The notes beneath the pieces are model-generated. The model did not search any database. It had not been told where the DNA came from and worked only from the letters and a program-made list of their open reading frames with translations. Positions 1-64,000 of a stretch of 64,000 nt of DNA are shown here, one piece after another; within the stretch, counting starts at the first letter, position 1, and every line of letters starts with the position of its first letter. A program made the position numbers and the translations under genes. Origin of the DNA: Mucidula mucida (lineage: Eukaryota; Basidiomycota; Agaricomycetes; Agaricales; Physalacriaceae); NCBI GenBank assembly GCA_015501055.1, contig JADNYV010000107.1, positions 58,566 to 122,565 on the forward strand, in the 5' to 3' direction.

Positions 1-1
1 A

Positions 2-3000
2 ACGGCTAAGAGAAGATGAAGTGTCGAGAGCAGTGGGAATTTTGAGAGCATGGATGCTGGAGCGGAGAGAGAGAGAAGCAACGGAAGAGAAGGTGATGGC
101 GATCAGAGCGTTGACAAAGGAAGCTGCGGTGGAAGTTGTGACGGAGTTAAAAAAGTCGAGGAAGTACATCCGGGGAACAAAGGGGCAGGACATGAAACTC
201 CGAGTAACCATAGAGAGCGTACACACAGGCTCTGAATGGGAAACGAGTGCCCTTCTTGACAGTGGAGCAACGGGTTCTTGCGTCAATAAAGAATTCGTTG
301 AAAGGAACGGACTCCCAATCAAGGAGTTACCGGTCAAGCTTCCTGTCTATAATGCGGATGGAACCCTAAATGAGGGAGGAGCAATTGAAGGTTTTGTGGA
401 GGTCCGGATAAAGATTGGTGATCACGCCGAAAAGATTGAGTTGGCCGTCACCAATCTTGGCAAAACAAGTATCTTTTTGGGGCTAGATTGGCTACAATAT
501 CACAACCCCACGATCAACTGGACGGAATCCACGTTGACTTTTGATCAATGCCCAGACCGCTGCGGCTATCTACCCAAGTATGACTTGCCAGAAGATGAAG
601 GAGAAGATGTAGAAGAAAAGCTGGAGGAGGGAGAGCGGTTGTATTGGATGGACTGGGACAACTATTGCAAAAGCGGTGAAAAGCTGAGATCACAACAGCC
701 TTCATCCGCTGCTGCACCTTACATGGAGGAATTCTCCAATGTATTCAGCAAGGCAGACTTTGACAAGCTACCGGAGCGAAGACCCTGGGATCACGCGATA
801 GAACTCACGCCTGGTTCCAAACCGGTTGACTGCAAGGTCTATTCCCTTAGTCCATCTGAGCAGAAGGCATTAGACGAGTTCTTGGAGGAAAACATACGCA
901 CGGGACGCATACAGCCATAAATCTCACCCATGGCGTCATCATCCTTCTTTGTCAAGAAGAAGGACGGAAGTCTTCGGCCCGTGCAGGATTATTGGAAATT
1001 GAATGACATGACGATTAAAAACCGATACCCCTTACCGTTGATCCAAGAACTTATCGACAAGCTGAAGGGCGCGAAGTGTTTCACAAAGATGGATGTCCGA
1101 TGGGGTTACAATAACATCCGGATCAAAGAAGGTGATGAGTGGAAAGCGGCGTTTAGAACAAACCGAGGCCTGTTCGAGCCATCAGTCATGTTCTTCGGAC
1201 TTACAAATTCGCCGGCGACGTTCCAATTGTTCATGAATCACATTCTGAAGGAGCTAATTGACAGGACATGTTATAGTTTACCTGGACATATACTTATCTT
1301 TACGAACACTTGGAGAACATAGGCATATTGTACAACGAGTATAGAAATATTACGAGTAAATAAGTTGTATTTAAAACCCGAGAAATGTAGTTTTGAGGCA
1401 CATACTGTAGATTACTTGGGAGTTATTGTTGGAGGAGGAGAAGTGAAGATGGATCCGGCAAAAGTGGCCGTAGTGAAGGAATGGAAGGAGCCGACGAAGA
1501 AGAAGGAAGTACAGTCATTCCTGGGCTTCTGCAACTTCTACCGATGTTTCATCCGGGGATTTGCGGGAGTAGCGAAGCCATTGACATTGCTAACCGGGAA
1601 GGGCGATGGGTTTGGGGGAGGAGCAGCATGAGGCGTTTGAGGAGTTGAAACGGAGGATGACGGAAGAACCCGTTCTGATCGTACCACGCGACGACGGCAA
1701 GTTTCGAGTCGAGGCAGACTCCTCGAACTATGCCAACGGGGCTGTTCTATCCCAGTTGTTGAAGGAAATGGAGACCAGTGGCTTTCCGATCTCGCGCGTT
1801 AAATGAAGTTGAACGCAACTACGAGATCTACGACAAAGAAATGATGGCCATCATGGACTCATTGATGACTGGAGGCAGTATCTTTAGGAGCATCGGAGAC
1901 GGTGGAGGTTTTACTGATCATCAGAACCTCCAGTACTTCCGGAAGCCCAGAAGTTGAACCGGAGGCAGGCGGATGGGTCACGGAGTTGGCGGAGTATGAC
2001 ATACAGATGATTCACAAGCCGGGCAAGACGATGGGAAAAGCTGATGCCTTGTCAAGGATGACAGGCCTTGAGAAGGGGGAAAAAGATAACGAAAACATTG
2101 TTTTGCTGAAACCGGAGTTTTTTATATCACAAATTCAAATTTCTTTACATACAGTAGCTACACCGGAGGACGAATTACTTAACAAAATCAAACAAAGAAA
2201 TGGAAACAAGGACAGATACGTACAAAAAGCATTAGAAAACAAAGAAAAAGGATGGGAAGAGAAGGAAAATGGACTTATTATATGGAAAGATTGTATTTAC
2301 ATACCGAAGGACAAGGAATTGTGGGGAAGAGTTATTGGAATGCATCATGATGCACAGCTTGCAGGGCATCCGGGACGGTACAAGACTCTCGAGTTGATCA
2401 CACGCACCTATTGGTGGCCAGGAATCAGCCGAGATGTCCGCAAATACGTGGAAGGATGTCAAAAATGCCAGGCACAAAGTCACATCGCACGAAGCCGGCT
2501 GCATCTCTTCACCCTATTGATGTGCCAAGCGAGCCATGGGAGATAGTAGGGACGGACATGATTGGAGAGCTGCCAGAATCGGGAGGATACAACGCATCAG
2601 CACGTTTGTGGACCATTTCACAAAGCGATTACGTATCATACCGACACACACCACTCTGACGTCAGAAGGCATGGCCCGCATTTACCGTGATCGCATTTTC
2701 CCCATACATGGGATGCCACGACAGATGATACATGATCGCGGTCCACAATACCACTCGCGTTTATGAAGGAGTTGTACCGGTTGTTGGGCATACAGGGAAA
2801 CTTTACAACGGTGTATGATTCACAGGCAAATGGGCAGACAGAACGGCTGAACCAAGAGATAGAACATTTCTTACAGTTATTTGTCAACTACCATCAGAAC
2901 GACTGGCACAAATGGCTACCTTCTGCTGAATTCGTTTACAACGATCGAGTTCACTCGGCAGCCAAAGTCACTCTGTTCTTCGCAGACATGGGCAGACATC

Positions 3001-3560
3001 CCTACAAAGGCACCGCTCCAAAAACGGCATCGAGAAATGAGACTGCGCAGGAGTTTGCCAACGGCATGAGGAAGACATGGGATGAAGTGGGGTCAGCATT
3101 GAAGATGGCAAAAGAGGACATGAAACAGTTTTACGACAGGAAGCAAACAGAGGCAGTAGAGTACAAGGAAGGCCACAAAGTATGGCTGGAAGGGACGAAT
3201 CTCAGTATGGACCGACCAATGAAGAAGCTGATGACAAACGATTCGGGCCGTTCAAAGTGATCAAGAAAGTTGGGACGAGTTCGTACAAGCTCCAGATCCC
3301 TCACACGTGGAAGAGCATCCATCCCGTGTTCAATGAGGCCCTGTTGACACCTTATCACGAGCCCCAATTCCCGACGCAACCCCGAGACACGTGTCCACCA
3401 ATACAAGGTTCACTGGAAGGGTTATGGCACACACGAGCAGACATGGGAACTGGCATGCAATCTCAAAAATGCCGACGAAGCCATCAGCGATTTCCACCAA
3501 CAATATCCGAACAAGCCGAAGCCACCCGCGCTTGCTCACATTGAAGTTCCCATGTCGCAA
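2..3560 (+). pseudogene. Pol polyprotein relic of Chromo-1
   Basis: The protease motif LLDSGATGS lies near 255-285 and the RT motif [14 protein letters not shown] near 950-990. The RNase H segment is EADSSNYANGAVLSQ near 1710-1760. The integrase has an HH-CC region near 2345-2470 and DSQANGQTERLN near 2818-2850. The frame is broken many times by single-base losses compared with Chromo-2, for example near 1275, 1600, 1760, 1860, 2475 and 2760. The stop at 917-919 replaces a Ser codon. The RT catalytic box is destroyed where Chromo-2 still reads YLDN. It cannot encode a working polyprotein. Chromo-1 keeps the Arg and Trp codons that are TGA in Chromo-2, so it serves as reference for those mutations. 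Confidence 0.9.
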
Positions 3561-3674
3561 TTTCCATCACATCTATTCCGACCCATGCCACCGCCCAATA
3601 CCGAACCCCGCAACGTCACGCTACCCTCTGCAGCCCTTATGGAGCGACTCTGGCGCAGAATGGAACTTGCGCCT

Positions 3675-3688
3675 AAAGGAGGGGGTGA
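3675..3688 (+). other. Polypurine tract of Chromo-1
   Basis: The purine-rich run AAAGGAGGGGGTGA directly precedes the LTR start TGTTATG. It is the expected primer site for plus-strand synthesis and matches the tract at 25164-25176 in Chromo-2. Confidence 0.75.
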
Positions 3689-4216
3689 TGTTATGAATTG
3701 CCATATTTTCACATTTTCACATCTTATCATATCTTATCGGGGGCCTTGTCTTATCAACCAACGGACCGTTTCATCATCTGTTTCGTCACCGATCATACCC
3801 CTTTTATTACCAAAGCCGTACTCATGTCGGACACATGTCCAACACATGGATGACATCATACATGCCGATACCTCATGGACTCCCTATTGTATACACACCG
3901 CCACACTCGTAGTACACATGGTTGTTTCAGTATTATTACTTACATGCACTTACCACCTGTATTTAATGGTTTCACGGACTAGTAGCATACAACACTGGGT
4001 CAAGGGCGTGGAGCATCCCTAAGTGGAAACACGTATGGACAAGGAGTCTCAAACACAGACTTACTAGTATATAAGCAGTAGTGTAGTATCATTGTACTTT
4101 AGTTCCGATCTTGTTTATACACCTGGCCTAGCCTAGTCTTACGAATGCGAACGCTTTCTTCCTTAGTTCTTGCTGTGGTACCTGGTTGGGTCTCGTGGCT
4201 TAGTCAGTCGCTAACA
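3689..4216 (+). repeat. 3' LTR of Chromo-1 (528 bp)
   Basis: It starts TGTTATGAATTGCC and ends GTCGCTAACA, so it has TG...CA ends. It aligns along its length with the 529-bp LTR at 19266-19794, including a TATATAAG box and a TAGTTCCGATCTT motif about 30 bp downstream of it. Confidence 0.93.
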
Positions 4217-4573
4217 CTATGGAGCCCAAGAGCTCGTCACAAGTTCACAATTGCCCAGCCAACGTCCCTCTGGTGTGAGGTAAGCCAAGTTTCCTGGGAA
4301 TGGGGGTTGACCCGTAAACAGCGCCCACTGAAGTGCAACTGCCAAAAGTTTGTTCTGTAAGAGCGGCTACTTCCAGCACCCAAGGCAGTTATCTCTAACT
4401 GTTAGTCAGCGCTACTGCAACCAATACACACATATGCGGACGTGCGCTGGTATTAGGAATCTGTTGATCTGTAAACAGGAAAGGGGATGGGGGACTGTGC
4501 GATAATCAAACAGCGAAGTGCTGATCAACGATCAGGGATGTGTGGTAGGTGGTTGAAGGTAGTTCCAATCTTC
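4217..4573 (-). mobile_element. Inverted 5' leader of Chromo-3
   Basis: Read on the minus strand, this corresponds to the untranslated leader after the 5' LTR of Chromo-2 (about 19795-20157), including the LTR-adjacent primer-binding motif (variant AAGATTGGAACT at 4561-4572). The leader ends abruptly at the Chromo-1 LTR. This is best explained by Chromo-1 having landed inside Chromo-3; the rest of Chromo-3 would lie left of the window. Confidence 0.8.
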
Positions 4574-4625
4574 TGTTAGCGACTGACTATAGCCACATGA
4601 CTAAACCAGGTACCACAGCAAGAAC

Positions 4626-5393
4626 TAGAGACCTCAACAAGTAATTCTCGGATCAGACCCGCAATTCGAAAGCCGAGTACTCAAGGCTGAAAGGGCATAC
4701 TCGTGATCCGGAACTTACTCAATCTGTGCTGACTCGCGGGTCAAACGAGTCGAGTACTTGCAAGTTTGGCGAGTACTCGAAGACGATCTGGATCAGTAAC
4801 GAGTCGCAAATACTCGCAGATCAAGCTATTGTATTAAAACTGTACATAAACGACCACTTTGTAATAACTACTCATCAGATTTACCTTTCCGTGCAGCTTT
4901 TTTGTTGAAAATCCGAATTACTTGCTCAATAGGCATAAGGCCTGACTTCTGCCAATCCTTCAACACAACACAGGTGCAAACAGACTCATCCGAAAGGTTG
5001 CAACAATGTTTGGTGACTGTTAAGCCGGCCACCAAAAACATCCGTGATCATCAGTAGAAGAAGATGGAATAAAGAAGCGAAGCATACCCGGCATGCTCAA
5101 AAAGTCCAGCACCATCAGCGCCAAGGCTCCTTGCATCGTCATTGTGGTCTTACCCTTGTCATCAGGTACATCCAATAGAGCCGCCCAATAGCGGACTGGA
5201 TCGACACAAGTTCTGAGTGCAAGTAAGTGCAAGTACTCGTAACAAGTACTCACCGCTCAGAAGCCCTACTTGCGATCCATTTATGACCCGACTCGCTATT
5301 GATCCGCGGATCAAACAAGTCGAGTAGCCGAGATTCCTGGCCGGATCAAGTACTCAAGTTTCTGCGTGACCCGGAAACTCGTTGAGGTCTCTA
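4626..5393. mobile_element. Non-autonomous hAT-family DNA transposon (768 bp)
   Basis: The termini are inverted repeats: TAGAGACCTCAAC at the left and its complement with one late mismatch at the right. Flanking 8-bp copies read GCAAGAAC (4618-4625) and GCAAGCAC (5394-5401), one mismatch. The uninterrupted target, GCAAGAAC followed by TAAGGA, can be read in the Chromo-1 LTR. An 8-bp duplication plus a TAGAG terminus is typical of hAT. Both subterminal zones carry many CGAGTA/TACTCG hexamers, plausible transposase-binding repeats. Only the C-terminal end of a transposase remains inside. Confidence 0.85.
4868..5253 (-). pseudogene. hAT transposase C-terminal remnant
   Basis: Minus-strand reading gives DPVRYWAALLDVPDD, then ALMVLDFLSMP, then in another frame TVTKHCCNLSDESVCTC and a tail ending at a stop at 4868-4870. 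This order matches the hAT C-terminal dimerisation region of fungal transposases (MALDFLS... followed by LTVSK..HNLSDESV). The expected segment around SxDVERAFS is missing or out of frame near 5040-5090. The DDE core is absent, so the element depends on a transposase elsewhere. Confidence 0.7.
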
Positions 5394-5880
5394 GCAAGCA
5401 CTAAAGGAGAAAGTGTTTGTGTTTGTAAGACTAGGCTAGGCCAGGTGTATAAACAAGATCGGAACTAAAGTACAATGATGCTATGCTACTGCTTATATAC
5501 TAGTAAGTCTATGTTTGGAACTCCTTGTCCATATATGTTTCCGCTAGGGTTAACTCCACGCCCTTGACCCAGTGCTGTATGCTACTAGTCCGTGAAACCA
5601 TTAAATATGAGTGGTAACTGCATGTAAGTAATAATACTGAAACAACCATGTGTGCTACGAGTGTCAGTGGTGTGTATACAATAGGAAGTCCATGAGGTAT
5701 CAGCATGTATGATGTCATCCATGTGTTGGTTGTGTGTCCAACATGAGTACGGCTTTGGTAATGAAAAGGAGTATGATTGGTGACGAAAAAGATGATGAAA
5801 CAGTCCGTTGGTTGATAAGACAAACCCCCCAATAAGATATGATAAGATGTGAAAATGTGAAAATATGGCAATTCATAACA

Positions 5881-7160
5881 GGCAGTGGTGTCACCGGCTT
5901 TACTGTAGGTCTTCGTCAATGTCTTTTGCCTCCAATAACCTAATAATCCCATCAGACCGCCTGGGCACTTTTAGACGCCGGCTACGATGTAACCATCATT
6001 GCGGAACAATGGGCCGACCCCAAGAACTGCATCACTTCGCAAATTGCTGGCGCTTTGTGGGAATTCCCACCAGCAGTTTGTGGAAAACACACCGATGTGA
6101 CTGGCTTTTCCGATACATTGGTTGCATTCTTACCTTTTGTTACAGGTCATCTCTCTTCACAATTCTAAGCGATGGTGCATGACTGCATACCGCGTCTTTG
6201 ACAAGCTGCAAGAGATCATGCCCAAAGCGATTACCTTGACCATGGTGTCCAGATGCGCATCGCCAACTTCTTCTTCGACCAAACAATGGAGAACATGCCT
6301 GACCGGGAACAACTCAACAAGTATGAAGAGATCGTTGCTCAGAGCAATGTAAGTATCCAACATTTCGTAGACGACGGTGACTCTCACTCTTCTCATAGAT
6401 CAAAGGAGTCCGACGTGATGCCAACATTGTACATGAACACAAAGTCAATCAAAAGGCTGGCGTTGTCAACGCTTACCAGCACCTCGCACCAGTCATTGAT
6501 ACCGACGCTTACATGCATTGGCTGCAATTTGTGCTGCCTGTAAAGGCGCAGTTATGGAGACGCGCCGCATCAACGGTGATCTACTTGACCAAGAGGAAAC
6601 ATTGCTTGCGGCGTACGGCGCTGCCGCGATCGTTAATGCTACTGGCTTGGCCGTTGCTGGAGATGCATCCATCTACCCACTTTGAGGCGCTCTTATCCGA
6701 GTTGTCAATGATAGCAGCAAGTTTCCCAAAGTCACCGAGGCGCTTGCTGTCACGCACAATGACAAGACGAAGACATCATATTCATTGTCCCCCGCAATGA
6801 CGCTCATCCTTGGTGGCAAGTCAGATCTACATACATATTTCCTTGGGCATGTCCCAAACACATAAATACAAACTCGACCTCACACTGAACAGCCCCAAAA
6901 TCATATGCATGCAACAACAAGTTTGTACCTGGCCTTGAGCATGCCGAGTATGACCCCGACACACCTTTGAGGTAAGGGCTCCGCCCATTCCGCGCGTTGG
7001 GTGTGCACTACGTCTACGGTCAGACGGGTCAATGAGCCGCATCATGCCAGACAAGGTGGTGCCGGTTTCTCCCTTATGCATTGGAGTTGATTCAGGAGCT
7101 AGAGGATGATCTTCCTGCTACAAACATGTCGCTCAGAATGTGTAGAGTAGTGGCCCAGTT
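5881..7160 (+). pseudogene. DAO-A: D-amino-acid-oxidase-like pseudogene, 5' truncated
   Basis: Homologous to DAO-D from the glycine loop onwards: SGVTGFT, an intron, the segment around GALWEFPPAVCGKHTD, then VISLHNSKRW. Exon 1 upstream of the loop is missing because the Chromo-3 LTR sits at 5880/5881. Several one-base losses break the frame, for example at CATGCCCAAAGCG near 6220 and after GGTGGCAAG near 6820. An 11-bp loss near 6910 (GCATGCAACAAC, where DAO-D has an extra GCCAGCGCTGC) is shared with DAO-F, so the gene was already broken when the arms duplicated. Confidence 0.88.
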
Positions 7161-7588
7161 CTAAAATTCAACGAACTAAATTATTTCTATTTATTCCATC
7201 TCGCTGTTAGATTTCCTTGCATGGGCCACGGGCATAAGAGGGCATACTAAGGACTCGGTGTTAGTAGCTCCAGTGGTGTTTTGCTGAGGCACGTTGATTC
7301 ATGGAACTTGAGCCTACACGCCGCTGATAGCAGAATGTCAGGTACTTACTGTCTCACTCGCAACAGAAAAGAGCTGAAGCCATTCATGACATTTGATAAG
7401 CATGATATGATGTTGGGCGAAGCAGCATTTGGTCAAGGATATATTGGGTGCGTGTGTTTGTTTGCCGTTTGTCTAAATCGTCAGTTCTTGTGTCACGGGA
7501 GCGCACTTGGGTTTTTTGGCTGGATGAATTTGACATAATGGGTACATACTAGTAAGCGCTACGATTCAAGGCTAGGTTTACCCCTATA
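7161..7588. other. Duplicated 3' flank of DAO-A, no gene seen
   Basis: AT-rich non-coding DNA that matches the reverse complement of 60824-61240. Open frames in it are not conserved between the two copies. Confidence 0.6.
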
Positions 7589-9251
7589 CAGTCATGTACC
7601 CATCAACGGGACAGCCAATTAAAGATTGTGCCCGGAACGTATCATACAATGTTTGGAACGGGGATGGGTTGATTAGTATATAGACTACAGTTACTCTACT
7701 TGATTCTACGAAGAATTATTTGCATTCCAACATCTATTGAAGCTGGTAAGAAATAAAGTACTGAAATCAGCCTTATCGGGAAGGGACCACTCAACAGGAC
7801 AGTGTAACATCACACTGATATGCCTTATGCGGGTGCGCGGCAACATCGGATCTACTCTGATCCATCAGAATTGAGCTCGGGTCCTTCTTCATCTTGATCA
7901 TCTTCCATCTTGTCGTCGTCGTTGTTCTCACCGCCATCTGGAGTCGACATACTGCCAGATGCAGCCGCTGCCTCAGCCCGCCTTTTGGGCCTTAGCTGCC
8001 CTTTCTCCAAGTTACCCAACTTCGGCTTATTCCATTGTGACCGCTTCTTCTCCTTTTTAGCCCGCTCAGACTCCGTCTTCCACGCTGTCAGAGCAACCTT
8101 GTGGCGAGCACGCTGCTCATTGTTGCATTCCACATGTGCTGCATCTTCCTTCTTCCAGTCAGCCAGCTCCGTCGCGTACTTCACTCCATCTTGAGCATGG
8201 ATTTCCTTCTCCTGCTCCTTAGCCTGCCGTTCATTATGGTGGTTCTTGGCAGCTACCATAAAGGCGTCACCAGTAAAAAGCTTGGGTAGTCCATCTGCGT
8301 TGAGACGCCCCGAGCCCTTTGCTTTCTTCTTCTTCCGTTCCTCGTCCTTCTGGAGCTGGGTCTGACTTTGGCCAACATAGGTATTGCCATGACCATTCCC
8401 GTCTGAACCTTTACTAACCGTTGCTTAAGGACACGTTCGTTCTCTTGCGAGTCAACAAGGGCATCATGCAAATCACGCTCATGCCAGGTTCTCGGCTCCA
8501 TATCAAGGACCTCTGCAAACCGGTGCTTCATTCGAGGTGGTGAGATCGGAAAGGGATCGCAATGGGGAGGTGTCATGTCTGAGGTGATGTAGTCAGCTGT
8601 AAGGAATGCATATGTCGACGAGGATGACATTGGGTAAGGGTGGCAAGCAGATTTTGTCGTTGTATTTTCTTTGTCTGCCTGCTCTGCTCCATAGGCTTTG
8701 ATAGCCTGGAGCATCCATTTCTCCTTGGTAGTAGCATAGTTCTGGTTTTTTCGTGAGTCGGATTGAGCACGGCAACCATGGTAGCTTCACAGCAACGTCG
8801 CGATGAGGAAGATGCTAATTAGCAACAGACCGCGACCGCGCGCGCGTCATAGGTCCGTCGCGCTGTCTCCTCTGGGTCGTTCTCCTTTGGGTCAGTGTGA
8901 CATGTTTTTGCAGATGGCTTTTAGATATGTTCGATAACCATTCCTTGCTACTCAAATGATCTCATGTAGGGTTCAGTTGATGAAGCTATAGCATACCCTG
9001 GAAATGATAGCTTTTTTTGACAAAACCGATGCTCGCAAGGAGTCAGGATTCCCCATCTGTCAAAATCTCACTCATTTTCATAGAGTACATAGCTCGTGTT
9101 CGTTGCGACTGCCTCGGAGTACAAGTAATATAATACTATATACCATTCATTGTTAGATGTTCAGAACTCCGAGGCCAATTTGAGCCTGTAGCGTGGTTCC
9201 GAGCCGTTTGTCCCGTTGACGGGGCTTGTCCCGTTGAGTGGTACATGACTG
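7589..9251 (-). mobile_element. pogo-like (Tc1/mariner superfamily) element, 1663 bp
   Basis: Inverted termini begin CAGTCATGTACC and continue into imperfect TCAACGGGACA. They are flanked by TA on both sides (7587-7588 and 9252-9253). The opposite arm has the unoccupied site with one TA at 60822-60823, which defines the insertion to the base. It encodes the C-terminal part of a transposase on the minus strand and no DDE core, so it is non-autonomous. Because one arm lacks it, it inserted after the inverted duplication or was excised precisely from the right copy. Confidence 0.87.
7852..8714 (-). pseudogene. pogo-type transposase C-terminal region
   Basis: The first open segment (8714 to about 8390) includes SPPRMKHRFAEVLDMEPRTW and a coiled-coil-like stretch ENERVLKQRLVKVQ. 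After a frame change near 8390 the reading continues QTQLQKDEERKKKKAKGSG, then GDAFMVAAKN, then a charged helix and KRSQWNKPKLGNLEKGQLRP with an acidic tail ending at 7852. The K/E-rich helix followed by W-x-KP-x-LG and a basic then acidic tail is what I know from C-termini of basidiomycete DDE1/pogo transposases. The N-terminal helix-turn-helix and catalytic domain are absent. Confidence 0.65.
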
Positions 9252-9390
9252 TACCTCTATCTCATTTATATAACTTTACTCGCTTTCAAATTCCTTCATG
9301 TTCAACCCAGCCAAATCCATGTCAGCTACATAAATACAGATTGAAGAAATTATAAGTGTATTGATACAACAGAGCTCTTGGCTACAAATT

Positions 9391-10800
9391 CTACTCCTCA
9401 GCAACCACAACCACACTCTTCGCCACATTCTCTCCCATCTGAATCTTCCTAAGCGCCTCGCCCGCATGCTCCAGCCCGACCGTAATCTCCTCCCTATACT
9501 TGAACTCCCCGCTCGCAAGCTTTGCTGGGATAACACGATAAAACTCTTCTTGCCACTTGGGCATGAGGTCTCGAACGAGGAATCCGTTGATGGTGAGGCT
9601 CCTTGCGAAGAGCTGCCAGATGTTCTGATAAAGTAAAGTGGGCTAGTGGTCAAAGAAATCAGACAGAGTAGCATACCTTGAAATGCTGCCCCCGCGGATC
9701 GTTATAAGCCGATATCGCCCCACAGGCGATGATACGCCCGTGGTCCTTCATTGACTCGATAGCAGCATCAAGGATCGCGCCGCCTACGTTGTCCCAGTAC
9801 CTATCATCATCATCAAAAAAAGTGAAAGGATGAAATGCATGCATACAGACACATCAAGTGGGCCCTCCCTCTTCAACACCGAAAGTGTATCCTCCGTCTT
9901 ATAATTAAACACCACATCCGCGCCGAGCTCTTTCATAAACGCCACCTTTTCGTCTGTGCCCGCGGACGCTATTACTTTGAGGCCGTCCATTTTCGCGAGC
10001 TGTATGACGATGCTGCGGGCGGGGGAACTGAGCACAAATAAGGAGTGGGAGTAGGAAGCTTACGATCCAACGGCCCCAGCCCCAGTGCTCACAAAGATGG
10101 TATCGCCCTTCTTCGCGTGCGCGTATTCCTTGTAGCCAAAGTACGCCGTCTCGCCGGGCATCCCTGCTACGCCGACGTAGACTGACCACGGGAGGGTCGG
10201 AGCATCGCTCTTGGCGATGACGCGCATGTCGACGCGCGAGGGGTCGCTAACGACGCTGTATTCTTGGAAGTCTGAAAAAACGGAAGTTGCTCAGGTCCCG
10301 CTGTGATGGATGGATGGATGGGTGGACGCACTGAATATGCCCGTGATGTGGTCGCCAACTTTGATATCCGCGTTTTCGGAGCGCACGACGCGTGCAACGC
10401 CATAGTTGTACAGGCTACCATTGGTTAGTTGGATAGGGGCGCATGCGTCAAGGACTCACGGCTCGCCGATGAGGAATGCGGGCTAGCGATTAGGCGTAAG
10501 CAACTCACGGATATCAAGAAACCAAAAAAAAAAACAGACGCACAAGGTAGGACTTCACGCTGGCGTCGCGCATATTCCCGCGGAGGTACGGGTCGATGGA
10601 CAAGACGAGCGTCTTGATCAGGATACCGCCGTTCAGCGGCACGGTATCAAGATCGATGGTCTGGCTCGTGTCGTAGACCGTCGTGCGCCCGGGGATTGGA
10701 TACCCTGTATCATAGATATAAGATGCTGTTGGAGGAGATTAAAGCGCCTACCCGTAGGGATTTCGTTAAAGGTCATGACCGCGTTCCGAATGGGTGCCAT
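9391..10800 (-). CDS. MDR-1: medium-chain dehydrogenase/reductase, PTGR/alkenal-reductase type
   Basis: Exons on the minus strand: 10752-10800, 10544-10704, 10460-10482, 10332-10414, 10064-10271, 9851-10027, 9677-9800, 9391-9624. The joined length is 1059 nt, giving 352 aa with all phases consistent. It opens [18 protein letters not shown] GroES-like segment [13 protein letters not shown] is followed by [14 protein letters not shown], the Rossmann turn [25 protein letters not shown] and [14 protein letters not shown]. No zinc ligands of classical ADHs are visible, so it fits the zinc-free NADPH-dependent enone/alkenal reductases, which reduce activated C=C bonds. Exon 3 is only 23 bp. This is the only intact MDR of three in the window. 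Exact substrate is unknown. Confidence 0.88.
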
Positions 10801-10832
10801 TGGGTGTTCACGTTGTATGGAGGAGCGGGCTG

Positions 10833-10839
10833 TTTTATA
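10833..10839 (-). promoter_or_regulatory. TATA box of MDR-1
   Basis: On the minus strand GATATAAAA lies about 35-40 bp upstream of the ATG at 10800. The same box is kept at 59234-59240 in the inverted copy. Confidence 0.6.
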
Positions 10840-11387
10840 TCGGTGTGCGTGAGTAAGGATTAAGGATTTAGCGCTTAGCAATCGAGTGTGTGTGTGTGGA
10901 GTCTGGACGTGAGTCAATGATTAGGCGTGTGCTAGCAATCTCGGCCGAAGCCCGAGGCGCGACAGCTCGCGACAGGTCATTTGTTGGCAGGCGCGTGCGT
11001 CCTTGAAGTGCGTGCGCCCGCATTGGAATTTGGGGGGCGGCTGCAATAGGTACGCGAAAAGCAAAGACTCTTTCAGTTACGAGAGTCGAATGGTCACAGG
11101 GGACTAATATAAGCAAGTATAGGAAGAATGTCGTAGTGGTCGTGGGAAGGAAGGAGCACAATGCTGACAGAGATATGACTTGCCGCACCCGCTGACCGCG
11201 AAGGTTTTTTCCCACACCTGCCGAGCACACTTCGTTGGTTTTCTACTCTGTACAAGTCGATATCCACAATCTCGACCTCAAATGGCATAGAACGTTGATA
11301 AAAGTGATGTGTCAAGCAAGACACCGTAATGCTTCTGCCATATGTACATGTCCGAGTCTCATCGTCGGTTCCCAGTGGACATCAATC

Positions 11388-11657
11388 ATGTCTACTGTGT
11401 CGATGATTTCTACCCAACCTACCGCTCAACGCCATCCCGTTGCCCTTTTAGAAGCCATGTTGATCGAGTCCCAGCTCGCTCAAGGTGTGTCGTTTAGTAA
11501 GACGAACTTCGGTGCATACTATAATACTATGTACATATTCACCTTTTTCGAAGCCTCGCATTACCACTCTACACCTGCCTTCAAAGTTCAAGCTGACCAC
11601 ACTGCAAAACTTCTAGCGTTGCGTCGGCTGTATAACGGAGCCGAAACTGTCCAATGA
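11388..11657 (+). CDS. Hypothetical 89-aa protein, identical in both arms
   Basis: ATG at 11388 opens MSTVSMISTQPTAQRHP; the frame ends GAETVQ and a stop at 11655-11657. The middle segment NFGAYYNTMYIFTFFEASHY is aromatic-rich. The copy at 58431-58700 gives the same 89 residues, while the flanks just upstream differ by small indels. No family is recognised and no signal peptide is clear. It could also be an exon of a larger gene, since GT...AG pairs exist inside. Identity may only reflect recent duplication. Confidence 0.4.
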   Translation: MSTVSMISTQPTAQRHPVALLEAMLIESQLAQGVSFSKTNFGAYYNTMYIFTFFEASHYHSTPAFKVQADHTAKLLALRRLYNGAETVQ

Positions 11658-12031
11658 AATCATAAATATTTGCTCTTCATCGTAATTGTATTAACACAGC
11701 ATCTCGCGGTCATCCGACCAAAAGTTTCTTACACGTTCTTTCATGCGACCTTTCTTGCCCACTGACCGCATATCCAGGAGTCGGAATACTTCGTCGTCCG
11801 AGTACTAGTCTGTGCTATTCGAGGCATTCGCCTCACGACAAGCAGCAGTCACTAGTGTCTCCAACTCATTACACGAATCAAGCTCAAGGCGTCCTTCAAA
11901 CGCGTGCTTCATGTCGTTCGCTTCCGCTCAAGCGCCACACTCATTGAAATCACCAAGTCCGTACTCAGATTCATATATATGTGCCACACTACCACGCTTT
12001 CAAAACTCAAGTCCAGTTTCCAACGAACGTT

Positions 12032-12600
12032 ATGGCCGTCCCTACTCCGAGTCATCTTCCAGCCCCAATGACAGACTCCATCCCCGTCCCAGTCTACTCC
12101 CATCTCCTCCACGGCGCCAAGGTCGTAGTCGCATGGCTTGTAGGCCTCTCTGTCCTCGTCGTCACCGCCTCTGCCTTCACCGTCCTCGGCTACGCCTTAT
12201 TCTCCACATCTACCATCCCCCCGGCCACGCCCTCTCCGTCTTCTACGCGTCCCTCATCGGCGGGAGCATCCTCGTCCCCCCAGTCTGCATCGCATGCGAC
12301 GCGGCATTCCAATCCATCTGCCCGTCCGGGTACCGCGATCTGGACATGGCCTCCATTCTCTGGATGGAATACGTCCCCCGTGCGCTCATCATACCCGTGT
12401 TTGTGGGGGGCAGCGCTTTAGGATTGAAGATCTTGGGTCTGAGCTCGGCGTTTGATGCGGAGCGGCTTGTGGATAGGGGACATTTGGTGGCGGCGAGTGC
12501 GCTTGGGGGATTCATTTTTCAGGTGATCTATGAAGCTTTGAGAGCTGGCGTTGTGATTACGACGCTTATTCGGGAACGTGGCGAGAGGAATTCGATTTGA
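12032..12600 (+). pseudogene. T1: small multi-pass membrane protein, frameshifted
   Basis: The first ATG with homology to the intact copy T4 is at 12032 (MAVPTPSHLPAPMTDSIPVP). A hydrophobic helix around VVAWLVGLSVLVVTASAFTV is followed by LGYALFSTSTIPP. There the C-run near 12218-12224 has six C where T4 has seven, and the frame is lost. The downstream frame continues LSVFYASLIGGSILVPP to a stop at 12598-12600. A TATATAT box lies at 11971-11980. It is a recent one-base pseudogene, or a homopolymer sequencing error. Confidence 0.75.
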
Positions 12601-12659
12601 TGATTACCTTGTAGTTCCGTCTAACTTATACGAAGTAACCTTCCAACTAGAAAGACTTC

Positions 12660-12815
12660 GCGTGCAGCGTAGTTGGTTCTAAGAGTGCCCAGACAGTCTC
12701 AGGGCTTATGGGTTAGTCGTTTTACAAAGGCAATTAAGGCATTGAGTCTTGACCACAAACCATGAAGCCGGTAAGACCACTGGCAACCAAGATACGCTTC
12801 TTCGGCGCGTCTGGG
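12660..12815 (-). pseudogene. DAO exon 1/2 scrap
   Basis: Minus strand reads NPDAPKKRILVASGLTGF (DAO-B has NPDAPKKRILVVGGGVTGF), then an intron-like gap, then TVWALLEP matching the start of DAO exon 2. Only about 150 bp of a DAO gene is here. The inverted counterpart lies at 57266-57420. Confidence 0.7.
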
Positions 12816-12998
12816 TTGATCACTATGGCACAGCAGGACAATGGTCTCGGCCGATATGTAAGGACCAAGAAGAATTGGTTGGCAGTTTTTTATCAGCCTA
12901 CCCAACACACACTACGGAACAGCGAAAAGTTTTGTAATGGATCCTGGGATGTCCTTATGTATAAGAAAATCGGGAGTGTGCTCAATTACTGGTATGAC

Positions 12999-14105
12999 TC
13001 AGAATACAATGTAGCTGCGAGATTCTATGTACGTCTTCATACTCACGGACTTGAGCCTCGGAAGACGCAGTAAATCACTCTCCGCGTCCTTCCATGCCAC
13101 CATTGAATGCTGCATCTCCGACGCCGCGCTCGCGTCCGCATAGCGGAAAATGATCGCCAGATGTTCTAAGCTGACGGCTGCCTCCTGGGTCAGGTGGCTG
13201 AGCCACCATCTCGTCAAGGACGAAGTGAAGCCAGGGAGGGACAGGTGCAATGACCTGATTCTTTGCAAGGGAAAGACGGGAATCTCCAGCGCTGTATCGT
13301 CTATCAGTAAATCAGTCGCAGGACATGGGAATGGTCGCTTACTCTGTAAATCGCCAATATTATACTCTGGTCGGCCAAGCGTTAAGGATATGAGATTCGG
13401 AAGTTTGGGGATGAGTTCTGAGATGATGAAGAGGGTTTCGGCGGAATAGCTTAGGAAAATTAGCCTGCGCAAGTGCTTCAACCATCCGCTGGCAACGGTA
13501 TTGGACAGGAAAACACCTAGGGGCGATGATACCGTGAGCATATGTATTTCGGTGACGTGAAAACTCCCGGGGTCGAGTGAGGGAGGCTTCCCCTTTATAT
13601 GCAATCGGGCATCAACGTGAAGCGACGAGACCGAAGGGAAGTAGGAAAGAATGTGAAACAAATACTGAGGGTTTGAGAGGAAGGCTCCCCACAACTTGAG
13701 CATCCTGACTCTGGGAGATGATACGATGGGAAGAAGATCTGGGCTGTTTGCGACCGTGACGCTATGTATGCCTTCGAACTCAATTTTATCCACATTAATA
13801 AGTGCATGGATCAGGCGCCCGAATGAGTCGTCTTCTTGAACGGGTCGGCCTGGGAGAGGGTTACGAAGGGTGATGTGTTCAGCAACAATGCGAAGTCGGC
13901 GAACGTAATTCAGGATGTGGGGCGACATTTCGAGAAGAGGTATATATCTCGAAGGACGGTTCCTTGGTGACAGCTCCAAGTCGTGGAATAAGAGCGCCTG
14001 CGAGCGAGCACGGAGACACTGCGATGTGCATGACAGTGCCATAAGGGATGGGTGGTCGTCGAACAGCCATTCGACAATTTCATCGAGTAGTTCTTGGGGG
14101 AACAT
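12999..14105 (-). CDS. FB-1: F-box/LRR-like protein
   Basis: Exons 13343-14105 and 12999-13291 with a 51-bp intron give 351 aa. The intron is divisible by three and stop-free, so it also reads through. The start is the ATG at 14105 (MFPQELLDEIVEWLFDDHPS), an F-box-like opening that would contact Skp1 in SCF ubiquitin ligases. Leu-rich segments follow, such as MLKLWGAFLSNPQYLFHILSYFP and SLTLGRPE, resembling degenerate LRRs. FB-2 and FB-4 have an upstream exon; here its equivalent carries an in-frame TGA and the link to MFPQ is shifted by one base, so FB-1 may be N-terminally shortened. It is divergent to DAO-B. FB-3 is nearly identical. Confidence 0.78.
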   Translation of the reverse strand: MFPQELLDEIVEWLFDDHPSLMALSCTSQCLRARSQALLFHDLELSPRNRPSRYIPLLEMSPHILNYVRRLRIVAEHITLRNPLPGRPVQEDDSFGRLIHALINVDKIEFEGIHSVTVANSPDLLPIVSSPRVRMLKLWGAFLSNPQYLFHILSYFPSVSSLHVDARLHIKGKPPSLDPGSFHVTEIHMLTVSSPLGVFLSNTVASGWLKHLRRLIFLSYSAETLFIISELIPKLPNLISLTLGRPEYNIGDLQSKRPFPCPATDLLIDDTALEIPVFPLQRIRSLHLSLPGFTSSLTRWWLSHLTQEAAVSLEHLAIIFRYADASAASEMQHSMVAWKDAESDLLRLPRLKSVSMKTYIESRSYIVF

Positions 14106-15131
14106 GACGGTCAAATTTTGAAGTTGGAGGATAAGTATGCGCCTGAGGAGGGTTTCAAAGACGCGGAAGCTGATTGGGAGTCGTCGTATTCGATAGTAGA
14201 TGGGTTCTAGTAGTAGTACACATGTTCAATGCATGTTTGTCCGCGCCACAGGAGAGCTTACCTTGATCAATGTAAAATATAAGCTTGAGGTAATTCTGAG
14301 TAAGATCTACGCATGAATAGGCGCGAGGATGTGCAGGGATGAAAATCTATTAGAGACCACGGAGGGAAGAGGTCAACCCGATTGCCGGCGGATGTAGAAA
14401 CCGATATCTCCGTGTTCGAGTTGCTACCCGACTCTCATGATGTCTGCCCGTCTTGCCATACAGAGCGTACTTCTCTTGCATCCGTCGCCGTGGACTTGAA
14501 ATTGGACGTTTGAAATCATGTTCTCTTCAACTAGTAAGGCACAGTGGGCGCTGCTAAGTGTGCTGTGATTTTCTTGATGAAAAACTTCTCTAACTCACCG
14601 GTTAGAAACAACACGCAAGGCTTGTCAGAAACTTGATCTGTCACGGATCTCTGCTCGGACATATCTTATCGTCTTGTCCTCGGTAAGATCTTTCATCAAT
14701 TCCGAGATTGTCAACTCAGATTCAGCTCAGCTCGCACTCCGGCAACTTGATAAAACCCACAGTCTCGCATGTCCGTCGACTGCTGGTCCGCTGTACGATA
14801 GCTCTACGCGTTATCCAATTCCTATCGCCCAGCTCCATAATCAGGTTCTAATTACCTGCGAAGTACTGAACGAGCACCTTGAAAGTCTTTGCCATAACCT
14901 CTCATCCGAGGCGGTCATTCACGTCCATCATCACCCGGGGTCTGCACGTCCTCCGCGCTGAACCCTACATGGACCTGTAGCTCGTCAGGGTGCCGCGGAT
15001 GAACACGACGTGGTCGTTCTCCGAGCACTTTCCAAAGTCGCGGTCGCGGGATTGGTATTTAACATGAACGTGTTCAGCATGTTGGACCATCAGCATCAGT
15101 CCCACTCAGACTCAGCTTCTCTAACTCAACA
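14106..15131. promoter_or_regulatory. Shared divergent promoter region, FB-1/DAO-B
   Basis: About 1 kb between two divergent starts. It includes the former F-box 5' exon and intron near 14200-14320. A block from about 14437 onward matches 27447 onward almost base for base. The DAO TATA-like TATTTAA is at 15056-15062, 70 bp before the DAO-B ATG, and recurs before DAO-C and DAO-D. The stretch contains an open 95-codon frame (14674-14961), probably chance. Confidence 0.6.
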
Positions 15132-16739
15132 ATGTCTATTGCCTCATCTCCTGACTTCTTCTTGACTCGCCTCGGCGGCGAGCTCGTCCTTCAGCAAGGC
15201 CAGCCCATTACACCCAACCCAGACGCGCCGAAGAAGCGTATCTTGGTTGTTGGAGGCGGTGTTACAGGCTTCACTGTAGGTGTTTGTTATTATCTTTTGA
15301 TCTCCATATACTAACAGTCCCTTCAGACAGCTTGGGCGCTTCTAGATGCCGGCTACGACGTCACCATCATCGCTGAGCGTTGGGCGGATCCCAAAAACCG
15401 AATCACGTCTCAAATTGCCGGAGCTCTCTGGGAATTCCCGCCAGCTGTTTGCGGCAAACACACCGATGTACATGGTTGTCTTCATAACTTGATCATCGTG
15501 TGCTTACCTTGGATCGCAGGTCATCTCATTGCACAACTCGAAGCGCTGGTGCATGACCGCCTACCGCGCTTTCGACAAACTACAAGAGATCATGCCTCGC
15601 GATGACTATCTCGATCATGGCGTGCAGATGCGCATGGCCAACTTCTTCTTCGACCAGAAGATGGAGGATATGCCTGATCGTGGCCAGCTGGACAAGTTTG
15701 AGGAGATCATGGCGCAGAAGGATGTATGTTGTCTTCACTACTATTGTGGAAGCGACGATTTTAACGACTACGTTAGATCAAGGGCGTCAGGCGCGATGGC
15801 AACATCGTACATGAACACAAAGTCAATCAAAAGGCTGGCGTTGTCGACGCCTATCAACATCTCGCCCCAGTCATCGACACCGACGCTTACATGCACTGGC
15901 TTCGATTCGTGCTCGTCTGCAAAGGCGCAGTCATGGAGACGCGGCGCATCAACGGGGATCTACTTGACCAAGAGGAAGAATTGCTCGCCGAGTACGGTGC
16001 TGACGCAATCGTCAATGCCACTGGCTTGGCTGGTCTCGAACTTGCAGGAGATGCCTCTGTCTACCCGCTTAGCGGCGCTCTCATCCGGGTTGTTAACGAT
16101 GGCAGCAAATTCCCCAAAGTCACTGAAGCGCTCGCTGTCACTCACGATGGCACTCGAGGCGAAGACGAGGACATCGTGTTCATCGTCCCCCGCAACGACA
16201 ACACGCTCATCCTTGGTGGTAAGTCACACCCGTAAATGTCTTTGGACATGATGTCCATTCGAATACCTTCAGGTTTGGCTCAACCACATAAATACGAACT
16301 AGACCTCACACTGGACAGCCCCGAAATCATACGCATGCGCCCGCGCTCCAACAAATTTGTACCTGGCCTTGAGCACGCCGAAGTACGACCCGACGCATCC
16401 TTGGTGCAAGGTCTCCGCCCATTGCGGGGCTCCAATGTCCGCGTTGAGCGTGAGTTATGCCCACGGTCAGACGGGTCAACAAGCCGCATCGTCCATTCTT
16501 ATGGACAAGGTGGCGCTGGTCTCTCCTTGTCCTTCGGTTGTGCTAGCGATGTGTTGGAGTTGATTCAGGAGGTAAAAGATGATCCGCCCGCTACGAAAAT
16601 GTCGCTCAGCAGACGACATCAGTACGGAGGCTCAATTTTAGATTCAACGGATGCTAGTCGACTAAATCATTGGTATTTATTTCATCTCTCACTACGAGCT
16701 GTCATATTTACTTCTGTTCATTTAGCGCGCGTGAATTAG
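15132..16739 (+). CDS. DAO-B: FAD-dependent D-amino-acid-oxidase-like, altered C-terminus
   Basis: Exons 15132-15275, 15327-15467, 15520-15723, 15777-16218, 16273-16739 give 465 aa. The glycine loop GGGVTG is at residues 41-46, NATGL and ALIRVVND are in exon 4, and HSYGQGGAGLSLSFGCA near the C-terminus is the DAO-family signature. Family members oxidise D-amino acids to imino acids with release of H2O2. Two oddities: near 16380 it reads AEVRPDAS where relatives read AEYDPDAP, caused by a one-base gain followed by a one-base loss; and the usual stop is TCA, adding 31 residues after RRHQYGG. No C-terminal SKL peroxisomal signal. Function is doubtful. Confidence 0.75.
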
Positions 16740-16950
16740 CTCACCTGGTGCAAGTACTCCTTAACACTTCCCTCCAATGGGCGAGCTGCTATGGTTGTTT
16801 GTTCGTAAACTTCAAAGCAGAAGGGTTCAATGGATTCCCCGTAAATGATAACAGTCTAATACAACTGAAGTAGAGCAACTCAATGTACACATAGCCAAGC
16901 AGCGATCCAGAAAAGTGCGAAAACCTGAACTAAACATTTGACTTTAAATT

Positions 16951-17369
16951 TCAAAGATGAAGATCGGCAAGAAGATGAGCAGGAGGAATAAACGGTGTCG
17001 TTGGAGCGGAATGATCATATAACCTCGGCATTTCAGCAGAGTAAAAAGGCTGCTGGGAACTCCGCGGGCGTGGAGGGATCACAGGCGACGGTGCGGGCGT
17101 CACTCCCCGCGATCTGGGCGTGCCGTATAAACTCCCAAAGGTCGGATGTCCATTTGGCGGCGCAGCACCAAAGGTAGGGTGCGACATCTCAAACGCCGAT
17201 TGTTGTGCACTGACTGGCCGTGGGGACGGATTTACGAAATGGGGCATGTGTGAGAACTGTGGCGTCGGTGCAGGGACGTTGAAGGTATTGTGGGATGGTA
17301 GATACACTGACTGCGATCGCGGAGGGAGAGAATGCGATACAATGTTAGGCATGGAGTGAGGATTTGATG
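16951..17369 (-). pseudogene. 3' fragment of the nucleotidyltransferase-like gene
   Basis: It corresponds to the C-terminal Pro/Ser-rich tail of the gene at 51695-53167 (MPNIVSHSLPPRSQSVYLPS to HLLADLHL and stop). It lacks the N-terminal domain. Homology ends sharply at 17369. It lies convergent to DAO-B, as the complete gene does to DAO-E. Confidence 0.85.
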
Positions 17370-17395
17370 CCGAGGAGTAGGAGTAGGAGTCTTAC

Positions 17396-18405
17396 GATCC
17401 AACGGCCCCAGCCCCAGTGCTCACAAAGATGGTATCGCCCTTCTTCGCGTGGGCGTATTCCTTGTAGCCAAAGTACGCCGTCTCCCCAGGCATCCCTGCT
17501 GCGCCGACGTACACTGACCACGGGAGGGTCGTCTTGGCGATGACACGCGCGAGGGGTCGGGAATGATGCCGTATTCTTGAAAGTCTAGAACAGGCCGTGT
17601 GGATGGATGGGGGGGTAAACAGAATGGATGGACGCACTGAATACACCGGTGACATGGTCGCCGACTTTGATATCCGCATTTTCAGAACGCACGACGCCGC
17701 AGTTGTGGAGTCTTATCATCATCATCATCATTAGCGCGCTACGAGTGATGAAACTCACGGCTCGCCGATGAGGAACGCGGGCTAGTAGGGATTGCGCGTT
17801 AGGAGAGGAATCAAGTGGACATTGATAAGTATACGACTTGACTCACGCATCTTCCCGCGGAGGTACGGGTCGATGGACAAGACGAGCGTCTTGATCAGAA
17901 TACCTCCGTTTAGCGGCACATTAGAGGATTTTTGTAACGCCCAATTTTTGGCTTCCGAGGTAATTCCGGGTCGTGCCGGGGATCCGAATCCAACATTTGG
18001 TTCGTTCCACATTTGGGTGTGCCTGCGAGCAACAATGCGCTACAGCGTCACCCCCGCCATGCTCCCTCCTCACACTTGGTAGCTCTAATTGCATGAGTGA
18101 ATCCAGCTCTGAGACAACATATAAAGGGAAGGGGAGGACGAATGCACCCACAAATGCGCGCATTTGCTGAAGACCCGCCTTCCTAAACAAGCCCAACGAC
18201 AAACTCCGTTAAATCCGAAATCATCAAGGCAAAATTTGGACCGCGCTACAAAAATCCTCTATTATCGAGATCGATGGTCTGGCTCGCATCGTGCGCCCGG
18301 GGATTGGATACCCTATATCAAGAGTGGATATTGTCAAGGTAGATTAAAGCGCATACCCGTAGGGATTTCGTTGAAGTTTACGACTGCGTTCCGGATCGGT
18401 GCCAT
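17396..18405 (-). pseudogene. MDR-2: truncated MDR reductase copy
   Basis: ATG at 18403-18405 and exons 1-5 of MDR-1 can be followed to the end of exon 5 at 17396 ([10 protein letters not shown]). The later exons, carrying most of the NADPH domain, are absent. A 340-bp MITE interrupts exon 2 and there are small deletions in exons 4 and 5. It is joined head-on to the nucleotidyltransferase fragment at about 17370-17385, a rearrangement junction. Confidence 0.85.
17922..18261. mobile_element. 340-bp MITE with TAGAGGATTTTTGTA termini
   Basis: The ends are TAGAGGATTTTTGTAACGC and, inverted, TAGAGGATTTTTGTAGCGC. It interrupts the MDR-2 exon 2 sequence between GCGGCACAT and TTATCGAGATCGATGG. A TA target duplication is likely if the outermost TA is counted as flank. 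No coding capacity. Confidence 0.75.
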
Positions 18406-18820
18406 TGCGTGTAGGTCATATAGAGGAGCGGGGTGTTTTATAGGATACGATGTCGGTGGGCGTGAGTAAGGATTAAGGATTTAGTGCTTAGCAATCGAGG
18501 GTGTGGGCGGAGTCTGGACGTGAGTCAATGATTAGCGCTTGGCAGTGGAGGATTAGCAATCTTGACCGAAGCATAGAAAGAATGTGCAGTGGAAGGAGCA
18601 CAATGCTGACAAAGATATGACTTGCCGGACCCGAAGGTTCAAGTTTTTTTCCCACACCTGCGAACTGCTGAACGAGCAGCTTACGACTGACACACGCCAT
18701 AACCCCCCATCCGAAGCGGTCGTTTACATTTGTCATCACTCGGGGTCTGCACGTCCTCCGCGCTGAACCTGCAGCTCGTCAGGGTGCCGCGGATGAGCAC
18801 GACGTGGTCGTTCTCCGAAT
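18406..18820. other. Fused promoter fragments of MDR and DAO genes
   Basis: 18406-18655 resembles the region upstream of MDR-1 (10801-11220). From about 18660 the sequence matches the DAO upstream region (compare 35870-36050) and stops at GTTCTCCGA near 18818, where LINE sequence starts. No gene is seen. Confidence 0.6.
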
Positions 18821-19265
18821 GGCTTTCGGAAAGGCTTTCATGCGCTCAATAACCCATGGATTCTGTGGTGTGCCATAGAAATGGCATGTGCGGAGAAGAA
18901 GGCCCTGTGCGTGGTCTTTCCAGACCTTACAAATGTGTTTCCATGGACAGATCATGGCACGTTGTGGTCCATGATGTACCGAAAAGGTGTGGGTGGACCA
19001 ATCTTTGATTGGATGCGGATGCTATACCGCTGTATGAGCTATGTGATGCGCTTAGGGAAGGAGGTGTCTGCGCCCTTCAAGACAACAATTGGAATCTTGA
19101 CTGGTGATACAACTTCCCCAGGTCTCTGGATGTTTGTTTCGTCGGATATCATACTGTCAACACATTCTGAGGACATTATGATGGCCGGACGGACGGTGAA
19201 CCACATGATGCATGCTGATGATGGTGCTGTGCTCTCTAGACTTAAAGGAATAGTGGCACACCTCG
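18821..19265 (+). pseudogene. LINE reverse transcriptase relic, part 1
   Basis: Reads NGFRKGFHALNNPWIL, then VFPDLTNVFPWTDHGTLW, GVGGPIFDWMRMLY, IGILTGDTTSP and MMHADDGAVLS. This matches non-LTR RT blocks: the F-DLTNAF motif with the first catalytic Asp, then the [YA]DD box. The start is truncated at the DAO promoter fragment. The frame continues directly at 25959 after removal of Chromo-2, so the relic was split by that insertion. Confidence 0.85.
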
Positions 19266-19794
19266 TGTTATGAATTGCCATATTTTCACACTTTCACATC
19301 TTATCATATCTTATCGGGGGCCTTGTCTTATCAACCAACGGACTGTTTCATCATCTGGTTCGTCACCGATAATACTCCTGTTCATTACCGAAGCCGTACT
19401 CATGTCGAACACATGCCTAACACATGGATGACATCATACATGCCGATACCTCATGGATTCCCCATTGTATACACACCACCAACACTCGTAGCACACATGG
19501 TCGTTTCAGTATTATTACTTACATGCAGTTACCACTCGTATTTAATGGTTTCACGGACTAGTAGCATACAACACTGGGTCAAGGGCGTGGAGCATCCCTA
19601 GTGGAAACGCGTATGGACAAGGAGTCCCAAACACAGACTTACTAGTATATAAGCAGTAGTGTAGTATCATTGTACTTTAGTTCCGATCTTGTTTATACAC
19701 CTGGCCTAGCCTAGTCTTACAAATGCAAACACTTTCTCTTTTAGCTCTTGCTGTGGTACCTGGTTTAGTCTTGTGGCTTAGTCAGTCGCTAACA
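19266..19794 (+). repeat. 5' LTR of Chromo-2 (529 bp)
   Basis: TGTTATG at the start, GCTAACA at the end. It differs from the 3' LTR at several sites near its end (19730-19770 against 25890-25930), so insertion is not brand new. Confidence 0.93.
19646..19653 (+). promoter_or_regulatory. LTR TATA box
   Basis: TATATAAG. The TAGTTCCGATCTT motif that begins about 32 bp downstream (19678-19690) lies where the transcript should start, which matters for the self-priming proposal. Confidence 0.65.
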
Positions 19795-19795
19795 G

Positions 19796-19808
19796 AAGAT
19801 CGGAACTA
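19796..19808 (+). promoter_or_regulatory. Primer-binding site complementary to the predicted mRNA 5' end
   Basis: AAGATCGGAACTA lies one base after the 5' LTR. It is the exact reverse complement of 19678-19690 within the LTR, 13 of 13 bases. In Tf1-type elements the mRNA 5' end folds back to prime reverse transcription. The position and complementarity fit that mechanism and no tRNA 3' end is needed. Confidence 0.65.
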
Positions 19809-20393
19809 CTTTCTACCACCTACCACACATCCCTGATCGTCGATCAGCACTTCGCTGTTTGATCATCACACATTCCCCTATTCCCTTTCCCTGTTTACAG
19901 ATCGACGGATTTCTAATTCCAGCGCACGTCCGCATACGTGTGTATTGGTCCCAGTAGCGCCGGCTAACAGTTAGAGATAACTGCCTCGGGTGCTGGAAGT
20001 AGCCGCTCTCACGAGAACGAACTTTTGGCAGTTGCACTTCAGTGGGCGCTGTTTACGGGTCAACCCCCGTTCCCAGGAAAACTTTGGCTTACCTCACACC
20101 AGAGGGACGTTGGCTGGGCAATTGCGAACTTGTGACGAGCTCTTGGGCTCCATAGATATGTAGTCAGTAGTCGGTAAAATAGTGTAGACAGTTACGATAC
20201 CTACCTACTTTACTTACATTATGATACACACCATCATTCCCCAACCTACCAAGTCCTGGATTCTATCTCAGATCTAGGCGATTCCTCCTTATTCATCCAA
20301 ACCTCTATTCCCTCACCCGTTTCATCCAAATCTGCATCACCCATATCCCCACTTTCACCCTTTCACTCTCCAATCCTATTACCTCGATTCATC

Positions 20394-21323
20394 ATGTCCA
20401 ACGAAGCACCCGAAACCGCTTCTCACACACCCGCTCATTATGCCGATGTCGAAATCAAAGGCCGATCCCTTGTCAACAAGCCTTACGACTATGACGGGGA
20501 CAAGTCCAAGTACAAGAGCTGGTGGCGATCAATGTTCACATATATCCGTGACAAGAAGAACAACCTGACATCTGCCTCCGAAAGGATCAATGTTGTTCTT
20601 TCCTATATCCGAGGAGATCACGTAGATGCATGGGTCCAGAACTACTCGGACCAGAACTTCGATGAGGAAGAAGAGGAATGGACAGTCTCTTGGACGGAGT
20701 TCAAGGAAGACTTGAAGGAGCGATTTGTGGATTCCAATCTCGCGCGAGACGCTCAAGACCAGATCGAGCGGTTGCGCCAGGGGCAAGACACCGCTCAAGA
20801 TTTCTTCCAGAAGTTTGAGGTTCTGCTCACTCAGGCAGGATATTTGAAGGATGACACATTTGTTGTGCGACTTCTCGAGACCAACGTCAACAAGAAGATC
20901 ATTGATCAGATCTATGGCAGCCAAGACGGGTTGCCAGAGAAGTATAAGGATTGGAAGGCACAGATCATTCAGATCAATCAGCTGTGGAGAAGGCGGACGG
21001 CGAGCAAGAGGTCCGGCATGCAGTCCCGGCCCCTAGCTCCGCAGGCGGCTACATCGAGAGCCAATCCTACGAACCCACCCCTGACGCCGATCACACAATG
21101 AGATGCCACCGGTGTTACCTATGGAGGAACCAGCAGGCCAATGGACATCGACAATGCACGTTGAAGAGGACTTTGCTTCAGCTGTGGCGAACATGGCCAC
21201 GTTAGCAGGTTCTGTCCGAAGAAGGGTCGACCCCAGACGATTCGGGGTTTATGGACCGAAATGAACGACGAGGAGAAGAAGAAGTTGGCCGAAGAGCTGG
21301 GTTTTGCGAAGCTCCCGCAGTAG
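20394..21323 (+). pseudogene. Gag of Chromo-2 with two nonsense codons
   Basis: ATG at 20394. Capsid-like helices run through YKSWWRSMFTYI and DAQDQIERLRQGQDTAQDFF. A zinc knuckle [14 protein letters not shown] (CX2CX4HX4C) at about 21174-21215 is in the same frame. Two TGA codons interrupt it at 21099-21101 and 21162-21164. Each sits where CGA (Arg) is plausible, so both look like C-to-T changes at CpG. The natural gag stop is TAG at 21321-21323. Pol overlaps in the -1 frame. Confidence 0.85.
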
Positions 21324-24300
21324 ACGCAGTCCTGCCGGAGCAGCCATCAAGGGAAGGGTCGTCAGATGCAGAATTTATTTACAGTACGGGTACTGAAACA
21401 TCTAAAATATCATCGACGACTTCACCAACAAAACCTGCGAAAGAAAGATTTGAGCCAAATACGCCCGAGTGGACTGCACAACGGCTAAGAGAAGATGAAG
21501 TGTCGAGAGCAGTGGGAATTTTGAGAGCATGGATGCTGGAGCGGAGAGAGAGAGAAGCAACGGAAGAGAAGGTGATGGCGATCAGAGCGTTGACAAAGGA
21601 AGCTGCGGTGGAAGTTGTGACGGAGTTAAAAAAGTCGAGGAAGTACATCCGGGGAACAAAGGGGCAGGACATGAAACTCCGAGTAACCATAGAGAGCGTA
21701 CACACAGGCTCTGAATGGGAAACGAGTGCCCTTCTTGACAGTGGAGCAACGGGTTCTTGCGTCAATAAAGAATTCGTCGAGAAGAACGGACTCCCGATCA
21801 AGGAGTTACCGGTCAAGCTCCCTGTCTACAATGCGGATGGAACCCTAAACGAGGGAGGAGCAATCGAAGGTTTTGTGGAGGTCCGGATGAAGATCGGAGA
21901 TCACGCCGAAAAGATTGAGTTGGCCGTCACCAATCTCGGCAAAACAAGTATCTTTTTGGGGCTAGATTGGCTACGATATCACAACCCCACGATCAACTGG
22001 ACGGAATCCACATTGACTTTTGACCAATGCCCAGACCGTTGCGGCTATCTACCCGAGTACGACTCACCGGAAGATGAAGGAGAAGACGTAGAAGAGAAGC
22101 TGGAGGAGGGAGAGCGGTTATTTTGGATGGACTGGGACAACTATCGCAAAAGCGGTGAAAAGCTGAGATCACAACAGCCTTCATTTGCTGCTGCACCTTA
22201 CATTGAGGAATTTTCCGATGTATTCAGCAAGGCGGACTTTGACAAGTTACCGGAGCGAAGACCCTGGGATCACGCGATAGAACTTACACCTGGTTCCAAA
22301 CCGGTTGACTGCAAGGTCTATCCCCTTAGTCCATCAGAGCAGAAGGCATTAGACGAGTTCTTGGAGGAAAACATACGCACGGGACGCATACGGCCATCAA
22401 TTTCACCTATGGCATCACCCTTCTTCTTTGTCAAAAAGAAGGATGGAAGCCTTCGGCCAGTACAGGATTATCGGAAGTTGAACGACATGACAATCAAGAA
22501 CCAATATCCCTTGCCGTTGATTCAGGAGCTTATCGACAAGTTGAAGGGAGCAAAGGTTTTTACAAAGATGGATGTCTGATGGGGTTACAATAACATCCGG
22601 ATCAAAGAAGGTGATGAGTGGAAAGCGGCGTTTAGAACAAACCGAGGCCTGTTCGAGCCATCAGTCATGTTCTTTGGACTTACAAATTCGCCGGCAACGT
22701 TCCAATCGTTCATGAATCACATCTTGAAGGAGTTGATTGACGGCGGACACGTAATAGTTTACCTGGACAATATACTTATCTTTACGAACACTCTCGAGGA
22801 ACATAGGCATATTGTACAACCAGTACTAGAGATATTGCGAGTAAATAAGTTGTATTTAAAACCCGAGAAATGTAGTTTTGAGGCACATACTGTAGATTAC
22901 TTGGGAGTTATTGTTGGAGGAGGAGAAGTGAAGATGGATCCGGCAAAAGTGGCCGTAGTGAAGGAATGAAAGGAGCCGACGAAGAAGAAGGAAGTACAGT
23001 CATTCCTGGGCTTCTGCAACTTCTACCGATGTTTCATCCGGGGATTTGCGGGAGTAGCGAAGCCATTGACATTGCTAACCGGGAAGGGCGAATGGGTTTG
23101 GGGAGAGGAGCAGCATGAGGCGTTTGAGGAGCTGAAACGGAGGATGACGGAAGAACCCGTTCTGATCGTACCACGCGACGACGGCAAGTTTCGAGTTGAG
23201 GCAGATTCCTCGAACTATGCCAACGGGGCTGTTCTATCCCAGTTCGTTGAAGGCAAATGGAGACCAGTGGCTTTCCGATCTCGCGCGTTAAATGAAGTTG
23301 AACGCAACTACGAGATCTACGACAAAGAAATGATGGCCATCATGGACTCAATTGATGACTGGAGGCAGTATCTTTTAGGAGCATCGGAGACGGTGGAGGT
23401 TTTTACTGATCATCAGAACCTTCAGTACTTCCGGAAGCCGCAGAAGTTGAACCGGAGGCAGGCGCGATGGGTCACGGAGTTGGCGGAGTATGACATACAG
23501 ATGATTCACAAGCCGGGCAAGACGATGGGAAAAGCTGATGCCTTGTCAAGGATGACAGGCCTTGAGAAGGGGGAAAAAGATAACGAAAACATTGTTTTGC
23601 TGAAACCGGAGTTTTTTATATCACAAATTCAAATTTCTTTACATACAGTAGCTACACCGGAGGACGAATTACTTAACAAAATCAAACAAAGAAATGGAAA
23701 CAAGGACAGATACGTACAAAAAGCATTAGAAAACAAAGAAAAAGGATGGGAAGAGAAGGAAAATGGACTTATTATATGGAAAGATTGTATTTACATACCG
23801 AAGGACAAGGAATTGTGGGGAAGAGTTATTGGAATGCATCATGATGCACAGCTTGCAGGGCATCCGGGACGGTACAAGACTCTCGAGTTGATCACACGCA
23901 TCTATTGGTGGCCAGGAATCAGCCGAGATGTCCGCAAATACGTGGAAGGATGTCAAAAATGCCAGGCCACAAAGTCACATCGCACGAAGCCGGCTGCATC
24001 TCTTCACCCTATTGATGTGCCAAGCGAGCCATGGGAGATAGTAGGGACGGACATGATTGGAGAGCTGCCAGAATCGGGAGGATACAACGCAATCAGCACG
24101 TTTGTGGACCATTTCACAAAGCGATTACGTATCATACCGACACACACCACTCTGACGTCAGAAGGCATGGCCCGCATTTACCGTGATCGCATTTTCCCCA
24201 TACATGGGATGCCACGACAGATGATACATGATCGCGGTCCACAATACCACTCGCGTTTTATGAAGGAGTTGTACCGGTTGTTGGGCATACAGGGAAACTT

Positions 24301-25042
24301 TACAACGGTGTATGATTCACAGGCAAATGGGCAGACAGAACGGCTGAACCAAGAGATAGAACATTTCTTACAGTTATTTGTCAACTACCATCAGAACGAC
24401 TGGCACAAATGGCTACCTTCTGCTGAATTCGTTTACAACGATCGAGTTCACTCGGCAGCCAAAGTCACTCTGTTCTTCGCAGACATGGGCAGACATCCCT
24501 ACAAAGGCACCGCTCCAAAAACGGCATCGAGAAATGAGACTGCGCAGGAGTTTGCCAACGGCATGAGGAAGACATGGGATGAAGTGGGGTCAGCATTGAA
24601 GATGGCAAAAGAGGACATGAAACAGTTTTACGACAGGAAGCAAACAGAGGCAGTAGAGTACAAGGAAGGCCACAAAGTATGGCTGGAAGGGACGAATCTC
24701 AGTATGGACCGACCAATGAAGAAGCTTGATGACAAACGATTCGGGCCGTTCAAAGTGATCAAGAAAGTTGGGACGAGTTCGTACAAGCTCCAGATCCCTC
24801 ACACGTGGAAGAGCATCCATCCCGTGTTCAATGAGGCCCTGTTGACACCTTATCACGAGCCCCAATTCCCGACGCAACCCCGAGACACGTGTCCACCAAT
24901 ACAAGGTTCACTGGAAGGGTTATGGCACACACGAGCAGACATGGGAACCGGCATGCAATCTCAAAAATGCCGACGAAGCTATTTGCAATTTCCACCAGCA
25001 GTACCCGAACAAGCCAAAGCCACCTGCGCTTGCTCGCATTGA
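21206..25042 (+). pseudogene. Pol polyprotein of Chromo-2 with two nonsense codons
   Basis: One reading frame runs through protease (LLDSGATGS, about 21730-21760), RT, RNase H (EADSSNYANGAVLSQF, FTDHQNLQYF), integrase zinc domain (HH...CQKCQ), integrase core with GTD, HDRG and QTERLN giving the D-D-E triad, and a GPF motif (about 24745). TGA at 22577-22579 replaces CGA and TGA at 22967-22969 replaces TGG, judged from Chromo-1. The RT box reads YLDN instead of YLDD, so RT is dead as written. After integrase only the C-terminal half of a chromodomain (QYKVHWKGYGTHEQTWE) remains, out of frame. Confidence 0.92.
21245..21305 (+). promoter_or_regulatory. Candidate -1 frameshift sites in gag-pol overlap
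   Basis: Two heptamers fit X XXY YYZ in the gag frame: GGGTTTA at 21245-21251 and GGGTTTT at 21299-21305. The second is 15 bases before the gag TAG. Pol is open in the -1 frame from 21206. No secondary structure was computed. Confidence 0.45.
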
Positions 25043-25163
25043 AGTTCCCATGTCGCAATTTCCATCACATCTATTCCGACCCATGCCACCGCCTGACACC
25101 GAACCTCTTGACGTCACGCGACCCTCATGGAGCAAATCTGGCGCAGAATGGAACTTGCGCCTT

Positions 25164-25176
25164 AAGGAGGGGGTGA
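25164..25176 (+). other. Polypurine tract of Chromo-2
   Basis: AAGGAGGGGGTGA directly before the 3' LTR, matching Chromo-1. Confidence 0.75.
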
Positions 25177-25953
25177 TGTTATGAATTGCCATATTTTCAC
25201 ACTTTCACATCTTATCATATCTTATCGGGGGCCTTGTCTTATCAACCAACGGACTGTTTCATCATCTGTTTCGTCACCGATAATACTCCTGTTCATTACC
25301 GAAGCCGTACTCATGTCGGACACACGCCTAACACATGGATGACATCATACATGCCGATACCTCATGGATTCCCCATTGTATACACACCACCGACACTCGT
25401 AGCACACATGGTCGTTTCAGTATTATTACTTACATGCAGTTACCACTCGTATTTAATGGTTTCACGGACTACTGTAGCGTTTCGACCGCAAATTCACATA
25501 ACGGGTCACGGGGGTCTTTGAAGTGAAGCTATATATACATCATAATGGGTCACGGACCACTTTGGTCAGGCACGAGCCTCCAAATAAGGAAATTTCAGGT
25601 CCCGCTATAAGCGGAACTGTCCAAAAAAGGCAATTTAAGGGTCTGTGAAGCTGTTCGCTGTAACTTCAGACCATAATGGGTCACAGGCTGTGAAGTTACG
25701 GTCGAAACGCTACAGTAGTAGCATACAACACTGGGTCAAGGGCGTGGAGTTATCCCTAGCGGAAACATGTATGGACAAGGAGTCCCAAACACAGGCTTAC
25801 TAGTATATAAGCAGTAGTGTAGTATCATTGTACTTTAGTTCCGATCTCGTTTATACACCTGGCCTAGCCTAGTCTTACGAACGCGAACGCTTTCTTCCTT
25901 AAGTTCTTGCTGTGGTACCTGGTTGAGTCTTGTGGCTTAGTCAGTCGCTAACA
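25177..25953 (+). repeat. 3' LTR of Chromo-2, interrupted by a MITE
   Basis: 777 bp in total; 531 bp after removing the 244-bp MITE and one TA. The ends TGTTATG and GCTAACA are intact, and CCTCG follows. Confidence 0.93.
25472..25715. mobile_element. 244-bp TA-target MITE, copy 1
   Basis: Termini CTGTAGCGTTTCGACCG are inverted at the other end, with imperfect extension to about 26 bp. TA flanks are at 25470-25471 and 25716-25717. Other LTRs show the empty site GGACTAGTAGC. The interior repeats a CATAATGGGTCAC motif twice. The second copy is at 31584-31827, same length. No coding capacity; TA target suggests mobilisation by a Tc1/mariner-type transposase. Confidence 0.9.
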
Positions 25954-25958
25954 CCTCG

Positions 25959-26439
25959 CAGCCTATGGTGGCTATGCCAGTCGGAAAGGATTTATGGTGA
26001 ATGTCCCAAAGACAAAGGCCATGATCTTTGGAAAACAGCCAGGTATTTGGCCAGTCCTTCAAATTCAAGGCTAAATCATTGAATGGGTCGATGAGCATCA
26101 CTATCTTGGGGTCACACTCTGTTCAAGACCGGGCAGCTTATTCTCACAGATGTATCTCATCAAGTCAATCATGACATGACGGACTGCTAATGTGACTATG
26201 CGGTTGGCGAAGCATTTTGGTGATCTACCTCCTCGAGAAGCGTTGATAGTGTACCGCGCGCGGGTTGCGGCACACCTCACATATGGAGCGGAGCTGGCAT
26301 TAGATGTCTCTAAAGGCTCGCTTGCGCTGCTGGAGGCTGTAGAGGTCCACTTCTTATGCCGGACTCTCCATCTTCATGACCAATCTTGGGAATGTGTCTT
26401 GTACTCAGAGACCGGCCTGCTGTCATTGTGTTTTGTTTG
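25959..26439 (+). pseudogene. LINE reverse transcriptase relic, part 2
   Basis: Continues part 1 in frame across the CCTCG site: AAYGGYASRKGFMVNVPKTKAMIFG, then after two stop codons (near 26072 and 26176) MRLAKHFGDLPPREALIVYR, HLTYGAELALDV and WECVLYSETGLLSL. This is the thumb and C-terminal part of a non-LTR RT. Confidence 0.82.
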
Positions 26440-26970
26440 TGTTAGCAACTGACTATAGCTACAAGACTAAACCAGGTACCACAGAGAGACTTAGGGAAAG
26501 AAAGTGTTTGTGTTCGTAGGACTAGGCTAGGCCAGGTGTATAAACGAGATCGGAACTAAAGTACAATGATGCTACACTACTGCTTATATACTAGTAAGTC
26601 TGTGTTTGGGACTTCTTGTCCATACATGTTTCCGCTAGGGATAACTCCATGCCCTTGACCCAGTGTTGTATGCTACTAGTCCGTGAAACCATTAAATACG
26701 AGTGGTAACTGCATGTGAGTAATAATACTGAAACAACCATGTGTGTTACCAGTGTTGGTGGTATGTATACAATAGGAAGTCCATGAGGTATTGGCATGTA
26801 TGATGTCATCCATGTGTTTGGCGTGTGTCCGACATGAGTACGGCTTTGGTAATGAAAAGGAGTGTGATTGGTGACAAAACAGATGATGAAACAGTCCGTT
26901 GGTTGATAAGACAAGCCCCCAATAAGATATGATGAGATGTGAAATTGTGAAAATATGGCAATTTATAACA
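26440..26970 (-). repeat. Solo LTR of the Chromo family, inverted
   Basis: 531 bp, from TGTTATAAATTGCC (26970) to GCTAACA (26440) on the minus strand. No internal sequence remains. The two flanks do not form a 5-bp duplication. The right flank restarts LINE sequence already present about 80 bp before the LTR on the left. Confidence 0.88.
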
Positions 26971-27186
26971 CATGACCGATCTCGGCTATGCGTCTTGTAC
27001 TCAGAGACCGGCCTGCTGCTATTGCGTTTTGTTCGGGTGGACCGTGCACTATGATTCCTGAGTGGCTTGCTGCAAGCACCGGACACTTGCTTGGTGGTTA
27101 GCTGCCTGGGGGCATACATGGCACTATGGGAGGCATGCCAATCGGGCTGGTTGAGTGATATCTGAAGAGGCCTTTGAAGATGGGGG
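26971..27186 (+). pseudogene. LINE relic, part 3
   Basis: Starts CATGACCGATCTCGGCTATGCGTC, repeating in diverged form the LINE segment at about 26378-26400, then runs VLYSETGLL...RFVRVDRAL. It fades out before 27187, where F-box/DAO spacer homology begins. Confidence 0.65.
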
Positions 27187-28141
27187 AAGCTGATTGGCAG
27201 TCGCCGTATTTGATAGTACATGGGTTCTAGTAGTACTAAACATGTTCAATGGATGTTTGTCCGCGCCACAGGGGAGCTTACCTTGTTCAACACAGAATTG
27301 AAGCTTGAGGCAATTTCGAGGGAGATGTAGGTGCAAGGAAGTGCAGGGATGCAGATCTGCTAAAGACCATGGAGGGACGAGGTCGACCCGATTGCCGGTG
27401 GATGTAGTGGCCGGTATCTCCGTGTTCGAGTTACTACCCGACTCTCATCATGTCTGCCCGTCTTGCCATACAGAGCGTACTTCTCTTGCATCCGTCGCCG
27501 TGGACTTGAAATTGGACGTTTGAAATCATGTTCTCTTCAACTAGTAAGGCACAGTGGGCGCTGCTAAGTGTGCTGTGATTTTCTTGATGAAAAACTTCTC
27601 TAACTCACCGGTTAGAAACAACACGCAAGGCTTGTCAGAAACTTGATCTGTCACGGATCTCTGCTCGGACATATCTTATCGTCTTGTCCTCGGTAAGATC
27701 TTTCATCAATTCCGAGATTGTCAACTCAGATTCAGCTCAGCTCGCACTCCGGCAACTTGATAAAACCCACAGTCTCGCATGTCCGTCGACTGCTGGTCCG
27801 CTGTACGATAGCTCTACGCGTTATCCAATTCCTATCGCCCAGCTCCATAATCAGGTTCTAATTACCTGCGAAGTACTGAACGAGCACCTTGAAAGTCTTT
27901 GCCATAACCTCTCATCCGAGGCGGTCATTCACGTCCATCATCACCCGGGGTCTGCACGTCCTCCGCGCTGAACCCTACATGGACCTGTAGCTCGTCAGGG
28001 TGCCGCGGATGAACACGACGTGGTCGTTCTCCGAGCACTTTCCAAAGTCGCGGTCGCGGGATTGGTATTTAACATGAACGTGTTCAGCATGTTGGACCAT
28101 CAGCATCAGTCCCACTCAGACTCAGCTTCTCTAACTCAACA
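27187..28141. promoter_or_regulatory. DAO-C upstream region; F-box partner lost
   Basis: 27187-27440 matches the F-box 5' region (14170-14430) at moderate identity but the F-box gene itself is replaced by LINE sequence. From 27447 to the DAO-C start the sequence matches the DAO-B upstream region almost exactly, including the 95-codon open frame and the TATTTAA box. Confidence 0.65.
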
Positions 28142-29654
28142 ATGTCTATTGCCTCATCTCCTGACTTCTTCTTGACTCGCCTCGGCGGCGAGCTCGTCCT
28201 TCAGCAAGGCCAGCCCATTACACCCAACCCAGACGCGCCGAAGAAGCGTATCTTGGTTGTTGGAGGCGGTGTTACAGGCTTCACTGTAGGTGTTTGTTAT
28301 TATCTTTTGATCTCCATATACTAACAGTCCCTTCAGACAGCTTGGGCGCTTCTAGATGCCGGCTACGACGTCACCATCATCGCTGAGCGTTGGGCGGATC
28401 CCAAAAACCGAATCACGTCTCAAATTGCCGGAGCTCTCTGGGAATTCCCGCCAGCTGTTTGCGGCAAACACACCGATGTACATGGTTGTCTTCATAACTT
28501 GATCATCGTGTGCTTACCTTGGATCGCAGGTCATCTCATTGCACAACTCGAAGCGCTGGTGCATGACCGCCTACCGCGCTTTCGACAAACTACAAGAGAT
28601 CATGCCTCGCGATGACTATCTCGATCATGGCGTGCAGATGCGCATGGCCAACTTCTTCTTCGACCAGAAGATGGAGGATATGCCTGATCGTGGCCAGCTG
28701 GACAAGTTTGAGGAGATCATGGCGCAGAAGGATGTATGTTGTCTTCACTACTATTGTGGAAGCGACGATTTTAACGACTACGTTAGATCAAGGGCGTCAG
28801 GCGCGATGGCAACATCGTACATGAACACAAAGTCAATCAAAAGGCTGGCGTTGTCGACGCCTATCAACATCTCGCCCCAGTCATCGACACCGACGCTTGC
28901 ATGCACTGGCTTCGATTCGTGCTCGTCTGCAAAGGCGCAGTCATGGAGACGCGGCGCATCAACGGGGATCTACTTGACCAAGAGGAAGAATTGCTCTCCG
29001 AGTACGGCGCTGACGCGATTGTTAACGCTACTGGCTTGGCCGGTCTCGAACTTGCTGGGGATGCCTCCGTCTACCCACTTCGAGGCGCTCTCATCCGGGT
29101 TGTCAACGATGGCAGCAAATTCCCCAAAATCACCGAGGCGCTTGCTGTCACTCACGATGACACTCGAGGGGAAGACGAGGATATCGTATTCATCGTCCCC
29201 CGCAATGACAACACGCTCATCCTTGGTGGTAAGTCACTTTCGTGTATCCCTCTATACATCGTTGTTCATTCGGATACCTTCAGGCTTGGCCCAACCACAT
29301 AGACACGAACTGGATCTCACACTGGACAGCCCCGAAATCATACGCATGCGCCAGCGCTGCAACAACTTTGTACCCGGCCTTGAGCATGCCGAGTACGACC
29401 CCGACGCACCCTTGGTGCAAGGTCTTCGCCCTTTCCGGGGCTCCAATGTCCGCGTTGAGCGTGAGTTACGCTCACGGTCAGACGGGTCGATGAGCCGCAT
29501 TGTCCATTCTTACGGACAGGGTGGCGCCGGTTTCTCGCTGTCCTTTGGATGTGCTAGCGACGTGTTGGAATTGATTCGGGAGGTAGAGGCTGATCTGCCT
29601 GCCACGAAGATGTCGTTCAGCAGACGGCATCAGTGTGCAGAGGCTCAGCCGTAG
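28142..29654 (+). CDS. DAO-C: D-amino-acid-oxidase-like, intact, chimeric
   Basis: Exons 28142-28285, 28337-28477, 28530-28733, 28787-29228, 29284-29654 give 433 aa with all phases consistent. FAD loop GGGVTG (41-46), NATGL, PLRGALIRVVND, NVRVERE (the usual position of the substrate-carboxylate Arg in DAO) and HSYGQGGAGFSLSFGCA are all present. The 5' part to about 28996 matches DAO-B almost exactly, while the 3' part follows DAO-D (RQRCNNFVPGLEHAEYDPDAP). No SKL terminus; it ends AEAQP. Likely a flavin oxidase of small amines or D-amino acids, substrate unknown. Confidence 0.88.
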
Positions 29655-29924
29655 ATTAACGGACGCTACGGTCAACTAAGTTATTTCTATCTATTCCATT
29701 TTTCAATTCATTTTCATTCGTTTTCGCGCGCGCCAAGTTGTTCAGCTTGTGGAAGTAATCACTACAGTGTTTTTTACAAACCCATCGCTTGCCCAATTTG
29801 TCGGGCGGTCCAGTATCCCAAGAAATTGCAGCACAAGCAAACAAAACGCCGCCGATAAAATCCTAGGTGCTAAGCATACATTCACAAAAGCGAGATTACT
29901 TGGACCAAATATCAAATCGTCAGA

Positions 29925-30290
29925 GGTGCATATCGATAAGCAGATGAGCAGGAGGAATAAACGGCGTCGTTGGAGCGGAATAATCGTCTAACCTCGGCCT
30001 TTCAGTCGAGTAAGAAGACTGGTGTGAATCCTCCGGGCATGGAGGCTACGATGCTGGCGTAGCATCGAAGGTAGAGTGCAACATCTCGGAAGCTGGTTGC
30101 TGTATTATGACTGGCCATGGGGAGGGAGCAACAAAATGGGGCATGGGTGAGAAGTGTGGTGTCGGTGCAGGGACAATAGAGGAAGATATATTCACTGTGA
30201 TCGCGGAGGGACAGATTGAGGTAGCGTGTTGAATATAAGTAGAGTGAAAGTTTGATGAACGAGCCAACGATGATTTTGGGCGCGGGCGCG
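29925..30290 (-). pseudogene. Decayed tail of nucleotidyltransferase-like gene
   Basis: GCAGATGAGCAGGAGGAATAAACGG and following sequence align with 16975 onward and with the complement of the end of the gene at 51695-53167. The reading frame is broken by deletions. As in the other copies it is convergent to a DAO gene. Confidence 0.7.
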
Positions 30291-30908
30291 AGCACGGAGT
30301 TTCTGTGAGAGAAAGTTTAAAGAAGGGCGGCGGGATGAAGGATCAGAGACCACAACACCGTCCACGTGGGCAATTTTCCGCAACAGCATCATCCAAAGAT
30401 GTCGATACCTAGATAAGTTGAGAAGTGACGTCCTGAAGAAGAAACAAAGCGCCTTATGGCACAGCATGGTGTGGCATCTAGGCTGCTCACTCAACTCATA
30501 ATCGACTAGCTCGAACTGACCTTGATGGGCCCGGTGACTGCGAAGCGAGATTCATCTGTGGCACCTGTCCTCAAATGTGGCGCCCAGGCAGTGCTCTTAA
30601 TAGGGTGTAACGTGTCCTGCACACCTACAATGCGGGCTGTTCAATGAACTCATAAACGTGCGTTCGCCCTCTTATCGCAACTTTATCGACACAGTATAGT
30701 ACTCCTCGTGCTGACTCCAGAGATGATGATCTGCCTCGTGTCAGGCATCACAGCCTCTGTGTCTCATAAGGCGGATCAAACTCAAAGCATTCGCGATTAC
30801 CGTTGTTCAACACGCACCTCAACTTCTTTGCCGCTCAATCGCCACACTCGTGTTCTCTCCGCATATATGCACTTGTAACTATTCTTCTCTCAAATTCAAA
30901 CCGCCAGC
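30291..30908. other. Intergenic, T2 promoter
   Basis: No supported gene. A TATA-like GCATATATGC lies at 30861-30870, about 40 bp upstream of the T2 ATG. Confidence 0.5.
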
Positions 30909-31469
30909 ATGAACCCCTCCAAGACCACTCCTACTCCATTCCATAAGCGCGTCTTTTCCCGACTTGAATCCTTCTACTACACCAGCATACATCGGAGGAT
31001 AGTTATCGCAGCACAATGCTGCGCAATCTTCGTCCTCCTCACCGCCGGCTATGCCGCCTTCTCAGTCCTCGGCTACGCCTTGCTCTCCGTCTCCACAATC
31101 CCCACCGGCAACGTCCTCTCCGTCCTCTACGCATCCCTCATCGGCGGGATCATCCTCATCCCCATAGTCTGCATCACATCCGAATACACATATGAGTATG
31201 TGTATGACCACCACTTGGCAGCGTACTATACTCCACAGCTAGTCGCCAGGTATTGGATGAAGTATGTTCCCCGCGTTTTCATTACGCCTGTTTACATTGG
31301 CGGTAACGCGCTGGGTATGACGATTTTGGGACGGTCGTCTTTTGACGGGACTCGTATAGATATGGGCCACTTGGTCGCAACGAGTGCTTTGGGAGGATTT
31401 ATGTGCGAAGTGATCTACGAGGTCATTAGACGATTGGTATTAATCTGCGGTAGTGACCGTGCTCCGTGA
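30909..31469 (+). CDS. T2: small multi-pass membrane protein
   Basis: 186 aa, single exon, ATG at 30909. Four hydrophobic stretches: about residues 30-60 (FVLLTAGYAAFSVLGYALLSV), 70-90 (LYASLIGGIILIPIVCI), 118-140 (FITPVYIGGNALGMTILG) and 152-180 (HLVATSALGGFMCEVIYEVI). It shares the pattern LGYAL-S--TIP-G--LSV-YA-LIG, then P---GG-ALG--IL, then GHLVA-SALGG, with T1, T3 and T4. I recognise no named family. The conserved GHLVA-SALGG and GG-ALG suggest packed helices. It is intact and likely expressed from the TATA promoter. Confidence 0.7.
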   Translation: MNPSKTTPTPFHKRVFSRLESFYYTSIHRRIVIAAQCCAIFVLLTAGYAAFSVLGYALLSVSTIPTGNVLSVLYASLIGGIILIPIVCITSEYTYEYVYDHHLAAYYTPQLVARYWMKYVPRVFITPVYIGGNALGMTILGRSSFDGTRIDMGHLVATSALGGFMCEVIYEVIRRLVLICGSDRAP

Positions 31470-31477
31470 CGTGAAAC

Positions 31478-31545
31478 ACATGGGTTGGGTAATCTGCTTC
31501 TAGCTTTAGATACATGGGTTGGGTAATCTTCTTCTAGCTTTAGAT
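31478..31545 (+). repeat. 34-bp tandem duplication
   Basis: Two adjacent 34-bp units starting ACATGGGTTGGGTAATCT, one mismatch, just after the T2 stop. Confidence 0.8.
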
Positions 31546-31583
31546 AAATGTCGTTAATTGTCCTTTGTTGCGCAATAAGTATA

Positions 31584-31827
31584 CTGTAGTGTTTCGACCG
31601 CAAATTCACATAACGGGTCACGGGGGTCTTTGAAGTGAAGCTATATATACATCATAATGGGTCACGGACCACTTTGGTCAGGCACGAGCCTCCAAATAAG
31701 GAAATTTCAGGTCCCGCTATAAGCGGAACTGTCCAAAAAAGGCAATTTAAGGGTCTGTGAAGCTGTTCGCTGTAACTTCAGACCATAATGGGTCACAGGC
31801 TGTGAAGTTACGGTCGAAACGCTACAG
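31584..31827. mobile_element. 244-bp TA-target MITE, copy 2
   Basis: Same length as the copy at 25472-25715. I see one difference, C to T at position 7 of the left terminus. TA at 31582-31583 and 31828-31829. Confidence 0.9.
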
Positions 31828-32204
31828 TATACAGTTGTCATTGATTCTAAATTGTCATCCCGAGAAAAAGTAGACCATGTACACGAGCCTGAGAGATCGA
31901 TGCTCAGAAGAGGTCGTCATCAGACGTTCTCGGATAGCCTTTGGGTCTATGTATAAGTGTGGCACCCGCGAGATCAGCGCGTGTAGGCTCTTCAATGAAG
32001 TATCCACATTCCCGTGCCTTGTCAACACAGCACTAGTGACTGAATATACATGCTCATTCAATTACACGTCTCAACAGCTCACCACGAGGACTTCACAGCA
32101 TCAAGTTCCCTCCCAAATCAAGCTTCGGCTTCTCTTACTTCAGCGCGGCGCCCATTGCTCATATATAACCTTCTCAAGCGTACCACTATCCACTCCAACG
32201 TACC

Positions 32205-32717
32205 ATGTCCACCGACTTAGAGCCCACCGCTCCCCGCGCCCACGCATCGACACCCCGCGTCATCGCCGAGCTCATCGCAACGTGGGCTATAAGCGTTCCC
32301 ACGCTCACAGTCCTCTACGCCGCCTTCACCCTCCTCGGCTACGCCCTGCTCTCCATTGCCACCATCCCCCAGGGCCAATCTCTCTCCGTCTTTTACGCCG
32401 CCCTCATCGGCAGCGGCATCCTCCTTGCCCCCATCTGCCTCCCATCACGCCGGGTCGTGTCTGCCCCGGACCACCAGTCCTTTTTCTCCTCCCTGTTCAA
32501 ATTCGATATGCAGCATCTCCCGAGCCTCTTTGTTATGCCCGTAATCTTGGGCGGCAGCGCGTTGGGGTGGAAGATCTTGCAAGTGTCGGGCGCCTCGCCA
32601 GGAGTAGATCGCGGTCATTTGGTGGCGGCCAGTGCTCTGGGAGGATACATATTTCGGATGACCCTCGAGCTTCTGAAGGTCTTCTTTCTGTATGATGAGA
32701 ACCACTCGGCACTATAG
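32205..32717 (+). CDS. T3: small multi-pass membrane protein
   Basis: 170 aa, single exon. TATATAA at 32162-32168 lies about 40 bp upstream of the ATG. It shows the family pattern: FTLLGYALLSIATIPQGQSL, YAALIGSGILLAPICL, VMPVILGGSALGWKIL, VDRGHLVAASALGGYIF. The loop between helices 2 and 3 differs in length and sequence from T2 and T4. Together with T2 it forms a tandem pair separated by a MITE. Function unknown. Confidence 0.68.
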   Translation: MSTDLEPTAPRAHASTPRVIAELIATWAISVPTLTVLYAAFTLLGYALLSIATIPQGQSLSVFYAALIGSGILLAPICLPSRRVVSAPDHQSFFSSLFKFDMQHLPSLFVMPVILGGSALGWKILQVSGASPGVDRGHLVAASALGGYIFRMTLELLKVFFLYDENHSAL

Positions 32718-32879
32718 CTCTTGCTGACATGACGTACAGTATATTCCCAATCCATGTCAGTACATACGCGTTGTCCGTGAATGAATTATAAGTTATCGTC
32801 TTCAATCGTGCAGGATTCCTCATTCGTCGTCTGCGCGCGGCCCCGTTTCTAACTGATCAAGGGCGTGTCGTCCACTCGT

Positions 32880-33110
32880 TTACACGCAAATAAGAGCACC
32901 GCGAAGTAGGCAAGTTTGAGGCCGGCCAAGCCAGTTACGTTCAGCCCCATACTCGGCAAATAGCTCTTCCTCGAGGTGATATGGCGCACGGCGCGTCTCC
33001 AAAACCGCTCTTCTGTAGACAAGAACGAAGTGAAACCAGTGCATGTAGGCGTCAATATTGATAACGGGTGCAAGGTGTTGATAGGCGCCACCATGGTAGT
33101 CTTCGAGTTG
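32880..33110 (-). pseudogene. DAO exon 4 scrap
   Basis: Minus strand reads GGAYQHLAPVINIDAYMHWF, FVLVYRRAVLETRR, EEELFAEYGAE and later LLRGALICV. These match DAO exon 4 (DAYQHLAPVIDTDAYMHWLRFVLVCKGAVMETRR). Several deletions are present. Confidence 0.75.
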
Positions 33111-33563
33111 TTTTTCGCGGCACCCTACCAGACGTGCAAATCTCCCGAGGTCGACAACCCCAGGTTGAAAACGAGGCAAGATATCATCCGCTCGGACCGA
33201 AGGAGTAGAGTTTCAAGAGGGACTATGAGCCCGCAGACACGCTCAACTCTGAATTGCAGTGAACTGGAGTCGAGAGAGGTCAAGTTTTCACGATTATGGA
33301 CGATATCGGGGAGGCTATAGCTCATGATTGCCAATTGACAAAGACCATTCCCCAAGTCGGATAGCCGGTCGAGGCGGAACGACACTCGTGTCGTGTACAT
33401 CGCCAGTAAGTAAGGACTCGGCCCTCGGGGTTGAATCTTGATGCAACAGTTCAGATCCCTGGACTTGATTTGCATCGTAGATCAGATCGCCTCGGAATGC
33501 GAGCAAGGACAAAGAGGAAAAGGGGGCTGGTGGTGATCCGTTTGTAGCCCTATGTGGCGGCAT
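33111..33563 (-). other. Degenerate open segment, possibly LRR-like
   Basis: Overlapping minus-strand frames contain Leu-rich text such as FRLDRLSDLGNGLCQLAIMSYSLPDIV and PLETLLLRSERMISCLVFNLG, typical in spacing of F-box/LRR proteins. No start, splice pattern or close homologue in the window supports a gene. It runs straight into the DAO scrap, so it is probably another broken fragment. Confidence 0.3.
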
Positions 33564-33983
33564 GTCAGTAGGTTTGCGTAGTGAGTAACATTTCCTTACC
33601 TCTTATACCCTCACTTAAGGGTAGACCAAGGAGAACACGAGAGAAGTATCGTATTTTGAGCGTCTCCTTTTACCACGTTAACTGTCAAAACTTGTAAATT
33701 GATATAGGATGATGGTTGAGAGCAAGTCGTTGTACCGCGATACATGTGACCCTGCCTGCCTCTAAAAGCGAGTCATTTGTATGGCATAGGCGAATATCAA
33801 ACATCTTCATCTTCAAAGCGATGGTCTTCAATGCACTATCCAAATGGTGCTGTGTATTGTAGACGTAGCCATCAGTAGAACAGAAGTCTCGCGAGTGTAC
33901 GTACTAGACGTTTCTTGACTAATTGATATCTGACTGGATACTTGGGAACTTTGAGATTACGAGTCGTATAACACGTGTATCAC

Positions 33984-35325
33984 TCAGATCTTTCGTCGAC
34001 CTGCTTCAACCGTCCTAATATTCACCGACTTTAGCTTCGGAAGCTGCATCAACGTCATCTCCGCGTCCTTCCAAGCAGCCACTGAATCCTGCATCTCCCG
34101 CGCATCCGCATACTGGAGATCAATCGCCAGATACTCTAAGCTGACGGCAGCCGCCTGGGTCAGGCGGCTAAGCCACCATCTTGTCCAAGACGAATCGAAA
34201 CCGAGAAGAGACAAGTAGAGGGACCTGATGTTATAGAAGGGAAAGACGGGCATTTCCGCCTCCAAACGTTGCTGCGCTTTACAACCAGTGAGTACATCAT
34301 TTGAAAACTTTGGCACGACGCTTACTGTCTGGATGGCTGATGTCACCCATAGGACGTTTGAACGTCAAGGTGACGAGATTCGGCAGTTGGGGGATGACTC
34401 TTGAGATGATGAAGAGGTCCCGGGCGGAATAGCTCTCTATGATGAGACTACGCAAGTGACTCGACCATTCGCTGGCAGCGCTTTTGAACAAGGAAACACC
34501 CAGGGGCGACGATATCATGCCCGTAGAAATAGAGATTTCGGTAAGAAGGATGTTCCCAGCGTCGAGTGAGGGAGACGCCATGCCCATCGCATGCACGTTA
34601 TGAAGACGAAGCGACGAGAGCGAAGGGAAATAGGAAAGAAGTGTGAATAGAGACTGGGGGGTTGGGAGGAAAATTGTCCTCAGACTGAGCGTACAGACTG
34701 TGAGGGACGCTATGATGGGAAAAAGACTACCTATTGCGGTGAACGCCTCCAGTCTGAGCATTTGCATCAGCTCGATGGCATCCACATTGGGAACCGCATG
34801 GATAAGGCGGCCCAAGGAGTTGTCTTGGTGAACAAATAGGCGCTTGCGAGGAGACGAAGAGGCTGAAAAATCGCCAGCAAAAATGCGAAGTCGGCGAACG
34901 TATGTCAAAATGTGGGGCGACATTTCAAGAAGCGGTATATAGCTCGAAGGAGAGTTTGTGTTTGGCGACAACACCAACTCGTGGAATAGGAGCGCCTGCG
35001 AGCGTGCGCGGAGACAGTGGGATGTACACGACAGTGCCATAAGGGATGGGTGGTCGTCGAACAGCCAGTCGGCAATTTCATCGAATAGTTCTTGGGGGAA
35101 CATGACGGCCGAACTCTGGAAGCTGGAGGATAAGTATGCGCCTTGGGAGGGCTTTAAAGACGCGGAAGTCAATTGAGAGTCCTTGTGTTTGAATGATACT
35201 TGTATGCTAGTAGTATCCATGGACTGTTCATTGTATGTTGGTCCGCGCCACAGGAAATCTTACCTTATTGAATGCAAGGAAGCGGAGATTGAAGGTTGAC
35301 GGATTTCCGAGGATGATCTAGGCAT
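33984..35325 (-). CDS. FB-2: F-box/LRR-like protein with upstream exon
   Basis: Proposed exons 35264-35325, 34326-35206, 33984-34276, introns 57 and 49 bp, total 1236 nt, 411 aa. The first exon starts MPRSSSEIRQPSISASLHSI and joins in frame to IQVSFKHKDSQLTS and then the F-box opening MFPQELFDEIADWLFDDHPS. If translation starts at 35220 or 35103 the protein is shorter. Leu-rich segments follow. The donor AAG/GTAAG and acceptor TACTACTAG of intron 1 are kept in FB-4. It is divergent to DAO-D and about 85% similar to FB-1. The probable role is a substrate-recognition subunit of an SCF ligase; the target is unknown. Confidence 0.75.
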
Positions 35326-36152
35326 GAAGAGGCGCGAGGACGTGCAGGGATGCAGATCCGCTAGAGACCATGGAGGGAAGAGGTCAACCCGATTCCGACG
35401 GATGTAGTAGCCGGTATCTCCGTGTTCGAGTTGCTACCCGACTCTCATCATGTCTGCCCGTCTTGCCATACAGAGCGTACTTCTCTTGCATCCGTCGCCG
35501 TGGACTTGAAATTGGACGTTTGAAATCATGTTCTCTTCAACTAGTAAGGCACAGTGGGCGCTGCTAATGTGGTGTGATTTTCTTGATGAAAAACTTGTAT
35601 AACTCATGGTTTAGAAATAACAAGTAAGGCATTTCAGAGCCTTGATCTGCCACGGAATTCTGCTCGGACATACCTTATCGTCTTGTCCTCGGTAAGATCT
35701 TTCATCAATTCCGAGATTGTCAACTCAGATTCAGCTCAGCTCGCACTCCGGCAACTTGATAAAACTCATAGTGTCGCATATCCGTCGACTGCTCGTTCGC
35801 TGTGCAAGAACTCTGCACGTTAATTGATTCCTATGCGCGACTTTCATCTGCAGATGCAAAATACCTGCGAACTGCTGAACGAGCAGCTTACTACTCTTTA
35901 CACCGACTCACGCCATAACCCCCCATCCGAGGCGATCGTTCACATTCGTCATCACCCGGGGTCTGCACGTCCTCCGCGCTGAACCCTACATGGACCTGCA
36001 GCTCGTCAGGGTGCCGCGGATGAGCACGACGTGATCGTTCTCCGAGCACTTTGCAAAGTCGCGGTCGCGGGATTGGTATTTAACATGGATGTGTTCAGCA
36101 TGTTGGACCATCAGCATCAGTCCCACTCAGACTCAGCTTCTCTAACTCAACA
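35326..36152. promoter_or_regulatory. Divergent promoter region, FB-2/DAO-D
   Basis: About 830 bp. It has the same blocks as the DAO-B spacer, with more substitutions. TATTTAA at 36077-36083 is 70 bp before the DAO-D ATG. Confidence 0.6.
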
Positions 36153-37657
36153 ATGTCTATCGCCTCATCTCCCGACTTCTTCTTGACTCGCCTCGGCGAC
36201 GAGCTTGTCCTTCAAGAAGGCCAGCCTCCCCAAGCAGACCCGAATGTTCCGAGGAAGCGTATTTTGATCGTTGGCGGTGGTGTCACCGGCTTTACTGTAG
36301 GCGTTCATTGGTGTCTCTTGCCTCCAAGCTTCTAATAATGCCTTTAGACTGCCTGGGCCTTCTTAGATGCCGGCTACGATGTGACTGTCATTGCCGAACG
36401 ATGGGCCGACCCCAAGAACCGCATCACTTCGCAAATTGCTGGCGCTTTGTGGGAATTCCCACCAGCAGTTTGTGGAAAACACACCGATGTGACTGGCTTT
36501 TCCGATACATTGGTCGCATTCTTACCTTTCGTTACAGGTCATCTCTCTTCACAATTCTAAGCGATGGTGCATGACTGCATACCGCGTCTTCGACAAGCTT
36601 CAAGCGATCATGCCCCGAAGCGATTACCTTGACCACGGTGTCCAGATGCGCATGGCCAACTTCTTCTTCGACCAAAAGATGGAGAACATGCCTGACCGGG
36701 GACAGCTTGACAAGTATGAAGAAATTGTTGCTCAGAACGATGTAAGAATGGATCCTTTCATCGATCAGCACGGACCTAACGCGTCTCCAGATCAAAGGAG
36801 TCCGACGGGATGCCAACATCGTCACTGAACACAAAGTCAACCAAAAGGCTGGTGTTGTCGACGCCTATCAGCATCTCGCCCCCGTCATCGATACCGACGC
36901 TTACATGCATTGGCTACGATTCGTTCTTGTCTGCAAAGGCGCAGTCATGGAGACGCGCCGCGTCAACGGCGATCTACTTGACCAAGAGGAAACATTGCTT
37001 GCGGAGTACGGCGCTGACGCGATCGTAAACGCTACTGGCCTGGCCGGTCTCGAACTTGCTAGAGATTCCTCCGTCTACCCGCTTCGAGGCGCACTCATCC
37101 GGGTTGTCAACGATGGCAGCAAATTCCCCAAAGTCACCGAGGCGCTTGCTGTCACTCATGATGACACTCGGGGAGAAGACGAGGATATCGTATTCATCGT
37201 CCCCCGCAACGATAACACGCTCATCCTTGGTGGTAAGTTACATCCCCATATTTCCTTGGGTGTGTTGTTCATTCGAGCTCCCTCAGGCTTGGCCCAACCA
37301 CATGAATACGAATTAGACCTCACACTGGACAGCCCCGAAATCATACGCATGCGCCAGCGCTGCAACAACTTTGTCCCTGGCCTTGAGCACGCCGAGTACG
37401 ACCCCGCCGCACCCTTGGTGCAAGGTCTCCGCCCATTCCGGGGCTCCAATGTCCGCGTTGAGCGTGAGTTACGCTCACGGTCAGACGGGTCGATGAGCCG
37501 CATCGTCCATTCTTATGGACAAGGTGGCGCTGGTTTCTCCTTGTCCTTCGGGTGTGCTAGCGACGTGTTGGAATTGATTCAGGAGGTAGAGGCTGATCTG
37601 CCTGCCACGAAAATGTCGCTCAGCAGGCGGCATCAACGTGCCGAAGCTCAGACTTAA
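36153..37657 (+). CDS. DAO-D: D-amino-acid-oxidase-like, intact reference copy
   Basis: Exons 36153-36296, 36348-36488, 36538-36741, 36791-37232, 37287-37657 give 433 aa. Residues 41-46 GGGVTG form the FAD pyrophosphate loop, with basic RKRILIV before it. IAERWADPKNRITSQIAGALW follows in exon 2 and NATGLAGLEL in exon 4. HSYGQGGAGFSLSFGCA near residues 385-401 fits the DAO signature except Ser instead of Asn/His/Ala after the first His. VRVERE supplies the likely substrate-binding Arg. It ends AEAQT with no peroxisomal SKL. It is the least altered copy and the best baseline for the others. Intron sizes 49-54 bp. Confidence 0.9.
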
Positions 37658-37794
37658 ACTGGTTTCCGCGAGGAGCTCTTTAACTTATTACTTATTTATT
37701 ATATTGCTTCTTGCACGGAATGCGATGAAGTTGCCCTGTCGTCGGCATCTTGAGTCACAAGCACGTTGAATAGGTATACACTGATTAACAGTCG

Positions 37795-38300
37795 TTACAA
37801 ATTGAAAAAATGCGCCACCAAAACTACAGCATATCGTACTGCCGAGGATATCCCTCGCAGGATGACGTGGATATGATGCGGAAGGAGAGGAATATGTACC
37901 GAACCATGAATTGAATGCTTATCATGAGAGCTAGCGACACGTAAGTAATGACCGAAACACAAACAGGAAATGAGTGTCTTGAAACGAAGCAAAAGATAAG
38001 GGCCGTGCAGAAAATCGTGAACCACGGCCAATGTAGTGCAAAGAAGTAGTCCACGCACACAGCAGTGGTACTTCACGGAACCATCGTCGCCCGAAAAATG
38101 GGTGAATATCGTACTTGGGGAAGAAGGGCCTGCGTAGCCACAGTGGCAGTGGCGCCAATGGCAAACGCGCCGACGACAGCTCTTTGAACCACTCTGCAGC
38201 CACAACTGGATGTTTTCAGTAAGTTTAAGACAGTGAATGAAATCAGACCCACAAATTGAGTAGTACCCAACAGCAGCCCTTCGAAAGTATACGTCCAGAT
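37795..38300 (-). other. Possible membrane-protein gene remnant
   Basis: One minus-strand frame reads RAVVGAFAIGATATVATQALLP, meets a TGA in CCGTGAAGT near 38088, then goes on with hydrophobic stretches YFFALHWPWFTIFCTALIFCFV and VCVSVITYVSLALMISIQFMV to a stop at 37824. This could be an intron-containing gene or a CGA-to-TGA pseudogene. I do not recognise the protein. Confidence 0.3.
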
Positions 38301-39049
38301 CCTCGCCGATGAGCTCACAAAACGGCTCTGGCTCCCAATCAAAATCGAACGCAAGGGTCCATCATGTTCAAATATCTGAGAGCGGCACGTATGATGTCTC
38401 GCTGGGTAGACGATCTTCATTTCTTGTGCATAAACAATCTTTAAGCGCGTCGGCAGAGATACGGGCCTGCTCAAGTCGGTACTCGTCGCTCCACTCGTCC
38501 GACGGTAAGATGCTGCTGTCTGTTCGAACGCGCCATTCGATTGCAGCAGTCGCCCTATCATCTAAACGGACACTAAGTCGCGTGTAGGGCTCTTCATGGG
38601 AGAAGGTGCGATCGTCTCAAAGACGAAATGGGTGGCGGCAGGAAAGCAGATGTGCACGCCAACGAAGGATGAGTGGTCAAGTTGTCGGAGTAGCGTCGAG
38701 TACGTGAGACCTGCTGCTAAATGATCGACCAGCTGTTCCTCGGTACGACGCCATTGATGATCGCCATAAACTCGACCTTTTGGACGATTATGCGTCGCGT
38801 CTTTGTGGCGAAGGTGTTGGGACAATGTACATGTGAGCGTCCTGTGCCAATGACGCGGAGAAGGTAGAAGAGATATTGCATGCTAGGAATGTAGACATCT
38901 CTAGACGCGATATTGTTGTAGATTGCGCGCCACTCGCGATTGACAAGAGGACAGGACTTCATGAAATCGATTCGCTCCCATGCCACTAGTTCGTCGTGCC
39001 AAACAGTATCAAGAAATTTCTCGAGAATTTCTGAAGGTATACGGTCCAT
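38301..39049 (-). pseudogene. F-box-like gene, different subfamily, frame disrupted
   Basis: It starts MDRIPSEILEKFLDTVWHD, then WERIDFMKSCPLVNREWRAIYNNIASRDVYI, a classical F-box opening (IP-EILE-FLD, then CxLVNREW). Other frames then carry VGVHICFPAATHFVFE, and a third carries RLSVRLDDRATAAIEWRVR to SETSYVPLSDI and a stop near 38372. I found no intron that repairs all frame changes, so it is either decayed or has introns I could not place. It is not related to FB-1 to FB-4 by visible sequence. Confidence 0.55.
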
Positions 39050-39518
39050 CTGATTGAAGCTTTTAGTAGAAATAAGAGCTCCTTCAGCTTCCCTTACTTA
39101 TTATGATGGTAGAGCAGAAGAGAGTGAGAAGGACCGGGCCGGACCTGCCGGCCTATGATCAACAAAGGCCAACAACCTTCTCCTTTTTGACTTTTACTTG
39201 TTCCACATCGTCCTAAAGATCCTGAAGGGGCGCGGATCATTCGACATCTTTTTATCACCTAGTCATAAAGACGGAGAACTAAACGCCAAGTTGGAGGCTC
39301 CCTCATTCAAGTCGGTTCAAATCGACCTTTCTGTCATCGTTTCTTCGTGCTAAAGCTACCAACTAGTCTGTCAGAACTTCGCCTCTATCGCATCTGTTAC
39401 GCTGTAGGCTCCCGTGTCTGTCGTCGAATGCACGGGAATACCGTCTGTATCCCTTTTCCCGCGCAAATAGTCATTCAGTGTCGGCGCTATGAAGCATTCA
39501 TGTAGACCATCACATGCA

Positions 39519-40063
39519 TCACGCCTTACACGTACCTCGTAGCCTCATGATCCTTTCCCTGTACTCTCGAGGCAAGACACGTAAACCTGTGACGGGTCTT
39601 TTACTGGCGAATGGAACTCTATATCGGCGGTTAGAAGGACCTGGAACCTGCAGCTCGTAAAACCGACTCATATTAGTCAACCTGAATGGATCCAGTGTTT
39701 GTATAGGCGTCGTGAACTCGGACCTGTTCATAGAAAATCTGGCTTCCAGGACAACAGAGTTGATACATACCTTTGGCGTTCCATGACTAGCGTTGGCACG
39801 ACGGTAAGAGCACCGCCAATAATATACCATATGCGAGCTCATGTCTAGTTCAGGGCCCATTTCCGAAATGAAATGGCCGGCGACGTTAAATGAACTGCTT
39901 CAGATGGAACCACCTCTACAGAACACGGAGAAGTGTCAACTCGACAAGGATCAATTGTGATTTTTTCACTCGTGTCCACGAGACTGCGATGATCAAACGC
40001 TAGACAATCGATCTGCAGATTTCCGTTCCTCCATATCTTATAAAGCACCTTCTCAGTCTCCAT
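39519..40063 (-). CDS. Hypothetical gene, exon structure uncertain
   Basis: An ATG at 40063 opens METEKVLYKIWRNGNLQIDC. A second open segment (39860-39519) contains MSSHMVYYWRCSYRRANASHG and later RFYELQVPGPSNRRYRVPFASKRPVTGLRVLPREYRERIMRL. GTATG near 39773 and CAG near 39728 could be a short intron. It is divergent to the MFS gene at 40097, only 33 bp away. No family recognised. Confidence 0.3.
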
Positions 40064-40096
40064 GCCCCCCTAGGTTCAGCTGCCCATCCCGCTGGC

Positions 40097-41823
40097 ATGG
40101 CATCCGTAGACGAGCCCAACGAGTGTACTGGACTCCTCACCCCAAGCTCCGAGACGCGTTCTAAACGCCAGAAACGGACACCGACGCCGCTCCCTCTGGT
40201 GCAGATCTGGGTCGTACTTCTTCTACAGGTCGTAGAGCCGATAACGGGACAAAGTATCTATCCCTACATCAACCAGGTATGCAGCACCCTGCTCTCCTCC
40301 TCCTCATCACTGACGCCTTCCGTCGATAGCTTATCAGCGAGCTGGATATCACTGGAGGGGATGAAAAACGCGTTGGGTATTATGCGGGATTGATAGTACG
40401 TGTTTGATGTCGTTGCCATCGATAACGTGTGCTCATGATTACTACAGGAATCCCTCTTCTTTGCCACCGAAGCGATAACGGTGTTGCAATGGAGTCGACT
40501 CTCGGATTCCATGGGGCGCAAACCTGTCCTCCTCATCGGTCTGTTCGGAACGATGCTGTCCATGTTCTGCTTTGGCCTCTCGCGCACGTTTTGGGCATTG
40601 GTATTAAGCCGATGTCTGACTGGGTTGTTGAACGGAAACGTCGGTACGTTATGCGTTTACTCTTATCCATCTAATCGACTAATGTTTGCTTGGAAAGGCG
40701 TGATGAAGAGTGTCATGGGCGACTTGACCGATTCGTCTAATCGTGCGGAGGGTATGGGTTTAATACCTGCGATCTGGTCATGTGGTGCCGCGATAGGGTA
40801 CGTTGCATTCATCTCGCTCTCGAAGCACGCCACTGACGCCACGCGCTAGGCCTGTAATCGGCGGCACGTTTGCTCGCCCACATGAACGATTCCCCGGCGT
40901 CTTCGATGGCTGGTTCTGGATTGAATACCCCTACTTCCTGCCTTGTTTGATATCCGGCATATGCGCGTTCGCAGGTTTCCTCTTAACACTCTTTGTCTTC
41001 AAAGAGGTGCGTACATTTAATTCGATTTGTATCCCGTCTCACGCCGTACCAGTCCTCGCCGCGACGACAGAAATACACGCGTTCGGTATCGGAAGACAGC
41101 ATAGAAACTCTGGTATCCTATAAACACTCGGAACCCGTCCCACTTCGAGGACTCTTCGTCTATCCGGTTCTTCTATCCATATCGAACTATGTCGCTGATG
41201 CATTTCTCAACATCTCCTTCGCCGCACTATTTCCCCTATTCTGTGCCATGCCTCGTGAGATAGGCGGGCTTGGGATGCCACCGTCCACTATAGGTTATAT
41301 CATGGGCACTTACGGCGCGGTGTGCGGTATATTTCAGTTCTTCTTCTTCGCCAAAACGATACGATACCTTGGCGAGCGTAGGGTGTTCCTGAACGGCATG
41401 ATGCTTTATCCTATGGTCTTTGCGCTGTTCCCCGTCATCAGTCTGTGTGCCGGAACGTGGTTGGCCTGGGTGGGAATCGCAGTGATAATAGTTTCTCTGG
41501 TGTTTATGGACATGTCTTTCGGTTCGTGGTACTACTCTGACATCCCCAACCATGTTCACTCTTCTTTAGGTGCGATCTTCATGTACCTCACGGCCTCTGC
41601 TCCGAACAAAGCCTCCCTTGGCGCGACCAACGGGCTTTCCCAAACCGTAGTCTCCATATCAAGAGCCATTGGACCTGCCTTCGCCACGTCCCTGTTCTCT
41701 ATTTCCGTTGAGAATAATATCCTCCGCGGCTACGGTGTGTATGCTATCTTCTTTACTCTGTCCGTGTTGGCTCTGTTCTTGGCGATCCAAATACCCGAAG
41801 AGGTTTGGGAGGAAGACGATTAG
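40097..41823 (+). CDS. MFS-1: major facilitator superfamily transporter
   Basis: Exons 40097-40276, 40330-40395, 40448-40643, 40698-40797, 40850-41006, 41053-41521, 41570-41823 give 473 aa. It has a cytoplasmic N-tail, then VQIWVVLLLQVVEPITGQSIYPYINQ (helix 1), the MFS loop motif WSRLSDSMGRKPVLLIG, RCLTGLLNGNVGVMKSVMGDLTD (motif near helices 4-5) and GPVIGGTFARP. A hydrophilic central loop SSPRRQKYTRSVSEDSIETL precedes the second half. It ends with acidic EEVWEEDD. Architecture fits 12-helix DHA1/ZIFL-like proton antiporters of fungi. Substrate unknown. MFS-2 is its paralogue. Confidence 0.9.
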
Positions 41824-42783
41824 TTAATGAAAGTTAATGACTGAGATGAAACATTGAGATGTATATAGAAACTATACAAGAATATTCGCTTGATTATGGT
41901 GCAGTGCATGATATAATGACCGTGTAAATGGGCGGGATCACTCAACCACTTACGAGAATTCTTACCAGGCGCGTAGAGTTCTGCATTTGCATCATCGCTG
42001 TCGTATCAATACGCTTCGCCGCACACCTCGCCGTTGCAGCGACTGGACACACACCAAGATGGGAAAAGTCCGTCATGAACGACCCAGAGGCAAATAGGTG
42101 GCGTAAAACATCTCAACATAGGTAGGGTTTAAGGAGATTTGCTATGGAATGTGCAGCGAGTCCGAACATGAGTACTACTCAGTATGTACAGCAGTAGCGG
42201 TTTTTCGAAATACGTGATGGACCAATTTGAGCGTGAACAACCAATCCGAGTCCATGCAAGCAAACAAGAATCATTCAAAATACAATCTGGATGTAATGTA
42301 CGTTCTACAACGTGTGTGTAATGAGGAGGCGTGTATTGTCCGACAGATAGAACGACAGCAATGATTTGATAGCAGAAAAGCCACGAGCGGCAAGTGAGAG
42401 CCTTTTGAATAGTGTTCAAGGGTAATACAGAAAAGTAAGGTAAGCCACATACACATTGGACACAGATTCATTCAGAATTTGGCCAGCAGATTTGGAGACA
42501 GCATAGCCTGGGGGGAAAATAAACACATCTCCTCCTATTGCTAAATAATCCAACGTACAAAAGTAGACAGCCAGACCGCAGCGAGCCGTGAATTGACTGC
42601 ATAAACGTGCCGATTCCAATAACCCAAAAAAAAACCACCCCGAAAAATAAGAAAAGAGAATATCCACGGCGTTCGTGATCTAATAACGATTAACGGGGAA
42701 CTAAGCCAAATAAATCAGCTCACGGATTATCGTGTAGCGTTCGCGTCTCCGCCAATTGCTGTAGACGCGCCATCTGATTGGGG
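41824..42783. other. Intergenic, nothing firm
   Basis: Short open frames on both strands lack conserved features. A minus-strand hydrophobic frame at 42416-42667 has no start context or partner. Confidence 0.4.
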
Positions 42784-43480
42784 TCAACGTTGGTTGATGG
42801 AATTTCGCAGTATCATACCGCTGGCCTCATCCCCATCGCTAACTTTTCGACCTAAACCCAGACTGCGACGTCTACGCTTCTCCACAACACTGGGCGGGAC
42901 CGGCACACTATCAGTGTCGATGCGCACTTTCGTGCGGGTGGGAGATAAGGTAGGCAGAACCGTAGGTTGGAGGTAGGAAGCCCCATACATAGATACAGGG
43001 GGGAATGAGGGGTTCAGCGGTGCTGAACTGGCCGACGAAGACGCGGATGAGATAGACGACGCGGAAAGCGTCGTTGTGAGAGTGGGTAACGTCGGAAGAT
43101 GATCAGAGCCCGAGGACGAGGGTTCCGGGAACGGATACTCGAAGCGGGGAGAGTCTACATCAAAGGGTGTGCCGATGATTTCCGATGGCGAGTGCAGCTT
43201 CAAATCAGTCAAGCCGGCGTGCATTGGGGAAAGCGAAATGTTGGTGGGTTTCGGGACAGAATCCTGTAACGAACGAAGTATAAGAAGGAGTGAAAGAAGA
43301 GACGTAAAGATGTACCTCGCTACTCGATTGTTTATGATCACCTAAGGCGTGGTCAATGACGTGCAAGCTCCACTCTTTGAGGGATGGCGAACCTGTGACG
43401 AGATGGTCTTGATCGCTGGTGGCGTCCGGTTTACCATTCCCAGCACTGTCAGCTGCGCCCGAGCTCGCTGCGCCTGTCAT
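42784..43480 (-). CDS. Ser/Pro-rich protein of unknown function
   Basis: Exons 43316-43480 and 42784-43263 with a 52-bp intron give 214 aa. It starts MTGAASSGAADSAGNG; the second exon carries SPMHAGLTDLKLHSPSEIIGTPFDVDSP, a Ser/Ala run (TLSASSISSASSSASSAP) and a basic patch EKRRRRSLGLGRKVSDGDE. Largely disordered by composition. The basic patch could be a nuclear signal. No family recognised. The coding call rests on consistent phase and long open exons. Confidence 0.6.
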
Positions 43481-46332
43481 TGGAGGTGATTTGCTGCAAA
43501 GGCGGCGAGAATGAAAAGCAGGTGAGATAGGGTTTCAGTCACATTTGTGACCCGCATTTTACGCTTTCGGCATCGCGCGGACAAAACTGATTCAAATCGG
43601 GATCGATGGGAATTTCGGGAAACGACGTGACATACATACATCATGTGCCTGTTACGGGCGCGTCTACAGTATGCTGGCAACTGTTACCAGATCCTGCGAC
43701 GTATCAGGAGTGTAGTTGATACTCGAGTATTCACCCACAAGCCAGTAGTGCGACAATGAATACTAGAGGCTTGCCGATATTATCCATCTGACTTGGAAAG
43801 GTTGAAAGTTCATCTAGTTGAGTCCACGAGGACCCATATAATCCAGAGCCGGCATTGCTCGACAGTGCTGTACGGTGCGCTAGCTTCGGTGAATCAGGAG
43901 TTGTGAAAGAAGATTGACGCGTAGAAGAAGAACAATCTATGGTAGGTAAGCGTATACCTTTGAGATGACAGCGTAGAATGATAGCGCGTTCTGGGGTCGC
44001 GATACTCGTCGCTGGCTGTTTGGGCGGAAATGGACGACAAAACGACAGCAAGGTGAGCGGAGAGCAGTATAACGAGCTGATCCAAGCTTTGAATGGGGTT
44101 TAACGCGCGCTTTCACCCTTAGGCGCGTCGTCCTGTCGCGGTAGGAGGAAAAGAACGTGTGCCTTCTAAATCGGGTGCCACCACGTGAGGTTAATTCCCA
44201 CGCTCGATGCCTGTTTACTATTTTCCACATAATCGACGAGTACTTAGTGACAGACCAAACTCACGAGTCGGACCTCGGACTCAAGTTCCGGTTCTCCGAT
44301 TGAAACCCACCAAAGATCCCCATGCAGGAAATACAGTACAGTAAGTAACCTGCTAACGACGCAAAAATGGTTATTCATGGCACTGCTGCAGTATAGCGAC
44401 TCGGCTGGTTTACCTGCCCGCTCTATCCTGGCTCGTTTCAGACGAAATAACGGTCCAAAGGCGGGGTCCTCGTTTTGCATCATTCACCGACGAACCGTAG
44501 TGATGCAAAACTGTTTCGCGATACGTGGAACTTTGAGCTTTCTAAGTAAGTCTCTTCGCTCTCCGATGGAATGCGAATGCTCGTCTACGATGGGGGGCAG
44601 GTTTGACAACTGCGCAGGCAAAGTTTAACATTCCCGCGGTGGCAAGCGGTGTTGACACACGCTGTAATTATCCTCATGATGAAGTCACACGAGTAGAAAG
44701 TTTGTTTCACCCCATCGTCTTACGACGCGACGTACTCAACTGCATTCAGGATACTCCGAATGGCGAACGCATTATCAGCTTTATCCAATCAATACTCCGC
44801 GATCCAGTGCTATTCTCGTCAGGTCAATGGGGTTGTGTATGGAGCCGTGTCCTCGTTATCCGTTAACTCCGTCTTTGGTTCTAGCTCGAACCCTGGTTGT
44901 GGGCACGGCGAATGGGTAAGCTTGAGTTTCTTCGACGGCTCTTCACGCTCACATGCGCTTAACAGACGACAGACGGCATTAGTTACATCGCTGCCTGCGC
45001 CTGTTCCCAGGTTCGGACGAAAAGTATTGTCTATTCATAGGTTCCAAGTGGTCCTCCACTGCCAAGATGATCCATCAGTACGCTCGTTTCCCGCGACTGT
45101 CCTCGTGTTTCAAGTGTTGTCTTGTATAAATTCATTTCATTCTTGGGCAAGCAACTTCTTGGTCTCGATATAGTTTGAGTTCTTTTCGCCGGCGTTCTTT
45201 ATCCCAGCACCAGCTAGAAATGTCTGTCTACTATTTGGATCCCCTTTGAAAAACTGACGCCGCCGGCGCAGTGGAAAGGGTAAACTGACATATGAAGAAT
45301 CGAAAACACATTCCACCGTCTGAACTTTGATGAAATCTCCGCTCCTCATGGTACGTGTGGCGTACTTCATTCATGCAAATCGCGTGTTGACCCTTCTTGC
45401 AGGGAAGAGGTGTTCGCTTCTCTATATGCCCCAACTGATATCGCTCGAAGGTAACCAAAATCTCCGACGCCACCTTGCAGATCTGGAAGAACGAAGAGAA
45501 TGCTGCTATCAATCAAGACGCCGTCATAGGCACTGGTGTCAATACTCCATTTTAATGGGGGTATAGAGTATGTCACCACCTTTGCGTGGAACGTCATACA
45601 AACTGACGTTGCATCGGCGCTCCTAGCCTACTTATGCCAATGTGCACAGTATTGGAGTGGCGAAAGCCAGAACGGTACCGTCATCATGATGGTTAGGCGC
45701 TCCCGCATAGGCTATCATGACATTGCTTTAACATAACGTCCACTCTAGATCCACCGACCTTTTCCTAATTGCCCTAGCTGCGCCTCGGGAGGCAATACGC
45801 CATACTACGCGTCAGAACTGCTCCTCGCAATGTGATCACCGACAATGGCACCTTCGTTCACGGCCCGCTCTGTCCCCACACACGCCGGGGACGAGCTTCA
45901 TCCTTTCACAAGTGGTGGTCTGCTGATTGATGTTATCGCGTTCATGGTAGACGCCAAACCCCAACCCAGCGGGCTCGTGGAAATCACGCGCAATGGACTT
46001 CGTGCCAGAAGCGCGTTCATATCCTTGCTTCGACGAATCATCTTGATTAGTCTTTGACGGGTTTATATGGGTGCTTGCTGGACCGCCACATGGTCAACAC
46101 ATGGTCACTTTTAGCGCGCCACGGAGGATCAACTGTTTTGCACTGCGATGACACGCTTACAATCAAACTACTAAAAACTAATTCTTCGTACGGAAACAAA
46201 CGACTTGTTCAAAATGCCTAGTAGGTATACAAATATTGGTTAAATGCTAAACTTGGGAAACCTTGAACCCGAGCTATCCCTGTCGTCCTCTTATGTAGGA
46301 CAAAGTGGCACTTACTAGCCGGAGGTCTAACG
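43481..46332. other. 2.85 kb with no firmly supported gene
   Basis: Candidates seen: a plus frame from ATG 44760 reading MANALSALSNQYSAIQCYSR to GCGHGEW with a plausible donor at 44919 and continuation TTDGISYIAACACSQ, and a frame at 45845-46057 (MAPSFTARSVPTHAGDELHP). I could not join them into one gene. 43731-44090 minus holds a Ser/Thr-rich frame with a hydrophobic end. These may be real but unresolved. Confidence 0.3.
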
Positions 46333-47002
46333 CTAGAATGATCCGAAATGATGGGTGTTGGCAGATACACAACCAGACGTGTCGTGGTCTGCCTCACAGC
46401 ATGTCCACATCGACATCGTGTGAGCACGTCCTTCAGCATTCGGAGCTGGAAATTCGAAGACTTCTAGGGAGCCTGCGCGTACGTGTCAATCGCGAATGCA
46501 AAATGCCACTGACATCAAACTCACCTGGGTGGAACACGCACGGGCCCTCAGATAACCGCTTCTGCAAGCCCTCCCAACCATCAGAGAACACTCTCCCGCA
46601 CTTGACACACGACGGAAGTGATACTAGCGTCGGCGAACGTATCTCCGCCATCGCCTGCTCGGCGCTAGGACGCTTCTTGTGAAGACTTTTGCGACGCGGT
46701 GGTGGTGTTACACGGGGCTTGGCAACGAAACTCAGCTCTCGCGCGATGGAACGCCGGATGGTGGGGTTTCCAGCAAGCTTCTCCATGATGGTGCGCAACT
46801 GTGCCTCCGGCGTCATTGCTATGGCCGACTTGAGCTCGAGCCCTGGTTCAGGCGTCCAAGGGAACGCATCGGAATCGCTGTCCGACGGTGGGGATGGCGA
46901 GCTGCCGGGACTGGACATCGGAGAGTTCGTTATGGTTGTGCCCAGATGCAGAGGAGGAGGTGGACACGTTAGAAGATGAGGCCTAGTAGTTGAACGAGGC
47001 AT
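46333..47002 (-). CDS. Cys/His-rich HPG-motif protein 1
   Basis: Exons 46525-47002 and 46333-46472 (52-bp intron) give 205 aa. The N-terminal half is Pro/Ser-rich (PMSSPGSSPSPPSDSDSD). It then reads CVKCGRVFSDGWEGLQKRLSEGPCVFHPG, and after the intron WTCCEADHDTSGCVSANTHH. The order CxxC, CxxHPG, WxCC, GC, H is the zinc-binding pattern I know from small fungal proteins with a C...YHPG...CC...GC...H module. It is paired with the paralogue at 47427-48064. Role unknown. Confidence 0.75.
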
Positions 47003-47426
47003 GGCAGTGGCGAAGACGACTGTGGGTGTAATAGGAAAGGAAAAGTACCCGGAGGCAGAACGAAAACAAGATCGGTGAACAACAAAGAAGGTGAATTTCA
47101 ACAAAGGATGATGGAGGTATTTAAACAAGGCAAGGCAAAAGACTACTTCCAATCACATGGCATAAGACAATAGAACCTTTGAGGGGAGATCGCCGGATGG
47201 GGAAATAGGGAATAGTAGTGGATCCTTGAGGCGGAGGTGGGCATGAGACATATTAATAGGGTTTTAAGCGAGCAGATCCGTTATGAAAGTCCTGGTGAGC
47301 AATCATCAGTTAGAGCTGTCACGGGTGATCTGCTTCAACGTACGGCGGGCGAAATACGCGAGTAGTATTATACAATTCGTTACGAAAGTCGAATGGTGAC
47401 CTTGAGAGAGACCTTCAACTTCACTT

Positions 47427-48064
47427 TCACGATAGACGCGGTTTCTTTCTGGAAACAACCGCTTCATGCATTCGCACTTCGCAGCCCTCTTCAAATGATT
47501 TCGCGTCGCAGCACGTCCACTTGAAAAACTCTGGAAACTGTCGTCGATTGTCTGCAGTATCTATCGGGCCATGGCAGTCCTCGTCCCAGTCCACAAACTC
47601 TTCTTCATCGCCCTCCAAATCACCTGTCAAAATAATCAGTGTCTCAGAATATGAAACACAACAGCCGAAAATAATGATTGCTGACCGGGATGAAAGACGC
47701 ACTCCTCCGCCTCACGCTCCGCGTCAACCTCAAACTCTTCGCCACAGTTTTGACACGTCTCCCATTTGGCTGCTACCTTGCGCGACTGCGGATGGACAAC
47801 CAGGAACTCCTGCGCTAGTGCCTGTTCCACCGCTGGGACCCTGTCAACCAGTGCAGCAATGACACGGCGAAGATGGGGTTCTGACGCGGAGGAAAGCGCC
47901 TTATGCAGTGCGGCGCGTGATGAGGAAGCATTGCTTTCGTCGTCGGAGTCGGCGGATCCGGAAAGACCATCTCGACGAGGCATGCCATGCTCTTCGGAGT
48001 CTGATTCGGAGTCGGTGAGCGTCAAGTCTATGACTTCTACGTTGTCGCTGGAAGGTGGCGTCAT
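47427..48064 (-). CDS. Cys/His-rich HPG-motif protein 2
   Basis: Exons 47686-48064 and 47427-47623 (62-bp intron) give 191 aa from ATG 48064 (MTPPSSDNVEVIDLTLTDSE). An acidic Ser-rich N-terminus contains EVIDLTLTDSESDSEE, resembling a SUMO-interacting motif. The zinc module is CQNCGEEFEVDAEREAEECVFHPG, then FVDWDEDCHGPIDTADNRRQ, then WTCCDAKSFEEGCEVRMHE. The intron sits at the same place (inside the HPG Gly codon) as in protein 1, so they are tandem paralogues. Confidence 0.78.
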
Positions 48065-48466
48065 GTCTTTCCTTGGAGACGTTGAAAATCTGAGATTTCT
48101 CAATTTCGATGCCAAGTATTAGCTGAAAGGCGGACGCGTTACCTTGATTCTGTTATAAATAGAGTAAGAGACTTGAACGTGAAGTGAAGATGGGTGTGAG
48201 AAGAAAGGGCGATCCGACTACCGAGTTGATCGTTGCCGCCCAGCCCGAAATAGGCACAAACATCACCACAACTCAATGAACATCGGACTGCACTCCCGTA
48301 CAGTATCGTGATTGAACGTAATGTACCGCCCGTGAAGACGGAGACGGTAGTCGATTGGATATCATCAAATTATGTACGCCACATATGCAAGTCTATGTAA
48401 TGAACAAAATTGCAGGTATGTAAAAAAGATCTATGGGATACAGTTTTTGTCGTCAGTAATCTTGAC
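48065..48466. other. Intergenic between HPG gene 2 and MFS-2
   Basis: No gene seen. Confidence 0.4.
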
Positions 48467-50234
48467 TCAGTTCGTTAGAGAGTCATCATGTCCGTTTTCA
48501 TCTGGGTCTTCCCACATCTCCATTGGCAGTTGAACCGCCAAGAAGAGAGCCAGGATAGATAGTATAAAGAAGAGGGCGTAAACACCGTAACCACCCAGAA
48601 TATTTTTCTCTACGGAAAGCGAAAACAACGAAGTCGCGAACGCAGGACCGATGGCTCTCGTTATCGAAACAACTGTCTGCGAAAGACCGTTGGTTGCACC
48701 CAGCGACGCCTTGTTCGGCGCCGAAGCAGTTATAAACATGAAGATAGCACCTGCCTCGAAGTAAGCGAAATAGTATCGCGTAAGGAGAGCGACGTACCAA
48801 AGGACATATCCATGACTACGAGAGCGGTTATTATCACAGCGAGCCCCACCCACACTAGCCAAGTCCCAGCACACATGCTAATGACCGGGAACAGTGCAAA
48901 TATCAGTGGATACACCATCATCCCATTGATGAATACCCTCCGCTCGCCGAGAGCGTGAATAATCCTAGTGAAGAAGAGGAACTGATACACCCCACAGAGA
49001 AGTCCATAAGAGCCCATGATGTAACCAATGGTGGAGGGTGGCATGTCGAGGCCGCCGATTTCCCGAGGCATGGCAAGAAAGAGCGGGAACAGCGCGTTAA
49101 AGGCGATGTTCAGGAAAGCCAGAGACACGTAGTTCGATACGGAAATGATGACCGGGAAGATAAGAAGACCGCGAAGTGGGACGGGACCGGCATGTTTAGA
49201 AGACACCTGCGTTTCGATACTGTCATAGGATGCAGAGCGCCTGGCTTTAACCTTTTGCGGAGCGGACTGCAAGAGATCAGACGACCGAGTTGAGTAAAGC
49301 GTTACAAGAAACGCGAACCTCTTTAAACACGAACAGAGTAAGAAGAGCACCCGCGAATGCACACGCGCCCGAAATGAGACAGGGAAGGAAGTAAGGGTAT
49401 TGTTCCCAGAACGAGTTCTTGAACACGCTGGGGAATCGGTCATGTGGTCGGGCAAAGGTGCCGCCGATAAGAGGGCTACAACAGACGTTAGGACGTATCT
49501 CCTGGCGCGTCACGATGTAAGATCACCCCATTGTTGCACCAAATGACCAAACTACTGGCATCAACGCGAATCCCTCCGCGCGATTCGAGGAGTCCGTTAG
49601 ATCCCCCATGACACTTTTCATAACACCTAATCATAACGAGGTAATAGATACACAAGCTGAATTGAGGGATGGGATTTACACACCAATGTTTCCGTTCAAG
49701 AGGCCCGTGAGAGAGCGGCTGACGACCAACGCCCAGAAAGTTCGCGAAAGACCAAACAGAAACATGGATAGCGTAGTGCCGATGAGGCCGATGAACAAAA
49801 CCGGTTTTCGTCCTATAGAATCGGAAAGTCGACTCCAGTGGAGCACCGTCATAGCCTCCGTCGCGAAGAAAAGGGATTCCTAGAAACAAAATGTGAGAAC
49901 ACTCGACTAGAGTCCCTTGCAGCAACGCACGATCAATCCGGCATAGTAGCCTACACGTCTTTCGTCGCCTCCAGTAATGTCGAGTTCGCTGACAAGCTGA
50001 GACAAAATGAGGACAATTCGGTTCGTAGGAAGATAAGTTACTTGCCTGGTTGATGTATGGGTAGATGCTCTGGCTCGTGATGGGTTCGACAATCTGCAGC
50101 ATTAGGACAACCCATATCTGCACCATGGGAAGGGGTGTCGGCGCCCGCTTCCGCCGCTCGACACTGGCCTCCGAAGTCGGCGTCAACAGGCCCGTGGTCT
50201 CATTCGGTTCGTGAAGGTCGTCAGCAGCAGCCAT
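48467..50234 (-). CDS. MFS-2: major facilitator superfamily transporter
   Basis: Exons (minus) 50046-50234, 49931-49996, 49684-49879, 49527-49626, 49319-49475, 48798-49266, 48467-48750 give 486 aa; exons 2 to 6 have exactly the lengths of MFS-1. Start MAAADDLHEPNETTGLLTPT. Helix 1 is VQIWVVLMLQIVEPITSQSIYPYINQ and the loop motif is WSRLSDSIGRKPVLF. The segment MPREIGGLDMPPSTIGYIMG is shared with MFS-1. Intron 1 begins GC instead of GT (GCAAGT...CAG, 49997-50045). It is in opposite orientation to MFS-1, with both HPG genes between. Likely a proton-coupled exporter, substrate unknown. Confidence 0.88.
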
Positions 50235-51694
50235 GGTCAAGGGAGACTTGGGATGGCTTAGCGATGGGAATGGTCCTTATGAGAGTTTTGAACGAGATTG
50301 ATCGAAGGACCTCGATCGCCTCGTGCACGACCTGTGACAATTTTAAATTCGAACCTGACTCCCGCTTGACTCCTCCGATTTTCCATCTGAACGTCGTTCA
50401 TTTAACTGCCTTTACGTCTTGTAAAATTTCTCTATCCCAGGTATCCCTGCAGTCTTCGTATACTCAGTGCTTGGGATATGGCAGATGGTGATTTCCTACC
50501 ATTCGGCTCACGCGTACTTCATGCGCGTTCCCATGCAACCATCCTCCCAACAGTGGAAAAGACCTGCAGATCCCAAGTCCAAGCTGTTATCCACACAAAC
50601 CTATGACCATGCGCTACTTTCGCCGGATATCCATTAATTGCGCCAATACTAGATGCGGCTACGATTTCTCGGCCTCTGAGTGGAATTAGAGCCTTCCGAA
50701 CAGATGAGAATATCCTCACAATGAAGTGTTCTTCATTTTGTCACGGCGCGCGCAGTTTACGTCAAGCCTGTAAGGCCGACGATTCATGGCGGCTTTCTGG
50801 ATGGGTTCCAAAGCGTCACGAGTGTCCCAGCTGGCTAAGAGGGCGAGTGCTAGCACAGAAAGAAATTCCTGGCAGATCAGGGGGATACATCAGTGGGGAT
50901 GATTGCCAAGGTTTATGGCGATCAAGAGCACAGAGCCTTGCCACGCACTATGATCATCAGAGGCGCAATAAACCGAACGCCATGTTGGAGCGTTCGGTAA
51001 ATAGCCTAACGAGAGAAGAGTTATATGTTTTCCTGGAAATAATTCCGAAGTCGTGGCGCTTACCGTACGTGGCGTTGGATGGAAGAGATGATGAAGATTT
51101 GGGAAACTTACATGCCACTTGTGTACAACACGGCGGAACACGCTGACTTGAGCTAGCATTAGTACCGTAAAGGCCGCCGGCTGTATAATATTTGCAAAAG
51201 TGGCGATTGGAGGTACCATCCCGGGAGATGATGGCGGTTCAGATCAAAGTTAAGGACGTGTGGCGTTGAATGTCGATGTCACTAGACCGCTGAGCTGTTT
51301 CGGCCATCAAGATAGGCCGAGGTGCCGGACACATGGACGACATGAGGCTATGATCGGATCCTTTGATGGGACGCCTCTTGTACTGTTTCGTCCACGACAT
51401 CTTGTAGAGCTTGTCGTTACGCCTTTGACCGGGCGTGCTCTGTCTGGAGCTCATAACTGTTAGACGTCAGACTCTAACCATGGCTTCATACCATGAGGAA
51501 CTGACGCGTCCTTAGCGAAACGTCTGGATGTTATTGAATTTATCTAGTTTAATCAAGTCGTGACGGTTTGCATATCGTTGTTCTCGATTTTAAACATATG
51601 TTATGGCGTTTTTGATATAGGTATGTTCCTTCTGCTTAGACAAATCCGCTTCTAATCTTTGTGGCGTTTACGTTGTTAGATTTTGGATACCATA
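50235..51694. other. 1.46 kb with no supported gene
   Basis: Scattered short frames only. It holds the promoters of MFS-2 and of the nucleotidyltransferase-like gene. Confidence 0.4.
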
Positions 51695-53167
51695 ATGACT
51701 CAAAACACTCTTCCATTAACAAAGCGTATGCTGGAAGACCTCCTTATACACCTCTCTCATCTCCTCCCTCGGCGACTTCAACTAGTCGTACATGGTGGAG
51801 CATGCATGATCCTTCATCCTGGTCTTGAACACATACCGACGCAGCGCGTGTCCACAATGGATATCGACTACCTCCATCGTGGTGTCCTACAAGAATACGG
51901 CCACCAAGTAGCGCAAGAACTCTTGCACTGCATCTACCAGACGTCCCTGAACTTCCCCGGACTAAGCGCCGATTGGATGAACGCTGAAGCAGATATTGCC
52001 CTCCCCACTACCCAGACCCATCCGTATGACCCAGTATACCACGCGTCGATCCAACCGAATAATATCAGCCTCCATACCATCTTCACCTCGCCCAATAAAC
52101 GACTCGTCCTCGTTAGCGTGACACCCTTCTGGGGTGTCGCGTTGAAGTTGGTACGCTTCACGAAATACGACATGGCGGACATCTGCGTCCTCTTGAGGAA
52201 CGGAACACGTATGAGGGGCATCAAATGGACCGCCGATGTGGTAGAGCGGTGGTTACGCACCGAGTGCGCCAGTATGCGATATGATCTCTATCCCGAAGAC
52301 AAGATAGAGGAGTGGCAGGCGAGGATCAGAACGGTTGTGGATCTCGTGGAAGATGCGTCTTGGTTTGGGTCTCATCCTACACCGTCGTACCAAGGGGTCA
52401 CGTATGTGCCCCAGCAGCAGGCGCATCCCCCGCGTGAAGATGAAAATCGTTCGGAAGGCAGGTGGATGCATGACGAGTCGACAGAGCCGGATGACTCTGA
52501 CTCGGACTCCTCGGATGACGATTCTGACTGTGCTCAGGATCTACATTTGTCTTCGGATCAGCCAATACCGCCATTTGTGCCGCCAATGTCGTATCTCGTG
52601 CCAGAGCCGCAAAGGAGAATGACTGCCCCATCATCAATTCCGTACAGCTACCATGATCAACGCGGGATTTCGTCTCCCTTCATCCCGCCGCCCTTCCCGA
52701 ACCATCCTCCCATAGAAGCTCCGCGCTCGCGCCCAACCTCGTCGTTGGCGGCTTCATCAAATCCTCACTCCATGCCTAACATTGTATCGCATTCTCTCCC
52801 TCCGCGATCGCAGTCAGTGTATCTACCATCCCACAATACCTTCAACGTCCCTACGCCACAGTTCTCACCCATGCCCCATTTCGTAACTCCGTCCCCAAGG
52901 CCAGTAAGTACACAGCAATCGGCGTTTGAGATGTCGCACCCTCCCTTTGGTGCTGCGCCTCCAAATGGATATCCGACCTTTGGGAAATTATACTGCACGC
53001 CCAGGTCGCGGGGAGTGACGCCCGCACCGTCGCCTGTGATCCCTCCACGCCCGCGGAGTTCCCAGCAGCCTTTTAACTCTGCTGAAATGCCGAGGTTATA
53101 TGATCATTCCGCTCCAACGACACCGTTTATTCCTCCTGCTCATCTTCTTGCCGATCTTCATCTTTGA
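51695..53167 (+). CDS. Nucleotidyltransferase-like protein with Pro/Ser-rich tail
   Basis: Single exon, 490 aa from ATG 51695 (MTQNTLPLTKRMLEDLL). Near residues 30-60 LQLVVHGGACMILHPG is followed by RVSTMDIDYLHR: a GG turn then a D-x-D, the layout of minimal nucleotidyltransferase folds such as the DUF6036/AbiEii type. Conserved-looking text follows: GLSADWMNAEADIALP, FWGVALKLVRFTKYDMADICVLLRNG, KWTADVVERWL. From about 250 it is disordered: acidic run DDSDSDSSDDDSD, then Pro/Ser/His-rich. Catalytic activity is not proven. Its tail was copied at 16951 and 29925. It is convergent to DAO-E. Confidence 0.72.
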   Translation: MTQNTLPLTKRMLEDLLIHLSHLLPRRLQLVVHGGACMILHPGLEHIPTQRVSTMDIDYLHRGVLQEYGHQVAQELLHCIYQTSLNFPGLSADWMNAEADIALPTTQTHPYDPVYHASIQPNNISLHTIFTSPNKRLVLVSVTPFWGVALKLVRFTKYDMADICVLLRNGTRMRGIKWTADVVERWLRTECASMRYDLYPEDKIEEWQARIRTVVDLVEDASWFGSHPTPSYQGVTYVPQQQAHPPREDENRSEGRWMHDESTEPDDSDSDSSDDDSDCAQDLHLSSDQPIPPFVPPMSYLVPEPQRRMTAPSSIPYSYHDQRGISSPFIPPPFPNHPPIEAPRSRPTSSLAASSNPHSMPNIVSHSLPPRSQSVYLPSHNTFNVPTPQFSPMPHFVTPSPRPVSTQQSAFEMSHPPFGAAPPNGYPTFGKLYCTPRSRGVTPAPSPVIPPRPRSSQQPFNSAEMPRLYDHSAPTTPFIPPAHLLADLHL

Positions 53168-53483
53168 AATTTAAAGTCAAATGTTTAGTTCAGGTTTTCG
53201 CACTTTTCTGGATCGCTGCTTGGCTATGTGTACATTTAGTTGCTCTACTTCAGTTGTATTAGACTGTTATCATTTCCGGGGAATCCATTGAAGCCTTCTG
53301 CTTTAAAGTTTACGAACAAACAACCATAGCAGCTCGCCCATTAGAGGGAAGTGTTAAGGAGTACTTCCACCAGGTGAGATAATTCACGCGCGCTAAATGA
53401 ACAGAAGTAAATATGACAGCTCGTAGTGAGAGATGAAATAAATACCAATGATTTAGTCGACTAGCATCCGTTGAATCTAAAAT

Positions 53484-54986
53484 TCAGCCTCCGCACTGAT
53501 GTCGTCTGCTGAGCGACATTTTCGTAGCGGGAAGATCATCTTTTACCTCCTGAATCAACTCCAACACATCGCTAGCACAACCGAAGGACAAGGAGAGACC
53601 AGCGCCACCTTGTCCATAAGAATGGACGATGCGGCTTGTTGACCCGTCTGACCGTGAGCATAACTCACGCTCAACGCGGACATTGGAGCCCCGCAATGGG
53701 CGGAGACCTTGCACCAAGGATGCGTCGGGTCGTACTCGGCGTGCTCAAGGCCAGGTACAAATTTGTTGGAGCGCGGGCGCATGCGTATGATTTCGGGGCT
53801 GTCCAGTGTGAGGTCTAATTCGTGTTTATGTGGTTGAGCCAAACCTGAAGGTATTCGAATGGACATCATGTCCAAAGACATTTACGGGTGTGACTTACCA
53901 CCAAGGATGAGCGTGTTGTCGTTGCGGGGGACGATGAACACGGTGTCTTCGTCTTCTCCTCGAGTGTCATCATGAGTGACAGCATGCGCCTCGGTGACTT
54001 TGGGGAATTTGCTGCCATCGTTGACAACCCGGATAAGAGCGCCGCGAAGTGGGTAGACGGAGGCATCTCCTGCAAGTTCGAGACCAGCCAAGCCAGTGGC
54101 ATTGACGATTGCGTCAGCACCGTACTCGGCGAGCAATTCTTCCTCTTGGTCAAGTAGATCACCGTTGATGCGGTGCGTCTCCATGACCGTTCCTTTAGAG
54201 ACGAGCACGAATCGCAGCCAGTGCATATACGCATAGGAATCGATGACGGGGGCGAGATGTTGAGAGGCGTCGACAACACCGGCCTTTTGATTGACTTCGT
54301 GTGCATTGACGATGTTGGCATCGCGTCTGGCGCCCTTGATCTAGCATAGTTATCAGCATCGCTGCTTTTACAATAGTAGTTAAGAAAACATACATCCTTC
54401 TGCGCCATAATCTCCTTGAACTTGTCCAGCTGGCCACGTTCAGGCATATTTTCCATTTTTTGGTCAAAAAAGAAGTTGGCCATGCGCATCTGCACACCAT
54501 GATCGAGATAGTCATCGCGAGTCATGATCTCCTGAAGTTTGTCGAAAGCGCGGTAGGCGGTCAAACACCAGCGCTTCGAGTTGTGCAATGAGATGACCTG
54601 CGATCCAAGGTAAGCACACGATGATCAAGTTATGAAGACAACCATGTACATCGGCGTGTTTGCCGCAAACAGCTGGCGGGAATTCCCATAAAGCGCCGGT
54701 AATTTGAGATGTGATTCGGTTTTTGGGATCCGCCCAACGCTTAGCGATGAGGGTGACATCGTAGCCGGCATCGAGAAGCGCCCAAGCTGTCTGAAGGGAC
54801 TTTCAGAACATCGAACTCAAAAGATACTAACAAACACCTACAGTGAAACCAGTAACACCGCCGCCAACAACCAAGATGCGCTTCTTCGGCGCTTCTGGGT
54901 TAGGCGTAATGGGCTGGCCTTGCTGAAGGATGAGTTCGTCACGGAGGCGGGTCAAGAAAAAGTCAGGAGATGAGACAATAGACCGT
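53484..54986 (-). pseudogene. DAO-E: D-amino-acid-oxidase-like, start lost and frameshifted
   Basis: Exon positions match DAO-B: 54842-54986, 54650-54790, 54394-54597, 53899-54340, 53484-53844. The start reads ACGGTCT where functional copies have ATGTCT. In exon 5 one C is missing at the AEYDP position, giving AEYDPTHPW and an early stop, while the correct frame resumes as QGLRPLRGSNVRVERE to RRHQCGG and a TGA. The residues of exons 2-4 are otherwise well kept, so loss is recent. Confidence 0.87.
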
Positions 54987-55983
54987 CTGAGTGTATGAGT
55001 TGGACTGATGCTGATGCTCCAACATGCTGAACACGTTCATGTTATATATCAATCCCGCGACCGCGACTTTGCAAAGTGCTCGGAGAACGGCCGTATTCAT
55101 CCGCGGCACCCTGACGAGTTGCAGGTCCTTGTAGGGTTCAGCGCGGAGGACGTGCAGACCCCGGGTGATGACAGATGCGAGCGACTGCCTCGGATGAGAG
55201 GTGATGGCAAAGACTTTGAAGGTGCTCGTTCAATACTTCGGATGTCAGTGAAACCTGCATACGGGATTCTTCCAAAGGCGTCGAGTAACGCGCAAAATCA
55301 TCACACAGCAGAAGAGCAGTTAACCGACATGCAACGCTGTGAGTTTTATCAAGTTGCCGGAGTGCGAGCTGAGCTGAATCTGAGTTCTATGATCTGAGAA
55401 TTGAGGAAAGATCTCACCGAGGACAAGACGATGAGAGATTTCCGAGCGGAGATCCGTCGCAGATCAAGTCTCTGAAAGGCCGAGCTTGTTGTTTCCAAAT
55501 GGTAGTTTTTCATTATGAAAATGTCAGCACAGATACCAAGGCCCACCGTGTCTTGTTGGTTGCAAGACCAAGATTTCAAACGTCCAATTTCAAGTCCACG
55601 GCGGCAGATGCAAGAAAAGTACGCTCCGTATGGCAAGACGGGCAGACATCATGAGAGTCGGGTAGCAACTCGAACACGGAGATATCGGTTTCTACATCCG
55701 CCGGCAATCGGGTTGACCTCTTCCCTCCGTGGTCTCTAATAGATTTTCATCCCTGCACATCCTCGCGCCTATTCATGCGTAGATCTTACTCAGAATTACC
55801 TCAAGCTTATATTTTACATTGATCAAGGTAAGCTCTCCTGTGGCGCGGACAAACATGCATTGAACATGTGTACTACTACTAGAACCCATCTACTATCGAA
55901 TACGACGACTCCCAATCAGCTTCCGCGTCTTTGAAACCCTCCTCAGGCGCATACTTATCCTCCAACTTCAAAATTTGACCGTC
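54987..55983. promoter_or_regulatory. Divergent spacer FB-3/DAO-E
   Basis: Inverted counterpart of 14106-15131 but clearly more different from it than the rest of the arm is, especially 55300-55530. This fits replacement of the left version by conversion with the DAO-C region. Confidence 0.55.
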
Positions 55984-57090
55984 ATGTTCCCCCAAGAACT
56001 ACTCGATGAAATTGTCGAATGGCTGTTCGACGACCACCCATCCCTTATGGCACTGTCATGCACATCGCAGTGTCTCCGTGCTCGCTCGCAGGCGCTCTTA
56101 TTCCACGACTTGGAGCTGTCACCAAGGAACCGTCCTTCGAGATATATACCTCTTCTCGAAATGTCGCCCCACATCCTGAATTACGTTCGCCGACTTCGCA
56201 TTGTTGCTGAACACATCACCCTTCGTAACCCTCTCCCAGGCCGACCCGTTCAAGAAGACGACTCATTCGGGCGCCTGATCCATGCACTTATTAATGTGGA
56301 TAAAATTGAGTTCGAAGGCATACATAGCGTCACGGTCGCAAACAGCCCAGATCTTCTTCCCATCGTATCATCTCCCAGAGTCAGGATGCTCAAGTTGTGG
56401 GGAGCCTTCCTCTCAAACCCTCAGTATTTGTTTCACATTCTTTCCTACTTCCCTTCGGTCTCGTCGCTTCACGTTGATGCCCGATTGCATATAAAGGGGA
56501 AGCCTCCCTCACTCGACCCCGGGAGTTTTCACGTCACCGAAATACATATGCTCACGGTATCATCGCCCCTAGGTGTTTTCCTGTCCAATACCGTTGCCAG
56601 CGGATGGTTGAAGCACTTGCGCAGGCTAATTTTCCTAAGCTATTCCGCCGAAACCCTCTTCATCATCTCAGAACTCATCCCCAAACTTCCGAATCTCATA
56701 TCCTTAACGCTTGGCCGACCAGAGTATAATATTGGCGATTTACAGAGTAAGCGACCATTCCCATGTCCTGCGACTGATTTACTGATAGACGATACAGCGC
56801 TGGAGATTCCCGTCTTTCCCTTGCAAAGAATCAGGTCATTGCACCTGTCCCTCCCTGGCTTCACTTCGTCCTTGACGAGATGGTGGCTCAGCCACCTGAC
56901 CCAGGAGGCAGCCGTCAGCTTAGAACATCTGGCGATCATTTTCCACTATGCGGACGCGAGCGCGGCGTCGGAGATGCAGCATTCAATGGTGGCATGGAAG
57001 GACGCGGAGAGTGATTTACTGCGTCTTCCGAGGCTCAAGTCCGTGAGTATGAAGACGTACATAGAATCTCGCAGCTTCATTATATTCTGA
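55984..57090 (+). CDS. FB-3: F-box/LRR-like protein
   Basis: Exons 55984-56746 and 56798-57090 give 351 aa, nearly identical to FB-1; visible changes are FHYADA for FRYADA and a C-terminal RSFIIF for RSYIVF. The upstream exon (ATG near 55774, MRRSYSELPQAYILH) ends in an in-frame TGA, as in FB-1. Divergent to DAO-E. Confidence 0.78.
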   Translation: MFPQELLDEIVEWLFDDHPSLMALSCTSQCLRARSQALLFHDLELSPRNRPSRYIPLLEMSPHILNYVRRLRIVAEHITLRNPLPGRPVQEDDSFGRLIHALINVDKIEFEGIHSVTVANSPDLLPIVSSPRVRMLKLWGAFLSNPQYLFHILSYFPSVSSLHVDARLHIKGKPPSLDPGSFHVTEIHMLTVSSPLGVFLSNTVASGWLKHLRRLIFLSYSAETLFIISELIPKLPNLISLTLGRPEYNIGDLQSKRPFPCPATDLLIDDTALEIPVFPLQRIRSLHLSLPGFTSSLTRWWLSHLTQEAAVSLEHLAIIFHYADASAASEMQHSMVAWKDAESDLLRLPRLKSVSMKTYIESRSFIIF

Positions 57091-57265
57091 GTCATACCAG
57101 CAATTGAGCACACTCCCGATTTTCTTATACATAAGGACATCCCAGGATCCACTACAAAACTTTTCGCTGTTCCGTAGTGTGTGTTGGGTAGGCTGATAAA
57201 AAACTGCCAACCAATTCTTCTTGGTCCTTACATATCGGCCGAGACCATTGTCCTGCTGCAGTGTA

Positions 57266-57420
57266 GTGATCAACCCAGACGCGCCGACGAAGCGTATCTT
57301 GGTTGCCAGTGGTCTTACCGGCTTCATGCTTTGTGGTCAATGCCTTAATTGCCTTTGTAAAACGACTAACCCATAAGCCCTGAGACTGTCTGGGCACTCG
57401 TAGAACCAACTACGCTGCAC
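57266..57420 (+). pseudogene. DAO exon 1/2 scrap, inverted counterpart
   Basis: Reads NPDAPTKRILVASGLTGF, then a gap, then TVWALVEP. Same fragment as 12660-12815. Confidence 0.7.
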
Positions 57421-57483
57421 GCGAAGTCTTTGTAGTTGGAAGGTTACATCGTATAAGTTAGACGGAACTACAAGGTAATAACA

Positions 57484-58056
57484 TCATCGAATCGAATTCC
57501 TCTCGCCACGTTCCCGAATAAGCGTCGTAATCACAACGCCAGCTCTCAAAGCTTCATAGATCACCTGAAAAATGAATCCCCCAAGCGCACTCGCCGCCAC
57601 CAAATGTCCCCTATCCACAAGCCGCTCCTCATCAAACACCGAGCTCAGACCCAAGATCTTCAATCCCAAAGCGCTGCCCCCCACAAACACGGGTATGATG
57701 AGCGCACGGGGGACGTATTCCATCCAGAGAATGGAGGCCATGTCCAGATCGCGGTACCCGGACGGGCAGATGGATTGGAATGCCGCGTCGCATGCGATGT
57801 AGACTGGGGGGACGAGGATGCTCCCGCCGATGAGGGACGCGTAGAAGACGGAGAGGGCGTGGCCGGGGGGGATGGTAGATGTGGAGAATAAGGCGTAGCC
57901 GAGGACGGTGAAGGCAGAGGCGGTGATGACGAGGACAGAGAGGCCTACAAGCCATGCGACTACGACCTTGACGCCGTGGAGGAGATGGGAGTAGAATGGG
58001 ACGGGGATGGAGTCTGTCATTGGGGCTGGAAGAGGACTAGGAGTAGGGATGGCCAT
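57484..58056 (-). CDS. T4: small multi-pass membrane protein, intact
   Basis: 190 aa from ATG 58056 (MAIPTPSPLPAPMTDSIPVP). Helices near residues 35-60 (VVAWLVGLSVLVITASAFTVLGYALF), 70-90 (LSVFYASLIGGSILVPPVYIAC), 115-135 (ALIIPVFVGGSALGLKILG) and 150-180 (GHLVAASALGGFIFQVIYEAL). Seven C in the run that has six in T1 keep this frame open. A longer reading to 58107 would need a GTG start, which is unlikely in a fungus. TATATAT lies about 60 bp upstream. Confidence 0.75.
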   Translation of the reverse strand: MAIPTPSPLPAPMTDSIPVPFYSHLLHGVKVVVAWLVGLSVLVITASAFTVLGYALFSTSTIPPGHALSVFYASLIGGSILVPPVYIACDAAFQSICPSGYRDLDMASILWMEYVPRALIIPVFVGGSALGLKILGLSSVFDEERLVDRGHLVAASALGGFIFQVIYEALRAGVVITTLIRERGERNSIR

Positions 58057-58430
58057 AACGTTCGTTGTAAACTGGACTTGAGTTTTGAAAGCGTGGTAGT
58101 GTGGCACATATATATGAATCTGAGTACGGACTTGGTGATTTCAAGCAGTGTGGCGCTTGAGCGGAAGCGAACGACATGAAGCACGCGTTTGAAGGACGCC
58201 TTGAGCTTGATTCGTGTAATGAGTTGGAGACACTAGTGACTGCTGCTTGTCGTGAGGCGAATGCCTCGAATAGCACAGACTAGTACTCGGACGACGAAGT
58301 ATTCCGATTCCTGGATATGCGGTCAGTGGGCAAGAAAGGTCGCATGAAAGAACGTGTAAGAAACTTTTGGTCGGATGACCGCGAGATGCTGTGTTAATAC
58401 AATTACGATGAAGAGCAAATATTTATGATT

Positions 58431-58700
58431 TCATTGGACAGTTTCGGCTCCGTTATACAGCCGACGCAACGCTAGAAGTTTTGCAGTGTGGTCAGCTTGA
58501 ACTTTGAAGGCAGGTGTAGAGTGGTAATGCGAGGCTTCGAAAAAGGTGAATATGTACATAGTATTATAGTATGCACCGAAGTTCGTCTTACTAAACGACA
58601 CACCTTGAGCGAGCTGGGACTCGATCAACATGGCTTCTAAAAGGGCAACGGGATGGCGTTGAGCGGTAGGTTGGGTAGAAATCATCGACACAGTAGACAT
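58431..58700 (-). CDS. Hypothetical 89-aa protein, right-arm copy
   Basis: Same 89 residues as 11388-11657, on the opposite strand. Unrecognised. Confidence 0.4.
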   Translation of the reverse strand: MSTVSMISTQPTAQRHPVALLEAMLIESQLAQGVSFSKTNFGAYYNTMYIFTFFEASHYHSTPAFKVQADHTAKLLALRRLYNGAETVQ

Positions 58701-59233
58701 AGATGATGTCCACTGGGAACCGACAATGAGACATGTACATATGGCAGAAGCATTTACGGTGTCTTGACACATCACTTTTATCAGCGTTCTATGCCATTTG
58801 AGGTCGAGATCGTGGATATCGACTTGTACAGATTAGAAAACCAACGAAGCGTGCTCGGCAGGTGTGGGAAAAAACCTTCGCGGTCAGCGGGTGCGGCAAG
58901 TCATATCTCTGTCAGCATTGTGCTCGTTCCTTCCCACGACCACTGCGACATTCTTCCTATACTTGCTTATATCAGTCCCCTGTGACCATTCGACTCTCGT
59001 AACTGCAAGAGACAAGAGAGTCTTTGCTTTTCGCCGTACCTATTGCAGCGCCCCCAAATTCCAATGCGGGCGCACGCACTTGACGCACGCGCCTGCCAAC
59101 AAATGGCTCTGTCGCGCCTCGGGCTTCGGTCGAGATTGCTAGCACACGCCTAATCATTGATCACGTCCAGACTCCACACACACACCCTCGATTGCTAAGC
59201 GCTAAATCCTTAATCCTTACTCACGCCCACCGA

Positions 59234-59240
59234 TATAAAA
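59234..59240 (+). promoter_or_regulatory. TATA box of MDR-3
   Basis: TATAAAA 45 bp upstream of the ATG at 59285, conserved with MDR-1. Confidence 0.6.
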
Positions 59241-59284
59241 CAGCCCGCTCCTCCATACAACGTGAACACCCAATAACACCCTCA

Positions 59285-60687
59285 ATGGCACCCATTCGGA
59301 ACGCGGTCGTAACCTTTAACGAGATCCCGACGGGTAGGCGCTTTAATCTCCTCCAACAGCACCTTATATCTATGATACAGGGTATCCAATCCCCGGGCGC
59401 ACGACGGTCTACGACACGAGCCAGACCATCGATCTTGATACCGTGCCGCTGAACGGCGGTATCCTGATCAAGACGCTCGTCTTGTCCATCGACCCGTACC
59501 TCCGCGGGAATATGCGCGATGCCAGCGTCAAGTCTTACCTTGTGCGTCTGTTTTTTTTTTGGTTTCTTATATCCGTGAGTTGCTTACGCATAATCGCTAG
59601 CCCGCATTCCTCATCGGCGAGCCGTGAGTCCTTGACGCATGCGCCCCTATCCAACTAACCAACGGTAGCCTGTACAACTATGGCGTTGCACGCGTCGTGC
59701 GCTCCGAAAACGCGGATATCAAAGTTGGCGACCATGTCTCGGGCATATTCAGTGCGTCCATCCATCCATCCATCCATCACAGCGGGACCTGAGCAACTTT
59801 TGTTTTTCAGACTTCCAAGAATACAGCGTCGTTAGCGACCCCTCGCGCGTCGACATGCGCGTCATCGCCAAGAGCGATGCTCCGACCCTCCCGTGGTCAG
59901 TGTACGTCGGCGTAGCAGGGATGCCCGGCGAGACGGCGTACTTTGGCTACAAGGAATACGCGCACGCAAAAAAGGGCGATACGATCTTTGTGAGTACTGG
60001 GGCTGGCGCCGTTGGATCGTAAGCTTCCTACTCTCACTCCTTATTTCTGCTCAGATCCCCCGCCCGCAGCATCGTCATACAGCTCGCAAAAATGGACGGC
60101 CTCAAAGTAATCGCGTCCGCGGGCACAGACGAAAAGGTGGCGTTTATGAAAGAGCTCGGCGCGGATGTGGTGTTTAATTATAAGACGGAGGATACGCTTG
60201 GGGTGTTGAAGAGGGAGGGCCCGCTTGACGTGTATGTCCCTTTCCATTTATTTCGGACGATTAATGATGATGATGGCGGCAGGTACTGGGACAACGTAGG
60301 TGGCGCGATCCTTGATGCTGCTATCGAGTCAATGAAGGACCACGGGCGTATCATTGCGTGCGGGGCGATATCGGCTTATAACGATCCGGGGGCAGCATTT
60401 CAAGGTATGCTACTCTGTCTGATTTCTTTGACCACTAGCTCACTTTACTTTATCAGAACCTCTGGCAGCTCTTCGCAAGGAGCCTCACCATTAACGGATT
60501 CCTCGTTCGGGACCTCATGCCCAAGTGGCAAGAAGAGTTTTATCGTGTTATCCCAGCAAAGCTTGCGAGCGGAGAGTTCAAGTATAGGGAGGAGATTACG
60601 GTCGGGCTGGAGCATGCGGGCGAGGTGCTTAGGAAGATTCAGATGGGAGAGAATGTGGCAAAGAGTGTGGTTGTGGTTGCTGAATAG
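59285..60687 (+). pseudogene. MDR-3: MDR reductase with 2-bp deletion
   Basis: Exons 59285-59333, 59381-59541, 59601-59623, 59669-59751, 59811-60018, 60055-60231, 60283-60404, 60457-60687. All match MDR-1 except exon 7, which is 122 instead of 124 bp: after GATCCG it lacks CG before GGGGCAGCATTTCAAG. That shifts the frame before the last exon (IWQLFARSL in MDR-1). Everything upstream, including GAGAVGS and the 23-bp exon 3, is open. Recent pseudogene, or a GC-rich sequencing error. Confidence 0.8.
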
Positions 60688-61239
60688 TAGAATTTGTAGC
60701 CAAGAACTCTGTTGTATCAATACACTTATAATTTCTTCAATCTGTATCTATCTGACATGATTGCTGGGCTGAACATACTTGGAATTTGAAAGTGAGTAAA
60801 GTTATATAAATGAGATAGAGGTATAGGCGGGTAAGCCTAGCCTTGAATCGTAGCGCTTACTACTATGTACCATTATGTCAAATGCATCCAGCAAAAAACC
60901 CATGTGCGCTTCCATGACACAAGGCGACCTGACGTTTTCAACAAAACGGCAAACAAACACACTACACTTTCGGCGCACCCAAAATATCCTTGACCAAACG
61001 CTGCTTCACAACATCGTGCGCGTCAACATTAATGCTTATCAAACATTGCGAATAGCTCAGCTTTTCTCCGTGCGAGTGTTCCCCGCTAGACATGACATAC
61101 TGTTATCACGGCTTGTAGGCTCAATTCCATGAGATCAACGTGCCTCAGCAAACCACTACGATCCTCATATCCACGGCCCTGCAAGCAACGTTAACAGCTC
61201 GTATTGAGAGATGGAATAATGTAGTTCGTTGAATCTAAA
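60688..61239. other. Duplicated flank with empty pogo site
   Basis: Counterpart of 7161-7588 plus 9252-9390. The TA at 60822-60823 in GAGGTATAGG is the unoccupied target of the pogo-like element. No gene. Confidence 0.6.
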
Positions 61240-62681
61240 ACTGGGCCACTGCTCTACGTCTCTCCGTAGCAGGGAGATCCATCGTCTAGCTCCCTACTCA
61301 ATAACGACAACTCCAAACACCGTCCGTAGCCAAGGGAGAAACCGCGCACCTTGTCGTAAGAATGGACGATGCGGCTCATCGACCATCTGACCGTGGGCGT
61401 AACTCACGCTCACGCGGACATTGAGCCCCGGAATGGGCGGGAACCCTTGCACCAAAGGTGCGTCGGGGTCATACTCGGCATGCTCAAGGCCAGGTGCAAA
61501 GGTGTTGCATGCGTATTGATTTCCGGACTGTCCAGCGTGAGGTCGAGTTCGTATTTTGTGGTTGGGCCAAGCCTATAGAAGGTATACGAATGAACAACAT
61601 GCCCAAGGAAATATGTTAGATCTGACTTACCAAAGGATGAGCGTTGTTGTCATTGCGGGGGAACGATGAATACAATGTCTTCGTCTTGTCATCGTGAGTG
61701 ACAGCAAGCGCCTCGGTGACTTTGGGGAACTTGCTGCCATCGTTGACGACTCGGATAAGAGCGCCTCGAAGTGGGTAGACGGATGCGTCCCAGCAACGGC
61801 CAGGCCAGTAGCGTTGACGATCGCGTCAGCGCCGTACTCCGCAGCAGTGTTTCCTCTTGGTCAAGTAGATCGCCGTTGATGCGGCGCGTCTCCATGACTG
61901 CGCCTTTGCAGACAAGAACGAATCGTAGCCAATGCATGTAAGCGTCGGTATCGATGACTGGGCGAGATGCTGGTAAGCGTCGACAACGCCAGCCTTTTGA
62001 TTGACTTTGTGTTCAGTGACGATGTTGGCATCCGTCGGACTCCTTTGATCTGGAAGAGTTAGGTCCCGTCGTCGAAAAGGATACCATTCTTACAACGTTC
62101 TGAGCAACAATTTCTTCATACTTGTCAAGCTGTCCCCGGTCAGGCATGTTCTCCATCTTTTGGTCGAAGAAGAAGTTGGCCATGCGCATCTGGACACCGT
62201 GGTCAAGGTAATCGCTTCGGGGCATGATCGCTTGAAGCTTGTCGAAGACGCGGTATGCAGTCATGCACCATCGCTTAGAATTGTGAAGAGAGATGACCTG
62301 TAACGAAAGGTAAGAATGCGACCAATGTATCGGAAAAGCCAGTCACATCGGTGTGTTTTCCACAAACTGCTGGTGGGAATTCCCACAAAGCGCCAGCAAT
62401 TTGCGAAGTGATGCGGTTCTTGGGGTCGGCCCATCGTTCGGCAATGACAGTCACATCGTAGCCGGCATCTAAGAAGGCCCAGGCAGTCTAAAGGCATTAT
62501 TAGAAGCTTGGAGGCAAGAGACACCAATGAACGCCTACAGTAAAGCCGGTGACACCACCCCAACGATCAAAATACGCTTCCTCGGAACATTCGGGTCTGC
62601 TTGGGGAGGCTGGCCTTCTTGAAGGACAAGCTCGTCGCCGAGGCGAGTCAAGAAGAAGTCGGGAGATGAGGCGATAGACAT
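61240..62681 (-). pseudogene. DAO-F: D-amino-acid-oxidase-like pseudogene
   Basis: ATG at 62679-62681, exon 1 to 62539. One base is missing in the glycine loop (GTTGGGGTGG near 62560) so the frame is lost at once. More one-base losses lie near 62030 (exon 4 start), 61960, 61845 and 61790-61800. It shares the 11-bp loss near 61510 with DAO-A. Exon 1 resembles DAO-D (QPPQADPNVPRKRILIV). Not functional. Confidence 0.87.
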
Positions 62682-63492
62682 TGTTGAGTTAGAGAAGCTG
62701 AGTCTGAGTGGGACTGATGCTGATGGTCCAACATGCTGAACACATCCATGTTAAATACCAATCCCGCGACCGCGACTTTGCAAAGTGCTCGGAGAACGAT
62801 CACGTCGTGCTCATCCGCGGCACCCTGACGAGCTGCAGGTCCATGTAGGGTTCAGCGCGGAGGACGTGCAGACCCCGGGTGATGACGAATGTGAACGATC
62901 GCCTCGGATGGGGGGTTATGGCGTGAGTCGGTGTAAAGAGTAGTAAGTTCAGCAGTTCGCAGGTATTTTGCATCTGCAGATGAAAGTCGCGCATAGGAAT
63001 CAATTAACGTGCAGAGTTCTTGCACAGCGAACGAGCAGTCGACGGATATGCGACACTATGAGTTTTATCAAGTTGCCGGAGTGCGAGCTGAGCTGAATCT
63101 GAGTTGACAATCTCGGAATTGATGAAAGATCTTACCGAGGACAAGACGATAAGTATGTCCGAGCAGAATCCGTGGCAGATCAAGCTCTGAAATGCTTACT
63201 TGTTATTTCTAAACCATGAGTTAGAAGTTTTTCATCAAGAAAATCACACACACATAGCAGCCCCTGTGCCTTACTAGTTGAAGAGAACATGATTTCAAAC
63301 GTCCAATTTCAAGTCCACGGCGACGGATGCAAGAGAAGTACGCTCTGTATGGCAAGACGGGCAGACATGATGAGAGTCGGGTAGCAACTCGAACACGGAG
63401 ATACCGGCTACTACATCCGTCGGAATCGGGTTGACCTCTTCCCTCCATGGTCTCTAGCGGATCTGCATCCCTGCACGTCCTCGCGCCTCTTC
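62682..63492. promoter_or_regulatory. Divergent spacer FB-4/DAO-F
   Basis: Close to the FB-2/DAO-D spacer (35326-36152) in the opposite orientation, including the DAO TATTTAA box near 62750. Confidence 0.55.
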
Positions 63493-64000
63493 ATGCCTAG
63501 ATCATCCTCGGAAATCCGTCAACCTTCAATCTCCGCTTCCTTGCATTCAATAAGGTAAGATTTCCTGTGGCGCGGACCAACATACAATGAACAGTCCATG
63601 GATACTACTAGCATACAAGTATCATTCAAACACAAGGACTCTCAATTGACTTCCGCGTCTTTAAAGCCCTCCCAAGGCGCATACTTATCCTCCAGCTTCC
63701 AGAGTTCGGCCGTCATGTTCCCCCAAGAACTATTCGATGAAATTGCCGACTGGCTGTTCGACGACCACCCATCCCTTATGGCACTGTCGTGTACATCCCA
63801 GTGTCTCCGCGCCCGCTCGCAGGCGCTCCTATTCCACGAGTTGGTGTTGTCGCCAAACACAAACTCTCCTTCGAGCTATATACCGCTTCTTGAAATGTCG
63901 CCCCACATTTTGACATACGTTCGCCGACTTCGCATTTTTGCTGGCGATTTTTCAGCCTCTTCGTCTCCTCGCAAGCGCCTATTTGTTCACCAAGACAACT
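63493..64000 (+). CDS. FB-4: F-box protein, 3' truncated by window
   Basis: Exon 1 63493-63554 (MPRSSSEIRQPSISASLHSI), intron 63555-63611, exon 2 from 63612 reading IQVSFKHKDSQLTSASLKPS then MFPQELFDEIADWLFDDHPS to the window end. Nearly the same as FB-2. Divergent to DAO-F. Confidence 0.75.

What the first reader, a model, noticed from the sequence alone, without database searches (positions are those of the whole stretch)
5881..62561. Two ~10-kb arms in inverted orientation carry the same eight-part gene block
5881-17369 and 52754-62561 are collinear reverse complements through genes and intergenic DNA. They are separated by about 35 kb. Both ends show sharp breaks: an LTR on the left, and a mid-gene break at 17369. 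Such an arrangement favours hairpin, inversion and conversion events and may explain the amplified DAO/F-box genes.
Basis: seen in the sequence. Interest (0 to 1): 0.75.

Follow-up and report, generated by a model that had tools for sequence, protein, structure and literature searches.

The report
Patchwork inverted gene block in mushroom
A mushroom chromosome piece carries the same 8-kb block of genes twice, in opposite directions, and parts of the copies appear to have been overwritten from each other or from a neighbouring gene copy; this is an ordinary kind of gene-family churning, with one unusual detail: a dead enzyme gene that seems to have received a new, intact front half.

Summary
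The inverted pair is real but smaller and messier than stated. Core arms are 9249-17369 and 52755-60826 (8.1 kb, 94% identical, 35.4 kb apart). The outer part (5885-7589/60821-62558) is only ~80% alike and arm 1 is interrupted there by a TA-flanked TIR element, 7589-9251. The genome is, by inference, Mucidula mucida. Arm 2 is the older site: its inner edge lies inside an intact gene. In arm 1 that gene is cut and joined bluntly into an ADH-gene intron. Each inner junction recurs on its own other contig (C572: arm 2; C842: arm 1), so the arms are most likely paralogs, not misjoined alleles. They are mosaics: 1,317 bp around the F-box-like gene is identical between arms; the next ~1.5 kb of arm 1 (upstream DNA to mid exon 4 of DAO) is instead identical to the direct-oriented DAO copy at 27-29 kb. 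Four of four other copies of this arm lack the DAO start codon; arm 1 has an open 465-codon chimeric frame. Best reading: inverted segmental duplication plus ectopic gene conversion on top of an older DAO/F-box-like amplification. Conversion is supported, hairpins untested, simple inversion not supported. Known kind of event; raw reads are needed.

The parts
5393..5880 (-). truncated or solo LTR that abuts the left end of the DAO relic
   Evidence: LTR family hits; terminal letters
5881..7146 (+). DAO relic (outer part of arm 1), many frameshifts and stops
7589..9251 (.). TIR element with TA on both sides, inserted in arm 1; empty site in arm 2 and C842
   Evidence: related stretches elsewhere
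9249..17369 (+). core arm 1 as aligned by blastn (homology beyond the TIR element starts at about 9252)
9276..10930 (-). zinc-type alcohol dehydrogenase-like gene, arm 1 (ends approximate)
   Evidence: nucleotide homology with the arm 2 copy; PF00107 in the arm 2 copy
11948..12600 (+). membrane-protein-like ORF (by eye), split over two frames in arm 1
   Evidence: compared with 57484-58140
12999..14225 (-). F-box-like/LRR-like protein gene, arm 1, open 408 codons (match to annotated protein 13002-14105)
13145..14461 (.). 1,317-bp stretch identical between arm 1, arm 2 and C549: homogenised tract
14440..15986 (.). conversion tract in arm 1 of the type of the DAO copy at 27-29 kb (14440-15888 identical to that copy, 14440-15986 identical to C875)
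15132..16739 (+). arm 1 DAO gene: chimeric, open for 465 codons in five exons
16951..17369 (-). 3' part of the junction gene, cut in arm 1
17369..17370 (.). blunt arm 1 inner junction into an ADH intron; same letters in C842
17370..18572 (-). truncated ADH gene beyond the junction
28142..29654 (+). intact DAO gene (433 codons), of the conversion donor type
36153..37657 (+). intact DAO gene, second direct copy
51695..53167 (+). intact junction gene (nucleotidyltransferase-like by eye) that crosses the inner edge of arm 2
52755..60826 (-). core arm 2
53480..54985 (-). DAO copy of arm 2: start codon lost and frame broken
55864..57090 (+). F-box-like gene, arm 2, open 408 codons
57484..58140 (-). 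membrane-protein-like ORF (by eye), arm 2, 218 codons
   Evidence: no Pfam family
59120..60760 (+). ADH-like gene, arm 2 (ends approximate)
60821..62558 (-). outer part of arm 2, about 80% like 5885-7589; includes a broken DAO copy

Best explanation
This is an inverted segmental duplication inside an older, repeatedly duplicated DAO/F-box-like gene cluster of a wood-decay mushroom (Mucidula mucida, inferred). Arm 2 sits at the ancestral place. A copy of it was joined (blunt junction, so end-joining or template-switch repair; inferred) into an ADH-gene intron about 35 kb away in inverted orientation, giving arm 1. Arm 1 also carries a TIR element and abuts an LTR. Since then ectopic gene conversion has rewritten patches: the F-box-like gene was homogenised between the arms (shown as identity; direction not resolved), and the front half of arm 1's DAO gene was overwritten from the direct-oriented DAO copy at 27-29 kb or its C875 counterpart (shown as identity; direction well supported). 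Order, junctions and tracts are shown from the assembled sequence. Repair mechanisms and any functional effect are inferred.
For: Arms and spacer. Full-length junction gene only at C58 arm 2 and C572, truncated at C58 arm 1 and C842, so arm 1 is the derived end. Identical junction letters in window and C842; the arm 2 junction is continuous in C572. Mosaic: of 334 sites where the 27-29 kb copy and arm 2 differ, arm 1 follows arm 2 for the first 46, then the 27-29 kb copy for 187 in a row; 0 of 10,000 shuffles reach that run or so few runs (sites treated as independent). 1,547 identical bases with C875, where the difference rate seen between C58 and C572 in the unique spacer (121 of 7,815 columns) would give 24 differences. 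1,317 identical bases between the arms, flanked by 97.0% and 86.8%. Direction: 4 of 4 other fetched copies of this arm are arm-2-type in the DAO tract.
Against: The DAO tract is seen in one contig only; C842, the other contig with the arm 1 junction, lacks it. Long-read self-correction in a repeat family can mix paralogs (general knowledge), and I had no reads. Over the whole arm C842 is closer to C572 (99.35%) and arm 2 (98.9%) than to window arm 1 (96.6%), so calling it arm 1's partner rests on its junction and its inner 1.4 kb. C549 is a fifth arm copy that a plain two-haplotype, two-arm model does not place. 37.65-43.5 kb is unbridged by a second contig.
Confidence: 0.78

Rival explanations
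1. Assembly artefact: the window joins two haplotypes or loci, or consensus building in a repeat family created the mosaic tracts.
For: The assembly keeps several near-identical contigs of this region; C58, C572 and C842 all end at the homologue of window 64000, and C549 ends at the homologue of 17294 where C842 begins at 17296, as repeat-limited graph nodes do. Window 60827-64000 shows 33-41 gap events against the other three contigs, against 6-11 among those three, so this contig end looks poorly polished. The last 91 columns of C549 are only 92-95% like every other copy. 37.65-43.5 kb is on C58 only. The genome paper names Falcon among several assemblers for its set (passages).
Against: Each inner junction is reproduced on another contig with its own variants. 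44923-64000 is continuous in C572 (98.1%) and 25951-35556 is matched by C875 in three pieces at over 99%. The arms differ at 4.4% of aligned columns (3.0% and 3.5% outside the two tracts), more than C58 and C572 differ in the spacer (1.5%).
Confidence: 0.12
2. The arms recombined by crossing over, so the spacer is inverted in one haplotype.
For: C842 has the arm 1 inner junction and arm-1-type sequence at 15997-16881 (27 of 29 informative sites), but arm-2-type sequence at 9251-13012 (95 of 103 sites) and an arm-2-type outer flank, as one product of such a crossover would. The stretch between is uninformative because window arm 1 itself carries the tracts there.
Against: The partner product is missing: C572, with the arm 2 inner junction, also keeps the arm-2-type outer flank. 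Long conversion in C842, or a secondarily altered outer flank in window arm 1, explains this without inversion.
Confidence: 0.08
3. No conversion: the arms are one old duplication with uneven divergence by selection.
For: The F-box-like gene is open in both arms.
Against: The identical stretches include introns and intergenic DNA, switch sharply, and in the DAO tract match a different paralog exactly.
Confidence: 0.02

Closest known systems
Inverted segmental duplications / palindromes with arm-to-arm gene conversion (mammalian sex-chromosome palindromes; search listing and abstract starts, otherwise recalled)
   Same: Inverted multi-gene arms, patches of 100% identity attributed to conversion
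   Different: Arms here are only about 95-96% identical overall and 35 kb apart, in a fungal contig, and the best-resolved tract comes from a third, direct-oriented copy
Birth-and-death gene clusters with interlocus gene conversion (general kind; recalled)
   Same: Direct and inverted copies, intact and dead members mixed, chimeric genes
   Different: Nothing fundamental
Rescue of a pseudogene by gene conversion (recalled example: bovine seminal ribonuclease)
   Same: A dead copy acquires the missing front part from an intact paralog
   Different: Here expression and function are untested, and the open frame also depends on a single-base difference unique to the window contig
Hymenopellis radicata homologous cluster (P0001, P0023, P0027, P0144, P0146, all listed with a 72,942-bp contig)
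   Same: Junction-gene, DAO and F-box-like relatives appear to lie together
   Different: Order and orientation not seen, since only protein listings were available

Membership tests
Inverted segmental duplication | Two non-allelic, inverted, multi-gene copies of high identity | tested here: met
   8,157-column inverted alignment at 94.2%; separate partner contigs for both junctions; one spacer stretch unbridged
Large palindrome with converting arms (sex-chromosome type) | Arms over 99% identical (criterion from the abstract of PMC8981503 as listed) around a short spacer (recalled) | tested here: not met
   95.6% of aligned columns, spacer 35.4 kb
Ectopic gene conversion tract | Bounded stretch identical to a paralog inside otherwise different sequence | tested here: met
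   187-site run, 1,449-1,547 identical bases
Ectopic gene conversion tract | Present in raw single-molecule reads | not testable with these tools
   no reads held
DAO (FAD-dependent D-amino-acid oxidase-like) | PF01266 match and similarity to solved D-amino-acid oxidases | tested here: met
   PF01266 61.7 bits vs cut-off 27.9 for the last exons of the 36-37.7 kb copy; 7ct4 D-amino acid oxidase E 7.1e-20 with P0022. Activity not tested
F-box protein | Pfam F-box domain above cut-off | tested here: not met
   no family for the window protein; PF00646 in 2 of 9 members, best E 0.23
F-box protein | F-box/LRR fold | tested here: inconclusive
   model mean pLDDT 62.7; 4 of the 14 Foldseek hits with E<=0.001 are chains of F-box-protein entries (6brp twice, 9kkx, 7z8t), the other 10 other proteins, mostly with LRRs; TM-scores by query at most 0.42 among these 14
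TIR DNA transposon | Terminal inverted repeats and target-site duplication with an empty site | tested here: met
   27-nt ends, TA flanks, empty site in arm 2 and C842; no Pfam domain in its two longest listed ORFs

The most novel reading that the evidence does not exclude
Ectopic gene conversion has re-armed a dead enzyme gene in one haplotype of this mushroom: the four other copies of the arm carry a DAO gene without a start codon, while in window arm 1 the upstream DNA, start codon, exons 1-3 and about half of exon 4 were replaced by those of an intact paralog, leaving an expressed 465-residue chimeric oxidase. An inverted cluster would thus keep recycling pseudogenes into new chimeric oxidases.
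Probability: 0.25. Interest if true: 0.5.

Novelty: new member of a known kind. Interest (0 to 1): 0.33.

Why it matters
It is a well-bounded example in a basidiomycete of how inverted and direct copies in one gene cluster exchange patches, with haplotypes apparently differing in arm content. If the chimeric DAO is expressed, it would be a natural pseudogene rescue by conversion. It also warns that copy numbers and alleles in such clusters cannot be read from a partly collapsed assembly.

Tried and rejected
Considered and dropped: (1) Arms as misjoined alleles: contradicted by separate partners for each junction, except for the unbridged 37.65-43.5 kb. (2) Simple inversion by crossing over between the arms: C572 does not show the partner product. 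(3) C842's near-palindromic first 3.8 kb as a fold-back read artefact: the halves differ at 25 of 1,874 aligned columns, 19 of the 25 from position 1,400 on (mostly the LTR part). That argues against a pure artefact but does not prove a palindrome; left open. (4) STE2 pheromone-receptor hit on 58431-58832 (E 0.0018, 18.1 bits, below the 27.2 cut-off): taken as chance. (5) Naming the junction gene: no Pfam family for the window protein; among 14 relatives DUF7582 matches 2 (best E 0.0063) and DUF6036 nucleotidyltransferase 1 (E 0.061); no solved structure with E below 0.25. The name nucleotidyltransferase-like rests on that weak hit and on a motif recalled by eye. (6) In one search the 36-37.7 kb DAO copy looks broken because exon limits were projected through the alignment; the spliced alignment shows it intact. 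(7) The 3.4-kb inversion between C58 and C849 has no flanking inverted repeat found by blastn. (8) Literature searches listed no paper that I recognised as treating this locus; except for passages of PMC8480192 I saw only listings and abstract starts, and in four of the six searches the list was cut at 15-20 rows.

Full report
What was checked. A self-comparison of the window gives one long inverted pair, 52755-60826 against 17369-9249, 8,157 columns at 94.2%. A multiple alignment of five copies of this arm gives 95.6% over 8,027 ungapped columns for the window pair. Between the two pieces arm 1 holds a TIR element: 27-nt inverted ends (93% complementary), TA on each side, and an uninterrupted site in arm 2 and in contig C842.

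Where it is. The window is C58:58566-122565 of a 59.9-Mb, 1,047-contig genome, and its right end is the end of that contig (122,565 bp). Proteins like those encoded here are listed under Mucidula mucida with a contig of 122,565 bp (P0022, P0142, P0143); I infer that C58 is that contig. The genome paper (PMC8480192; passages seen) lists Oudemansiella mucida CBS 558.79 (JADNYV) and names Illumina, PacBio, Velvet, AllPathsLG and Falcon for its set of genomes; the passages do not say which was used for this one. The window and the loci fetched by then hold no N. That the several near-identical contigs are the two haplotypes of a dikaryon is an assumption; no call gives the ploidy.

Are the arms alleles or a misjoin? 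Contig C572 runs without a break through the unique spacer into arm 2 and on to the homologue of window 64000 (its 2373-21504 on 44923-64000, 98.1%); in the unique spacer it differs at 121 of 7,815 columns, which I take as the allelic level. Contig C842 carries the arm 1 junction with the same letters as the window over the 91 bases printed. Searching the genome with the Hymenopellis relative of the junction gene gives 14 matches: full length at two places, C58 arm 2 and C572; the 3' part at C58 arm 1 and C842; two partial pieces at the end of C549; and eight short pieces of relics. So each arm has its own partner, and the two arms are most simply not alleles of each other. The direct copy at 25951-35556 also has a partner, C875, in three pieces at over 99%, while a second direct copy of window 17370-36279 lies at C58:22991-36485 with partner C849 (97.1% over C58:22342-39999). 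A weak point remains: 37.65-43.5 kb was found on C58 alone (apart from diverged paralogs of parts of it). C549 is a fifth copy of the arm; it runs on past the homologue of 64000 into sequence like 34818-29875, with an insert. C58, C572 and C842 all stop at that same base, and C549 stops at the homologue of 17294, next to where C842 begins (17296), which looks like unresolved repeat nodes of the assembly.

Which arm is older. Arm 2's inner edge (52755) lies in an ORF of 495 codons (51680-53167) that has an 82%-identical relative covering 99% of it in Hymenopellis radicata. In arm 1 the same gene is cut at 17369 and continues, without shared letters at the joint, into an intron of an ADH-like gene that runs on in other copies. 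Arm 1 is therefore the derived end. Its blunt joint fits end-joining or a template switch; that is inference.

Mosaic structure. Windows of 400 columns show arm 1 and arm 2 at 93.8-99.3% up to about 13.2 kb, 100% in three windows at 13.2-14.4 kb, 84-93% at 14.4-16.0 kb and 96-98% to the junction. The exact match spans 13145-14461 (1,317 bp; C549 shares it, C842 differs at 1 position, C572 at 7 and by a 2-base gap) and covers most of the F-box-like gene and its upstream DNA. Then arm 1 changes type: 14440-15888 is identical to the DAO copy at 27-29 kb (1,449 bp) and 14440-15986 to its partner C875 (1,547 bp). Of 334 sites that tell the 27-29 kb copy from arm 2, arm 1 reads 46 arm-2, then 187 of the other type, then, after a mixed stretch, mostly arm-2 again (17 runs in 333 scored sites; 0 of 10,000 shuffles as few; one site fitting neither was set aside; shuffling treats sites as independent). 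At the allelic rate 24 differences would be expected in 1,547 bp. Since four of four other fetched copies of the arm are arm-2-type here, arm 1 is the recipient. C842 is arm-1-type at 15997-16881 (27 of 29 sites) but arm-2-type at 9251-13012 (95 of 103 sites), so it is a mosaic too. A crossover between the arms would invert the spacer, but C572 keeps the arm-2 outer flank, so I prefer conversion.

Genes. Spliced alignment to P0022 of the six DAO copies of the window finds two intact ones (28142-29654 and 36153-37657), a dead relic at 5.9-7.1 kb, a dead copy in arm 2, a dead copy at 61-62.7 kb (near a poorly polished contig end), and an open copy in arm 1. Among 17 aligned copies (the 5.9-7.1 kb relic was not in that alignment), the arm 2 copy and its counterparts in C549, C572 and C842 lack the start codon; the other 13 have it. 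The arm 1 copy has its upstream DNA, start codon, exons 1-3 and about half of exon 4 from the tract, and its frame stays open for 465 codons to a stop at 16737. Its exon 5 shares a one-base loss with the other arm copies and stays in frame owing to one extra base found only in the window contig; that base could be a sequencing error. Whether the gene is expressed is unknown. The F-box-like gene is open for 408 codons in both arms, C549 and C842, and split over two frames in C572. Pfam does not call an F-box at its cut-off; a model of low confidence (pLDDT 62.7) matches LRR proteins, 4 of the best 14 hits being chains of F-box-protein entries, so the name is a lead. ADH and DAO are supported by Pfam and DAO by solved D-amino-acid oxidases.

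Amplification. Of the 15 pairs among the six DAO-bearing copies of the window, 12 are 72.8-85.2% identical and three 93.7-94.2%; the close pairs are those touched by the arms or by shared tracts. The F-box-like protein found 9 relatives: two from Mucidula, six from Hymenopellis and one unnamed (the search needs shared exact words, so distant relatives can be missed). Two of the Hymenopellis ones share a contig length with two DAO and the junction-gene relatives. The cluster therefore looks older than the arms, which explain only the latest copies.

Verdict. Real, ordinary in kind, well resolved in anatomy: an inverted segmental duplication with ectopic conversion inside a birth-and-death cluster. 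The one detail a specialist may want to follow is the chimeric arm 1 DAO.

Noticed in passing
25470-25717 and 31582-31829: A 248-bp repeat at 99.6% identity with inverted ends, once inside an LTR and once beside a membrane-like ORF; absent at the place matching 31.6-31.8 kb in C875, C422 and C58:22991-36485. Looks like a recently moved short element.
   Followed up: partly
C58:22991-36485 (outside the window) vs window 17370-36279: A second, direct-oriented copy of this part of the cluster on the same contig, with its own partner contig C849.
   Followed up: partly
L026 (C58:13963-17313) vs L018 (C849:115937-119304): A 3.4-kb inversion between the two partner contigs, 95.5% identical, without a flanking inverted repeat found by blastn.
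   Followed up: partly
L009 (C842:1-3814): A near-palindrome: arm 1 junction region and LTR, then LTR and junction region in reverse, halves 98.7% identical in aligned columns, followed by a full arm. Could be a genuine tight palindrome in the other haplotype.
   Followed up: partly
C549:184682-188381 and 191624-195323 (L015, L016): A 3.7-kb inverted pair at 99.7% identity inside the insert that separates two cluster pieces.
   Followed up: no
40004-41823 (+) and 48467-50276 (-): Two MFS-transporter-like genes, about 69% alike, in inverted orientation inside the spacer: an older inverted pair nested between the arms. Only part of the first was scanned (MFS_1, 22.2 bits, below the cut-off of 33.4).
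   Followed up: no
18797-19273: ORF that reads by eye like a piece of a non-LTR reverse transcriptase (no Pfam hit; recalled resemblance).
   Followed up: no
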